From the NCBI RefSeq assembly GCF_019649055.1, contig NW_026570221.1, forward strand, positions 1,798,001 to 1,862,000: a DNA stretch of 64,000 nt. The letters are read 5' to 3'. The notes under the pieces are model-generated. The model saw only the letters and a list, made by a program, of their open reading frames with translations. It was not told the DNA's origin and did not search any database. The translations under genes and the position numbers were made by a program. How positions within the stretch are numbered: the first letter of the stretch is position 1; each line of letters begins with the position of its first letter. Source of the stretch: Paramacrobiotus metropolitanus. Lineage: Eukaryota > Tardigrada > Eutardigrada > Parachela > Macrobiotidae. Shown here in pieces: positions 1-64,000 of this stretch.

Positions 1-9
1 TTCCGGATA

Positions 10-2523
10 TTGATTACTAAGACACACTATCAGAATGTGGGATTGCCGGACAGAATGTTGATTGAAGACCGATATAGACAGGCCATAAAAGATGACGAAC
101 CTGGCTGGGATGTCACAATGGAACCACCGAAGGATCCCTTAACAGATGACTATCGTCAGCAGTTCAACAGGGACCAAAAGCGCATGCAGCGGCAACAGCT
201 GGAAGATGAACTCCTTGCGAAAATTGAAGCGGAGAATAAACGGACAAGCGAACAGGCTGCACGAGAAGCGCTGCCCAGTTCGTCGAGTTCAGCCATACCT
301 ACAGCAAGCATAAATGAAGATGAGGCGCAGCTCACACAACAGGCCCTCATCATCCAGATTGAAACGTTGACGAAGGACCCAGCCGCTATGCCAGATGATG
401 TGTTTAAAGTATTGCTCCGGGAGAAACGGCGACTTCAGCAGGGATTTGCCCCAGCGCCGTATATCAAGAAGGAGGTTGAAAAGCGTATGGAGGAGCTGCG
501 TCGATCTCGTCAAAACGAGAGTAACGTCCTGCAGGCACTCAGAGGATTTAGACGAGATGATGGGTTTACACGACCTCGATCGCCTCCGCAAAGAGAAAGG
601 TCACGCGGACATTCACGCGAAAATGAACGAACTTCCGAACGACGAAACGAAAGGTCACGTGAATACTCTCGTGAAAGGACACGCGATTACCGCAGGGAAA
701 GGTCACGCGTACGTTTCCCCGACCGAGATTATCGTGGCGGAAGAGGTTGGGTACGCCATGGAAATGAGATAACGGAAACGAGCATCCAACGGAAAATCGA
801 TACAGCAAAGATTTTGGCAGCGACAAGAGGACGAGAAGAACAACGGCGTACGGAGTCATACCGTACAGAACCTGAAAAGGAAGGTCATCAGGTGCCGTTG
901 GGAGTTGCGTTTTGTAATCGCAACGTTCGAATGTCCACACCGGAAAGGTCATGGGACAAGAGACGAGAGCGCACGCGGAATCGAACACCAGACCCACATG
1001 ATAAAAGATGGCAAGAGAGAACTGCGTTTTACGCGGGCCTTGAGTGTGGTGCAAGCAAAAGGTCATCGAGCGCAGAACGGGAAGAAACACCTCCGAAGCA
1101 TCAGCGACTGGAATCAACAGTCCACGTGGTGGACCCCATCATGAGTGCCGTTCAAGAGGATGACACGATGGAAGGGGGCAGCTCAGTCGCAGATTCAGTG
1201 TCCCAGGAGAATGTGACCCATCGACGAAACGTAATTCTTGATAGTGACCTTCAACCGGCTACATCGGCAAGTAATGAACCGTCGCAGCCTGAGTCAGAAG
1301 GACGACGCGAACAAGAAGGTCAACGCAAACCGGATGATCGTCGCGAAAGTGATCGGCGAATGACTTCTTGATTCAATAACCGACACCCTGACCTTATCGA
1401 CATGGAATACAACATGAATGATATTGATGAGCAAACGGTGGAAATTTGTCGATATTTGGGAATCGAATCTAATTCGGTTGAAGCTAGCAAGATTGGCACA
1501 AATCTGAACCAGCTGCGCCAATTCTTACTTGATTCGGGCTACGCTAAAGAAATTAAAAAGGGAGTGGAAGAAGGAAATTTCCATCGGTTAAACATTCCCC
1601 GTGACTCTTCAAGAGATTGTTATCTCCCTGTCCGACGGAATGGGTTGCATAGCCTACTGGATTTGAGTTTATTGGATGTGCCACTGGATACGACTGACCC
1701 GGTTGGGATGACCCAATTTTATTACACAGACTATCCTGAACGACAGGAATATGTGGCTCAGTTCGTTCTACGATACGTGAATCCAGCTTTCAAGTTGCTT
1801 GCAGCAAGAGCATCAATCGGATTACAGGTGGATCCTAAAGATTATGCCGCAAAAAGGATGGGGCAGAAAGTCTTTGCTGCACGGCTGGCACATTACAAGA
1901 CACAGAATCAGTTGGTATCGAATACCATGAAGGATGATATCCCACCGTTCTTCCGACCTTACGTGGCGAAGCTGGGAGAGCCTATGGAACATATAGGAAT
2001 TGCTCACACGGCTAGAAAGGCGCTAAAAAAATGCAAAACGCGAATGGAGAAGGGCAATCTTACACAGCGACATGCCTCCCAGGTGGAAGAGAGGATTAAT
2101 CGGATTAAAGATACCATGGGAAGTGATTATGTCGAACCAGTGGACGGAGTCGACGTCTACATAACGGAATTTCTGGTGAATAAAAGCGATCGACGCCCGA
2201 AACGCGCTCCTAACCAGATAGGACGACGTGGCCTACGAAACCAGCAGCTTCGAGATAATCTCGCCGATGTACAACGTCGATTAGCAGATGACCCTAATAA
2301 TCGAAGACTGCGGTTGGAAGAAAATGACGCACGCCATCGAGTCGAGGCGGTCAAACGAAGTCGTCAAGGGAAAGGTCGCGGTCAGCGAGAAGTTGACCCG
2401 GCAAAGGTCATGGCAGTTGATTCTATGGAACCAGTTGACCGAACTTCTGACCAAAATCAGCCGAAAAGCACTAAGAAGCGCCCGCCGAGAGATGGCGAGG
2501 AGGATTCAAATGAAATGGAATAG
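10..2523 (+). pseudogene. Terminal reading frame ORF-Y of family A copy 1
   Basis: One continuous frame runs from the window edge to the TAG at 2521-2523, broken only by a TGA at 1369-1371. Copy 2 has an arginine codon at the matching place, so this looks like a C-to-T change and both halves were one protein of over 830 residues. In order: a charged helical segment (about residues 1-75), a second helical block, an Arg/Ser/Glu-rich tract with ERSRE-like repeats (about 190-260), a low-complexity stretch, then a conserved C-terminal domain with the motif YVNPAFKLLAARASIGL, and a basic tail with KRSRQGKGRG. The zinc-binding N-terminus seen in copy 2 is cut off by the window edge. Function is unknown; the basic RS-like tract suggests nucleic-acid binding (inference). 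The same protein recurs in the unrelated-looking family B element, so it is a core part of these elements. Confidence 0.7.
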
Positions 2524-3485
2524 TGCTGATCGTTAGGATCACACTATTAAAAGGGCGTCTACGGCATTTGTCGGTACGTCACAAAAATGAAAAATGGTGT
2601 TTGTATAAGGGCGACGTGACATTTGTAACAGTAACTGTATTCGTGTATTGTTGTTTTCAGCGTTTATAGCACAGAATCAGAAAGGTTAAAGAAATCATGT
2701 GGAGCATCTATTGGGGTTGAAATTGATTTGGTCTCTAAAGCCGGCCCCAAGGGAGTTGCTACGGCAGTTAGCCGGCTCTCCTCTTTAAGCGATTCAGTGT
2801 TATAAAGTGACAATTGGGCCACAAGCGGCGAACAAGAGTAAAAGATTGAATGTGGAAAAGTCATGGGGTAAACTTAATGTGGTAGTTAGCCGGCCTCATC
2901 GGAGATGCTACGGTAAACCTTGCCGGCACTCTGGCCGCTCGAGGCATATTGAAGTTGGATGTGCGACGGAAAGGTCAAACTGAAAGTTTTACCAAGGAGG
3001 CAAGCGAAGAAGTGCTTGAAAGTCGTCAAAAATCGGCTAAGTTCCTCCATGACCTTTAATGGAAGTTTGAAAAGAAGTCGGATGACCTTTGGGATCATCA
3101 ATTGCCCAACAGAGTCATTGTATCGGAATTCAAGTCGCATGACATTTTTGGGACCATTAACCCAAAACAAGTCGCACATCTCAACGGATAATCTCAATAC
3201 AGGATGACCTTTACCAGGGAGGAAGCAAATCACGCTTGCCTTCGGACGTCCCTCCATGACCTTTATGGATCTCATTTTAAGTCGTACAATTGATACGCAC
3301 CAATTCCAAAGATTGAAGCAGTATTCTCATAGTCGTACTTGATACGCACCTGATTCTCAAGCGGATTGTGATGAAGTCGCACTATGGATGCGCGGAATTG
3401 CTCAACAGAGCGGAATGGGCCAAAGTGCGGAAAACGGTGGACAGGACCTGTGACCTTTACGAGTCAGAAATGGAGGATCCTAATC
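2524..3485 (+). other. 3' non-coding region of family A copy 1, hairpin-rich
   Basis: No long reading frame. Repeated motifs include GCTACGG...AGCCGGC blocks and TGACCTTT in reverse orientation relative to the coding region. Two clean hairpins are CCAT/ATGG around loop GACCTTTA (3047-3062) and CCAT/ATGG around loop GACCTTT (3254-3268). The order of these blocks is kept in copy 2 at 29.4-30.0 kb although the sequence between them has diverged. Confidence 0.6.
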
Positions 3486-4060
3486 TACATTTGATTAAAA
3501 ACTTCTGTTGATCTGTTTAACTGTTGATCTGTTTTTGTATTAGAATTGATATGGAATAGTATTTTGATACAGATCTCTTTATTTCACATTGTGCATTTGG
3601 AATTATGTGATAAATGGATTAAGAGAATTTGATGTTTTTGAGCACGCACAGACACCGGCGACCACCGTCTTTTCGTGGATTCGGGAGTGTGTTGGGCCTC
3701 AACGGAGCTCGGCATCCCCCCAGAGGCATGTGAGGCGAGGGATCACTAGCGTTCACGCCTGTGGCGCTAGGCGCTACGCCATGGATTACGTGTCTGTGTT
3801 GTGTCTCGCTTCTGATTGGCTTGAGTTTTGTTAGTGGGCGCGGCATAGCACGTGCTGCACAGTGTTGAATTGGCTCTACGATTTACGATCGAGCTGCGCC
3901 GATCAGTATTGATTTTCTGTTCTCCAGACTTTTCAATATTAAAAAGTCAGCAATCAGCGGTGCGACGTCTTGTGTTTCCGCATAGTTCGCAATACATATC
4001 GCATTGCTCACTCCACGGGATCTATTCCGTTTAGGTCGCCGTATCTGGATCACTCTCTGA
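3486..4060 (+). repeat. LTR-like 3' terminus, family A copy 1
   Basis: Near-identical to the end of copy 2 at the start (repeats of TTGATCTG, then ATTTTGATACAGATCTC) and more diverged further right. It matches over about 500 bp, allowing for a MITE inserted only in copy 2. No 5' LTR is in the window, so the exact borders and the TG...CA ends cannot be confirmed. Confidence 0.5.
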
Positions 4061-4164
4061 TCTAGCATAATATGTTGTAAAAGTCCGGTATTTTTGGGAA
4101 ATTCCAGCTAAACTATAAAACATGTTGCGCGAGATAGCGTGAATACGCGTCGAACATCCGTCTG

Positions 4165-4330
4165 AGGCCTCGTCCCGAATTCAAAGCGAATCTTGTTGCG
4201 ATACAGCAACTCCACCTCGCGAGGTGGCTTCGCGTACCGTATCTGTAGGAGTGGCCACTGCATACAGCCACCTCGTGCGGTTGAGAAACCGTACCATAAC
4301 GAGATTCGCTTTGAATTCGGGACAAGGCCT
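4165..4330. mobile_element. Foldback MITE-like element
   Basis: Terminal inverted repeats of about 33 bp, 4165-4197 and 4298-4330. They begin AGGCCTCGTCCCGAATTC and end GAATTCGGGACAAGGCCT, with a few mismatches. The interior has further short palindromes (for example CCACCTCGCGAGGTGG). It has no coding capacity and looks like a miniature inverted-repeat element just upstream of the GH16 gene. Target-site duplications are not obvious. Confidence 0.6.
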
Positions 4331-4344
4331 GAGTATACTCTATG

Positions 4345-4351
4345 TATAAAA
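4345..4351 (+). promoter_or_regulatory. TATA box upstream of the GH16 gene
   Basis: TATAAAA lies about 70 bp before the ATG at 4419, a reasonable core-promoter distance if transcription starts near 4375. This is position-based inference only. Confidence 0.35.
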
Positions 4352-4418
4352 TGCCGGTAAATTATTCAGCTGAGTTCCACTAAGAAATTTCATAAGACTG
4401 GTACGGAATTAACGCTAC

Positions 4419-5193
4419 ATGGCACACTCACCCCGGTTCTCTGCACGCAGCTTGCTAGAAGCGGTAGCGATATGTTTGGCATTTATTTTATTGACCGAAA
4501 GCGTCCATGGCAAGACACTGACCTTTTCCGGTAGAGAATGGTCGGTGCGCAGCACCCAGACCGGAACCAGTCCGGGACCGAACAACTGGGACGAGAACAA
4601 CGCCTTCCTGGACGACCAAGGTCGCTTACATCTAAAAATCACGCAGCGCAATGGACGCTGGTATTGTGCGGAAGTGGCCACCATCCAACGACTGGGCTTC
4701 GGCCGCTACTAGTTCCAGATTGAAGGTCCCATCGACCGGCTGGATCAGAGCATTGTGCTGGGTCTGTTCAACTATCCGCCACCCGATGTCGGTCCGGATC
4801 GGACCAATGAGATCGACATTGAATACGCCAAATGGGGCTATGCTAACGGGAAACCGGCCAGTTTTACCGTGTATCCATCCGTGGCCGGCCGACCGCAGAC
4901 CTCAGTTCGACCGCTATCAGTTTGATCTTGCGCTGTCGGGGACGTATACGACGCAGTCGTTTGCGTGGCGGAGTAATAATATTTTGTTCAGTGGACAGCA
5001 CGGGCACCAGAACAATAACCGTTTGAATGAGTATGTCAGTTGGACATTTGCTCCAGCCAGTGCGGTAGATGTACCGCAGAGTCCCATTCCGGCGATGGTT
5101 AATCTGTGGTTATTCAATATTGGTTTGGCACCCAGTAATGGACAGGAAGTATCCACTCCTTTCAGTTCACTCCCTATTAGTTTATATTTGTAG
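4419..5193 (+). pseudogene. Secreted GH16-family beta-glucanase, broken by a stop and a frameshift
   Basis: The start at 4419 gives a signal peptide of about 31 residues (a hydrophobic run ending near SVHG), followed by a GH16 fold. Hallmarks are FSGREWSVR, a GPGPNNWDENNAF-like stretch, LHLKITQRNGRWYCAEV, and the catalytic signature NEIDIEYAKWG (ExDxE, nucleophile and acid/base glutamates). The family cleaves beta-1,3 or beta-1,3-1,4 glucans, here probably extracellularly. Two lesions are visible. A TAG at 4710-4712 sits where relatives usually have glutamine (FGRYQFQ). A frame change near 4895-4900 moves the rest (SGTYTTQSFAWRS..., ending NGQEV) to another frame. The last beta-strand is missing; GTATCC right after NGQE could be an intron donor, so a 3' exon may exist. 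The domain is close to bacterial-type GH16 sequences in my memory, so horizontal origin is possible. A sequencing error cannot be excluded. Confidence 0.7.
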
Positions 5194-5994
5194 TCAAAGT
5201 AAAGTTATTTTGGCAGCGGGTTTTCACATTTTACTGACCGGTGAGGAATTTGTACTATATAAGAGTCGGGAATTTTAATTTGACACAAAATTAGACTGTT
5301 TGCTGCAATAATGGTGTGTCGATCTTGTACGTAGTTACAAGAACTGTGATCACTTAGTGCACTTATTTGCTGCTTTGATTGGTGATTTTTGCCAAATAAA
5401 TTGCAAAATTATGGCTCCTTGTAATAAATTAGTGCGTGTGTCGATCAACGCTGATTACCGATTAAAAAGCGTGAATACAGAGTCTGCAAGTCTTCGTTCA
5501 GTGCATATACTAAAATGTTGCTAAATCTCGTAGAAAGCAAAATGCTTACTACATGCATTGGAAGGCGCATTTTTAAAGTTTGTAGTTGACGATGAAATTA
5601 TTTCGTTTACCGTACGTACTCCAGCCCGGCAAGATCTGCATACGTATACTGATACACATTAAAAATTAATAATGTGTAATTTTGTGCACGTACTGTAATT
5701 CCGCCAACGGGTGTTCTAGCAGAAATTGGTGCCTTACAACTTACGGTAAACCTATGCACTTTTAAACACCTGTACCGACATTGCACTGATGTATACGTAT
5801 ACGCTGTACTTGCACTGACGTATAAGTACATGTAATCCAAAGGTCAGCGATATGCATAAGTATTTTTCTCTGTACAAACGCTAGATTCATCAGTGTCTTA
5901 AAACATAATAAAGCATCCATGTGTAGCGAGTATCATAAATCATTGATCACAACTTGTTAAAGATTCAAGAGGATGCGCGCACATCTTCCGTTCC
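5194..5994. other. Intergenic, no gene seen
   Basis: AT-rich sequence with stops in all frames. AATAAA at 5395-5400 could serve the GH16 transcript unit. No repeats or RNA genes recognised. Confidence 0.5.
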
Positions 5995-6333
5995 TCAGAA
6001 ATTACGCATGGCCACTCCAAGAATGGATAGCACCACTTCCAGTACGGCCACCAACCCTTGCGCACTATTGAGCACCACGCCCACGGCCACGGGACCGTTC
6101 TGAAAGCGCCGGTACATTTCGTCCTCCACATTTAGCCACTGCATGAGAATGTACAAAAGGTACACACTTATGCCCAGTACCAGCAGAGCAAACAGTGCCG
6201 ACAAACAGTTCAGCATTTTAATGGCACAGAACCGGTCATCGACGTTGGCGCGGGATGATTTGCGGAGGATGGCACCGGCATCGATCTGCAGGGCGCCCAG
6301 AATAATGGCCACGGTGCCGGAGCAGATGCCCAT
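5995..6333 (-). CDS. Multi-pass membrane protein, MS4A/tetraspan-like exon
   Basis: 112 codons, read from ATG at 6333. Three hydrophobic helices are visible: about residues 4-22 (TVAIILGALQI), 42-66 (LSALFALLVLGISVYLLYIL) and 80-108 (VVLNSAQGLVAVLEVVLSILGV). The GALQI-type first helix resembles MS4A-like four-span proteins, but this is a weak match. An AG acceptor lies just upstream on the minus strand (near 6343) and a GTAATT donor-like site falls inside the last codons, so this is more likely one exon of a larger gene than a complete protein. The similar-looking tetraspan gene at 31.7-33.2 kb suggests both belong to a host membrane-protein class. No function can be stated beyond membrane residence. 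Confidence 0.5.
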   Translation of the reverse strand: MGICSGTVAIILGALQIDAGAILRKSSRANVDDRFCAIKMLNCLSALFALLVLGISVYLLYILMQWLNVEDEMYRRFQNGPVAVGVVLNSAQGLVAVLEVVLSILGVAMRNF

Positions 6334-6343
6334 GGAACTCTAG

Positions 6344-7589
6344 CTCTTAGCTAGTTCCAGGCGTACAATCCATAGTATAAACAGGCCATCACCGTTACTG
6401 TCAATCAAAACAATCATGATATCAGGTATCGGGATGACACCGTTACATTTCCCTTTCACTCAATTCTTGATGATTAAATACGTCAACGCATCATCTGCAC
6501 CTAACAGATTTCGTAAATGGTCAAAATTTAACAGTCGACGAATCCATTTTATTCAAAAATGTTAGGAAATTAAATTATATAAGTGTAATACGTATGCAGA
6601 CTGATGCAGTCAATGTGTTTTAAGAGCAGTACAAGTACAAAAAATGTTACCATGCCAAATAAAAGCTATTGTACTCGTCGAGTAATTTTTCATTCACCCA
6701 AATGCTGATTATAATTTATTTTATAAAAATAAACAGCATATATTTATTACATTTTTAAATTAATTAGCAATATTTACGAAATATGCGCTCGCACTACTCT
6801 TACAAACGCTAAAAGCTGAATTGAGTCGCGATAATCGATTATCACAAGTGAAAGTTGATCCCCTGGGATTGCATCGGATATGCAAATTTAAGCCGCTTTT
6901 CTTTTACGGTCTTACGTAATACGCGTGATGTATGTGGGCGAAGCCGCCGAAACGGCTTGATTGTATTTGTCTAACGTAAATTGCATAGCATAGATCGACC
7001 GACAAAATGACGTTTAACAGGGAATTTTTAACAAGGAAACTCTATCGTGCTGTTCGTAATTATTGCCGGCATCAACAAAGTGCAATAGTTAAAATGCATG
7101 AAAGTTTTGGCAGTCCATGATGGAAAATGATCTGCCGGTGGCAGAATATTGACATGCTATGCGGAAGTCGCACCGCGACAACCGCACAGATGACCAAACC
7201 TACTCAATCGGTAGAGTGGGAATATGTTCTGGACTCCGTAAGTGGTACTAATGCCTACTTCCGCTAGGTACGAGCGGATTGCTGTGCCTAACGAAAGTTA
7301 CCGAAACCGAAACACTAAGGAACTTCCCAAATGTTTTATCACCAAACCGAACGAACAAGCAAACAGAACAGAACAGAACGCGAGATATGAACTTCCTTCT
7401 AACCTAGAGTCACACGACCTTTCAGCTAGAAACAAGCTCACAGATTTAGTTGAAGTTAGAAACTTCAGACTGATTAGTTAGACCAGAATCGTGGATGCAA
7501 TTAGCGATCAAATGCGTTAGATAAGAACAGCAAATCATACGTAACAGAACAGATAACACGTACGTCATAACACGTACGTAATATGCGCA
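6344..7589. other. Intergenic, no gene seen
   Basis: AT-rich non-coding DNA with short frames only. No repeat family, RNA gene or conserved motif recognised. Confidence 0.4.
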
Positions 7590-8588
7590 AACTACGCATA
7601 GCGCGTTACCCCCACTGCTACAGAATTAACGTCCGCGTTAATCAAAGCAAAAAAACAAACAAAAACCAAAATCAAAGAAAATCCAAATCCAGGAAAGTAC
7701 CGTAATCCTGGGGGATCCGTTTCATCATCCGCGTGTGGAATCCGGGGTGTGACGGGGGTTAGAATGGAGGTCCAAGTTGATGAAGTTGGTGTTCCGTCCA
7801 AGTCCTCCGAAGTTCCTCGTTCCATGCGCGTCCAGTTTTGTCGTCGGACCATCCAAACGTTTCGTATCCAGGTGAGGTTTTCATCCATCCTCTCCCTCCG
7901 AAGAGCTCGAGGATCCGCAAACCGTCAGGCCAAACACCCTAGAAATGGCAGCCATTCTGACAAACACTGGCTACCGCCAATCAGTCAACAACACAGATTA
8001 AAACGGATGAATACCGTTCATTAATCAGCATCTTCAGTAAAATAAAAGTGGATAATTAATTTCCACTGATTACTGGCAATTGCCCCCACTGCAAGTTTAC
8101 ACTTGCAGTCAAACGAACAAACACAGTCAATCACAAACAGTTCACAGGAACCGATTCGATTGCATGGTTCTTCATAAAAATCAAATAAAACATAATCAAT
8201 ATCATCCAAGAATAATTCGCAGATGATCGATTGAAATCTCAACTGGATTATAAACATCCAGCTATCAAAATCAAACGGTAATCGTAATTACTGCTCCAAC
8301 TGCAGAATCAAAATGATTTTGAAATCATTTTCACAGAAATCAAACACTGCACCGCAGTACAGCGTTAGAACACGTAACTGCCACACCAGCCGCTTCGGCA
8401 CACAACGCAATACTTTTAAAATTTAGCACTTAATTTTTCCAATCATCAAGATTGTTTAACTTTCGGATAATTTGGCAATCAGCATTCCCTTTTTGCTGAA
8501 TAATCCTACGGTTATGAGTAAAAGCAAGCTATACTGTCAGTACACCACCGACAAGAGAACAGCCGACTAACGACGTAACAGCTAAAAC
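7590..8588 (-). other. Non-coding end of family C element
   Basis: A-rich sequence without a convincing frame. It holds several clean hairpins: ACTGCAAGT/ACTTGCAGT with loop TTAC (8088-8109), AAAATGATTT/AAATCATTTT with loop TG (8310-8331), and AGTGG/CCACT (8047-8067). Assignment to family C is by adjacency. Confidence 0.4.
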
Positions 8589-9284
8589 TTAAACATGAGC
8601 GCTACATTGCTCACATTGTGCTTCGATTTTTCCCAATTCAGCATTCATTCCAGGCCAGTAATAGTTCCGCAAAACATACTTACGGACTGACCAATAATCA
8701 TGCAAATTACCAGCATGAAAGCTTTCATGGCAGTCTCGCAACAAGTCCTGACGGCTAGCTTCCGGTACGACTACGCGGTGTCTACCGTACCTACCGCCCT
8801 TGCTACGGTACACAATGCCACGATAAACATGAAATCCTTCCATGTTCTCTCTTTCATCCAGACTCATTAGGGATTCTCGATCAGATACTTCAAGCGCTTT
8901 ACATAAGCACTGCCACTTGCTTCCGACGCCAACCCACACGAGCCTGAGCACCCCCACCGCAAAGCGAGCGCCCTTTCGGATGGAGTACCGAGCTGAACTG
9001 AACCTGGGCGGCATCGCCCCAATGCAAGTTTTATCTTTTCGGACAACTTGTGCATGTTTAATCTGCACTGTAAAGGAATTAACCTCCGGCCTGCGCATCG
9101 AAAACGATCCCAAACAATTACTTTCGGGACTCTTTCCCATCGATTTCTTCATCATGTAAGCCTTAATCACCCGATCCGGTGGTTCAGCTGTCACAGGCTT
9201 ACGAGGTTCCGCACTGGTGCACTTTTTTCCCACATGCGCACTATGGCATTTAAAACATATCGGCTGTCCATCTGAAAATACCAC
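8589..9284 (-). pseudogene. Family C zinc knuckle joined to integrase HHCC domain
   Basis: One open frame of 231 codons. Near the start is a knuckle of spacing CX2CX3HX4C (CFKCHSAHVGKKC), one residue shorter than the usual retroviral CX2CX4HX4C. The last 85 residues are a Ty3-type integrase N-terminal domain: VYRSKGG...VVVPEASRQDLL, then HESFHAGNLHDYWS...YYWPGM...CEQC (H-X3-H...C-X2-C). The segment between matches no protease or polymerase, which shows an internal deletion. The integrase core is absent; the frame ends near the element's non-coding end. This could be read as an intact small fusion, but the truncated core argues for decay. Confidence 0.65.
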
Positions 9285-9379
9285 TTCGCGTAATTAATGG
9301 TCACCTGCTTACCATTATCAACTGCACTTCCTTCGGACTTCTTCGCCTCATTACTAACAGCCTTAACTGCAATGCTATT

Positions 9380-11503
9380 TCAATCAACTGGCTTCCTGCC
9401 AGTGAACTGCTTCGAATCAGAGTAACCAGAACCAGGGTTACTATTACGCAGTTTATACTGCAGCTTCAATTCGGACAGAAATTCTTCAACATCTGCCACT
9501 CTTTTCTCTTTCATGTACTTGAACCAGAAGAAACGGTTCTTCTTTAGACCCTGCTTCAAGTAATACACACGTTCAGATTCGTTCAGATCCAACTTCTTGA
9601 ACGACGTAGTGAACCAGTCCACATACGAGTTCGGTGTATCGTCATTACTGAAATGGCGATCAGCAACTTTATCACGAACGGCCATCAAATCTTTCTTTTC
9701 CGAGAAATGTTCCCGGATCATTTTCTTCCATTCAGACCACTATACCTTTTTATTATAATCGTGCTTATCGAGGTACCAGGTAAGTGCCGTGCCAGTAAGG
9801 CAGCGCGACAAGCACTTACTGATGACGTCACTGTCCGACCAACTGTTGTGGTTTTTACAGTTATCCACACTCTGGATAAACTGTTCCACCTTATTCGTAT
9901 CCTGTTTCCCATCAAACTTCTCAGGATACACTGTAATAGTCCTGAATGCACCTTTCATAGCATTCGTAAACTTCTCCATATCAAATGAAGCGGAAACAGT
10001 ACTACCGCCCTTGGCTACCTGTTCCTGTTAACGACGATCACGTTCAGCAACCTTTGCCTCCATTTTACTCAAAGCAATCATACTGACTTCCGAAATCGTT
10101 GGTGAGGGACTACGCAACTCACCCAATCATTCCTGCATATTGTGGGCACACTCGCGCAAGTTCAAAAAATCTTCCAACGTCTGGGTATCTTTGACTACAA
10201 AGGCAGGCTTCTGCACTGCACTGTACAGCTTTCGTACAGGTTCAGGCATATCCTGTACCACTACGCTGCGTCGACCTGCTTCAACATGCGGGACAAAGTT
10301 GACGTCATCTTTTACTGAATGGCGTCTATCAATCCGATCAACTTTCCACTTATCAACAGCAACATTAAATGCTGTTTGCTCAGCCAAAAAACTCGCATAC
10401 TTTTTATTTAAGGCGGCTGTGCCTTGTTGAAAACTTTCTTGCGCCTGCTCCTTCTCTAACTGAAACTTCTGTTTTTCCAGTTGAAGCTTCTCGCTTTCTT
10501 TGCTTACATGCTCGAACGCGTCCTGCGTCAACTTTGCATCTCGCGTCCGCATAACAGTAAGCAACTTTACGTCATCCGTCAACTTCTTTCGATGATCAGC
10601 ACTATCATCGTATTTTTCGACCAAATTGTTATACTTTAAAACTAGTGCATGATATTGCACCCTTTCTGCATCCAACTCTTTACGTAACTGATCAACCAGA
10701 GCAACGGTTGATAACTCATCGCTTTTTTTCCCAACTTTCATACTGTATTGAACATCTGCGTCTTTAACACGCTGATTATCTACAGCAGCCAGTTCCGTAT
10801 CACTTACATCATCATTGTCTTCAGTAACAACAGCTGAATAATCAAGAGCATTATTAATCTTCTCCAATACCTTATTCGTTTCTGTCAGGTCCAAGTGTTG
10901 AGCTACTGCGGTATCCTTCGCAGTACCACTCAAGCCATGGAAAGACAGTGCATCGCCCTCACTGACTGCAGCTTGCTCACTGCCTCACTGTTGCGCATCC
11001 GACCATGGACGAGCTTTACTGCTACTTGCTGCAGACTGATCAGGCTTTTTGTTGGCAAGATACTGCATTCATTTACCATGCAGTTTAGTGCCATACTGCT
11101 GATCATAATCATTCAGGGTCCGATGGACCGTTTGACGGGCGGGAATCTTCCTTCCTGCCTGAGTCCACTGATCATAACCTCCTGGTTTTCTACCACCGTT
11201 AAGGTCATATTAAACCCACTCTTGGCTTAATTGTCCAGTAAGTGGGAGAACAATTTCCCACTTTTTGCATAAATCACCAACCTTTTCGTCTTCGGGTAGA
11301 AACCATTGCACTGCCGGTGGGGATAAATAATCCTCCTTCTTCAGCATGGCTTCAAACTCGTCAACATTAATCATCCCTCTTCGACGGGACGGTTTACTTT
11401 TTCCCGTTGACGGCTCATCACCACCATCCTCATGCCCAGCGGTTAATGCTGATGGTTCAGTTACTGTACCATCCGTTGCACCTGCTTGACAAACAACAGC
11501 CAA
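9380..11503 (-). pseudogene. Family C Gag polyprotein, interrupted
   Basis: Three consecutive pieces on the minus strand. 11503-11210 is a short acidic and basic N-terminus. 10933-10127 is a 268-residue charged helical block with a strong coiled coil (LQLEKQKFQLEKEQAQ). 9979-9380 is a retrotransposon Gag core, recognised by CLTGTALTWYL followed by WSEWKKMIREHFS and a C-terminal helix-rich region. In-frame stops separate the pieces. Gag forms the particle that packages element RNA. The zinc knuckle follows at 9.26 kb in another frame. Confidence 0.65.
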
Positions 11504-11587
11504 ATAATCCGGTTACCGAACCCGGATGTAAGTCTGCACAAATAATAGGGCTTACGCCGCCGCTTCTCAGTACACACCAAGTTCCAA

Positions 11588-12692
11588 GTCGGAAGAGAGA
11601 CGTTGGACCAGTTCTACCAGGCCATGATGATCTACAAGGCGAAGGGGATCATCAGTGAGAAGCAAGCGGTCGCTTTCCTGATCGAAGGATGTAAGACGGA
11701 CATTGAGTTGTCGAAGGCGCTGCGGGTTCAACAAAACCTGAAGACGCCGACCAACATTAAAGACTTCTTCCGATATTGGGCAACCGGAGAGGACAAATAT
11801 AAGGTCCCTCAGGGTAACCGAAATCAACCGGACTATGTCACTATCCGCTCGGGCCAGGTTGAAGCAGCCCCGAGGCAGTACACAGCTGCTTCGGTTCAAC
11901 AGAGACCGCCGACTCCGGTCCAGAAGGAAGTGACCTTTATCGATAGTCAAACCGGACAGCCGTTATCATACGCACTGGTCGCTGCGATACAGGCATTCGG
12001 CACAAGCGAGGCCAGTGATGCAGAATGTGGCTCCCGCTAATGTGATGCCGGTCCCCCTGAACGTAGGGGTGCCACAGCAGCAGCAAGGAAGGCCCAACAA
12101 CGGCAACTTTAACGGAAATGGAAATGGCAATTGGAATGGAGGCCAAGGTAACGAGAACTTTAACCGGAACCGAGGCCAAGGGAACCAACAAAATCGCGGT
12201 AACCAGGGCAACTACCAGCAACAAGGGTCGAGAACGGAATGGAAGTTCTCTCAAATCGACGGATGGGTTGCCCAGGGCGTGCAGCTGTGCCAAAACTGTG
12301 GATTCGGAAACCACGACGCACAGAATTGCATGTTCGCCAACATGCCGCTGAACCGGAACCCGAACTTGTTCGCCACCAGAGAATGGCAACGGCTGCGAAA
12401 CGAAGGCGGCTGGCGACAAGCAGTAGCGAACGGCTACGATCTGGTTGCCCGGTGGGCCCAGTTTAAACAACAGACCGGTGGCGGCGCCGGCCAAGGAATT
12501 GGGCAAGGCGGTGGCTACAACGGCGGCGGCAGAGGAGGCTTCCGCGGACGAAGTCGCGGCAATGGACGCGGCGGCTACGGCAACCGGAATGGCGGCGGTA
12601 ATGGTAACTGGCGCGCCAATAGTAACGGTGGCGGCGGCGCCAGAATAACGGCGGCTGCGGCACGAACGGCGCCGGCCTGGACGGCAAAATGA
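11588..12692 (+). pseudogene. Gag fragment with CCHC zinc knuckle, family A copy 2
   Basis: The first part (to 12040) aligns with the family B Gag: TLDQFYQAMM matches TPEQYYDAMM, and the following helical C-terminal capsid region also matches. About 200 upstream codons are missing where the element meets family C. A frame change near 12015-12040 leads into a nucleocapsid part rich in Gly/Asn/Arg, with the canonical knuckle CQNCGFGNHDAQNC (CX2CX4HX4C, about residues 93-106 of that frame) and a Gly-rich RGG-like tail. Gag assembles the particle and the knuckle binds genomic RNA. Confidence 0.75.
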
Positions 12693-12808
12693 GCAAGTCC
12701 CGGACCCGCAGCAAGTGGCCGACCTGGGAAACGAGTTAGATCAGTAGGCGCCGGTGAGCCTGCTGATCCCACCGAACCGAAACCACCGGATAAGGGAGGA
12801 ACGCAAAA

Positions 12809-13112
12809 TAGTACTGCGAAGTTACCGCGGAATGGTCCGCGAGGTCACCACAGAATGGTACTGTGAGTGAGATGGTTTATAAGATGCCATCACAGGTGAA
12901 CAAAGGGGCACCTGCGTAGAATGGTACTGCGAAATCACCGCGGAATGGTACCGCGAGGTCACCACAGAATGGTACTGTGAGTGAGATGGCTTACAAGATG
13001 CCATCACAGATGGGCAAAAGGCCACCTGCGCAGAATGGAACTGCGAAGCAGAATGGTACTGCTAAACCATCGCAAAATAGTACTGCGAAGCCACAGCAGA
13101 ATGGTACTGCGA
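12809..13112 (+). repeat. Array of about nine hairpins with AATGGTA loops
   Basis: Repeated unit: five-base arm, AATGGTA, five-base arm, then GA. Arm pairs seen are CGCGG/CCGCG (twice), CACAG/CTGTG (twice), CGTAG/CTGCG, CGCAG/CTGCG (loop AATGGAA), AGCAG/CTGCT and shorter or imperfect ones. Arms change together so that pairing is kept. A larger period of about 119 bp containing GATGG...CCATC is present twice. Read in frame it encodes a tandem QNGTA/RNGTA/QNGTV peptide repeat between the nucleocapsid and protease. Confidence 0.85.
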
Positions 13113-15029
13113 GTGGCCCGGTGAACAGGAAGGACCGATCACCGTATTGCAGCGCCGAAAAGTTAAAAGAACGGCGCGCCCAACGAAATGAGATTATCCG
13201 AAAGGCGAACTTGAAGAAAAAACTGGAAAACGAAAGGTCACCAACTTCCGCCCAAGTGAGAGATCAAGGAGCAAGTGCAGCCGCTAAAGGTCACAACAAA
13301 CAAGTCGTTTTAAAAGGTCAGGAAAAGGAACTGACGCTGCGAAAAGTGCAGCTTAAAGAAGGCGAACGAGCACAACATGTCTCCGAAGACTCGCTTGAGG
13401 ATGCAGAAACGCTGCAGCGGAAGGAGAATTGGCAAAAGGTGGCATATCGACCAAAGGGAAATCACGGCATGTGGATACCTGTATCGCCGAAGGTACCTCA
13501 GAAAGCGAGGATGTCCAAAAACGATTACTGGGATCACATAGGATCGATCATTTGAGTTCGATGCTGACTGAAGAAGACAAGCATTTTAGCGAACGGGCAA
13601 GTGCCCTCTTCAACAGCCAACATGGATCCGGGAACAGTCTCCCTGATTCCAGTCAAGTGCACTGTTCGGACTCTCAAAGTCCAAAATGGGAGACTACCGA
13701 AAAGGATCGATGCCTATACACATGAAGTCAAAGTTGGAGACATAAAGGTCATGGCGATGTTGGACACTGGTGCCGAAACGTCGCTGATCAGTCGACCGTT
13801 CTGTGAGAAACACGGTCTCAACATTTTACCGCTGCCACCAGATAAGTTGGTGAAAATAAACGGAATCAGCGGCACATCGGGTTTCGTTGTAACGCATTAT
13901 TGCGTAGCAGCTGTGACCTTACGGAAACGGACCAGTCAACACTCCTCCTACGTGCGACCAAAAACCGACGACGTACAAGTCCTATTGGGATACGACTTCT
14001 TAGCTAAGAAGTTCGTATTAATTGACAACCACGGAGAGGAGGAAGTTGAAGATGAACCGAAATCGACTGTCGAAGTTCAAGTCGGAAAGGTCACCGGACT
14101 TGTAAACAGAGCTGCAAAAGTCAAATCGGATAAAAAAACTATCCCATTACCAGAGGCACCGGGAAAGCAAAACAAGCCATCAACAATCGAGCAAATGGCG
14201 GCCATCTAAAAAGAGATAGCGATCCGATTGGATAAAACAGCTAAACCGACGCAGTGGGCAAACGTCGTTATCCCAGTACCAGAGGCACATAGAACGACGA
14301 AAGATGAAACTTCTTTAACGTTGGAACAGATAGCAGCGATACAAAAAGAAGCAGCCGTAGAAGCGAAACAAGCTCTCGTGCCGGGAATGGAGTTAGCAAA
14401 GTCAATCCCAGTACCAGAGGCACTGGGAATAAAAGTTGCAAAAGTCTGGAACGATAAGAAGTTCGAAAGGTCACGGGCTTCGCCGAAAAAGATAACGGAA
14501 AATGAGCAGATAATTACAAGCGAGATTTGTAACGAAGCGATCAGACAGCTGAAAGGTCATCAAGTTCAAAAAGAACCGAAGGTCATCGAGATCTCGTCCG
14601 ACCACGGTGGAAAAATCCCCGAATATGGAATGCAGACCGAAAAAGACGACGACAGCGTCAACCTGTTTGCTTGCCTCGATAAAATGACACTGGAAGAACG
14701 AATTAGCAGTAGCCATCACGGGTACAATGAGGATCCGTGTCGAGTGCAACCTCAATGGAAATGCGAAGAATGCTGTCAGGGAACTCATCAGGATGACCTA
14801 TCAGAATGGCCAAAGTGCAATGCAGCTATCGAAGACATGAAAGGTCATGTCCAAAAGGAGGTCAAAAGTATATGTCGGACGACCTCGATGTGGAATCAGC
14901 ACATCGAGCGGTACCACTGGCAAAGATATAAGGAGTGGTTATCTTGCGTCCGGAACTTCATCCTAACAAGAGGAAGAGCTTTACATTACTGGGAAGATTG
15001 CGTCGATAATAAGATTTCGGACTTTGGGC
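12822..15029 (+). pseudogene. Retropepsin-type aspartic protease with flanking linkers, family A copy 2
   Basis: One frame runs through the QNGTA repeats, a basic charged linker, then the protease (about 13640-14030): MAMLDTGAETSLISRPFC carries the DTG catalytic triad, followed by the flap region and VLLGYDF near the end of the domain. The enzyme would cleave Gag-Pol. After it come three copies of a short peptide, TIPLPEA, VIPVPEA and SIPVPEA, and then a Cys-rich segment (CECC-like). Stops occur at 13553-13555 and 14207-14209. The matching family B protease has the same DTGAETSLI core and two SIPIPEA copies, so the repeated peptide is a conserved feature. Confidence 0.8.
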
Positions 15030-15567
15030 ATGAAGCAGACGCTTCATGGTCACGGGCCTTCCAGAAGCATGGTACTCGTCCGCCACACACACGCGGTTTT
15101 CCCAGCTGCCTCCACAGGTGCGGCACTTCTCCTCCCGCCCTGCTTTCCCTCGTGGATCCCATCCACGATTCAGGCGTAGTGTGGCGTAGTGTAGTGGCAC
15201 TATGTCACGAGATACTGTGTCCGCTGTGACCTGTGTGTCCAGCATGGCAACTGCGGAAGCAGTGTGCTTGTGTTGCTATGTTCAGTATGTTGCCGATAAT
15301 TAGTTGGTTTTGTGCGCCCTCAGTGGCGGGTTAATATTAAAGATATTACGCCACCTTCAAGTCGTGACAGAAGACATGAAAGGTCATGTCCAAAAGGAGG
15401 TCAAAGGTATATGTCGGACGGCCTCGATGCGGAATCAGCACATCGAGCGGTACCACTGGCAAAGATATAAGAAGTGGTTATCTTGCGTCCGAAACTTCAT
15501 CCTAACAAGAGGAAGAGCTTTACATTACTGGGAAGATTGCGTCGATAATAAGATTGCGGACTTTGGG
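14835..15567 (+). repeat. 195-bp direct duplication flanking a 343-bp insert
   Basis: 14835-15029 and 15373-15567 are nearly identical and in the same orientation. The sequence between, 15030-15372, has no match to the element and interrupts the linker frame. The insert begins with a perfect hairpin, CATGAAGC/GCTTCATG with loop AGAC (15030-15049). Each duplicated arm starts with the AAAGGT hairpin GACATG/CATGTC (14834-14851 and 15373-15390). Confidence 0.8.
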
Positions 15568-16741
15568 GATGTGGACCCAAAGGTCAAGCAGCTCCAGTCG
15601 AAACTCGACCGAGAAATGCACGAGGTATTCGATGAAGGAATTATGTGGGAAAACGCCAGAAACGATCTGTTCTGGGACTTCCGCGTTAATCACCTCTACA
15701 AGGGGGAAGGGACAACAATCATTTTCCCAACTGGGCTCGGTAAACCGGTGTACAAGCTGTTCGAAAAATTTTATAAGGCAGCGGAGAAAGGAAAAGAGGA
15801 ACCCTTTGAGAATTACTGGAAAAACCTGGAAGCAGAATTTCCTCCATTGCCGATTAAGGACATACTCGAATTAAAAGTCTATCGGAAACGAAAAGAAGTC
15901 GGACCAGCCGGTTATCCGGTGAAGAAGAAAGTGACCTTTGCACCAGTCCCAGATGGAGCCCAATATCCCCAACGTGGTCATAAAAAGTGGTGCATATACG
16001 AGATGACTCCGAATAACGAACTCGTAGCCGTGGACATAAAAGCAAATTGCGTCTTTATCGGGAGTAAGAGACCGACCGGCTATGAGGAGGTTGCTGAACC
16101 GGACGTGGAGATCATCGAACCAGAACAAGAAAGGTCACCAAAAGCTAATGAAATAGCACAGATGCTAACGAGTAGAGGCGATATATGGGAAAAGTTCAAA
16201 GAGGAGCTCGAAAAAATCTCAGCGGGGCAAAAATACCCAGCACTTGAGGCAAAAAACGATGACCAAAGGTCACTCGGTAACGGTGAGGAAGGTCCACCGA
16301 TCGAGAACGGACGATTACTGAGCCTTGAGGAGATCGATCAGCTGGAAGGAACAGTTCCAGATAACGAAAGATCAAACCCAGATGAACAAAGGTCATCGAC
16401 GAGAGTATGAGTAGCACGGAGTCATCCAAGAATCGCAGCCAAATATGGGAAAAAGACAAAGGAAACGGGCAAACCCCTCCTCAAAAATCCGAAAGCGAAA
16501 AAACTTAGCGATTAACAGGGTGACGAAGGTGACCTTTCACCTGACGAAGAAATTAATGAACGCCCACTCGAAAGGAGCTCAGTTAATCATGCTGCAAACA
16601 ATGATGCAAGAGTGAATCAGATTCGGAGTGGACGAGTTCAAGTGATGACGCGACAACTTCAGGAGATTCCGGTGTAAATGACCTTTTGGAACAAGAGGAC
16701 CTGCTCGACCTCGACGAAGATGATGAGGTGAACGAGGAACC
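15304..16741 (+). pseudogene. Protease-RT linker region, family A copy 2
   Basis: The 368-codon frame to 16410 begins in the insert, re-enters the duplicated segment (RYKKWLSCVRNFI; family B has RYRTWFSGMRHFL) and continues with a domain not recognised by name (DLFWDFRVNHLYKGEG...). It then becomes charged and hydrophilic. 16411-16741 holds a short basic and acidic tract in shifted frames, comparable to the acidic start of the family B polymerase frame. It lies between protease and RT in both families, so it is probably a cleaved Pol spacer. Function unknown. Confidence 0.55.
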
Positions 16742-19047
16742 GTGCAGAACATTATAATCAGACGAACGAAGGTGCAAAGGATGCGATTAAATAAGGAAAC
16801 TGTCCGAGTCTACAGTGACCAACGGATCATTCTTAACCCATCCGTTTGCATTCGTGTAAAGGTCAAGATGGGACGATTCGTACCACCTAATGAGAAGCTG
16901 ATGTTTACACCGGTCTTCCAAGTGGAAAAGGACGTCCAACCGTAAGCAGGTGTGACCGATCATAGAGGAAAGCACTTTGATCTGGTCATTGCAAATCATA
17001 GCATAAAACGACAAGTTGTAATGAAAGGTCAGTTCCTCGGCTATGTTGAGCCGTATGATCATATGGAAAACGTCCAGATCAGTAGCGGCACAGTAAGGAA
17101 CGTGCTTTTGATCCCGAGGTGGATGATACAACGAAAGCGGAACTGAACAAGATAATTGGAAATTTGAAACTCGGACCTGATCTTACACAGGAACAGAAAC
17201 ACGACGTGCACAATGCGTTTTGGGAGTTCTGGAAGGTGTTACCGACATCGAAAAAACCGTACGCAGATGTTAAGGGGATCACCCACGTAATTGATACCGG
17301 AGATGCAAAACCGGTGAAATGCAATCCCGCCAGAACTAGTTGGACAGGTGGAGAGTTTATAACGAAACACATTGAAGAGATGTTGGCGCAGAACGTCATC
17401 GAGCCATCGGATGCCGATTGGAGTTTTCCGTTCGTGCTGGCAGCGAAAAAGAACGGTGACGGAACAATGGGCACAAGATTCTGCGGCAATTACATTATGT
17501 TGAATAAGCTATCGAAGAAAAATAATTACCCGCTACCGAATCCGGACGAGGTACTCGATGCATGCGCAGGCAACAAATACTACGGAAAAGTGGATCTGTA
17601 AAGTAGATTTTGGCAAATCCCGATCGATCCGGATTCGATTAATAAAACGACCTTTGTAACTCAAGACGGCATGTATCGGTTTAAAAAAATGCCATTCGGA
17701 GTCTGCAATGGACCCGCAACGTTCCAACTCTGTATGGACAGAGTTTTGTCCAAGGCGAAGCGAAAGGGCTGCGTCTTCGGCTACATCGATGATGTTATCT
17801 TTGCTGGAAAGACTTGGGAGATTTTCATGCAAAACATGAGGAACGTTCTTCAAAGTTTGGTCGAAGCGGGCTTCACAATTAAACCAACTAAGTGTGAATT
17901 TGGAATGCGGGAGATGGGATTCCTGGGTCACATACTCAGTGAAAACGGAGTTAGAATGGATCCCGAAAACGTCACCGCAGTATCCGAGTTTAAACGACCT
18001 CAGACTGAACGACAGTTAAGGTCATTCCTCGGATTGGCGAACTACTATCGGAAGTTCATCGCCGGATACGCACAGCATACTTCTCATTTATATGAGCAGC
18101 TGCGAAACGATAAGCACGTGAAGAAAGATTGGACCGCAGTTCATACAAAGGAATTTGATAATATGAAAAAGTTGTTATGTGAAGGTCCAGTCTTGGCGAA
18201 ATTTGATCCGGCCAAACCGACAGTCATTGAGTGCGACGCGAGCAAAGAAGGAATTGGAGCAGTCCTGTCACAAGAAGGTCATCCAATTGCTTACGCGAGC
18301 CGCGTTCTACACGGAGCTGAAAAGAACTACGGTGTAACGGAATGGGAGTGCTTGGCGGTCATATTCGCCGTCAGGAAGTTTAAATCGTATATCGATTACT
18401 CCGAGTTCACCGTACGAACGGATCACCAGGCACTGACGAATTTGTTAAGGTCAGAAACGAACAAAGTTGGAAGGAATCCGCGATTAACGAGATGGGCTAT
18501 GGCATTACAAGGTCATCAGTTTAAAATCGAATATAAACCCGGAAAGTATTGCGATAACGCGGATGCACTATCGAGAGCACCGATAGAAGGTCCAACGTGC
18601 CACGACGAAGAATTCGACGAGATCCCTAACTTCGAGGATATCAAAAAAGAATATGATATAAAGGAACCAGCACTCGAAGTGTGGCAATTGTTCGTTCAAG
18701 TAGTTGAAGAAAGGGAAAAGCGGATAAAGGTCAACTCAGTTACGGCAAAAGAGTCGGCTGAAAAAGAGATCAGCGTGAACGAAGTTAAACGTTCGTTGCC
18801 CACCGTTAGTGATTTAAAGGTCACCGGACTTGGAGCAGCAGCTCAAAACGAAAAAGTCACCAAACATCGCGAACCGGCGGATAATCGAGATGACCAGTGG
18901 GAAACGGATAAAGTGGCACAAGCATCGAACGAGTGCCCAATTAAGTTGCTGAAATTCCCTAAACAAACGAAGAATCGGTATAAACCGCTCCCACGATGCA
19001 AAGTCATCACCGATTGGAACAATCCGCATCGTCAACTTGCAAGGTGA
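16742..19047 (+). pseudogene. Reverse transcriptase and RNase H, family A copy 2
   Basis: First a beta-barrel-like stretch (VIANHSIKRQVVMKGQFLGY, about 16980-17045) that usually precedes gypsy RTs. Then the RT: GTRFCGNYIMLNK, VDL...FWQIP, FGVCNGPATFQ and the catalytic YIDDVIF (about 17780). The connection has [15 protein letters not shown]. RNase H follows with VIECDASKEGIGAVLSQ, E in TEWECLAV, and TDHQALTNLL, ending at DNADALSRAP (Ty3-type). Together they copy element RNA to DNA. Breaks: frame changes near 16950 and 17120, and TAA at 17599-17601 just before the FWQIP motif. From 17671 on, 458 codons are open. Confidence 0.9.
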
Positions 19048-21008
19048 CGAGGAGGAGCAAGATGATTCGAACTTGCAACTACGCAACAAACAGTTGAAAG
19101 ATCCCCACCTCGCAATGATAATTGACGAATTGGAGCACTAACCCGATGCCGAAACCCGATCAAAATTCGAGGTTCATTATCAGTTGTGGAATGGAATACT
19201 GTACCGAGCAAAGGATAATAAGGGCAGACTTCAAAGGTCATACGTCGTACCACTGTCGATGAGAAGAGCGATTATCCACGCCTTGCACGACGAGAAAGCG
19301 GCACGCCATTTGGGATTTGAAAAGACGCTCGCAGCGATCAGACTGTGATATTACTAGGACAGAATGAGTACGGACGTCAAAAACTACATACTCGCGTGTC
19401 AAGGATGTCAGTTCCACAAGACACCAAGGAAATGTCCACCTGGAAAACTGCAGGAAATTAAAGTGGGACATCCTTTCTTCCGAGTATATGCTGACCTAAA
19501 AGGACCCCTATTACCGACAAAGAAAAAAGGATACAAGTACAGTGTTCATCGACCAGTTGACGAAATACGTGATAGCAGTCCCAATGAAGACTTCGACAGC
19601 AAAAGAGTTCGCGAAGGCGTTCGTAAAGCACGTGATACTGGTCCATGGAGCACCACACATTCTTCAAACGGCACTTCACAGCGGAAGTTCTGTCAAAGGT
19701 CACCAACGTGTTTAAAATTAAACACACGTTCGTAACGGCGTACCACCCTGAAGGCCAGGGTCAGGTCGAAAGGCAGATGCAGATCATCGGCGACGACTTG
19801 GCACAATATATGAAGGCGGGAAACGAACGGAAATTTAACAAGTATCTCCCGTACGTGGTCTCAGGTATGAACCGAGCGGTACATGCCACAACCGGATATT
19901 CAGCATACTATATGCTGCATGGAAGAGAAATGACCATGCCAGATGATGTGGTGACGAAAACGAATTTACCCGATGATTATGGTACTCCAGACGAATGGGT
20001 GGAGACCATGAAAAGGAACTTGACCTTTGCTGAAGAAGTTGCCGGATATAATATAAGGGATGCATATGAAAAGAATGCAGAAATTTATAATAAGAAGAAA
20101 TCGGAACCGAACTTTAAAGTTGGTGACTTCGTACTTATCCGGCTTCCAAAGGATACGAAACAAGGAAAGAAAGTGTTACAATCGGACTTCAAAGCGAAAT
20201 ACGAAAAAGTTTGGAAAATTCTCAGCTTTCCAAGAGCAAATGAAGCCGAGGTCATCGAACGGGATTCGAAGAAAGAGGCTGACATAAAGGTCGTCTCCAT
20301 CGACCGGTTGAAACCGTGGTTCCCACCATTAAAGGAAACAGAAGAAAAAGTTGTATTAGAGCGTGAACCACGATCCGCTACCGAAGCCGATGAGGAGATA
20401 GGCGCCACAATAGAGTGCGACCCGAAAAAATCTCTTGAGGTAGCAAAACCTGCTCCTACCGAACCACACTCTCTACCACCGGAAACAAACAAAGTTGGAA
20501 CAGAGGAAATTCCTAAAAAGAAGAGAGGAAGATCCAAAAAAGAGGATAAAGACTTTGAAACGGCGGTGACCATCAAATTGAGTGAGCAAGCCGGGAACTT
20601 AGCCGAACCGGATGAGTCATGCTATAAAGCAGCAGAGCGCGATAAGAAAGACCCTTTCCAACCACGCAATACTAGCGTTACTGCTAATGTCCAGGGGAAT
20701 GGCGCTGAGTTAGCAGATCGGGACTAGCAAAAAGACTCTGAAGCAGAACGTGCTTTTAACAAACCACGCTCTGTTACCATTGCAAGGAATGACCTTTCAA
20801 GGCAACAGGAGCTCGAAGTAGCAAAAGCGGCAGCCGCACAATTGGGGCCTGATATTGCTGCTGCTATCGAGCAAAAGAAGGCCAAGAAACGCAAAATACG
20901 ACCCACTCCCACGGAATTCTTAACTCGAAAAGGATAAGAGGAAGACGCCGCCGACAAGGAACTCTTTGATCGGATAACTAAAGGGCGCAAAAACGATAAC
21001 TCTAAATG
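19048..21008 (+). pseudogene. Integrase with basic C-terminal tail, family A copy 2
   Basis: HHCC domain: HALHDEKAARHLGF...CQGCQF. Core: first Asp in VYADLKGP, last Glu in GQGQVERQMQ. The stretch that should hold the second catalytic Asp is damaged: a frame change near 19540 and a small deletion near 19665-19675 remove it, while FTAEV downstream survives. After the core come PYVVSGMNRAVHATTGYSAYYMLHGREMTMP and a C-terminal domain (VGDFVLIRLPKDTKQGKK...VVSIDRLKPW), then a basic tail with KKRGRSKKE. Stops at 20725-20727 and 20935-20937 interrupt the tail. Integrase inserts the cDNA; this copy cannot be active. Confidence 0.85.
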
Positions 21009-21041
21009 AGATTAACAGGCAATTGCGATAACACGAAACGG

Positions 21042-21112
21042 GAGTTGAGAACGTGTAAAGGTCACACGTCATAATCACAAATGGGAGTTGGGAACGTGTA
21101 AAGGTCACACGT
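21042..21112 (+). repeat. Two direct repeats, each an AAAGGTC hairpin
   Basis: GGGAGTTG followed by stem ACGTGT, loop AAAGGTC, stem ACACGT, present at 21051-21069 and 21094-21112, 43 bp apart. They lie in the spacer between the integrase tail and ORF-X. Confidence 0.85.
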
Positions 21113-21169
21113 CGTTAACTGGCTAATCGAAACCGTTTTCATTGTTATAGCAGGTTTCAAAAGTTTCTT

Positions 21170-23026
21170 ATGGACAAATTGGAACGTCAGAATTCGGATA
21201 ATTCTGACACGGAAAGTATCGGGAACCCATTAAAAGCATCCACGCCTATAAGAATGGAAGGAGGTGATCAGAGTTACACCACCTCTCATGGCGGCGAATC
21301 GGCTTCTTCTGCAGAAACGGCACAGAATGAACCGGGAACGCCCCAACGGCCCAACCGATTTTCTGGGGCGGACAATACTACTACCCGTATCCGAACCCGC
21401 AAGCGGCATCAAGTCATCAGAGCACAGTAAAATGGGTGCACTACGGCTCACCTGTCGGTCCCCAGTTCCCGGCCAAACCGGCCCTAAATGTGGGATACAA
21501 TCCCTTTTCGGAGTCACAAACTCCACCGCCGGCGGGATCTCTACATATGGTGACGGGACCGCAGAGAATGATGATGCCACCGCCTCAACAATTTCCAATG
21601 GGACATGGCGGAATAGGCGCAACGATGCCGGGATCAGTCCGACATGGTGCAATTGGCGGAACGTCGCCAGCACCAGTCCGACCTCAAGGGGCATCACCCG
21701 CACCATCGATCATTGCAGACTGGACTGCTACGTCATCTACGGGATCGTTTGGTATTTCCCGGCCACCACGACAAACGGGCCGTGACGACCGACGATCTCC
21801 TCCTAATCGACGTGGGGGAAGATCACGTGGAAACCGATTTGAGTCACCACGACCGCGAGGAATGTTGCCCTCTCTTGGCCAAAGACTGGAACGAAAAATG
21901 AATATGCCGAGAACTCCCCCAGACGAAGCATCCTTGTCCGAGTACTCGCCGAGGCTTGCGGTAAAGATTAGCGAAACCGATCCGGAATTGAATATGATCG
22001 GGGATGATACGGAACGCCTAACATTGGATGGAGAAAGGCCATCCATGAATTTAACCGGCTATGTCGTGACCTTTACAGAGTACGCGACAGAATCAATGAT
22101 GAACAGCTGTTCTACGGGAAATTGCTCTCATCAAAGGCGGTGCTAAACCCGACGCACATTGCAATGAAGGACAGAACAAAGCAGATTATCCAGATGCGGC
22201 TCGAGTTAGGAGTCGAGGTTGCAGAGATGAAGCAAAACCATCCGGCCCTCGTTAAAAGAGAATGGCCGTCGATGATCGAAAGAGTACTGTACTGCGGTTT
22301 ATTAAGAAGTTCCCACAAACGATGCCAGCACCGCCCGTACCTGCGTTGTCACAGGGAGCGGGGACGTCCCAATTGAAACCAGTCGAACAGATGTCGGATG
22401 AGGAACTCCGAAAACAGAAGAAACGGATTGAAGAGGCTTTTGACAGCCGACAAAGGTCACGAGGAAGCTCGGCGGCCGATTCAAACCGCGTAAGTCAAAA
22501 GAGGATGAGGTCACCGACGACTAGTCCGAAATCGGATGAATCCAAAGGTCAGCAGACCAAAAAGGTCACGGCGAGTAAGGCACCGCCGAAACCGCAAGAG
22601 ATGCCGATACCGGTGTCACCTCTCGGAAGAAAATCTGCCCCGGCTCCGGCAGTGGTGTCACCACCACCAGCAACGAAAAAGTTCCGACTACCAGAAGTCA
22701 GATGGTATTCAGTTACATATACCGGATCGGATGGAAAAGTGGACGGGTCTAAAGTTACCGCTTGTATTGTGGATAAGGCCACCAATGAGGATATTCCTTC
22801 CACTACGAAAGATATCCCTAAACAAATTAAGGACCAGATTGCGGCAAAAATGCGGGTGGATGTTGACGCAGCCTTAGCACAAATTGCGAACCCAGAAAAT
22901 CAGGAATATCGAAATACACCGCGTATTTTGATCCAAATGCTAAAACAGTTGATAAGGGACCGTGCAGTACAAGAGAAAGCATGGATCCGTATTAGAATGG
23001 GTACGAATGACGACCACTTAACATAA
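21170..23026 (+). pseudogene. ORF-X N-terminal part, Pro-rich and helical, family A copy 2
   Basis: Starts at ATG 21170. Frame changes near 21360, 22105 and 22280 divide what was one reading frame. N-terminus polar, then a Tyr/Pro/Gln-rich tract (QYYYPYPNP, MMMPPPQQFPMG), an RG-rich patch (PPNRRGGRSRGNR), and a helical stretch (22122-22280). A charged helix DEELRKQKKRIEEAF and a conserved-looking block with RWYSVTYTGSDG follow, ending RMGTNDDHLT at a TAA (23024-23026). The next piece continues in the same frame. No known family is recognised. The position after integrase is shared with the quite different ORF-X of family B. Confidence 0.5.
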
Positions 23027-23047
23027 GTCTACACAGCTGAAGGATCA

Positions 23048-24380
23048 ATGTTGTCGGCCGAGCGAAACAGAATCAAAGAAGAAGCTAAAGATTTGGACAG
23101 AAGAAAAACGATGGCCGATTACGACACGGTCTACCTGTACACGGAACCGCCTTGCAGGAAAATGACGATCGGAGTTAACTTCGGACCCGCTACGCCAGGA
23201 ATCTTTATAGCGGAAGTCACAGATACGATATCGGGAGATCCGATCCCCTTCGCGCCGATGTATATTTCGGAGGAGGATATAGCGTTCGCAAACAGCGAAT
23301 CGGAAAAAGCCCTGGCAACAATCATGAATACTATACCGAGACATAAACGAAAAGTTTTGAATGTCCTAACGGGCGCAATCTCGAGTGTCTTTGGATACCG
23401 AGCAGAGGCAGACGAAGCACTAGTCAGGTTGACCTGCTCCCATCCGGACGGAAATCTGCGTACGGTCTATCATGACCGCTACATAACGGAACTCTTCGAC
23501 ATTCCACCTCCCCCGGAACATATCGCAGCAGAAGAAGAAATGAAAAAGGAGGCTAAGCGGAGGAACCAATTAGCCCAGCCACAAGCTCAGCTATCGGCAG
23601 AGGAAGGTCATGCCGAGATTGCTGACATAATGGGAGAGGAGGACGTACAAGCAGTTGAAGACGCTCCGGCAGACGTCCAGGAAACAGAATCGAATAATGA
23701 ATCACAAAACGAATCAGAAGAGGGATCCGAAGAGGATATTGAAGAAGAGGAGGAAGAGTCACCTTCGGATCATTCGGATGATGAGAAAGAAGAACCAAAA
23801 CCGGCGGTCAAACCAAAGAGAGCAGAAAAATTGGAAAAGGTAATGTCCCGCGAGAAGAAGGTGGAAAGCGAGAAGAAAAAAGATTCGAAGAGAAAAAAGA
23901 GCACGAAAAGGTCAGCTGCGGACTCTGATGCTGACGTCTTCGAGAAACCGCCAGCTGAGGTTGACGAACGAGAAAGGTCATCGTCAACTACGCGGCCAAA
24001 ACAAATCATCATTCAATCGGCAACAGCGACAGAGCCAAAAGAGAAAGCAATCGCAATCGCTGTGAAAAGGCCCGTCGCTCCTATGACATTTAAGGTGGTT
24101 AAAGCGGCAACTCCAAAAGTGAGAAAAGAGAAGTCACAGCGCGAAAAGGAGAAACGTGAAACGTTGCTCGAGTCTTCAGCATCTAAGGCGAGTCGCCCAA
24201 GCACATCGACGGCCGCGGCAAAATCTCCACCGGCATCGCAAAACACGCGAGTCCCGGACGACCGAAAAGAAACCGCAACCGCCCAGCCTTGAAGCAACGT
24301 TGGAAAGGCAACGTAAGAAAGGAAAGGGCACAGTTAAACCGAAAGTGGAGACCAGAGTTGTTAGACGAATAGTGTCGAAG
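23048..24380 (+). pseudogene. ORF-X middle part: small domain, acidic tract, Lys-rich tail
   Basis: In frame with the previous piece. About residues 1-160 look folded (YDTVYLYTEPP, MTIGVNFGPATPGIFIAEVTD, VFGYRAEADEALVRL). Then comes a strongly acidic tract (EEGSEEDIEEEEEESPSD, about 220-240), then Lys/Arg-rich sequence with KKKDSKRKKSTKR and many Ser/Thr. After the TGA at 24290-24292 an alternative frame (basic, ERQRKKGKGTVKPK) continues toward the winged-helix region, implying a frameshift pair. Acidic-then-basic low complexity is typical of chromatin-associated proteins; that is inference. Confidence 0.45.
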
Positions 24381-24382
24381 AA

Positions 24383-26133
24383 ATGGCCAGATACGTCAAT
24401 CGGCATGGCGAAAGTGAGCTAGAGTTCTCGGAACCGGAAGGTAGACCTCCTGTGAAATTTGATGAACCAGACAACGTTATCCTGACCGATGAAGAAGTGG
24501 TTAACACCGTCGACACGGTCATGAAAAATTGGCGTATGAAAGATAAATCGGCTACATTGAAATTCAGAAATGAACTAAGGAAGCACCTGAAGGCCATAGG
24601 GCGTAGTTCCACAAAGCGGAACTTCGAAACCCTTTTGGATCACGCACGAATTTCCGGGAAACTAACCCAGAAACACTACGGTTTCCATTGTAAGGCGAAA
24701 ATTTTCCGGACAGGTGCTATTGACAAGTCGCTGATGAATACGAACGCTGATACGCAGGGCCGAATTGACTATGCCATTAGTCAGAGCGCCAGTCCGTTGG
24801 GAACGACCCACAGACGCATTTGCCAAATTATTAATGGAATGTGGTACGCAGGCAATGGTAACATGTCAGAGATTGAAGAAGCCACCGCAAAATAACTGAC
24901 TAAGATGATCGAAGAAGGCAAAGTCCGAACGTGCAATGCAAATATGGGGCTCCCAATCCGGTATACAACACTCGGTCTGATACCGGCTGAATTGTTGGAA
25001 TATAATCACTACTCCGACAGTGAGGATACGACGTTGCTTCCGGCCGTGAAAGAGAAGGCCCAAAAGGATGAACAGAAGAAGAAACAGTCAAAGAAAAAGA
25101 ACCCCATGGATTCAGAAACCGACTCAGAGACGGCACCGACCGCCCCTGCATCGACACCGGAAAAAGCCGGGCCAAGCGGAACGAGCGGACAATCAAAAGG
25201 TCACCAAAGTTCCGATGATGATGGGCATAAAAAGGTCACGCCCCGAACAGACAAGTCAGCGGTACAGACAGAAACGTTACCGAAGAAAACAAAAGGCAGT
25301 GAGCCTACATCGGCCAAATCATCGTCAAGTTCCATGGCGAAACTGACGATCGATGAAACAGAAAGAAGCGCGGACTCGGCACCCTCCCAGAGCAAAGAGA
25401 CTAAGAAGAAACCGGAAATATTGGACTATATGATCGGATTACCATTAACCGATCAGAATCAGTCCTGGGTTGAGATCCAGCATACCTTATTGCCAAAAAA
25501 GGATTGTCTCATGCTCTTGGCTGAATTGAGAGATACCGTGTGCAGAAATACGGTAACCAATTTGAACCACACGAGATCTGACCGAATGATCAAGAGAGCC
25601 TACAAAGAGGGAAAGTTGGGCTTCCGGTACCTGGAAAAGAACCAATGGGCATATTACCTCCCATCGGCAACGAAAGAGCGACGCTTAAAATGGACCTGAT
25701 GTGTTGGAAAATAGCCATCACAGACGCGGCGATGCAAGTTATCGGCGGAACGAATGGAGTGACGTGGAGTGACCTATCGAATTATTTTGCCGCCAATTAC
25801 GAGCTGGGAGAGTATAACATCGATAAAGATATTGAATGGATCCATAAGGCAGTCGAAAGCTTTGTCGACGAAAACGTTTTGGAAATGAAATACGTCGACG
25901 TGAATAAGGATCCGAGGATTTACCTCAAACCATATGACAAGTCAGCCGATAAACCGCAGGCCAAAGTAACCAAGTCGTCAGTCGAACGAACGGAAACTGA
26001 GACTGTGGCGACAACGTCGACCGAAAAGGAGTCAACCGGAACTGAAAGTGCGACAACGGACGCACCGGCTCCACCGCAGACTGCGACATCGGGATCTGCG
26101 GATGAAACAGCAAGAGTGAACAGATACGCGTAG
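24383..26133 (+). pseudogene. ORF-X C-terminal part with four winged-helix-like repeats
   Basis: A TAA at 24893-24895 and a frame change near 25660 interrupt an otherwise single frame. Four stretches of about 70 residues fit a helix-helix-helix-wing pattern: about 24510-24715 (ends ISGKLTQKHYGFHCKAKI), 24765-24990 (RIDYAISQSAS...LTKMIEEGKVRTC), 25450-25665 (MLLAELRDTV...YKEGKLGFRYL) and 25690-25935 (ITDAAMQVIGGTNGVTW...VDENVLEMKYV...RIYLKP). The last two ends, GKL/ENVL followed by beta-strand-like sequence, resemble linker histone H1/H5 globular (H15) domains. Lys/Ser/Pro-rich linkers join them. If right, the element encodes a multi-domain linker-histone-like DNA-binding protein. I cannot run a profile search, so this is a fold-level guess. 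Confidence 0.45.
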
Positions 26134-26487
26134 TACGTGGTTAGGAAGGTCCACCACATACTACGAAAATGGCATAAAACAGTTAAAATTAACGAAGGCG
26201 GAAATTGAACGGCGTAAAAACGTTAAAAGGGGATGGGAAATGAAAATTAGCGAAGGTGCTAAAAACGATATGTGAAAGGTCACAGCAGTCAGAATAGGCG
26301 AATGAGCTTAATACTGATATCGTGGAAAGGTCACCACGTTACAGTAGCAAAAAGGTCATCAGGAGCTGGGAAAGTCTCAGCTCAGTACCGGAATAGCCTA
26401 ATTAGGCGTACCAGCTCATAAGAATGAACGGAAAATGGGTATGCAATATTATTCTGACATGCCTTAATATCAGATTGAAAGTTGAAG
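26134..26487 (+). other. Spacer between ORF-X and ORF-Y, packed with hairpins
   Basis: No frame. Hairpins in a row: TAGTA-GTGG/CCAC-TACTA enclosing AAGGTC (26131-26163), TTAGC/GCTAA with loop GAAGGT (26247-26262), TGTG/CACA with loop AAAGGT (26271-26284), CGTGG/CCACG with loop AAAGGTCA (26321-26338) and GAGCTG/CAGCTC with loop GGAAAGTCT (26363-26383). Another AAAGGTCA is at 26351. Confidence 0.75.
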
Positions 26488-29392
26488 ATGGCTCAAAAAG
26501 GTCAAGCCAAACGACAAAGTACACCGGCGCCTCTCGCGGTGAGAAGTCAAGCTGCACCTGCACCGGCGAGAAATCAAACGGCATCGGCGCCTACGACAAG
26601 CCGAGCAGCGCCAGTGCCCATGACGAACCAAGTGGCACCTAAACCGGCGAAAAGTCAAGCGGCGCCCACACCTACGAAAACTCAGGCATCAGCACCTGCC
26701 CCAACGAAAGCAGCACTTCCGCCACACGTCAACTGGTTTACGGGCTTCAACTCTGAATGTCCGGACTGTGTTCGAAACAAAAAAGTGGCTAACGCAGGTT
26801 TCCCATGCTGGAATTGCGTCTACAGATTACCGGTGAACGAGCGGACTATTGTGGCATACACTGAGGCCGCCCGGGGGAACAAGGACGTCTATCGCTACGT
26901 CACTAACGCACAGAATTGGAAGAATGTCCCACCTAAGGAGAAAATGTTGATAGAAGACCGTAACCGATAAGCCATTCGGAATGGTGAACTCGGCTGGGAC
27001 GCAACGCTGGAACCGATGCAGGATGATGACGCTGACGCATATCGGGCAGAATTTGAAGCCACTATGGAAAAGATGATGCAGGATAAGCAGAAGCAGGAAC
27101 AAGAAGAAGAGTTGGTTGCTAGACGAAAATGTGCGGAACAACGAGCAGCGCAGGAGCACCGAGATAATTTGGCAGGACGAGGGAAGTCTCCTGCACCTAT
27201 CGCACAATTCAAGGCGAATGAATCGGAAGTGAGAGTGAAGGCCATTCTCTTTCAAATCGACGAGCTGGTAAAGGAACCGTCGAAGGTTGACCCAGAATTG
27301 TTCCAAGTCCTTCTTCGAGAGAAATTGCACTTAGAACAAGGACGAGCGCCAACGCCGACCACCAAAGTACTGGTCGAAAAGATGACGGAAGCGGCCAGAA
27401 AAGCACATCAAGTCGAACGGGATGTGATGAGGGCCTTCCAGAACTTCAGTCGTGAAGATAATTTTACACGACCTTGATCGCCAGCGCGCAAGGAACACGA
27501 AAGGTCACGAGAATACTCACGCGAACGGAACTACGATTCCCGCAACCAAAGGTCACGGGAGTATTCACGGGAACGGACGCGTGACTATCGTAACGAACAA
27601 GACGATAGGTCACGAGATCGATCGCACGATCGCGACTACCGAGGCGGAAGATCGTGGGAACGACATGGCGATCAGGTAATTGAGACTACTGCGCATCGAC
27701 GCCATGAAACGGACCGACGCCGAGATGAGCCACGCCGACAAACGCCTCTCGGAATCGCATTCTGTCATCCCAAAATCAGAGGATTTACACCGGAACGACA
27801 ACGGGCTGGTGAAGCAAGAAGCGGTGGTTCCGGCACATCAAACCGGAGTAGAAGCCCGTATGATAAGGGGTGGCAAGAAGACATGAATTACTTTGCCGGA
27901 TTTGAATTGAATAACAAAAAAGGTCATCGAGTGGAGAACGAGAAGAATGCCCACCGAAACATCACAAAGTCAAGTCAGTGGTTCACATGGTGGAGCCATT
28001 GGTGGTAACCTTAAACGATGATGAACCGATGGAAGTATCATCACAGGATAATACCATTCATCGGAGGAATGTGGTGTTGGACTCCGATCTGCAACCGTCG
28101 ACATCGGCGAGTAAGGAACCGCCGCGACGCGAACCAGAGAGTCCACGTGAACAAGGAAGCCGACGTGAACCTGAAAAACGACGTGAGCCTGATGCTTGTC
28201 GCGAAGAAAACAAGACTTCCAGGTTCGATAATCCTCGAACGCAACCGGAATTGATCGACATGACCTTTAACATGGACGATCTCGAGGAACAGCGAGCCGA
28301 AATTTGTCGATATTTAGGAGTCGACATTGAAACGGAAGTGTCGGCGACGATATTGACGCAGCTGGGCAATCTCATAACTTTCTTGATCGACTCGGAATAT
28401 GAGCTCGAGATTAAAGAGGGATACTTGGGTGGATTGAAAATCACCAAGGAACATGCGACCGCGCAGTACATGCCTGTTCGGCAATCCGGCTTACCGAGTT
28501 TGATCGACTTGAATTTAATGAATACCCCATTGGACACAGCTGATACAACGGGATGGACTCAGTTTCGCTACATCGAATGTAAGGAACGAAGGGGACATGT
28601 AGCACAGTTCGTCCTACGTCACGTTAACCCGGCCTTCAAAGTGTTGGCATTACGAGCCGCGATTGGCTTGGTTGTCGATCCCACTAATCATGACGCCCGA
28701 ACGTGGGGTCAGAAGATCTTTGCGGCGCGATTGTCACATTACCCGGGCCAGTTGTTCTCGGACGGGTTGAAAAATAAAAATCCTTTGGTGTTTTGAGAAA
28801 AGGCGGCCAAGTTGGGAATGTCATCCAAACATCACGCGATAGCCAAGAAAGCGAGCGATGATTTGGCCACATGTAAAGATCGACTTTCATGGCCAGACGC
28901 TAAAAGAATATTCGATTCGCAGTACCAGGGATGGCTCGATCGGATCCGCGACACGATGGGATCGCGGTATATCGAACCGAAGGATAAGTCCATGCTTATA
29001 TCGAGCAACACTTGGTATGGAACGGATCCCACAAACCGGCACAAGCGCAAGTTCCTAATACGCCGCGAAAACGAGCTGCTAAGAATCAGCAAATTCGCGA
29101 TCAGTACGAGGATGCGAAGCAGCGATTGGCCAACGATCCTCAAAACCGGAATTTACAACGAGCGGAAAATGATGCACGACATCAGTTGGACGCGATCAAA
29201 CGTTCCCGACAAGGAAAAGGTCGTGGAGCACGAAGTAACGTTGCTCGTGCTCCAGTGGAAGACGCCATGCAGGTCGAGTCGACAGAACCGGTTGATCGAA
29301 CCTCTGACAAGAATCAGCGTAGTTCAACTCGGAAACGACCGCCTCGAAAAGATGGCGACGGAGAGGGGTCAAGTGAGACGATGGACCAGTGA
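26488..29392 (+). pseudogene. Terminal reading frame ORF-Y, family A copy 2
   Basis: ATG at 26488. After an Ala/Pro/Lys-rich leader comes a zinc-binding site ECPDC...PCWNC (CX2C-X14-CX2C, about residues 92-112) followed by NERT. Then a helical region, an RS-like tract (ERSREYSRERNY, RSREYSRERTRDY) and a C-terminal domain: EICRYLG, LPSLIDLNLMNTPLD, HVNPAFKVLALRAAIGL. The tail is basic with KRSRQGKGRG. Compared with copy 1, stops are at 26968-26970, 27475-27477 and 28794-28796, with frame changes near 27965 and 29020. In copy 2 the first and second halves join without a stop, which shows that ORF-Y is one protein of about 960 residues. Family B has the same CX2C...CX2C-NERT start and the same C-terminal domain. 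Biochemical role unknown. Confidence 0.75.
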
Positions 29393-30005
29393 ACTTGACT
29401 TAAAGAGGAGTTGCTACGGCTTTGAGTCGGCTCTCCCATTTCATCGATCCACTACCCACTCTAAGCGAAGAGAATCGACGGTAATCAGCCGGATCTCTTA
29501 ACGGAGTAGCTACGGTGAATCTGGCCGGCTTTCTGAAAAAGGTTAACATGAATTATGCGACGAGATGACCTTTACCAGGGAGGCAAGCTGAAATGCTAGA
29601 GAGTCGACGAAAAACGGCTAAGTTTCTCCATGACTTTTAATCGAAAATGAAGTCAAATTGAAAAGCGGATTACCGATGTCGCACATCTATGCCGAAAATG
29701 GTTCTACTAGGGAGGGAGCGAAATTACGCTTGTCTATATGACGTCCCTCCATGACCTTTGCGGATCTCATTATACAGTCGTACTATGATACGCACCTTAT
29801 TCCAAAGACGAAGAAGCAGTATTCCTAAGTCGTACTTGATACGCACCTTATTCCAAAAAGCGGATGTGATGAAAGTCGCACTAGATGCGCATGATGCTCG
29901 AGCGGAGCGAAGTTGCTCAAAATGGACCGGAATGGATTAAAGTTCCTAATGGTGGACGGGGATACCTGTGACCTTTACGAGTGGAGGATCCTAGTCTACG
30001 GAATT
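29393..30005 (+). other. 3' non-coding region, family A copy 2
   Basis: Shorter homologue of 2524-3485: the same GCTACGG...GCCGGC blocks, CCAGGGAGG...CCCTCCATGACC stem-loop halves and reverse-oriented TGACCTTT at 29566, 29752 and 29969. No coding frame. Confidence 0.6.
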
Positions 30006-30820
30006 TTTGATTAATTGCTTCTGTTGATCTGTTATAATTGTTGATCTGTTTTTGTATTAGAATTGATATGGAATAGTATTTTGATACAGATCTCTTTATT
30101 CACATTGTATAAATTGGAATTATGTGATAAAATGGATTAGAGAATCTGATTTTTTTACGAGCGCGCACAGACAGCGGCCAACGATTGGAATTGGACGGAT
30201 TGGATTCAGCCTCGAGGGACCTCGGCATCCCTCCCAGAGGCTTGTGAGGCGATGGCTACCCTGCGTCCACCTTCATGACGCTACGCGAGCGCTTCGTTGC
30301 ACCACCCCGTGGGGAATTGCCGTAGTTGCCGTCTGTGATGTGTCTCGCTTCTGATTGGCTGACGGCTACAGCCGTTCATTGTAGGCGGCATCCATAAATT
30401 ACCTCACGCAAGTTGGGGGAGGGGGGAGGTCCTGAAAGCGTTACTGTTGTTACAAAGAGGAGGGGGGTATTAAAAACTTTGTTACGATTCTGACGTCACC
30501 ATGCTATACCTATGGAGGGGTTCTAAATTTGTTACGTAGCGCTCAGGGGAGGGGATCAGAGTTTGTTAGCACTGGTGACATAGGGGGAGGGGGGTATCAA
30601 AATGTCGAATTTTTGCTTTACGTAATTTATGGATGCCGCATGTTCACTGTGCGCAGTGGGTTAACGCCGCTGAGAGCGGATTGAACTTGGCTCTCTGAGC
30701 GGTGTGAATGTTAGTGTTGATTTAGCCGTGAGCAGAACTGCTAATAAAAGTGTATTGACTATTGCGTATACTGGATGTCGAGCGTTGCGCTTTTATTCCA
30801 CAGGAGTAACGTTATACACT
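30006..30820 (+). repeat. LTR-like 3' terminus, family A copy 2
   Basis: Begins with tandem TTGATCTG words shared with copy 1. AATAAA at 30743-30748 is a plausible poly(A) signal. The end may be near GTTATACA (about 30811-30818). A 255-bp MITE sits inside. Borders are uncertain because no 5' LTR is present. Confidence 0.5.
30385..30639. mobile_element. 255-bp MITE inside the LTR-like region
   Basis: Perfect 18-bp terminal inverted repeats: GCGGCATCCATAAATTAC at 30385 and its complement ending at 30639. The interior has G-runs (GGGGGAGGGGGG). It is absent from the matching place of copy 1 near 3840, so it inserted after the copies separated. No coding capacity. Confidence 0.8.
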
Positions 30821-31762
30821 ACACAGAGTCCTGTCAGTCTGGACTACTGTCCTGGATTCATCCTGAGTCCACGGTAATAAGTGACTCGGCTTGCATTTCA
30901 ACCTAACCTATGCCTAATTAATTGCGATTTTGTGCCAACAATGTGATAGATTTTTTAATTTAGTTGTAATTGATACATATCTCTAATAGCGGTAGTATAT
31001 CGTAATCATGGAGGTAACAAAGCGGAAGACGCAGTTGATTTGTTACTTTTATCGTATCCGGATCAAATTAAAGTAGCTGTAACAGGAAACTGAGAAAGTT
31101 TTCCAGACTTGATGCACCCTACTTGTACCGTACTCAGTGACGCAGTAGAAGAATTGACACATTTCATGAGGCTGCAGACTATAGTATAAATAAATCTAAC
31201 ACGGACCGTGTAGTTACGCCTTCCGGTAACATATTGGTGATTTTCCTAGATTTCAGGTATATTCCGCGTGTTGATCGTAAATTTTGGTCGCTTCATCTAG
31301 AGTAGTCGATTTATAATTGTTGGATATAAAGTACATAGGCATAGCGATGTATTGTACTGCGACTCGCTTGATACTCGCACGATGTGCCGATAATTCGTAC
31401 ACCTTCAGTCTTGTGATTAAAGGCAAAGAGATCGATTTGTGGCTTTGGTGATTTTATGGTGCGGCTCATAAATGTTGCCGAAGTAATTTTATAGCTTTTA
31501 GGCCTGTGACATGCATTCTTCAGAAATAAGCTTCATTGTGTGACTGTACATACAGAAATTCCAAAGATTTCGATAAGCAAATAAAAATATTAATCTCATA
31601 TAAAAAATCACAATATAATTTGTATCCCATAAGGAAGTCATTTTTACGATTGATCCCCTAAATAAATGGTTAAGTTAGCTAGGTAAGTATAGCTTCATGG
31701 TTGCAGATTTGTTGGCCTCATTTTAAATACATCAGTACATTACTGCGTGTATATAAAAAAAA
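30821..31762. other. Intergenic, no gene seen
   Basis: Mostly AT-rich with short frames. Nothing recognisable on either strand. Confidence 0.4.
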
Positions 31763-33150
31763 TCACGAGGCGGTGTATCGAGGTGGAGGCTCGGGCATCG
31801 GATATACCGGCGTTTCCGCTCCACTACTGGCTATTGCCGTGGCATATGTAGGCGGTGGCGGAACATTGTCGGGCATCCCAATCACGCTGACCCCGATATC
31901 CTCCCCACGGTTCCGGCGCTCATCCCACGCCGTTCTCCTCGATTTCCACACCACCGACAAGGCGACCATGTTGATAAGGAAGGCGACAAGCCCAACGGCG
32001 GTACTGGATGACCCGGCTACTTGCCTGTTCTTCTTGGTCTGATTCTGGACCGCTTCGGCCACATCATACAGGCCCATGGAGTCCATCTGTTCGATGAACT
32101 CTTCGGTATCATCGCGGGCCAGCGACTGGTGGGTCATTTGCAGTAATAAGATGAGCCCGTGGAGGAAGGCGGCCGTGCCCACTAGAATGGACAGGGTGCT
32201 GACCAGGGCAGCGAAACGCAGCAGATAGTCCAGGCGGAAGTCGCGGTTGGGTGTGGCCGGTGGGAGACCGAGGGCTTTCGCCAGAGAAAGACCGGTGGAG
32301 ATGGACAAGACGGAAGCTAGGATGAGCCAGGCGGTGAGGACGGCTAACGTGATGGTGTATGCTGCGAACACATAAAATTATTCAATAATTATTTCCATGT
32401 GTCGACATTTGCATCTCTTTAAAGTAATTAGCAACTGGCCGTCAAATGATATAAAGCGCGTATCGTATGTATGCACATTTATGTGTGTACATGTCTTTAT
32501 ATCACGTTTGTACAATTACTATGAGTAGTACTACATCACAGCATGCGGACATAACAATATCAATAAAGTTTACTTAAGTGTCGTACATAAAATATTATTA
32601 CCTATCTATATGCGCACAAACACGTGGCGCTTGCATTTTATATAGGCAACTGCAATGCTATAGTAAATTTGTAACTGAAAATGCGTTAGTTGCAGGGAAA
32701 ATTGCACGGAAGCGATATCGTGCGCACCATATTATTGTTAAAACATTCGTACTTATCAGAAATTTATCATCGTAACAGTTTTGAATAAGTACTCGTATTA
32801 CAGATATCTGCCTGCGGTTAGTTTAAATTTAGAACATACCTCACAAAATTATTATTACATCATTCGTATATCGTAACAACAGAAAAATAACTACAGTACA
32901 CGAACGGTTTTGTGATCTGGCTGTTCACACCAAAAATGAGTTAAAATATGAGGGTCACGATTAGTTGCTACAATTCTGGCTTACGTAAAAAAATGCTCAA
33001 TATGACAATTCCGGCAATGGCACATAGAAAATTGAAAATTCCACCAAATAATCCCAGAACAAAAACCGCTTTCCAAAACGGTTTATCACGAAGTGCACTT
33101 CCTTCCCCGGTAACAGGCGCACGTGACCGGTAGAGATTCAGCTCGGTCAA
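31763..33150 (-). CDS. Four-pass membrane protein with PY motifs, two exons seen
   Basis: Exon 2 (32371 down to the TGA at 31763) encodes three membrane helices (about LAVLTAWLILASVLSI, LVSTLSILVGTAAFLHGLIL and AVGLVAFLINMVALSVVW). A cytoplasmic-type Pro-rich tail carries PPPPTYA and PPPRYT near the end. PPxY motifs of this kind bind WW domains of NEDD4-like ligases. An exon to the right (33150-32985) supplies the first helix (FWKAVFVLGLFGGIFNFLCAIAGIVILSIFL). It ends at a GTAAG donor (32984-32980), and a TTCGCAG acceptor ends just before exon 2 near 32367, giving a 0.6-kb intron that keeps the frame. The true start codon is not clear; a 64-bp tandem duplication lies just upstream. The tetraspan family cannot be named. 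It is the best-preserved host gene in the window. Confidence 0.65.
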
Positions 33151-33152
33151 TG

Positions 33153-33280
33153 GTTTACTGTTCGCAGTACGCGTTATGGCTAGTGGCGAAGCGCGCGATG
33201 GATCCTGCGCAGCGACGTTTACTGTTCGCAGTACGCGTTATGGCTAGTGGCGAAGCGCGCGATGGATCCTGCGCAGCGAC
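33153..33280. repeat. Perfect 64-bp tandem duplication
   Basis: 33153-33216 and 33217-33280 appear identical. The unit is GC-rich (contains GTTCGCAGTACGCG and AAGCGCGCGATGGATCC). It lies at the 5' end of the tetraspan gene on its minus strand; 64 is not a multiple of three, so if transcribed as coding it would shift frame. Confidence 0.85.
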
Positions 33281-34149
33281 AGCGGAAAAAATCACTTTCA
33301 AAGCCACTGAAAACCAATCCCATCAAACGTATGCAAACTGGACCCACAACGTACAGTAACTTGAGATAAAATTTTAAAAAATTGGGAAAACTACGTAAAC
33401 ACCTAGAGAAATTGTGGAGTGTTTAACGTGAATTAAATGCGATACTTCTACTCATGCAGCTTGTTTGTTGTGACTTGACGTGATCAGCGAATGCATTCGT
33501 TATGTCCAAATAAATACTGCTCAGGCTTCGCGGTGGATACACGGTACGAATGCGGATTGCGGAATGCTCGGATTTAATAATGTAGTACTACTACAATATT
33601 GCCGAATCGCACTTTCTAGTATTTCTGGCATATATCGGCAGAAAAAGTGCTGTTTCACAGAAAAACGCGTTTCGGTGAATTTGACTTGCTGCGGTATAAT
33701 GTTTCTGCGTCTCGCTACCATAATACTAGTAGAATAAATGTTAACGCCATGACACGAATCGGCCAACAGTCGTGTATTCATTGGACAGTTTCACCTTTGG
33801 TGCATTGCATGATACAGCATAAAAATTTGGACACAAGTCACACAACCAACATGTCCATTAAATATTAATTTGACATTAAAGGAAATGTCTGTATGGCACA
33901 GCAGTATTCCAGATTTACGAGAATTGTCAAATTAATGTAAACAGTCGTAAAGGAATGATGATCCCGCGCAATCCCCTACTCTACTTGATAAGAACATCCC
34001 GCCTATGCCGGATCGGTAGTCTGTGCTGCCTGCGCGGTAGGATTGCATTAAAAACAGCTGGTGGCATCACTAATAATTTTGTCACCCAAACGTTGCCAAC
34101 AGAATGCGAAAAGATTACTTATGAGCAAAAAGAAACAAAGAAATAGCTG
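33281..34149. other. Intergenic, no gene seen
   Basis: AT-rich flank between the tetraspan gene and the LTR of the family B element. No supported feature. Confidence 0.4.
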
Positions 34150-34935
34150 TAACAAACTCTGGCGAGGAGATCACGAGTGTGCTTTATTGTACAAATAAAG
34201 GGGAACAATGCTGCGTAATAGCAGAAAGCAAGAACATAGCACGGATGGCTAAAGTAGCAAGTGGTTGCTAAAAGGGTTCTTGGGCGTCTGATGGCGGGAA
34301 AGGAATGCTGGCGGCAACCACGTGCGTGCTGCAGGCCAGTCGTATCAGCTGTGTGATGCGCAGACTGGACTCGATCCAACGCGAGCGTATGAACGCTAAG
34401 TGGTACTGCGAGAGAGGGATGAGAGAGCAAGTACAGCTCAGTGTGTGCGCTGCGTATATCCGCTTCAGCGGATGAGTCAGTGTAGCAGCAGCACACGTAC
34501 GTACAGCGAGAGAGGCGATAACGGCATGCAATGGGTGCAAGTACGTTCTGTATGGACCGTACGCACCAGGCGCAGTCGTACGCCTCTGACATGCCTCTGG
34601 GCGGGAATCCGAGCTCCTCGGTACCGCACCAGTACCGCACAACTCTCCGGTTGGACCCAATGTGGGGTCGCCGGTACGTGTCCTCTGGCAGCGGGAGTCC
34701 GTTGTCTGGTTGACCGTCCCATCTTCACTTCCGAACCCGTGAGAGGAAGCCAGTCACGGCCGAAGAATCCGGAAGTCGCTCGGGCGCTTCGTTGGACCGA
34801 TGATGCATCTGTTGACTGGCTTCTTGCTTCTGCTGGCATCGGAGAACAATGTAAAAAGAAATGTAATGAAAGTTTATGCAGCGCAAAAGAAAGTATGAAA
34901 TAAAGTTTAATCACAATTCAAATGAGCAAAGGGGT
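34150..34935 (-). repeat. LTR-like 3' end of family B
   Basis: Minus-strand sequence ends in ...GTTACA at 34150 with an AATAAA at 34188-34183 about 35 bp before the end, fitting a short R-U5. Contains a family B type hairpin, GACCC/GGGTC with loop AATGTG (about 34657-34672). The outer border near 34.9 kb is a guess and no second LTR is in the window. Confidence 0.45.
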
Positions 34936-37900
34936 TACAAAACAGATCTGTCAAAGAGATCGAACTAGAAAAATACAATTTCATTTGTTAAGGAAAAAAA
35001 ATTGCTAAGAAAATGCACAAATCTGTCCGGGGGTCCTATTCCGACTAGGATGACGTCCACGGGGTCTCCTGTCAACTCTCATCCGGTAAATCTGGGTCCG
35101 GGGCATCAGTTCCCGGGTTACCCGTCGTAGCCGGCTACTTTCACCGAGGTCGCATAAGCATGGTTAACAGAGACACTGTTGCAGTTGCAAATGCCGAGGC
35201 ATCCTCTCTGAATGGGGAATAGGACAGAGGTCGGTTTGACCAAGGTCGGCCTACCGGTAGGTCGACCGGCGGCTGGGGGAGATTCGGCTATGTTCCGAAT
35301 TCCTAAAGTTCAGGTCGGAACAAGCTGTATGTCAGACATGCGGCCTTTGTGGTGGTCATGTACAGCAATTCCGTTCAAAAGTGGTCGGTTAAGACCGTTC
35401 AATCTGCTACCACGAGACTGGTTTGGAGTTATCCGAGTCGGACTGGCTCGAAGGTCCGGTCAGAAATCATGGGTTTCTTCAATGGAAGTGTGCAGTCGAG
35501 TTCGATCCGATGTGTTCCGTTGTTATCCGACCTGTAGTCGAGGTCGGTTGTCCTATCCATCGGTGGTCGACCAGGGTTAACCTGCAATAACATGCCCATG
35601 TGGGGCTAATTAAGTTCCTTCAGGTCGAATTCGTCCACTGCATTCATTCATCCATGGCCGACTTCCGACTTGTGGTCGGTTATCCAAGGTCGGCTTCCGA
35701 AGGTCGGATGAACTGTGTGTTCTTCCGCTTAAGGGCTGAATTCTTCCGTTAGGAGGTCGGTGTCCGACTTCCACATGCCTTTGCCGACTTGTTGTCGAAT
35801 TTTTCCGACCTACGTTTGGTCGCTTCCGACCTCCGTTTGAGGTCGGTTAGGCATACTTCTTAATGGTCGAACTAGACGACTTATACCGTTATGCCCATGT
35901 GGGGCTGGCCGGCACTCGTCAGGTCGACTTCCTTCTGCCATTAACTCTGGGTCGGATCCAAGCTTCTGTTGGGCGGTTAATCCGTGTAACGCGCCTCTGA
36001 GTAGCCGAGTCCTGCGAAGTTGGAGTTTCCCTGGCATCTGTTAGCCCAGTGACGGGCGGTTCATCATGCAATTATGCTCGCTTACAACGCTAAGGGTCTT
36101 TGTGGCCCCGGTTGACAACAAGACAAGCTCTTTGGTTTAAACTTCATGCACATGCAAGTCCATGAGGTCATCAGATCCGATTCTTCCTTTCTTTGTCGCA
36201 ACCTGAGACGCCTAGCCGCTTCTGTTGGGGGTAGACGACTCACGTCCACGGGGAAATTTTCTTTGCCGGTTTCGCTGACCAATTGGCCGGTGCTGTTGCG
36301 GGCAAGTGGTCTTCGTCACCGGAGGTTCGCTTAGGGGGGTGCAGGCCGCGTGTTCTAACTCGGTCTGCCTAGGATGTTCCATGGAAGGCATGGAGAAGCA
36401 GGTCGCGGCGGAGTCGTTGGAGTGGCGGCCAGCTAAACCGTCGCCGTTCCTCTTCAGGGAATTGCAGCACGTTCAAGACGCGCGTAGTCGTGGTCACCGG
36501 TGAATCGGCTGTTTTACCCGTTATCCTTTGGGGGAGACTTCGGTTGGACTCCGGGTACAGGTTCCTAGTTGAGTTCCTGTAGATCTGGGTTCAAACGGAG
36601 AATCCGGTTGGGCTACCATACTACTACCATATAACCGTCGTTTGTTTCCGTCCGTCTTTCCTGGTCGACTTCTGTTGATCGTTATGGTCGACCTGTGTGG
36701 TCGGCTATAATGTCGACTTCTCGTTGGTCGGCTACCATATACTTAGTCGATCTGTGTGGTCGGCTAGGGTAGCGGGTCGTGGTTCAGCGATCTGCCTCCT
36801 TGCAAGTCCGTTTTGAATGTGGTAAATTTCCACAACCGACCTTTGTGGTCGGTTTGCACAACCGATCTTTGTGGTCGGCTAGTGCAGCAGTGTCCGCAAT
36901 GTCTCTATTATGGCGAAGTACGAAGTCAACCTTTGTGGTCGGCCCAAGTACTTACGTAGTCGAATCCGAGTCGCCCTGCGCTGTAGGCAGCTCGGCCGAG
37001 GGATATCCGCTGTTTACACTGGTGAAGGTTGCTCGACTACCCGGTTCCAAAGTTGGCCACGGGTGCTTGGCAAGCATGGCGTGAAACGCTCACAGTTACG
37101 TGTTTCGCGCCATGCTAGCGTCATCCTCTCAGTCATTGCTCCGGAGTCGGTTGGCCGGAGTAATCCTCGTAGCTGATCGTGGTTGATGGCGCGATCTGTA
37201 TCATGTAACCTACGTTCGGCTCCATGTAACGCGGATTGGGGCTTCTGTTGGCTCCAATGGTAAAAGAACGTAGTTCACAATGTGCTATGTTAGCCGATGT
37301 GGTTACGATCTGTTAATGCCATGCTGGGGAACTGAGGTCGGTTTGCCCAGTTCGGTCCAGGGGATTCCTCGGAGGACGTACCGGTACGGTGAAAGAATCC
37401 GGCTTGTCAGGTCTAACCACTCGTGTCCGGGTCAAACCGAAGAATCCGACTAACTTTTATAGTCGGTACTACTGGCAAAGTTATCGTTGACGTCCGCTAT
37501 ACATGGTTAGTCGGTTTCTATGAAAAGAACTAAAGAAAGGTGTCCATTCCGAAGTCGTTTCTCGACGGTGCTGCTTCTCAGCTGGACTGTTTCTCAGTCA
37601 GGTCGGTTATCGACCGTGCCGTTTGTAGGCGCGAAGTGCCCCCTGCTATTCCAAGTGAGGGATCGAGTTCCAATGTGGGAACTCGATCTTAACTCAGTGG
37701 GACTTCGACTGGCTTGTCGCCGCCGCAGTAATCTTCCTCATTTTCGTCGTCTGGGCGAGGTCGGTGGTGTGGCCGTAAGGTCGGTTCCTTAGGCTTGCAA
37801 GTCGCCGGGCCACTCCGTTGGGACGTATCGTCAGTCTCATCCGTTTCCTGACCTGGGCGTTCCGCCTTAGCCTTCTTTTCCTTGGCTGCCTGCCTTCGGA

Positions 37901-38176
37901 GCCTCAGCGCAAACGGTTGTGCGCCGGGTGCTATGGCGTCCGACATCCAAGTCTCGTAAGGCGACGAGTTAAATCCGCTGGGCAAAGTCTTCTTTTCACG
38001 GTATTAGCTAATAAATCTGGTTGCGTCGTCACTAGGATCTACGTGATCCTCACGAAAGGCATATTTTGTCGCATACCGTTCGTGGGTGTACAGCAAGTCG
38101 CGCATCCAGACGGCAAGCATAACACTTCTCATCGGTTTGCCAAGTTGGCCCACGAGGGTTTCCAAAGCCGCTGGTA
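34936..38176 (-). other. Long 3' non-coding region of family B, dense in hairpins
   Basis: Over 3 kb with no convincing frame, but GGTCGG words every few tens of bases. Clear hairpins (+ strand): GCCC/GGGC loop ATGTG (35594, 35893), CCGAC/GTCGG loop TTGTG (35665-35679), CCGACCTC/GAGGTCGG loop CGTTT (35826-35846), GTCGACC/GGTCGGC loop TGTGT (36687-36705), GTCGATC/GGTCGGC loop TGTGT (36746-36764) and AACCGACC/GGTCGGTT loop TTTGT (36834-36854). Confidence 0.7.
36834..36854. repeat. Perfect 8-bp hairpin, loop TTTGT
   Basis: Arms AACCGACC and GGTCGGTT. A second, slightly imperfect copy follows at 36860-36880, and a third at about 36926-36942, all with loop TTTGT. Confidence 0.85.
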
Positions 38177-39893
38177 TCATCTCGTTTTAATACAGTCCGT
38201 ACAAGGTGCAATGGCAAAAGTAATTGCCAAGCCTCGCTGCGAAGATGAATCGCAGGAATGCCGTGACTCCGTCCTGGGCGAGGTCGATCTCTCCTTCCGG
38301 GAAATGCTGGTTAAGTCCAGCGCTGCCCGAGCCGCGGTGATAACAAAGGCTGGATGCGCGTCCGTTATGACGAACTGGGCGATGCTTTCCAACTCGTCAT
38401 GGGCATATTCCCGAGCTCCTAGTTGGCTCGCACGCGTTCCGTCAGGGCTGTACAGCGGTACATTCAGCAAGACTGGGTCGGTCATCGACGGTAACGCATT
38501 CGATCTGGTGTATGGGTGTTCAACATTCTGCGCTGTTTGCGCATTTATGTTGAAGTCCCGTTACCACTGGTGTTGTTCCAGCAGAGTCTGATATCCTGAT
38601 CGGACGAGGAATTGACGAAGGTTTTCTACCATCCGCCAAACTTGTGGGCAATTTCGCTCCTCGTAATTCATGACGTTCATTATGTGATTCGTTCGTTCGT
38701 TCGGATGTGGGATAATGACCTCGATTCCCTGTTGTCGGGCATGGTCGTAACGAGGATCTTCTTGAGCTGGCACTTCCACTTGTGGTAGTTGTGCCATTTG
38801 GTCGGCCACATCGACGTCCATTTGTTCGGGTTATGCTGCCGGTTCAGCTTGAACTTCAGCCACCAGTTCCGCCTAGTGGGCTTCCGGCTGCTGCTCGGGT
38901 GGGACAAAGTTACGTTTCGACTTATTTGTTAAGTCGACCGTAAGTCCGATTCCCGTTTCTCCAGATCCAGTGCGTTTTCCTGGTCGAGGTCTGGTCGGTT
39001 CTTTTCCGACTTCGCGAATGACAGCTCGTTGTTCTTCTTCTGTTTCGAAGATCGACATGACCAATCCTATGTCGGAGGTCGTGTCCCGCGTGATTCTTAG
39101 CGGGTAGGCGGTGCTGCTGTTGGGTCGCCAACGAGGCTACTGGTTGAGTCCGATTTCCATGTTGAGGAATCTGGTTGGAAGCAGTTGGACGAGCCTGTGT
39201 GACTACTGGCGTTGCCCTATGTGGGACTGCCATCAACTGTTCTTCGGTCGCCGGAGTAAGGATAACCATCTGTTGAGTTCCGTCCGGCATATTCATCATC
39301 ATCTACACTGATGTGTCCCTCAATGGTCGGTTTGGGTTACCGACGAAGACGTCACGTATGTCGTAGGTCAGCTGTTCGCTATCCGAGCGACCCTGTGTGG
39401 GTGCCGGTAACCGAATCTTTATGTCCGGTTCGTAGGTGGTCGGTGGCGGATGAACCCGCATTGTGGCGATCCGTTCATCAACCTCCTTGATCTTCTTCTG
39501 ATCTTCCAGTTGACGCTTTATGTCTTGCGTCTGTCGGTACATCCACAGCCTATCTGTTAAGACTGGTGGTACAGTTCCGTCCCATCGCGGGTTGCGACTT
39601 CGTTGTCGCTGGATGGTGGCTAGATTGTCTTGTTCATGAGCCTCCAGCTGATCCACGAGAGTTTCTCTACGGGCTATGTACCGATACGCGCTCAAGTTTC
39701 CGGCGACAACATTAATGTACAGTGCCGCTGCCTGAGCTCGTGTCTGCGGTCCAGCGCCAACGGTCCGTTCATTGGTGAAAGAAACGGTGCAATCTGCGCA
39801 GGGCAATCTGTTGTTGTCCCGTGTGGCATTATCCCTGCACTGTTGGCAGTCCACCGTATAGGCTTCCGTACGAGTCTGTCAAAACAAAAGTAA
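38177..39893 (-). pseudogene. Terminal reading frame ORF-Y, family B
   Basis: Starts near 39.89 kb with a zinc site DCQQC...PCADC (CX2C-X13-CX2C) followed by NERT, exactly as in family A ORF-Y. Then comes a helical region (LAAHEQDNLATIQRQRSRN-like, KRQLEDQKKIKEVDER). Gln/Pro-rich sequence follows (39302-38922), then a block at 38821-38561, and the C-terminal domain at 38485-38177: LPSMTDPVLLNVPLYS, DAHPAFVITAARAALDL. The last motif aligns with HVNPAFKVLALRAAIGL of family A. At least three frame changes and several stops break it. Family A's RS-like tract is not obvious here. The shared N- and C-terminal domains across very different families mark ORF-Y as an ancestral component. Confidence 0.65.
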
Positions 39894-40050
39894 GCAAACC
39901 GTTTCTCGGTTGCATCCTATAAGTTTACACCCTATAATTACTACGGTCGGGCCAGGTCGGTTCTCGAACTGGTCCAAGACGCCTTTGTGGCCATCTAGTG
40001 AGGTAGGTCGACTTCTGTTGGTCGATGACGCCTATGTGGTGTCGATGGAG
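39894..40050 (-). other. Spacer upstream of ORF-Y, family B
   Basis: Non-coding and hairpin-bearing: GCC/GGC loop TTTGT (about 39980) and GACGCC/GGTGTC loop TATGT (40027-40043). This is the counterpart of the family A spacer at 26134-26487. The left inserted sequence begins at 40051. Confidence 0.55.
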
Positions 40051-41050
40051 TGCAGTAGTTGCGCCAGTTCCAACTTTGTCAGTTCTATACGATTGTTCTG
40101 GTCCAACGTTTCCGGGCAGAGGGATACAAAAGGATCGTACTTGTTGAGGTACACAAATGTAATGTTATCCACCAGATGTATTTCTGCATCCATTGTGCTA
40201 CAGTAGCCAACATACTCTAATATTGTATCAGCCATTTTTCACGGTTTTGCGAAAAGTAAACTGAAATTTTGTACGCGCTTTCAGTGAGCACGTGCACAGC
40301 AATATGGCCTGTGGCAGCTGGCGATGATGACGTCAGTGGCGATAAGCCTACAGTAATTGTACTTTCCACCTGCTCCGCATCGGTACCCACATCATACACT
40401 AGCGTCTTGGTAGAGTATACTGCACAGACCAGTCATACACTGCCACTACGCGCAAGCAAATTTACATTGTACGAGTACTGTACTTGGTACTCATATAGAC
40501 CGAGCGCGCCAACAGTATGCTATGTGGTTGAAATCGGACAGCGTCTGTCAGCGCCTGGCGATGTGTCTTTTTTCAGAAAGCGCCAAGAAAAAACAATACT
40601 TGTACTTAATACTGCACCGGACCGCTCCACACAACACTGACCCCCTCACAGTACCGGCCCCCGCACAGCGCGGGGCTCCGCATAATACCGCACCACACCG
40701 GCTCCCGCACAGCACCGACCTCCCGCACAGCACTGTACCGCAAAGGTACGGTAAACAGGACCTAACCACCATGTACAAATACTGTGTGTGTTTATACTGC
40801 CACTACTCGTTGTACTTACATACTGCATTGGACCGCTACGGACCGCAATGACTCCTGCAGACAGCATCAGCACTGCCCATACTGCATTGGACCGCTACGG
40901 ACCGCAATGACTCCTGCACAGCACCGCCCTGCTCCGAACGCCGGCCCCCGCACAGCGCCGACCCCCTCACAGCACCGGCGCACACACAGCACGGGAACGT
41001 ACAGGTTCTGTACTCTCATTACTCGCAAACAAATAGTACGAGTCCTGTAC
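40051..41050 (-). repeat. Left arm of a 1-kb inverted repeat
   Basis: Reverse complement of 44286-45202 at very high identity. Read on the minus strand it carries the same ATG-initiated frame beginning MADTILEYVGYCSTMD, cut off after 60-odd codons at 40051 where family B sequence resumes. Contains a local duplication absent from the right arm: an ACTGCATTGGACCGCTACGG unit at about 40823 and 40882. GC-rich runs of CCCGCACAGC words lie near 40650-40740 and 40950. Confidence 0.85.
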
Positions 41051-43734
41051 TTTGCACTCATATGGTCAGGACCCGGCAACAGCCTGCTTTCTGATTAAAA
41101 TTAGATAGTATTCGGCTGCGAGCATGCACTCTATCTGTTCAATCATCGAACTTTGGGGCAGAAGCAACTTATTTTTCTGATTAAAACTACAGACAAGTTT
41201 ACTTGTACCTAACGAAATTCAATACTAGGTGTGACAAACCAACCAGCCAGTTGATTAGACAAATCAGCCATGTACTGTATGTATTTTACTGTACTACGTG
41301 CAAACAAATATACGAGTACGAGTACAAATATAGAAATATTGTACGAGTAGTGTACTTTGTACTCATATGGACAAAGCGCACCAAAACAGTACGCTGTGAC
41401 ATTGCTGTCTGAATAAAATCAGTCAGCATCGTTCACCACCTGTGAGCGTGCAGCCTGTCTGTACAGTCATCAAATGTTGGAGTAAAATTAACTTATGGGG
41501 TGATTAACATTAGAGATAAGTTTACTTGTGCCTATGAGCATTGAATACCAGAAGTACATACTGGTCGGCACAAACAATATAAACGTACATGCGTGACGTA
41601 GTTGCCCATCCACCGGGAACAGTCGCGAGCCAGCGTCTTGAAGCATACGTTGTTCGCATATTGATTAACGGTTATTATAGTATGTGTTATAAAATATTGA
41701 CGTACAAAAACCAAGCTCCAACCTTTTTGTTGTTGAAAAAAATTGAACTTTCGTCTATAGGTTTCATTAAACCTTTGATTAGGACATCAGCTCCAACCAC
41801 AAAATAGAGGAATTTAATATTTTCTTACGAAATATGTGGAATTCCACGCATCTATTCCTTCCCGAAATAGCACGTACAGCGCAACTACACAGGCTGCTGC
41901 TCAGGTACCGAAGTGGTTCAGATCGGTGAAGTGATGTGGTTACCTACAATGAATAGTACTTATTACAACTATACTGCATCAGGGAACTGATATATACATA
42001 GATCTCTACAAGTACCGTGTATAATGTACCGCACCACACCGGACCCAACACAACACCGCACCATACCGGCTTCGGCACGACGATGCACTGCGCGGTACCG
42101 TATAGGTATTGAATGTATTGTACTGTCACTACATGCAAACAAAATATAAATTGTACGAGTACTGTACTTTGCACTCATATTAAAGCAAGACACTCAAGTC
42201 TCTCAAAGTGGATTGCTTATCCAGCGGCCCACGAGGCCAAAACGACTGTTCTGTGTAGGTGGTATTACACGAGATGAGGAAAGAACATAAACAAACACAC
42301 ACTGTCACTGGCACACAACTTTACTTCTCAATCAAACACACGTTAGCAAATTAATTGCCGTCGCGTAAGACCGGCCAAAACTCAATTAAAATTCCTCTCC
42401 ATAAATTCGGCAGTTTACCGCAGCATCTCAACACCTGTAATCAGTGTGATCAGCCACACTGATCACATGTTACGCTGAACGCTTCAATATTGACAGAACG
42501 CAGCAACCGCCTGCTTTCTGATTGAAAGCAGTTAGCATCCGGCTGCGAGCATGCATCTTGTCTGTTCAGACTTTGGGTCAGAAGCAACTTGTTTTTATGA
42601 TTAAAACTACAGATAAGTTTACTTGTAAAAATAGCAATGAAATACTAGATGTATTTGCTGCAAACAATGCAAGATTTACACTGGTCGGAGCAAACTTGGT
42701 AGTCGTACCGTGCTGACATCCACCGGGGGCAGCCGCGCGTAAGTGTCTTAAGCATATGTGTTTCGCATATTTAAAAACACATATTACAAATTAATACGAT
42801 TATAATGACATACAGACACATGCTTCAACTAAAAAAGCAATATTTAACCTTTTTCAATGTGAAATGTGGAATTCCACACGTCGACACCATGAAACGGCTA
42901 AAAAAACAATACTTTTACATTCACCGCACTGGCCCATATCGGACCCAGCACCACGGCGCACCGCAGCCCCTGACGCCGCACAGAACCGGAACCGAGTAGC
43001 CATGTACTGTATATACTGTACTTCCACTACTCGCAAAGAAAGATAATATATTGTACGAGTACTGTACTGTTTACTCAGATGGCCACAGACGCAGACAGGA
43101 AGCTGGTTCATTTTAGCGTTTGATTGAGACTACAGATAAGTTATGCTTATACCTATGAAAATCTGTAATAGATGTACATAGAAAAAACAACACCGTGTAT
43201 GTACTGTACGGCACAAGCATTTCGGTTGTACATTTACCGTGACGCATGTATCCACTGGGATGGAAACTGCCTTTAAGCATAAGGTGTTTGCATATTTACG
43301 AACAGATATTAGTAATATTTTAATGGGCAATAGCCGCCAAGATAATGACTGCATGCGCTTGGACACTACCAGAAAGTTAATATTTAATCAATCAAAAACA
43401 ACCAAAATCGAAAGCAGTAGAACGCACTTTTTCAATTAAGTCTCGAATTTGACGGCCCATGAAATGCAACAGGTCACTCATAGCGGGGGCCAAATACCCC
43501 CAGTCTCAATCACTAAAAGATAAAAAAGTATCCGTTATCCAAAAACTGATATGTTCGGCGCTTGGAATTTTTGCAAGCTGAGCAACATGTCCAGGTTCCT
43601 TACAGCTGCCGGTGACATGCGGCTGTACACCAACTAGTTGCATCCCACACCAGCAGTTTATTGGTAATTAATATAATCAATTTAACTACAGATACTGTGC
43701 TTCAACCACAAAGGAGCGGCAATAAATATTATAT
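41051..43734. repeat. Degenerate repeat units of the inserted sequence
   Basis: At least three diverged copies of a unit of several hundred bases. Recurring words in order: TACGAGTACTGTACTTTGCACTCATAT-like (41035, 41340, 42155, 43050, with variation), CTGATTAAAA, GATAAGTTTACTTGT (41180, 41515, 42612) and a CATCCACCGGGA-like block (41610, 42718, 43250). No coding frame. It looks like a tandem satellite or old copies of the same insert as the inverted arms. Confidence 0.55.
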
Positions 43735-44285
43735 TTTGTGTACTTCGGTCAGGTGAGGCAGGTTGCTGGCTATAGTGAGCCATGAGCTGTCGTCCTGCTC
43801 TGGCCAAGAGAATTTCCATCTCCGTTTCGAGTTGTTCGATCCGGTGTTCTGCCGGTCGACCTCGTTGTCGGCCTGCTTGAGTTCGACAATGTATCTGTCG
43901 ACCTCATTTCGGTACACTTCAGCCTCTTCGTTGGCTTGATTCAACTGCTGGTGGAATGTCTCTGCTGCCAGTTCCGATTCAACCAAGGCTGTTTGCGTGT
44001 TAGCCAGGTCCTTTTCCCCGGTGGCGAGCCGTCTTTTCAGTTCAAAGACTGATTCCACGGACGTTGCAAGTGTACTTCTGAGTCGTTCGACCTCTTCGAA
44101 GTCGTACCGACATGGGTTGTCGGACCTCTTGAGGTGACTTTCCAGATGTTCTATCCGGCGCTGTTGAGCGGCTATACCAGTGTTGGCTTCAGCGAGTTCC
44201 TTCTCCCATCGCTTTCGTTCAAGCTTATGGGTGTCCTCCGATCGTGACATCTGACTTTCCGTGGAGTTAACGATTTGGTCGGCCC
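43735..44285 (-). pseudogene. Isolated segment of family B ORF-X, coiled coil
   Basis: Minus-strand frame with heptad-rich sequence (KLERKRWEKELAEANTGIAAQ, ERLRSTLATSVESVFELKRRL, ELAAETFHQQLNQANEEAEVY) and family B base use. It lies between the two inserted blocks, so it is original element sequence separated from the rest of ORF-X at 45.7 kb. Its upstream codons in the same frame (44472-44286) are insert-derived. Confidence 0.55.
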
Positions 44286-45202
44286 GTACAGGACTCGTAC
44301 TATTTGTTTGCGAGTAATGAGAGTACAGTACCTGTACGTTCCCGTGCTGTGTGTGCGCCGGTGCTGTGAGGGGGTCGGCGCTCGGAGCAGGGCGGTGCTG
44401 TGCAGGAGTCATTGCGGTCCGTAGCGGTCCAATGCAGTATGTAAGTACAACGAGTAGTGGCAGTATAAACACACACAGTATTTGTACATGGTGGTTAGGT
44501 CCTGTTTACCGTACCTTTGCGGTACAGTGCTGTGCGGGAGGTCGGTGCTGTGCGGGAGCCGGTGTGGTGCGGTATATGCGGAGCCCCGCGCTGTGCGGGG
44601 CCGGTACTGTGAGGGGTCAGTGTTGTGTGGAGCGGTCCGGTGCAGTATTAAGTACAAGTATTGTTTTTCTTGGCGCTTTCTGAAAAGACACATCGCCAGG
44701 CGCTGACAGACGCTGTCCGATTTCAACCACATAGCATACCGTTGGCGCGCTCGGTCTATATGAGTACCAAGCACAGTACTCGTACAATGTAATTTGCTTG
44801 CGCGTAGTGGCAGTGTATGACTGGTCTGTGCAGTATACTCTACCAAGACGCTAGTGTATGATGTGGGTACCGATGCGGAGCAGGTGGAAAGTACAATTAC
44901 TGTAGGCTTATCGCCACTGACGTCATCATCGCCAGCCGCCACAGGCCATATTGCTGTGCACGTGCTCACTGAAAGCGCGTACAAAATTTCAGTTTACTTT
45001 TCGCAAAACCGTGAAAAATGGCTGATACAATATTAGAGTATGTTGGCTACTGTAGCACAATGGATGCAGAAATACATCTGGTGGATAACATTACATTTGT
45101 GTACCTCAACAAGTACGATCCTTTTGTATCCCTCTGCCCGGAAACGTTGGACCAGAACAATCGTATAGAACTGACAAAGTTGGAACTGGCGCAACTACTG
45201 CA
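44286..45202 (+). repeat. Right arm of the 1-kb inverted repeat
   Basis: Mirror of 40051-41050. The homology stops exactly within the reading frame at 45202; to the right the sequence is unique to this copy. Confidence 0.85.
44918..44925 (+). promoter_or_regulatory. CRE-type site TGACGTCA
   Basis: Perfect palindromic ATF/CREB consensus about 93 bp before the ATG at 45018; also present in the left arm (about 40329). A TATA-like AGTATACTC lies further upstream. It suggests that the inserted unit carries its own promoter. Confidence 0.4.
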
Positions 45203-45480
45203 CTTATGATGCCTCAAGTCGCTCACGCGTGGAGCAGAAAATCCAACTTCTTGGAAAACGCAACACAGATTTCACATTTCTACTGGGCCTGGGCGGAGAC
45301 TGCGAGCGGCCATTGGCAATTACACAGGCGGAAAACATCATCAAGATATCGTTTCACGCACTGCTGTTGTTGCTGAGAGAATTCATGTATACTGATTTTA
45401 CATACTTTGACTTACCTATTGACTCGCATGACGCTACTGTGTGGAGCACGGTTTTCAACACTTTGTTGAATTCCGAATAG
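45018..45480 (+). CDS. Unknown protein encoded by the right insert
   Basis: ATG at 45018 opens MADTILEYVGYCSTMDAEIH...YLNKYDPFVSLCPETLDQ...LELAQLLH. At 45202, the exact end of the inverted repeat, the frame changes. A second frame continues through KIQLLGKRNTDFTFLLGLGG, a Leu-rich helix and DLPIDSHDATVW to a TAG at 45478-45480. AATAAA follows at 45502. The two parts may once have been one protein of about 150 residues, with the junction disturbed by rearrangement; splicing is also possible. I recognise no family. It does not resemble transposases I know. Confidence 0.4.
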
Positions 45481-45529
45481 AGTAAAAAGAGGGTGGGGAA
45501 AAATAAACAAAAGAAAGGGGGTAAAGTAA

Positions 45530-45610
45530 GTCCTGTCCGGTTCCGGTTTGGTTCGGTTCCGGTTCGGTTCAGGCCGGTTCGGTTCGGTTCCGGTTTGGCG
45601 GTTCAGTCCG
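45530..45610. repeat. GGTTCCGGTT-type simple repeat
   Basis: Degenerate tandem GGTTC/GGTTCCGG words directly after the poly(A) signal of the insert gene. Confidence 0.7.
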
Positions 45611-45617
45611 GCTCCGG

Positions 45618-45711
45618 CCAATCAGAGAAGGGCGCGTGTCTGACCAATCAGAGAAGGGGGCGTGCCTGACCAATCAGAGAAGGGGGCGTGTCTGATCAAT
45701 CAGAGTGTCTG
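45618..45711. repeat. Four 26-bp repeats each with a CCAAT box and GC-rich box
   Basis: CCAATCAGAGAAGGG begins at 45618, 45644 and 45670, and a fourth unit at 45696 starts TCAATCAGAG. Spacing is exactly 26 bp. Units carry GGGGGCGTG, a GC-box-like word. The array ends where family B coding sequence resumes (TAG of ORF-X at 45714-45712). It could be an enhancer or promoter array (NF-Y plus zinc-finger sites); that is inference. Confidence 0.8.
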
Positions 45712-48057
45712 CTAGTTCAGCTGGATGACTACTTTGGCTGCTTCATCTGACGGTTGTTCGTTCGAGTCGCTGTAGACTTCGGTAACTTCCGTTCCCGCCG
45801 GAGGCTTATCCTTGTTGATGTAAGACATCCGGAGGTTGAATTCACGCAGCTGTTGTTCCGGTTAGAAATTGGGCACGGTATACCGTAAGGGTACGTCGCG
45901 TTCTGCGTTGGTCGTCTGGAGGGTGTGTTCCTCGACCAAGGATGCGATTCGTCCAGCTATCCTGTTGTTGATGATCTCGTCAATATTCCCCGTCTTGTCC
46001 ATGTACATCACCTTATATACACAGGCAATTTGGACCAATGTCGATCCGCGGGGATTCCTGATATATCCGATGCACCTTGCAATTCTAGTCAGTGTGTCAT
46101 CCGCGTTTCTTGCGGCAGCACTTTTGAGTGCTTTGATGAGGTCCGGGGGGAGCAGCTCGGCCATCCGTCCCCATTGTCGGTGAACGGCTACTGCTAATCC
46201 GAAATCCAAAGTCCAGGCGACGATATGCATCATGAATTGATGCGTCAACCATGTTCCGGTTTCGCCTCCGGCTTGGATGTTGGTCGACAAATCTCGGACC
46301 AGGGCCTAGTAAATGTCCGCGCCGTTTTTCTAGGCGTTTTCGATGCTTCGTACGACTTCCACGTGTACTCGAACAGTGCGAATTATTGGATCGACCGGAT
46401 CGTCCTCCGGTTCGTCTGGGAGGAGATCACGTACGTCGTCCGGGCCCGGCCACTGTGATTCGTCGGTGTCGGCTCCGTGTTGGAAGATTTCCTTCAGGTC
46501 GCCTTTGAATCCCTCGTACGGATCGTCTTCTCCATTGTCGGAGATTGAATCCTTCGCTTCGATGTCCGAAATCTGATCGGATTCCGCATCGGACTGTTGC
46601 TTCGATGTTGAGCGCTGGGGGTCTTTAGTCGACATCGGCGGCTTGGACGACTTCTGGGTTCGTCCGACTGGAGTTTTAGTCGTCTGTGTGCCGGCTTGTT
46701 CCATGACTTCTTGGATTCTACGCTCCAACGCTTCCTTATCGTGCGGTTCTTGAGTTTTCTCCTTCTGCTCGGTCCTTTGTGGGCCGGCATCAGAGGTATC
46801 CAATTCGTCGGATGACTTATGCCGCTTGGCTGGGTTAGACTTCGGCGTATTCACCGTAGAATCCGACTTCGGTTTGGTCGACTCCTTGGCTTCCGACTTT
46901 ACGGGTTTCTTCTGTGTTTCCGTCGGTTGCGGTTTGGGGGGTGATTTTGCCGCTTCTTTCTTAGCCTTCCGTTTATCCTTATGGGATTTGGCTGAGTTTG
47001 CCGAGTTGATGACTCGTGAGTCGAGGTCTTCCTCAATCTGCACGGAAGGTTGCCTAGTCGGAGGGGGAACTTTCATCTTGACGACGGGTTGTTGTACCTT
47101 CTTCTTAGTCGACTTGGGCTACAGGGCGGTGACTTTGCGTCGGGTCGGCGTAGCCTCTTGTAGGGCTTTATGTCGACTCTTTTCCGCTCGGTAATGTTCT
47201 CCCATTCGTTTCATCACTTCAGCCATCTTCTCTGTTAGTCGGTCGTGATCCCGACGGGCTTCTGTAGTGTTTCGGACTATATTGGCACGTCGGATTCTCA
47301 ACGAGTGCCAGAGTTCCTTATCCTCCGGGTATGCCATGTCAATGCAAACATCCTGTTCCATTCTCGTTAAATTCTTAACGTGTTGTAAGGCGAGGTCGTC
47401 ATGGAATTCACGCGACGAGTCCTGCGGTGGTTTTTCCTTTACCGTACTCCGCTTGGTCGGTATGTTAACCGACTCGTTTGTCCGTGTTTCGTCTATTGTT
47501 AGACGTGGACCGGAGTGTACCGAGACCGGTTCGTCCCTTTGTGGTGACGTTTCGACCGTGGTTTCGACTCGCGCTTCCGAAGGAGACGTGTCCATTTCCT
47601 TTCGGGTTTTCTTCAGTTTCGTCGGAGTGTTCCGAGGTGAGAACCTAGGTGGTTTCTCCATCGTTGGTTGACTCGGCAGCTTAGTCGGCTGGGATGCTGA
47701 TCGGTTCGGCGAAATCTGCTTTACCGGCGATCTTCCGCGTTTTGGCGTGGATCCCTTCGGCGGTACCGCTGCCTCTTGTTGAATAGAGTCATCGGATCCA
47801 GTGTCGTCTTCTTCCTCTTTGCTACTATCCGACATAGTTATCGGAATCTTCTCGGTTACCTTTTCTCCAGGCCGAGGTTGGATCTCCAGTGTATAGGGAG
47901 CCGGGTTGATGCTTGGGTTCCGAAGGCGCTGGATTGCTAGTATCATGTTCGAATCCAGCGGGAGTTGTCGTAGCTCCTGCTTTCCGCACCTCAAGGCCAT
48001 CAGCCGTCTCAAGGCTTTATCACTATCCTGGATTGTAGCGTGGGTCTTTTGAGCCAT
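45712..48057 (-). pseudogene. ORF-X C-terminal third, family B
   Basis: Pieces 48057-47119, 47076-46330 and 46290-45862, with a readthrough tail to 45712, all lie in the same frame, separated only by single stops (TAG 47119, TAG 46330, TAA near 45862 and one more). The first piece starts MAQKTHATIQDSDKALRRL and is followed by Ser/Pro/Lys-rich low complexity (KRGRSPVKQISPNRS). Then comes a helical segment with LRIRRANIVRNTTEARRDHDRL, a long Lys/Ser/Glu-rich tract and an Asp/Glu-rich one (DDPYEGFKGDLKEIF). The final helical domain has LPPDLIKALKSAAARNADDTL and ends near KVVIQLN. No family recognised. Sharing one frame over 2.3 kb argues for a single ancestral polypeptide. Confidence 0.55.
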
Positions 48058-48679
48058 TTAGGTTTGTTGCTCTTTCGTCATGGTTCGATCTCGGATACCT
48101 CCTTGAAGTTGTGCTTCGTAAAGTATCCGTTGAAGGTCCATTGTTCTGGCTTGGCTGACCAACTTCTTATGGACGCCGGGAGTAAATAAGGCTTTCGCTC
48201 CGGTCACTTTCCGTGACGGGCTCGGTTTTTCTTCCGCCGGAGGTAGGGAAGAAGGAGTCGCCTTTAGCAGTTCCAAGAGTTGTTCCTTGGTTCTGACCGG
48301 TGATGGCGACTTCGGCGGGAAGAGACGCCTGCGTGGTCCGCGCTCTTCTATGCGTTCACTCTGAGGTTCTCTTTGTGAGAGCCCGGGTAAAGTTGTTGGT
48401 CGCTCGAGAGGTTTAGCTCGGATAGCTTCTGTTGCTCCGACTGCCTCTGATGTGTCCATCGGTTCGTCTTCGCCTTCGAGTGCTGGTACGGGTAAGTCGT
48501 CCATCGGCTCGTCTTGGTGACACACCGGTGGGACTACCTGTGTTGGTTTAACAGGTTGTACCTTAGGTTTCTTGGCGGAGGTCGGCTTTTTCAGCTTGCG
48601 TTGTTGCTCCGCTTCCTTTCGTTTATAGAAGTCGTCGACGAAGGACTGAATCATAGTCGTTAAGGTTTGCAGCCTTTGC

Positions 48680-48700
48680 CGACCACCCTGTTGGTGGTCG
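48680..48700. repeat. Perfect 8-bp hairpin, loop CTGTT
   Basis: Arms CGACCACC and GGTGGTCG at the junction of two ORF-X pieces. Confidence 0.85.
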
Positions 48701-51305
48701 TAACATGAATCGGGCTTCCTTGGCGTTATTCTCCAAGTGTCCGAGGTTGATGTCGACCTGGCAGTACTGCGGACTCTTTTGGTCGGTGTCGTCCATCATC
48801 ACTCGAAGTTCGGAAATGACGGCGTCTGCTCGCAGTAACTGAGATTGGACGTCCTTTACCCATTCGAGGTCGGGTTTTACAGGGGGAGCTGGAGGTGGAA
48901 GTCGGACCGAGTCGAAGGTCGGTTTTCGAGCCGACCGGGTCTTTGTGATCCGAGACGGCCGACCTTCAGCCATGGCGTTTGTTACCGAGCTGGTCGATTC
49001 CTTCTCTACGTCCGCTTGCTTTTCCTCCTCATACTCGTTTACCCTTGTCTCCAACCATGAAGTGGTTCGAATCAGGTGTTGCCGAGTCCTGGTCGTTTGT
49101 GGGGCGTCCGGATGACAGAGTCGTCGTATAAACCGGCATTGTTTCCCCACGCCAGGATGTCTCGATCCAAGTCGTGTGCTTCTTGGCTTGTCGTGTGCTT
49201 CTTCGTCGTCGTTATCTTCACAGAAGTTTCGGCGGGCTCTCATCTCTGTGATGAGTTTCGCTACTCGGGCCAACAGTTTGACTATGTGTGGCGCGACCGT
49301 GCTGGGCAATTCATCCGTGTCCGGTATGGCCTCCATGATCGAGCCTCTTGGCCGGAGACATGGCGCGGTCGACCATTTCCACTTGTTTTGGTTGAGCCAA
49401 GCCTGATGTTGAGGTTGGCTTGGGTTAAGTCCGAGCTGCTGTCGAAGCCGGCTGACTCGAGGTAGTCGGTTGTTGCGAGCCGGATGCGCGTTGTTCCGCT
49501 TCTTTCCGGTATTCCTGGAGTTCTTTCCGCCGTATTATCTCAATGTCGACTTGCAAGTCCTGGATATGCATCCGAGAGATCCTTAGTTGATCTTCGATTG
49601 CCTTCCGAATGTTACGGATGGTCGGATCTGTTTCGTCCATTTTATCGACTTGAAGTTGCAGGTCGGCGGCAATCTTTTGTGTACGGGCCAACTTCTGGTC
49701 GAGGGCTTCTCGCTGTTCCACCAATGTGGGTCCGGTGGGTTTTTCTGCGGCAATGGGCTGTGGTTGAGTGGAGGTCAGCTGAACCCTTTGTGGGTTCGCC
49801 TCCAAAATTTTCCACAAGTCCTCGACTCGCCTAGAGCAGATGTTGTACTGCTGATCCGAGGCGTCGCGCATTTGCTTTTCCACGGCGTTGTTAGGGTCGA
49901 ATTCCCGAAGCTGTTTTCCGAGCTTCTCCGTGACGTCGACCGCTTCACGGTACTGATCTTCGACTTTTCCAATGTCGACTTCTTGTTGGTCGACCGCATT
50001 GTCTGCGAATGAGAGCTCGACGTCGAGTCCCGGTGATGGAACTGGGGATGGTACTGCTTGTCTTGGCGCTCCCGCTTTGTTCGGGTTTGCCAAGTACTGT
50101 TTAACATTATCGATCACCGTCTGCAGTGTTTTGTTAAGTCGGTCCCGGTTCGGACCTGGTGGTGCAGTTTCCATGAGCCTAGTATATCGGCCCAGTCCAG
50201 CGCGAGTCGTAGCGCAGGGTCAATTCGGGCGAAATCGGTTGCCTCCCGGTCCGTTACGGTTCCGCCGAGTCGGTGATTGAAAATTTCGGCCAAGTCTTGT
50301 CCGGCCTTGCAAATAATATCCAAGTTACCAGGTAAATTGGTGTTGCTCGACGAGGTGGCGACGGCGTCGTGATCCGAGTGTATTCGGGTTCCGCATTGAG
50401 GATCTCTATGATCCTTTTAATTGCCGACCTGAGTTGTCGTTCGTCGACGCCGGTCGGTTCTTCTTTGCGGATGAGGTCGTCTGCCTTCTTTAGGTAGGCT
50501 GTCAGATCATTCATCTTTTGCCGTGCTACCTTAATAGTTTCGCCATCCGGTGGTGTATTGCGTACGAAGGAGCGCTGGAGGTCCTCCAGTAAATCCCATC
50601 CATCGCTGATTGTGGCTGACATTCGGTGTCGATGTTCTCTCCGCATCGCCGAATGCATCTCCGCCGCCGATGAGGTCGACGGTAATGTTACCGGTGAAGT
50701 CCTTTCAGATTCCGGTGGGGGATGACTTCGGTTGGGTTCCGCCGATAAGAGACTTCGGTGTTGTTTGTTAAGTTTCATCAGTAGTTCGACTCCCGACTGT
50801 ATTAGCCGTTGATGAGCCTCCGATTGTGGCGGTCCATGTTGGATGAGACTCTCGACCAGCTCTATGTGAGTTGTAAAGTCGTCTATTTTCTGCAGAGCGA
50901 ACCCTTCAAGGCCTTGTACCGAGCGTTCGCGTATCTTCTTCAAAATTTCCTTCGCCTCCTGTAGGGCGGTTCTCGCGTCGGCGATTGTCTACTCGCCCTC
51001 CATGGCTGGTGTAGTTAAGGCCTGTGTGGTCTTCGCCGGTCGTGGAGACGCTGATAGCTGTATCATTTGTTTCTGGACGTTAATCACCGTGTCGAGTTCC
51101 GTATGACGATTGTACAATTGTTTGTACTGGTCCAGCAAGGCTTGGAACTCCTGAGGATGGTTGGCTCCACTTGTTGGGAGAGTCTGCATCCGTTCCCTGA
51201 TTGCGTTAGACTGGTTGATTACTTCGTCCCGCTTCCGTTTCAAGGGTTCGAGTGTCCGGAGTCGTTCCGGGTCGAGCATCTGGGAATTCGGTAAATGCGC
51301 CCCGG

Positions 51306-51326
51306 TATCGACCTGTGTGGTCGGTA
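51306..51326. repeat. Hairpin TATCGACC/GGTCGGTA, loop TGTGT
   Basis: Eight pairs with one G-T. The minus strand encodes a TTQV peptide here. Confidence 0.85.
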
Positions 51327-51468
51327 GCGGAGGCGTTGATATCGGTGAAATCGTGACGGTTCCTGGTAATAACGTCTTCAGTTAAACGTTACCCGTTTGT
51401 GAGCTCGGAAATTTCTCCGCCAAGATAGCCGTCTTCACTTGGTCCATAGACCCTTGAAGTCGGTATTT

Positions 51469-51487
51469 GTCCACCTCTGTGGTGGGC
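51469..51487. repeat. Hairpin GTCCACC/GGTGGGC, loop TCTGT
   Basis: Seven pairs including one G-T. Family B type within ORF-X. Confidence 0.75.
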
Positions 51488-51527
51488 ATACCGAACCGAG
51501 TAAGATCTTCCACTAGCCCTATGTTGG

Positions 51528-54165
51528 CTATGAGATCATTGACTTTTTTAACTGGATCCACACTAGTGTGAGGTCTTGGATTCCGCCGGCGATGCGTTCG
51601 TAGATGTCCTGGAGGGTTTGTTTGCCGTCGAGAATGGTTTTCCAGACTTCTGTCGCCTGTCCAACCGGTCCAATCTGCAGTGCCATGGCATGGTACCTGA
51701 GCTGAGAGACCTGTTGTTCGGCTCCTCCTGTTTGGCTCTGGGTTATCTGCTGAATCCGTCGGTAATGCATATTTAATCGGATGGTCTGATCGTCTGTAGT
51801 TATACCGTCATCCTGTTCTACTAGTCGGCGGGCTATCCGTATACTTCGGGAGAGGTCGTTCACTACTCCCGCCCTGTTGGCAAGAGCAACAAAATCTCCA
51901 CCTTGCGTCATCCGCACTCTATCGAGGACTCTGTTTCCGACGTCAATGGCGGATCGTACGTCTGCCAGTGTGGGCATTTGTACTACGTTTGACCGGCGTT
52001 CAGCTGCGTCCAAGTTGAGGGCGAGCCGAGGGTGCTGATTAACTCGATTCTGAGCATTTCGCATCCTTGTTCGGATTACGGTCAGCAATTCCTGGTTCGT
52101 CGGCATACCGGTGAGCAGGTATGACTGAAGTCTTTGCATGTAGTCGCGGACTGCTTTCCTGTCACTTTCGAGGTTCATTGCCTCGGTAGTTCCTGCCGGT
52201 GTGTCTTTTAGAATCGTGTTGATCCGACCTATGACTATACCAGTCATTCGTAGAAGTTCGCGCAGCTCCTGCAATGTTGGGAGCGGTTCTACCGGTGGTC
52301 TTTGTGGGACTTGCTGTGTCGGATTCAGCTGTAAAGTCGGAACTTGGATCGGCGGGTTGGTATTGAGCGTCATTAACGGTGAAGGTTAAGCTCCGGTCGG
52401 GACGACTGCCGATTGAGTCGTTGTTGGCTGTAGCGCTCGGATTTCGTTATCCTTCTCCGTCAGCTTCTTAGTCCAATACGTTATTTGTTCGGAGTTGCAC
52501 TGGACTGCTGCAGGGTAGCTCCGGTTAGTCGGATCGAGTGTGGCCAAGCGTTTCTTCACTTCATTTATCTCATGAAGCGCTTCATCTCGCTTTTTCGCTA
52601 AGTTATCCAACCGGGCCAGTCGAACTTATTTGTCAATCACCGCCTGTTTGGTCGGTGCTGACGTTCCTGGCGGGCGCAGGAGTTGTTCCTGTGCTCGTAT
52701 CCGTTTTTCCAAGTCAGCTGCCGGGTCGATATGACGTCGCTCTTGTCGGCTTATCCTACCCAACTCGGCAGTATAGTTCTCTAATGATTGGGGAAGTGCT
52801 GTGTGACTCATTCTGGGTTTCACTGCCTGTTTCATAGCTTCCTCCTTCTGGATCCGCAGTTTTCCGATCTCCAGTGACGGTGCTCGGCTTAACGTCTGTT
52901 GGCCTGCCGAGGTCGACGGAGTTGGCTGAGTTGTCGGCGTTACGACCTGTGTGGTCGAAGCCGGGAAGCCAGTGTCCTCTCCCAGTCTCTGGGCTACCTG
53001 TTGAGCCACTGCTTGCTGGCAGATTCGTAGGCTTTCCTGTTCTTTGGCGTAAAGCAGGGTGTTAGCCTCGTTCAGACGTGTTTCGTGGAAGGAGATCTGG
53101 CAAACAACGCCAGTCGGTATTGGGCATGATTCGGATCCATTTGTGAAGTCGTCGCCAACGCCTGACTCAGCGTCTGTCTCTATGTGAGAGCGAGCCGTTT
53201 TCGCTTGCTGGCGCAATTCCGCTTGCTGGCGCAATTCCGATCTCCCATTGGTGTTTATTTGTAAAACGACCGGGGGAGGTGGAGGCATCGACGTTACGAC
53301 CTGTGTGGTCGTCGTCGAAACAGGCACTTGTTGGCTTTGTCCTCCGACCTGACTCCTTTTCTGGTTTAGCCGGTCCATCAAGTAAGTCGTCGCATTCGGG
53401 TTCATCCAGAGATTCTGTTGTCCTGGGTGTCCGAGATGAGTCGGTGAGATTGGCGGAGTAATCGGACCCGACACAAGTACTGGCCTTGGTGGCGAGATTG
53501 TGCCGTTCGGGCCGACTATACTCATCGTTCCCATCGTCACAGTTGGGGATGGCATTCCGGGCGTCGGCGGATTCGGTACAAATTGAATCGGCGGTCCGTT
53601 ATATACCAAACTACTCGGCGCCAATGTGGGCGTCATGTAGATCGGACCAGCTATGTTAGCCATCCCTGGCGCCAGTGTGGGTGCCGGGAAAATTCGAAAC
53701 AGGCGCGTTCGCCATCTCTGGCACCATTGTGGGTGCCGGGTAAGCTGCTCCAGTCATCATTGTTGATGCCGAGCTGATCGGTCCGATTATGGTAGTCGGC
53801 ACCGACCACTGATACGGTGGCATTTGACCATGTGGGTCGGCTGCCGTTAAGGGAGTCGTCCGACTCGTTTCTGTTCCGAGGTTCCACAGACAGCCTGTAG
53901 TATCGACTGCTGTGTTCGGTGGCAAAATCTGCGGCGGTATCGTTCCACGTTGGGTCCCGACCGTAAGACCTGCTAACACATTATCTGTTACGTTAGCACT
54001 AAGATTGTCTACCTGCGATAATGGCGTCTGCGTGGCCGACCGCAAATTATCCGATCGCGATGTCGAGCGATGAGTCGGGTAGGGGTGCGATCGGTTCGAT
54101 CCGCTACCGCCACGTCCGCTGTTTGATCCGCTGGAAGGTGGGTCGTGTCGGTGACGACCTGACAT
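51528..54165 (-). pseudogene. ORF-X N-terminal third, Pro/Thr-rich then helical, family B
   Basis: 54165-53656 starts MSGRHRHDPPSSGSNSGRGG and is Gly/Ser/Pro-rich. 53663-52626, 52610-52386 and 52373-51528 are in one frame split by stops. Residues include Pro-rich tracts (PPRPVLVSGPITPPISP), TTTTQVVT, a coiled coil (LNEANTLLYAKEQESLRICQ), STTQVVTPTTQP, and helical modules (LDNLAKKRDEALHEINEVKK, LQELRELLRMTGIVIGRIN). Together with the downstream pieces this makes an ancestral frame of about 8.4 kb (roughly 2,800 codons). It could be a structural or tegument-like component of the particle, or an adaptor; nothing in it names a function. Confidence 0.5.
53666..53739. repeat. Two sister hairpins with compensating bases
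   Basis: 53666-53687: CTGGCGCC/GGTGCCGG, loop AGTGTG. 53718-53739: CTGGCACC/GGTGCCGG, loop ATTGTG. The G-to-A change in the left arm turns a G-T pair into A-T. The reading frames of the overlapping pieces differ here. Confidence 0.8.
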
Positions 54166-54360
54166 TGTTGCTTGCTGTCAAGGAAAGGAAATACGGCGCG
54201 TTAGAATTCTACCCACTCCCGTACATTCAACTGAAGATGTTCCGGTCAACTGAAGAGATTCCATTTCGACACCAAAGATCCATCTATACCTAGCTATTGT
54301 TAAGCTACCTAAAACTTATTCTAAGTTTTACACCTATGGCCCTATGACTGAGTCTGTTCT

Positions 54361-55116
54361 GGTATGACTGCTTTTTTAGGTGTCTTGGATTTTGCGGTTT
54401 TGACCGGTTTCTCGGAGTCTGCCCGTCCTTCGGAAATTCGTTCGAGGATTTCTTTATGGGCTTCATCTTTGGCGACTTCAGTTTCCTCCAGCATTTGTTG
54501 TGCCGTCAGCTTCGGTTTCTTAGCTGTCCCGTACCTTCGTTTGGGCTTGGTCTGCTGCTACGACTTCTGTAGTCGGCGCCGATGTGTTCGGTAAGTCGGC
54601 CTTCCGTTTTGTGTATTTCCGCTTGGGCTTAGTCGGTTGGACGGCCGAGTCGGCTACAACGACCTTTGTGGTCGGTGCCGACGAGTCGGTTTTCTTAACC
54701 GTCTTCTTCTTCTGAGCTGGCTTTGTCACCGGCTTCGGTTCATCGTTTGATTGGTCGGCTGGCTGGACCGGCGTTTCCGACTTGTCTACTGGCTCCTTCG
54801 GTTTCTCCGTGGTCGGTTGGGCTTTGTTCTCAACTTCTTCCGAGGTCGGTGCTGGTTCAGCTGCTATCACATCTTGTTTCTAAAGTTCCTTCAGTGCAGG
54901 TGTCTCGAAGTCGGTCGGAGGTTTCTTCCGAGGTAGACCTCGTTTCTGTTTCACTTTCGATTCGGTTTTATCCGCATTGTTCGTCGGATCCGAAGATTTT
55001 TCGACGAATTCTTCCGATTTCTTCGGCTTCCGAGTAGCTTTCCCTTCTGGAAGGTCGGTTACCGGGCCGGTTGACCGAGTTGCTGGTCGACTTGTCTCGA
55101 CTCGGCAATGTTTCAC
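54361..55116 (-). pseudogene. Basic tail region after integrase, family B
   Basis: Minus-strand pieces 55116-54880 and 54870-54520 share one frame with a stop between. Lys/Pro/Thr/Glu-rich throughout, with basic clusters KQKRGLPRKKPP and KPKRKYTKRKA and two TTKVVV/TTEVVA peptides that coincide with hairpins (for example 54660-54674, CGACC/GGTCG loop TTTGT). Family A integrase has a comparable KKRGRSKKE tail, so this is probably its extended C-terminus, perhaps DNA- or nucleus-targeting. Confidence 0.5.
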
Positions 55117-55137
55117 TCGGTCGACGGCTACCGTATC

Positions 55138-56373
55138 TTAACGTCCGTCTTCGCCTCGAAGGAACAAGTTGTTTGGGCCAACATAGTTGATGACCGTCAA
55201 AACTCCGTCGTAGCGTTCCTTCCGAGTTGGGTCCTTGGTCGGAAATTCCACCGTTACCTTATCCCACGGTTTGAAGGTTGGAGTCGACTTCTTCTTGTTG
55301 TAGTGCTCGGCGTTTCGTTCGAATGCTTCATCAATGTTGATGCGGGCAATCTCATGCGAGCGCTAAAGTCGTTCCTTTATCTGTCGGATGTAGTGTTCCT
55401 TGTCGGTGAAAGTTTCCGGTGTATTCGTTCCGGCCACTACGTCCTGTGGCATGGTCATTTCCCGACCATACAACATGTAGAACGGTGAGAACGTAGTCGC
55501 GGCGTGGACGGCTCGGTTCATTCCGCAGACGACGTAATCCAAGGCTCTGTGCCATCGGTGTCCATCTTTTACATCGCAGAACTTCCTTATTCCGTCCCAT
55601 ATCGTTTGCATTTGCCGTTCGACTTGTCCTTGTCCTTCTGGATGGTGGGCAGTTCCAAGCGTGTGTTGGATACCGAATATCCGTGCGACCTTAGCGAACG
55701 TTTTCGCCGTAAAGTGTGTCCCTCTGTCCGAGTGGAAAAATGTCGGCATTCCATACTTCAGTAGGACATTTTTAACGAAGAACCGTTCGAATTCTCTCAC
55801 GGTGTTCGTCTTTGTTGCCCGGGCGACGGTGAACTTCGTCAGCTGGTCGGTTACCACTGCGATGTTCTGGTATCCCTTCGTCTCCGTTCGAGGAAAAGGA
55901 CCTTTGTTAGTCCGCGTATATGCGATACCAAGCTTCACCGACTTCCGTCTTTTGGAGTTTACCCGGTGGTGGACATCGTTGCTTGTTCGTCATGATGCAC
56001 TGTCGGCATTTCTCGATGTAGGAGATGGCGTCGTTATTCATGCGAGTCCAGTAGTAGCGTAACTTCAGTGCTCGATCGTTTTCTCCCTTCCGAAGTGGTT
56101 TCCGGTTTTTCCGTCATGGAGCGATCGGATGATTTGATTGCGCATAAAGAGTAGTACGACGAAGCAACGTTCCAACTTTGTGTTGATCATCTTCAGTCTG
56201 TACAGAACTCTTTGCGCCATCTGAAAGTGTTCCAGATGTTTCGACTTATGGTCGAGTTTTTCTGGATTCTCCAGTTCGTCAATAATTTTGCCTAGCTGCG
56301 GGTCTCGCAACTGCGCTTTCCAAAGTTCCATGTTCGGTTCGGGCGGCGGTGGGAGCGTTTCTTCAACTCCCAA
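55138..56373 (-). pseudogene. Integrase, family B
   Basis: 56373-56065 gives the start of the HHCC domain (LYRLKMINTKLERCFVV, HDGKTGNHFG). The next frame has YYWTRMNNDAISYIEKC and RQC, then PPGKLQ and the first catalytic Asp in RIYAD. After another frame change near 55918 the core continues: VVTDQLTKF, the second Asp in HSDRGTHFTAK and Glu in GQGQVERQMQ. GMNRAVHAATTFSPFYMLYGREMTMPQD and, beyond a TAG at 55363, a C-terminal SH3-like domain (FKPWDKVTVEFPTKDP) follow to 55138. Unlike family A copy 2, all three DDE residues survive, but in separate frames. Confidence 0.8.
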
Positions 56374-57074
56374 CTCGTCGTCTTCCGCCGTGTTAACGGT
56401 CCGAATGGTCGGTTCCGGTGTCTCCGATACTGGTATGTTTATGACTCAAACCTCTGTGGTACTCAAGTCATGCCAATCGGATATCACGTTACATCCGGGG
56501 AGAACCGGTGGAAGGGGGATTTTCGGTGGATTTTCCTTGTCCTTCTTCTTCTTCTTCGCGGGGTTCGCCTTCAGACGTCTAAGAGCCCGTATTGTAAAGA
56601 CCTTAATTTCGTCCTTAGTCCTCGAAGTTGGGAACTTGGTCCAATTCTTCGTGTGGATCTTTGTCTTCACTGCGTTGCAGTGGCCACCTCGACAGGGCAT
56701 CTGCATTGTCGCAGAATACACCTGGCTGATACTCGATGGTCATGTCCCGTCCTTGTAAAGCCATTGCCCATCGCGTTAGTCGAGGGTTGATGCCAGGTCG
56801 GTTCGATTAGCACTGGAGCAGATTCTGCAGTGCTCGGTGATCCATCCTTACGGTGAATGGTCCGTGATCGATGAAGTGCTTGAATTTCTGCACACCCCAT
56901 ACCACGGCCATTCGGTAACTCCATAGTTGAGTTCCGGTCCTCGTAGGACTCTGCTGGCGTAGGCGATTGGGTGGTCGTCTTGTGAGATCACCGCGCTAAG
57001 TCCGGCTCCGCTTGCGTCGCATTCAATGACGATCTTCTTGGTCGGGTCGAACTTCGCCAGTACAGGTGCTTCTG
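56374..57074 (-). pseudogene. RNase H remnant and RT-integrase linker, family B
   Basis: RNase H motifs appear with frame changes: FDPTKKIVIECDASGAGLSAV (near 57000), YGVTEW (near 56900), then out-of-frame remains of the TDH and DALSR regions down to about 56670. 56721-56446 encodes a Lys-rich linker (KANPAKKKKKDKENPP) before the integrase. A palindrome CGG-AACTC/GAGTT-CCG lies at 56913-56936. Confidence 0.6.
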
Positions 57075-58889
57075 TTAGCGCCCTCTTAATGTCGTTGAAC
57101 TCGGCCGTATGGGCTTCCGTTCAATTGAGCTTAATGTTTTTATCCTTTCGTAGAAGCTCGTACATTTTGGAAGTTTTCTGAGCGTATCCTCGGACGAACT
57201 TACGATAATAGTTGGCCAGTCCGAGGAACGACCTGAGTTGTCGTTCAGTTCTCGGGCAGCTTTGTCTGCGATACAGGCCACTTTCTCGTCATCGGTCTGG
57301 ACTCCGTCTTTGCTGAGGACGTGTCCAAGGAATAGCAGTCTGTCCATTCCGATCTTGCATTTCGAGGGTTTGACCGTAAATTGAGCATCTCGGAGGCACT
57401 CGAAAGTCGCTCGGAAAGCCTCCAGGAAGTCTTCAAAAGTTTTACCGAAGAAGATGATGTCGTCAATGTAGGCGAACACACCTTTCTTCCGAGCTGATGC
57501 TGTTATCTTCTCCATATGCATCTGGAAGGTTGCTGGTCCGTTGCAGACTCCTAACAGCATACGGTTAAATCGCCACATGCCTTCGGGTGTTACGAAGGTC
57601 GTGTAGTCTTTGGATTGTTCGTCCATGGGAATTTGCCAGAAACCAGACTGACAGTCTACCTTGCAGAAATACTCCATTCCGGCGCATCGGTCCAATAGCT
57701 CGTCCGGCGTTCAGTAGTGGGTAGTCGTTCTTTTTCGTAACGGAGTTCAACTTTATATAGTTGATACAGAAGCGTGTTCCTACCGTGCCGTCTCCGTTCC
57801 GTTTCGCGGCTAAGACAACGGGAAAGCTCCATGCAGCCGATGAAGGTTCGATGACTCCTTGGTCGAGCATCTCCTGCACGTGTTTTTGGATGAATTCCCT
57901 CCCCTTCCAGCTTGTCCTGGTGGGGTTCATCTTAATCGGCTGTGCCCCTTGGACGTCGATGGTATGTGTTACCCCTTTGACGTCTCCGTAAGGTTTCTTG
58001 GAGGTCGGAAATACGGTCCGGTAATCCCGTGCAACTGCCTTCAGTTCGGCTAGTTGCTCATCAGTTAAGTTTTTTCCGAAGTTCATGGAGTCGATGATTA
58101 TCCGTCGCTCCTCTTGGGATTCCGCGTCTTCCGTTTCTACTTCAGCCTTGTTGACTCGTGCTTCTTCGACCTTCTGGTCGTCCGTCATCATTGTGAATGC
58201 TTCCACTCTACCCATCGGTGCAGCTTTGCGTAAGGTGACCTCTCGTTGAGTGTGATTTGCCACCATGACGGTAAATCGTTTTCCGTCATGCTTGGTTACG
58301 CCGTCCATGAATTCGACTCCGTCTCGTTTGGGGTCGGATTCTCCTAGGTACATCAGTTTCTGTCCCGTGGATACTGGTACGTCCAGGACGACTTCTACCA
58401 TTGTTACGGCTCGAGGTATGAGTTTGACCTTCCGTTGAGATCGAACTCCTGTTGCCTCGAAAACTTCGAATTGGGGTTTTGGCTTTACTTCCCGAGTAGG
58501 GGGCCATGTCTTCGCCACTTTGTGTGGGAGTTCCCATTCGACGAATTCGTTGTTGATTTCCGGTTCGTAGACATCGGCGTATTGCATATGGCCGAGTCGT
58601 GCGCCCTTCTTCAACACCTTTGTTTGGTGAGTCGTATTCTGGATGTTTATCCATGCCGTGTCGACTTGAGGTCGGATATCGATCTTGGCTTCGATTGGCC
58701 GAATAGGTCGGACTACCCGTTGTAGGGTAGAGAAGTAAATTCGTCTTCTTGGATCCATTGGTTTGGCCGTCCGTACCTTGATCGAACATGTTAACCATGG
58801 TGGGAGAGAGACTCGTTCGCTGTTGAAGACCACTTGTCGGTCTAGCGCTCTCGTTTCTACAAAAGGATCCAGCTTTAGGTGGTGAACTT

Positions 58890-58908
58890 CTGGACATTTG
58901 TTGTCCAG
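58890..58908. repeat. Perfect 7-bp hairpin, loop TTTGT
   Basis: Arms CTGGACA and TGTCCAG within the acidic region of Pol. Confidence 0.85.
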
Positions 58909-59460
58909 GTTCAGCTCTTCGATCGTCTTAACTTTGGCGACCCGTGCCTTCCATGTGTTGAAATGCACTGATTTCTGTTGGTCGGTCAAGTTAACCAAGG
59001 TCGTTTGTTCCGTTGGCAACTGCTGGACGACTATAGTTGGAGGTCGGAGGTCGTCTTCTTCCGGTTTACCTCCTCCAAATTCCCATAAAGCTTTAAGTTG
59101 GTCGAGTTCTTCCTGTTGTTCAGGGTCGACCGATTTCTGCTGTTCGGTTTGTTCCGGTTGCTCGTCTATGAATTCTGTGTGAACTATAGACCGCAATGCT
59201 GTAGTTAGCCGAACATCGAAGGTCGGTTCTTCGTTCTCCGATGACGAATCGTCCGAGTCGTTTATTCTCGGTTTATCCGTCTTACAGTGTCGGACTGACA
59301 GGTTGAATTCTTCGTCGTCGTCTTCTTCGAATTCTTCCGAAGGTTGGGTATCGGAGTCCGTGTCCGCCGAGTCGCTCGTACTTTGTATGTCCGAGTCGTC
59401 CGACTGATAGTCTTCGTTTTCGACGGCTGTTCCGTCTTCATGTCCCACCTGCGTTATGTG

Positions 59461-59490
59461 GCCGACTTCGACCTGTGTGGTCGATTCGGC
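59461..59490. repeat. Eleven-pair hairpin, loop TGTGT
   Basis: Outer arms GCCGA/TCGGC and inner arms TCGACC/GGTCGA, with a small CT/T internal loop. One of the strongest family B hairpins. Confidence 0.9.
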
Positions 59491-60051
59491 TTGGTCGACC
59501 GTGTCCTTCGGTTGGGTTGGTCGACTCGCTCCTTCCTGATTCTCAAGGTCGGTTGGCTGTGAGCCTATGTTGCTCAGCCATCGGATGACTGTCGGTTAAG
59601 TCTTCCGAAAGCGGTCCACTCTCCGTTCCTGTTGCGGAGGCGACGGTGACGACGGTCTGTCGTCCGACCAAGTTAGGTCGTGGTGAGCTTTTATAGCTCG
59701 TACTACCTCGTCAATATTGTCTCGACAGATAGTGCACCGATAAGGTTTTTCAGCTTCTTCTAGGATTACGTTGTCCCGCGGTCTCGGCGGGTTACTCACG
59801 AACTTCACGTCGGTCGGAGTATGGTAAATGAGTGGTGGTAACCGGTTAAGGATTTGCCGTGTTATCGCGGTATCCTCACCGTACCGTTGCCAAAATGCGG
59901 TAGTTGACGATTATCCGTGCAACTGTACTCGCTGCATGTAGGCGAAAAGTTGAAAGCCAAGTTCATGGCATGGCATTTCCAAAGGAGGTGGTATAGGAAG
60001 TCCGTACTCCATATACTGTCGATGGATAGGGATTCGTTCGTCTTCCCATTC

Positions 60052-61089
60052 CTATGCCTCGTCGTCGATGTCATTCATCAAAGCGATTAGCGGTTCACAC
60101 GTTTGTTGTGCGTCCAGTATTTGCTCGTAAGTTACCGCTCCGCTTTGTTGCAGAGTGATCACCATCTCCAACGTCTGTTGGTCGAGAAAGTGTCGCATTC
60201 CCGAGAACCAAGTTCGGTACCTTTGTTGTACCTTTTCTCGGTTCTGGGCATCCGCGTCGGCGGATGCCTCTGGTATCGGGATAGACTTTAGTATCCGCTT
60301 TGCCGGTCGTAATGTACCGTTGCGTATCTGTCCCTGATAGTGTTCTATAACGCTATGGAGTGCTAGTTCCTCCAGCAAAGTGCGGTTCGTATCCCGGCAA
60401 TCGCGGCAGATGTTACGTGTGGAGCTCGCCGGGTGATCAAGCCGACTAATCCGAATCTCGTTTCCTACCGCGTCCGATGCCTCTGGTATCGGGATAGACT
60501 GCACTACCGTCATTCCTTCTGGTTGTTCCGGAGTAGGAATCGGCGTCAGAATGAAGGTGAACTTGGAATGCAGATAGTCGCATCCGACTAGCACAGGAAC
60601 GTCCGCGTCGGTCGGCTGGACGTGGAAGGTGTGATGGCTTGTGAAGCCCTGCATTGTTACAGGTGCTGTACAGCAATGAGACACTACGAAGGCGACTTGT
60701 CCGCCCACACCAAGTATTTTGGTGTAGTGTCCGAGAGGTTGCATCGTCAAACCGTTCCTCTCGCAAAATCGTTGTTCGATGAGCGAAGTCTCCGCTCCGG
60801 TATCCAGCATCGCCAATGTGGACGTGGACCCGACTTGGATTTCGTGTGTCCAAGCTCGAACTGTCTTCGGTTTCTTATGAGTTCCCTTCTCAAAAGTTAC
60901 TTCCCGTATTGTTGGTTTGATGGGAATTAACGACACCGGTCCCTTGTCGGCTGACTGTTGAGTTGAACCTTGTGTAGGCTCAACTCCGACTTCAACCACT
61001 TCTTGTACCTCAGGTCGGTTAGCTACTCCATCCTCCTGTATTTTGGCGGTTCCGAACCGTTGTGCCTGTTTACGTTTGCATTCTTCCAC
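60052..61089 (-). pseudogene. Retropepsin-type protease and linker, family B
   Basis: 345 open codons. TLAMLDTGAETSLIEQRFC is the catalytic DTG region and VLVGCDYL the end of the domain; the flap region has GVGGQVAFVVSH. Two copies of SIPIPEAS follow, spaced by about 75 residues, with a CX2C (ICRDCRD) between. Then RYRTWFSGMRHFLDQQ matches family A's RYKKWLSCVRNFI. The frame closes at a TAG (60052-60054) and similar sequence continues toward the RT frame. It is the most intact enzyme in this element and would process Gag-Pol. Confidence 0.8.
60961..60985. repeat. Hairpin AGTTGA-CCT/AGG-TCAACT, loop TGTGT
   Basis: Nine pairs with one A-C mismatch. The stem sequence is unrelated to GGTCG yet the loop is the same, which separates loop conservation from stem conservation. 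Confidence 0.85.
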
Positions 61090-61116
61090 TTTGGCTGCCG
61101 TTGGCCTCAGTTTTGA

Positions 61117-62504
61117 TCACATATAGTCGAGGTTGAGGAATGTTCGAGAGCCGGCGACTGTTCTTGTTGGCTGCTCGTGGCGTTGCTGGAAGAGATCCGT
61201 CTCTCCCGGCCGAGAGTAAACGGGTACCTGTGCTTCCGATGGGACTATCTCCCATTCTTCGAATCCTCCCGGTTCTTCGGTGAGGTCGATAGCTGCCATT
61301 GTTGCAGCGTATCTATCCGTTGTATGGGCGGATGATACATTGGGGAAGTTTCTGTTGCCCCGGTGCGTGAATCGGCGTCCCGGTCCTCCACGTCTTGGGC
61401 CCCGTCTGGGCTGCTCGGTTGAGTTTATCCTCACCGGCAATCCGGTCCAACTTATGTGGTCGGGCCGTGCTGCGTCACTTTGTGTGGCAGACGGCGCAGT
61501 CGCATTGTTTGCGCTGCGTGGGTCGGGCGGTTCAAATGTTCCGACCTCCGACGTTTCTACGCCAGGTTGAGGCGCCGGGTCGGCCGTTCCGGGCAATCCC
61601 TGCGTTCCGACCTCCGACGTTCCAACGCCAAGTTGATGCGCTGGGTCAGGTAGGTCGGGCATTTGTTGCGTTCCGGTCCGGAATTCGATTTTGCCGTTGT
61701 TGACAAAAATCCCGAGTCGTTCTGCCATTGTTTTGGCCATTGCAGCTTCTTCTGTTGAAGCCGACAATGCGTTTACAAAGTCTTCTTCCGTATTGGTGTG
61801 GTTCAGACCGAGTTGTCTGACCATTGCATCCCTCCGTTGGATGGCTTCCCCCTCTGTTGTGGGTTCAGGTGATTCTCTCCGGTTATAACGCGGTTGGTTA
61901 GTCGGGTTATCCTTGTCCGGGGTTTTGGTGGGATGTTGGAGGTCGAATGGGTCACCGGAACTCATGTTTTGGCCATTGCAGCTTCTTCTGTTGAAGCCGA
62001 CAATGCGTTTACAAAGTCTTCTTCCGTACTGGTGTGGTTCAAACCGAGTTGTCTGACCATTGCATCCCTCCGTTGGATGGCTTCCCCCTCTGTTGTGGGT
62101 TCAGGTGATTCTCTCCGGTTATAATGCGGTTGGTTAGTCGGGTTATCCTTGTCCGGTGGTTTGGTGGGATGTTGGAGGTCGAATGGGTCACCGGAACTCA
62201 TCGACCTTAGGCGTTTCTCGGGGAGTTGCCCCGGGCCGGCCCATTGTTGGGTGGCGTCGAGTTCAACGACTGGCGGGCGGCAACGGTTCTCTGTATGCCG
62301 GAGAACCTTGTTGACTCCCACCGCTATTCCTGCGGTTTCCGCCGTTTTTTTTAGCCGGGCGACCGGTTTCCGTTGCCGGAGCTCCCCGAGCCACCAACCT
62401 GTTGCTGGCGACGGCGTGGTGGTGGCACGATATCCCTCCAAAATGGATTGACCGAGCCAACCGGACCCTGCGTCGAATATCGGCGGTACCAATCGTCGTA
62501 CCAC
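61117..62504 (-). pseudogene. Gag-protease linker region, family B
   Basis: Polar sequence between nucleocapsid and protease. The frame from 62504 enters the first copy of a 236-bp duplication and stops. A second frame starts MSSGDPFDLQHPTK at 61965 and runs 282 codons through LNHTNTEEDFVNALSASTEEA, two GTQ/GTS...PDPA repeats and an Arg/Gly-rich patch (RRGPRRGGPGRRFTHRGNR) to 61117. Probably part of the Gag-Pol polyprotein; no enzyme motif. Confidence 0.5.
61731..62202 (-). repeat. 236-bp tandem duplication
   Basis: 61731-61966 and 61967-62202 differ at only a handful of positions, so the event is recent. As 236 is not a multiple of three, it breaks the reading frame. Confidence 0.9.
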
Positions 62505-64000
62505 CGAAGATTCGGGTTATCATGTGATCCGTATACGCAGCGTGACTCGTCATGGTTGTTGAACATGCAGTGTTTGCATGAGAAGGTCTTGTCCTTCGTC
62601 CACTGGAAGAACGACTGTTCCATTTTGTCGGCGTATGTTGTCGCCTGCCGAGCACCTTGTTGTGCTTGGGAAGGTCGGTTGCCTTGTGGGCTGCCGCCTC
62701 CGCCGCGGTTAGGGAAGTTACCACGGCCGCGATTCCCGAAGCCGCGTCCTCTTCCGCGTCCATAACCTCCGCCGCCGTATGCCTGTGTGGGAGCTTGGCC
62801 GTATGCGGAGTACCCCTGGTTAGAGTTCTGGTTATAACCGAAGCCTGTGTTGCTTTGGTTACCACCCGGGCTACAACCTGGGCCACCGTAGTTGTTAACG
62901 GGGGCACCAGTTCCAGGTGCCGGGGGGTTCAGGTTCATCGCTACCGTTCCGGCCCAGGTCGGTGGCTGGACAAGTGCCTGTTGCACCGGCGGCGTTACCA
63001 TCGGACTCGGTTGTCCGTACTGTGCCGTCGGAGTCTGATATCCCGGCATCATATGCGGCTGATACGCGGTCTGTTGCGGTATCGCCGTAGGTGGAGTTGG
63101 AACAGGTGCAGGTGTTGCTTCGAACTCGAATATAGTCACTGTCACGTGACTTTTGCACCTCGTACATTTCTTTGCCGTTGACAAAGCTCCGTATGTAGTC
63201 ACGGAACTCGACCGGTGTCGTCGGCATCCTGATTTCCAGGGCTGCTCGTAGTTGAGGCTCGTGGATGTTCTCCTTAAGGTGGTAAAGTACCATCTGGTCG
63301 GTTATCGTGCGGACCTGGGACGTGATGAACATCATGGCGTCGTAGTATTGTTCCGGAGTTTCTTCGCCGAAACGGAACATACGTTTGTTCATACTGGATA
63401 TTGCGTTCACCTCCCTGTTTTTGTCCGCAAACCGTTCCTCGAACTTGGTCAGCCATAAGTTGACTGGCCATCCGCCGAGCGGTTCGTCGGCAGCTGTCTG
63501 AATATGCCTTTCTTCCGCTTGACCTTCAAGTTTGGCCATCAGGTCGATCATGAAAGTCTTGTCTGTTTCGTACCACTGTTGGGCTTGCTGGTGCAGGCTT
63601 CGAATCTGTTTGAGCCACCCGTGAAGTTTGGTGTGGTCACCATCGAACGGTGGCATAGGTTGCCTACGTCCGTGGGCCATTGCTCATAGCAGACGAACGT
63701 GCCTAGAGTCTTCTTCCGAAGTAATTGGCTGTGCCGCCGGTGCAGCTTGTTGTGCAGCCGGGGCGGGTGGCGGGTTCGCGTATGGCATCCGACCTTGTTG
63801 GTCTTCGTATGCCCCGGCTGATAAGCCGGTTCGTATTGGTCATCATATCCGTCCTGTTGCGGATGCGGTGCCTGAGCCTGGTGTGCATAACGAGGCTGTT
63901 CTGGCTGACCTCCATATTGGTTCTGTTGTGGAGGTGGCGCTCGATTTTGTCTCGGCGGCGGCGGATAGAATCCTCTCGGTTGTTCGTGGACTCTTCCATA
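62351..64000 (-). pseudogene. Gag with CCHC zinc knuckle, family B
   Basis: From the window edge a Pro/Gln-rich N-terminus (PPPPRQNRAPPPQQNQY), with a frame change near 63.8 kb and a TGA just before 63680. Capsid 63680-62895: PPFDGDHTKLHGWLKQI, LEGQAEERHI, RFADKNREV, EQYYDAMMF, YHLKENIHEPQLRAALE, a normal gypsy capsid pattern. A frame change near 63130 leads to 63202-62351 with Gln/Pro-rich sequence, an RGRGRGFGNRGRG box and the knuckle CKHCMFNNHDESRC (CX2CX4HX4C), ending in GSSGNGNRSPG. The gene's start lies outside the window. Confidence 0.8.

Follow-up and report, generated by a model that had tools for sequence, protein, structure and literature searches.

Hairpins with a common ACANA loop are dispersed along an apparent giant LTR retrotransposon of Paramacrobiotus metropolitanus and may be recognition sites for an element-encoded protein

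Element B of Paramacrobiotus metropolitanus carries, on its coding strand, tens of short hairpins with many different stems and one recurrent loop, ACANA, in the fuller form (C/A)-ACANA-(G/A/T). The coding strand is the minus strand of the window, i.e., of the whole stretch of 64,000 nucleotides that was analysed. The comparisons below establish the loop code and the strand on which it is read, and they show it to be confined to B within the set of sequences that was examined. They also establish compensatory changes and a constraint that acts on loop and stem at the nucleotide level. By analogy with the packaging signals of small RNA viruses, we propose, with a probability of about 40%, that the hairpins are dispersed candidate recognition sites for an element-encoded protein, with the Gag nucleocapsid as the first candidate. 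The ACANA hairpins would fold in the genomic RNA of B, where each would offer a weak putative docking site to an RNA-binding protein that the element itself encodes; the Gag nucleocapsid, which has a CCHC knuckle, is the likeliest. Jointly, a large number of them would label the 30-kb RNA so that it is selectively packaged and condensed into particles.

Judged from its sequence, B is a giant LTR retrotransposon, probably of the Ty3/gypsy type. It is 30–31 kb long in copies C1 and C2, and paired LTRs with 96.4% identity bracket gag and pol. The protease and integrase were matched by Pfam, and the reverse transcriptase (RT) between them was placed by similarity to family A, whose RT (17221–18644) matches RVT_1/RNaseH in Pfam and has 'transposon 17.6/297/412' Pol proteins among its named protein matches. 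No Pfam match was obtained for the B RT frame tested (57565–59595), for the Gag region, or for 52626–53753, the sole ORF tested in the ORF-X region, and Rfam 15 gave no match at the gathering score in the window. The Gag region contains a single CCHC zinc knuckle, CKHCMFNNHDESRC, with the spacing CX2CX4HX4C near a G/R/Q-rich stretch; a Gag CCHC knuckle was present in five of the six B copies (C2 was without it) and in the piece L029. The features of B are as follows.

34148–34592, minus strand: 3′ LTR, 445 bp, 96.4% identity to the 5′ LTR
40051–45735, no strand assigned: nested insertion or replacement segment, a gap in the alignment to the other copies compared
46330–53753, minus strand: ORF-X region, a series of ORFs 3′ of pol (translation)
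55363–55989, minus strand: integrase core, PF00665 rve, 1.7e-10
57075–59595, minus strand: reverse transcriptase region, 65–67% nucleotide identity of the B copies to the family A RT, 17221–18644
60052–61116, minus strand: aspartic protease ORF, PF13975/PF13650/PF00077 above cut-off
62351–63683, minus strand: Gag region, two overlapping frames, 62895–63683 and 62351–63301 (translation)
68220–68664 if the window is extended (L009:5220–5664), outside the window: 5′ LTR

The first-pass annotation had listed twelve hairpins with a recurrent loop in this region. All twelve lie where it had placed them, and 11 have an ACANA core on the coding strand, the exception being 48680–48700. Those at 46770, 51017, 40027 and 62836 contain one G·T pair on the plus strand, which is A·C on the coding strand. 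TGTGGTCG, for which at least 12 occurrences had been reported, has 12, all on the plus strand in the B region, but the number expected from shuffles was 2.48 and not about 0.5 (whole window, both strands; the largest count in 100 shuffles was 7). In the shuffled control for the B region, Watson-Crick (WC) stems of at least five pairs numbered 66 against 29 with 5-nt loops and 87 against 22 with 7-nt loops. The further claim of a single loop code over unrelated stems in the non-coding, pol and ORF-X sequence of family B was borne out. The sites in the window are listed here with the coding-strand sequence.

61981–61997, minus strand: GCTTC-AACAGAA-GAAGC
61745–61761, minus strand: GCTTC-AACAGAA-GAAGC, second copy in a 236-bp tandem repeat
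60216–60232, minus strand: GGTAC-AACAAAG-GTACC
59560–59576, minus strand: TGAGC-AACATAG-GCTCA
59468–59484, minus strand: TCGACC-ACACA-GGTCGA
58890–58908, minus strand: CTGGACA-ACAAA-TGTCCAG
54660–54674, minus strand: CGACC-ACAAA-GGTCG
54561–54575, minus strand: CGACT-ACAGA-AGTCG
53296–53312, minus strand: ACGACC-ACACA-GGTCGT
52943–52957, minus strand: CGACC-ACACA-GGTCG
51514–51530, minus strand: TAGCC-AACATAG-GGCTA
51471–51485, minus strand: CCACC-ACAGA-GGTGG
51309–51323, minus strand: CGACC-ACACA-GGTCG
49781–49797, minus strand: GAACCC-ACAAA-GGGTTC, hairpin in six of six copies
49239–49255, minus strand: CTCATC-ACAGA-GATGAG, strict in five of six copies, also in the diverged subfamily
38917–38937, minus strand: TCGACTTA-ACAAA-TAAGTCGA
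36834–36854, minus strand: AACCGACC-ACAAA-GGTCGGTT, top covariance-model match in the window
36689–36703, minus strand: CGACC-ACACA-GGTCG
35282–35300, minus strand: ATTCGG-AACATAG-CCGAAT
62838–62858, minus strand: CCAAAGC-AACACAG-GCTTCGG, one A·C mismatch; perfect 11-bp stem in C4 and C5
46770–46786, minus strand: near-hairpin, ACAAA loop, one A·C on the coding strand
51017–51033, minus strand: near-hairpin, ACACA loop, one A·C on the coding strand
40027–40043, minus strand: near-hairpin, ACATA loop, one A·C on the coding strand

When all 5-mers were ranked as hairpin loops over six genomic copies of B, the four ACANA words took ranks 1–4 of 1024; in the window copy alone, ACACA, ACAAA, ACAGA and ACATA ranked 1, 2, 3 and 5. 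Strict hairpins (stems of at least five WC pairs, with many different stem sequences) numbered 23, 37, 32, 30, 40 and 29 in the six copies against shuffle means of 0.10–0.80, and the antisense strand had no strict ACANA hairpin in any of them. Pieces unseen before contained 22 ACANA hairpins on the coding strand and none on the opposite strand. A covariance model placed 23 of its 24 window matches up to E 10 on the coding strand of B, and in two pieces outside its building set all 30 matches up to E 1 were on the coding strand. Of 1465 ACANA occurrences, 191 formed a hairpin; for all 5-mers taken together the figure was 1088 of 186,564. With A1 of the loop replaced, it was only 7 of 2590, while the counts of loop-variant hairpins showed that N4 is free. 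Four to six standard pair types occurred at each of seven pair positions (48 hairpins of 65 site representatives; the innermost pairs were chosen as paired). The sites were dispersed along B, at 1.2–2.8 per kb with none in one 0.6-kb stretch (55 of 65 mapped); that they are not limited to a leader counts against the proposal. B thus has many stem-loops with a common loop motif along one genome and a largely indifferent stem sequence, both of which are expected of dispersed packaging signals. The stem CGACC/GGTCG is nonetheless common among the B hairpins.

Perfect 7-bp stems with any loop were in excess by about 3-fold, neighbouring DNA included, with 2.4–3.2-fold in family A, in the host flanks and also in the nested segment. 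Since the hairpin excess is partly present in neighbouring DNA too, the signal specific to B is the loop and not the general excess. Only one ACANA hairpin was found in the host flanks (27,241 bases), and none in the segment 40051–45735 (both strands), in the 34,147 bases of family A left of B, or in two pieces from other A copies.

The hairpins are also constrained in sequence. The ACA.A loop positions were identical between copies in 2953 of 3132 cases (94%) in hairpins (187 of 191 used), as compared with 5826 of 6960 (84%) for 400 sampled ACANA without a stem, and the N position in hairpins was identical in 677 of 783. The arms of ACANA hairpins were 90–91% identical against 84–85% for the flanks. 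The gap was smaller for hairpins with other loops (arms 90%, flanks 88%), and because these also have arms above flanks, the arm conservation is partly ascertainment. At 21 sites in ORFs, the conservation of third codon positions was 0.745 in flanks, 0.822 in arms and 0.867 in the loop, and that of arm codon positions 1–2 was equal to flanks. Loop and arm identity and the third codon positions thus indicate selective constraint on the B hairpins beyond protein coding. WC pairing was restored by changes on both sides in 44 of 1624 cells spread over 21 of 62 sites, while slid-partner controls gave 8, 9 and 15. A diverged subfamily retains the loop code: for 10 of its 12 alignable hairpins (of 19), one or more B copies have a hairpin at the corresponding position, where a stem of at least four pairs in the B copy was counted as a hairpin. 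This subfamily prefers ACAGA/ACGGA, a loop shift within B, and the change from ACACA/ACAAA would reflect co-evolution with the binder. Copy C5 has a clearly different knuckle but unchanged loop preferences, which counts against Gag as the binder.

The identity of the folding strand and of the binder admits other readings. Retroviral knuckles are mostly described as binders of exposed guanosines, and the C-terminal knuckle of RSV as a binder of adenosines (PMC7599994); it speaks against the Gag knuckle that G is missing from the ACAAA and ACACA loops but present in TNTGT on the opposite strand. The functional molecule might instead be the minus-strand cDNA, whose TNTGT-loop hairpins would bind nucleocapsid, integrase or a host protein, for example in protection of the long cDNA or in starting plus-strand synthesis at many places. 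We consider this quite unlikely, but it is a serious rival because the coding strand shows no preference for G·U pairs. Single-side departures there comprised 135 A·C and 67 G·T, where flank rates predict 1.46:1 (p 0.017, the copies not being independent), and de novo near-hairpins 42 A·C and 16 G·T. Since coding RNA should tolerate G·U more than A·C, these mismatch counts lend the coding strand no support; A·C is G·T on the minus strand, the loop there exposes G, and TG-rich deoxynucleotides are described as NC ligands (PMC7599994). However, the bias is slight and comes from related copies, and hairpins with any loop were about equally enriched for both mismatch types (GT 1.93, AC 1.79). Furthermore, 49 of 55 non-WC loop closings are purine-purine on the coding strand and would be pyrimidine-pyrimidine on the minus strand. 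Predicted RNA folding was also stronger on the coding strand (mean z −1.43, against −1.17 for the other strand; 513 windows, two copies), a gap that may come partly from a G·U-rich background on the opposite strand; eight control regions lay between −0.85 and +0.21. Of 188 hairpins, 170 are present in the fold predicted locally for the coding strand.

The hairpins may alternatively serve in RNA as sites for another protein or step, such as the control of translation, the export of unspliced RNA from the nucleus or the formation of an RNP coat, with an ORF-X product or a host protein as the binder. We hold this to be unlikely, although the sequence evidence is identical to that for Gag, B has the ORF series 3′ of pol with no Pfam match for the sole member tested, and Cer1 of C. 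elegans is described as requiring its own protein for nuclear export of its genomic RNA (PMC10309623). The ORF-X product is only a putative RNA binder, and host DNA was seen as flanks alone (27,241 bases, with the single hairpin). It is very improbable that the hairpins are unselected scars of template switching during reverse transcription, i.e., palindrome-making mutations. The any-loop excess of 2.4–3.2-fold in host flanks, family A and the nested segment would fit such an origin, as would the lack of preference for G·T, which suits a DNA-copying process; it is disfavoured by a loop code that is one-stranded and specific to B, by loops and arms more conserved than flanks, third codon positions included, and by the persistence of sites in the diverged subfamily. 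General structure of a long RNA, ordered on the genome scale for stability or avoidance of host sensing, with the loop sequence incidental, is the least credible. Windows of B RNA that lack an ACANA hairpin are indeed still more strongly folded than shuffled sequence (z −1.26), but such structure alone is insufficient, given that incidental loops would not put four ACANA words at the top of 1024 and that ACA.A is constrained while N is free.

The proposed recognition of the hairpins by Gag has parallels in known systems. The coat protein of satellite tobacco necrosis virus (STNV) is reported to prefer AXXA in 4–6-nt loops, in about 30 copies per genome and with indifference to stem sequence (PMC3593212), and B shares with it short stem-loops, an adenine-bounded loop motif, variable loop sizes and indifferent stems. 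STNV is, however, a 1.2-kb RNA virus for which coat-protein binding was shown, whereas B is a 30-kb LTR retrotransposon known from sequence, with about 1–3 sites per kb. In hepatitis B virus (HBV; RGAG loops), MS2 and picornaviruses, numerous degenerate stem-loops along the genomic RNA likewise present a single recognition motif in the loop (PMC7612645, PMC6281560); as described there, those signals rest on selection and assembly experiments, and the hairpins of B are candidate signals from sequence. HBV reverse-transcribes but, unlike B, is not an LTR retrotransposon. The retroviral leader hairpins of HIV-1, with GGAG and GGUG tetraloops bound by NC zinc knuckles, offer a model of loop-specific recognition by a Gag with a CCHC knuckle, as B has (PMC7599994); they are described in the 5′ leader with G-containing loops, while B has tens of sites along the element with A/C loops. 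Ty1 and Ty3 have in common with the reading proposed for B the packaging of LTR retrotransposon RNA, and their cis-acting encapsidation sites are described as not clearly defined, with a possible contribution of multiple scattered sites (PMC4974528). The main text of that review does not use the terms hairpin or stem-loops, and no recurrent loop motif was seen in it, unlike in B. Burro of planarians is also a giant gypsy-like LTR element, of over 30 kb with extra coding capacity (PMC6431247). It is likened to B by size and coding capacity alone; B has short LTRs (0.45 kb), and the passages on Burro cited make no mention of dispersed hairpins.

A wider reading, which we offer tentatively and as doubtful, is that LTR retrotransposons of P. 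metropolitanus have evolved element-specific codes along the full length of their RNA. In B the code would be the tens of ACANA hairpins, and in its relative A a different word, AAAGGTCA, which lies partly in hairpin loops; the Gag of each element would read its code so as to select and compact its own very long RNA. If true, a network of packaging signals of the type known from small RNA viruses would be described for the first time in a retrotransposon, within the literature searched. The choice of LTR retrotransposon RNA for packaging is poorly defined, Ty1/Ty3 included; packaging capacity is named among the factors that could cap the size of giant elements (PMC6431247), and a similar assembly of Gag-like proteins was suggested by authors working on packaging signals (PMC6281560). 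Many diverged copies of one element with a legible loop code are available here, together with a subfamily whose loop word has shifted and a related family that uses a different word, so that the idea of dispersed signals can be tested directly in a retroelement.

The first-pass annotation had further claimed that the hairpin strategy is common to the families while the loop code differs. Family A does have its own word, AAAGGTCA, with 43 occurrences against 0.89 expected (plus strand, window 1–30100). In the same interval, 13 of 62 AAGGTC sites lay in a loop closed by a stem of at least five pairs, where shuffled flanks gave 2.58; two pairs of these sites are local-repeat copies. Replication elsewhere was weak, with 2 of 25, 2 of 2 and 1 of 17 in three other pieces, 5 of 44 in total against about 1.6 expected, and the excess of perfect stems in family A (2.8–3.2-fold) is at the level of the host flanks (2.9-fold). 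A hairpin strategy common to A and B is thus possible but not established. Two examples from family A are given below.

23960–23988, plus strand: GTTGACGA-ACGAGAAAGGTCA-TCGTCAAC, with the A word in the loop
23594–23616, plus strand: TCGGCA-GAGGAAGGTCA-TGCCGA

Element B, a giant LTR retrotransposon, probably of the Ty3/gypsy type, is oriented on the minus strand of the window, and six copies of it were compared in the genome searched (169.8 Mb, 533 contigs). Its two LTRs are as follows.

34148-34592, minus strand, 3' LTR of B, 96.4% identical to the 5' LTR
C1:1866220-1866664 (contig coordinates, outside the window), minus strand, 5' LTR of B, 96.4% identical to the 3' LTR

The window copy is 34.5 kb long, including a nested segment of 5.7 kb (40051-45735) that is missing from the other B copies compared; copies C1 and C2 are 30.7 and 30.0 kb long. 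Within the nested segment, 43739-44013 matches part of the 5' leader of B copies at 70-75% identity, and the leader of the window copy itself (on piece L009) is among those matched. The protease and the integrase gave Pfam matches, and the reverse transcriptase (RT) was located through nucleotide similarity to the RT of family A, the related LTR retrotransposon in the left part of the window; the B RT frame, used as a query against proteins, gave no matches. The CCHC knuckle of Gag was found in five of the six copies and in L029, another piece examined. Between A and B, a minus-strand ORF without a Pfam match (31763-32377) contains several hydrophobic segments and, close to its C-terminus, PPPPTY/PPPPRY motifs.

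The loop word of B, read on the coding strand, is ACANA (TNTGT on the opposite strand), carried on stems of at least 5 Watson-Crick pairs. The first-pass annotation had listed 12 hairpins, all of which are present in the sequence, and had suggested tabulating the loop words against a shuffled control; in this tabulation the ACANA words of B stood far above the shuffles. The test assumed no motif: it scored how often each 5-mer is enclosed by a stem of 5 or more Watson-Crick pairs, either abutting the stem or separated from it by one or two unpaired bases per side. In the six copies ACAAA (67/453), ACACA (58/347), ACAGA (42/482) and ACATA (23/176) took ranks 1-4 among the 1024 5-mers, although p-values across copies are overstated because the copies are related; in the window copy alone the same words ranked 2, 1, 3 and 5. 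The best p from one shuffled set was 4.6e-4. Strict hairpins numbered 23, 37, 32, 30, 40 and 29 per copy, against shuffle means of 0.10-0.80, with the window copy counted without its nested segment and the C5 sequence without its 3' end. On the antisense strand, strict ACANA hairpins were absent from each of the six copies. The shuffles rule out a chance origin. In the window copy, one ACANA hairpin is present twice because of a 236-bp tandem duplication (61729-62201).

The loop code is sharply defined. A hairpin was found at 191 of the 1465 ACANA occurrences in the six copies, as compared with 1088 of 186,564 for all 5-mers, and the rate fell to 7/2590 when A1 was replaced and to 0.8-4.3% when C2, A3 or A5 was replaced, while any base was tolerated at N4. 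The bases around the core in the strict hairpins were C.G (92), A.G (25), A.T (18), A.A (13), T.A (13), G.A (7), G.G (4), T.G (3), C.C (2), G.C (1) and G.T (1). Thus, C-G is the preferred closing and G-C is nearly missing, and 49 of the 55 non-Watson-Crick closings are purine-purine.

Among the sequences examined, this code is restricted to B. No ACANA hairpin was found in the family A region of the window, in the nested segment or in pieces of two other family A copies, and the host flanks contained one in 27,241 bases. One version of the stem, CGACCACANAGGTCG, has 552 genomic matches as compared with one for the reversed control, and five isolated places taken from the 100 matches listed all lie in B-related sequence. 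Copying of a single repeated 15-mer is ruled out as the cause by the many different stems. Two further pieces, obtained after the hairpin definition had been fixed, gave 12 and 10 hairpins on the coding strand and none on the opposite strand, and all 30 hits of a covariance model on these pieces were on the coding strand. On the window, with E up to 10, the model gave 24 hits, 23 of them on the B coding strand and one at 11872 in the left half. No known Rfam family matched in the window.

An excess of hairpins as such is background, because it was found in every class tested. When perfect stems of 7 bp were counted whatever their loop sequence (loop length 3-12 nt), the host flanks contained 55 (18.8 expected), family A 25 (7.8 expected) and 21 (7.5 expected), the nested segment 9 (3.7 expected), and B, with ACANA loops set aside, 223 (86 expected). 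The excess was 2.4-3.2-fold across host flanks, family A and nested segment, and the perfect stems of the host flanks showed no G.T enrichment. The stem excess may be a mutational property of the genome in general, and the B hairpins could be read as mutational scars of such a process. We disfavour this reading: a genome-wide hairpin process as the sole cause is ruled out by the class test together with the constraint on loop and arms and at third codon positions.

This constraint was seen between copies. The 191 hairpins map to 65 homologous sites, 44 of which have a hairpin in two or more copies. Since each site was represented by its best hairpin, stem pairing is ascertained, and the controls were the other copies, slid partners and stemless ACANA. 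For 187 of the 191 hairpins, the ACA.A positions agreed between copies in 2953 of 3132 cells, as compared with 5826 of 6960 for 400 sampled stemless ACANA; the N position of hairpin loops was identical in 677 of 783. Hairpin arms were 90-91% and flanks 84-85% identical, a figure that is partly ascertainment, because 167 hairpins with other loops also showed arms (90%) above flanks (88%). At third codon positions of the 21 sites in ORFs, identity rose from 0.745 for the flanks (3789/5089) to 0.822 for the arms (332/404) and 0.867 for the loop (111/128); at first and second positions the arms had the same identity as the flanks. Changes on both sides that restored Watson-Crick pairing were found in 44 of 1624 cells, spread over 21 of the 62 sites, where slid partners gave 8, 9 and 15; some of these cells are possibly misaligned, as at two sites where C5 has three changes.

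The code was also found in a diverged B subfamily, whose matched blocks are roughly 68-78% identical to the window copy; it has 19 hairpins on the coding strand and none on the opposite strand. Of its 12 alignable hairpins, 10 coincide in position with a hairpin (stem of at least 4) of one or more B copies. Its loop preference is shifted, with ACAGA at 12/79 and ACGGA at 6/76 as compared with ACACA at 1/31 and ACAAA at 3/63. In the diverged copy, piece L036 has two ACANA hairpins in 9.5 kb and piece L037 has none; L037, for which the window has no match over 300 bases, was excluded from the per-loop tally. Copy C5, possibly a recombinant, has a Gag zinc knuckle strongly unlike that of the other copies (CNFCKFSNHDQARC) and hairpin loops of the usual kind, which argues against a simple one-to-one link of loop word to knuckle.

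Tens of repeats along one nucleic acid, with the loop conserved and the stem largely free to vary, are the pattern that a loop-reading protein would select. We propose that the B hairpins work like dispersed packaging signals: the nucleocapsid of B Gag would read ACANA on the genomic RNA, and many weak sites would drive packaging and compaction of the 30-kb RNA. Gag as the binder and packaging as the step are what we infer by analogy; another binder, or another step such as export or translation, would be an alternative. The nearest case that has been worked out is satellite tobacco necrosis virus, in which the coat protein favours AXXA in loops of 4-6 nt at about 30 sites per genome on any stem (PMC3593212). 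B likewise has one loop motif, stems of largely free sequence and many sites, with a putative binder. In the open-access literature, mostly titles and starts of abstracts, neither such a network in an LTR retrotransposon nor this element appeared, and 'Paramacrobiotus', 'giant' and 'hairpin' are absent from the available text of a tardigrade transposon paper (PMC11071193).

The functional molecule could instead be the minus-strand cDNA. An RNA hairpin is expected to tolerate G.U and not A.C. On the coding strand of B hairpins, departures on one side of the stem numbered 135 for A.C and 67 for G.T, as compared with 259 and 178 predicted from flank rates; both types are depleted, G.T the more strongly, unlike the expectation for RNA. 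In all hairpins, whatever the loop, enrichment was about equal (G.T 1.93, A.C 1.79). Folding speaks against the cDNA, being stronger on the coding strand (z -1.43 vs -1.17 on the other strand; 513 windows of 120 nt in two B copies), and the local fold predicted for the coding strand included 170 of 188 hairpins, as compared with 155 of 188 for the other. The fold z was -0.67 to -0.82 in family A and -0.85 to +0.21 in host flanks, the 30-34 kb gap and the nested segment; general RNA structure alone is an insufficient explanation of the hairpins. On biological grounds, we lean tentatively towards RNA as the acting strand.

It had been claimed that the hairpin strategy is common to both families and that the loop code differs. 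The families do carry different words, and that of B is clearly a hairpin loop; the part concerning A is suggestive and weakly replicated. On the plus strand of 1-30100, AAAGGTCA occurs 43 times, where 0.89 are expected, and the count of its reverse complement, TGACCTTT, in the same region is 17 (0.38 expected); by eye, AAAGGTCA falls in different codon frames in different family A ORFs. GGAAGGT in family A is part of the over-represented word AAGGTC. A 6-mer loop test without motif assumption placed AAGGTC first of 4096 (p 2.0e-6), but its link to hairpins stays suggestive because one shuffle came near this value (p 2.8e-6, a low-complexity word). AAGGTCA lay in hairpin loops at 10 of 52 plus-strand sites (1.75 with shuffled flanks) and at 1 of 20 in the opposite orientation (0.83), and AAGGTC at 13 of 62 in the window (2.58), with loop sites 14841/15380 and 21058/21101 being repeat pairs. 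Other family A pieces gave 2/25 (0.90; L040), 2/2 (0.05; L041, one hairpin with a 13-bp stem) and 1/17 (0.67; L042, a 4-kb piece with 16 AAGGTCA sites), and the window copy of B has only three AAGGTCA sites. The A word AAAGGTCA may be a functional counterpart of the ACANA code. A test pattern for neighbouring A words matched 6 places, as compared with 1 for the reversed control.

The Pol frame of family A is 77% identical to a Paramacrobiotus metropolitanus protein over 36% of the query, which makes this tardigrade or a close species the probable host; a nematode host was rejected, as an exact SL1 spliced-leader sequence had no match. The RT of family A gave at least 104 matches in the genome, at least 89 of them long; family A may have been recently active, because many long matches (e.g., C1:854946-856373) lie in open frames of more than 1000 aa, some of more than 3000 aa. 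Positions 1-3583 and 27915-30100 have similar ORFs and share a 66-nt repeat (3518-3583 and 30035-30100, 98%), which suggests that two related 3' ends of family A lie next to each other. At 12802-13112, several units of family A tandem repeats form a small hairpin with the loop AATGGTA.
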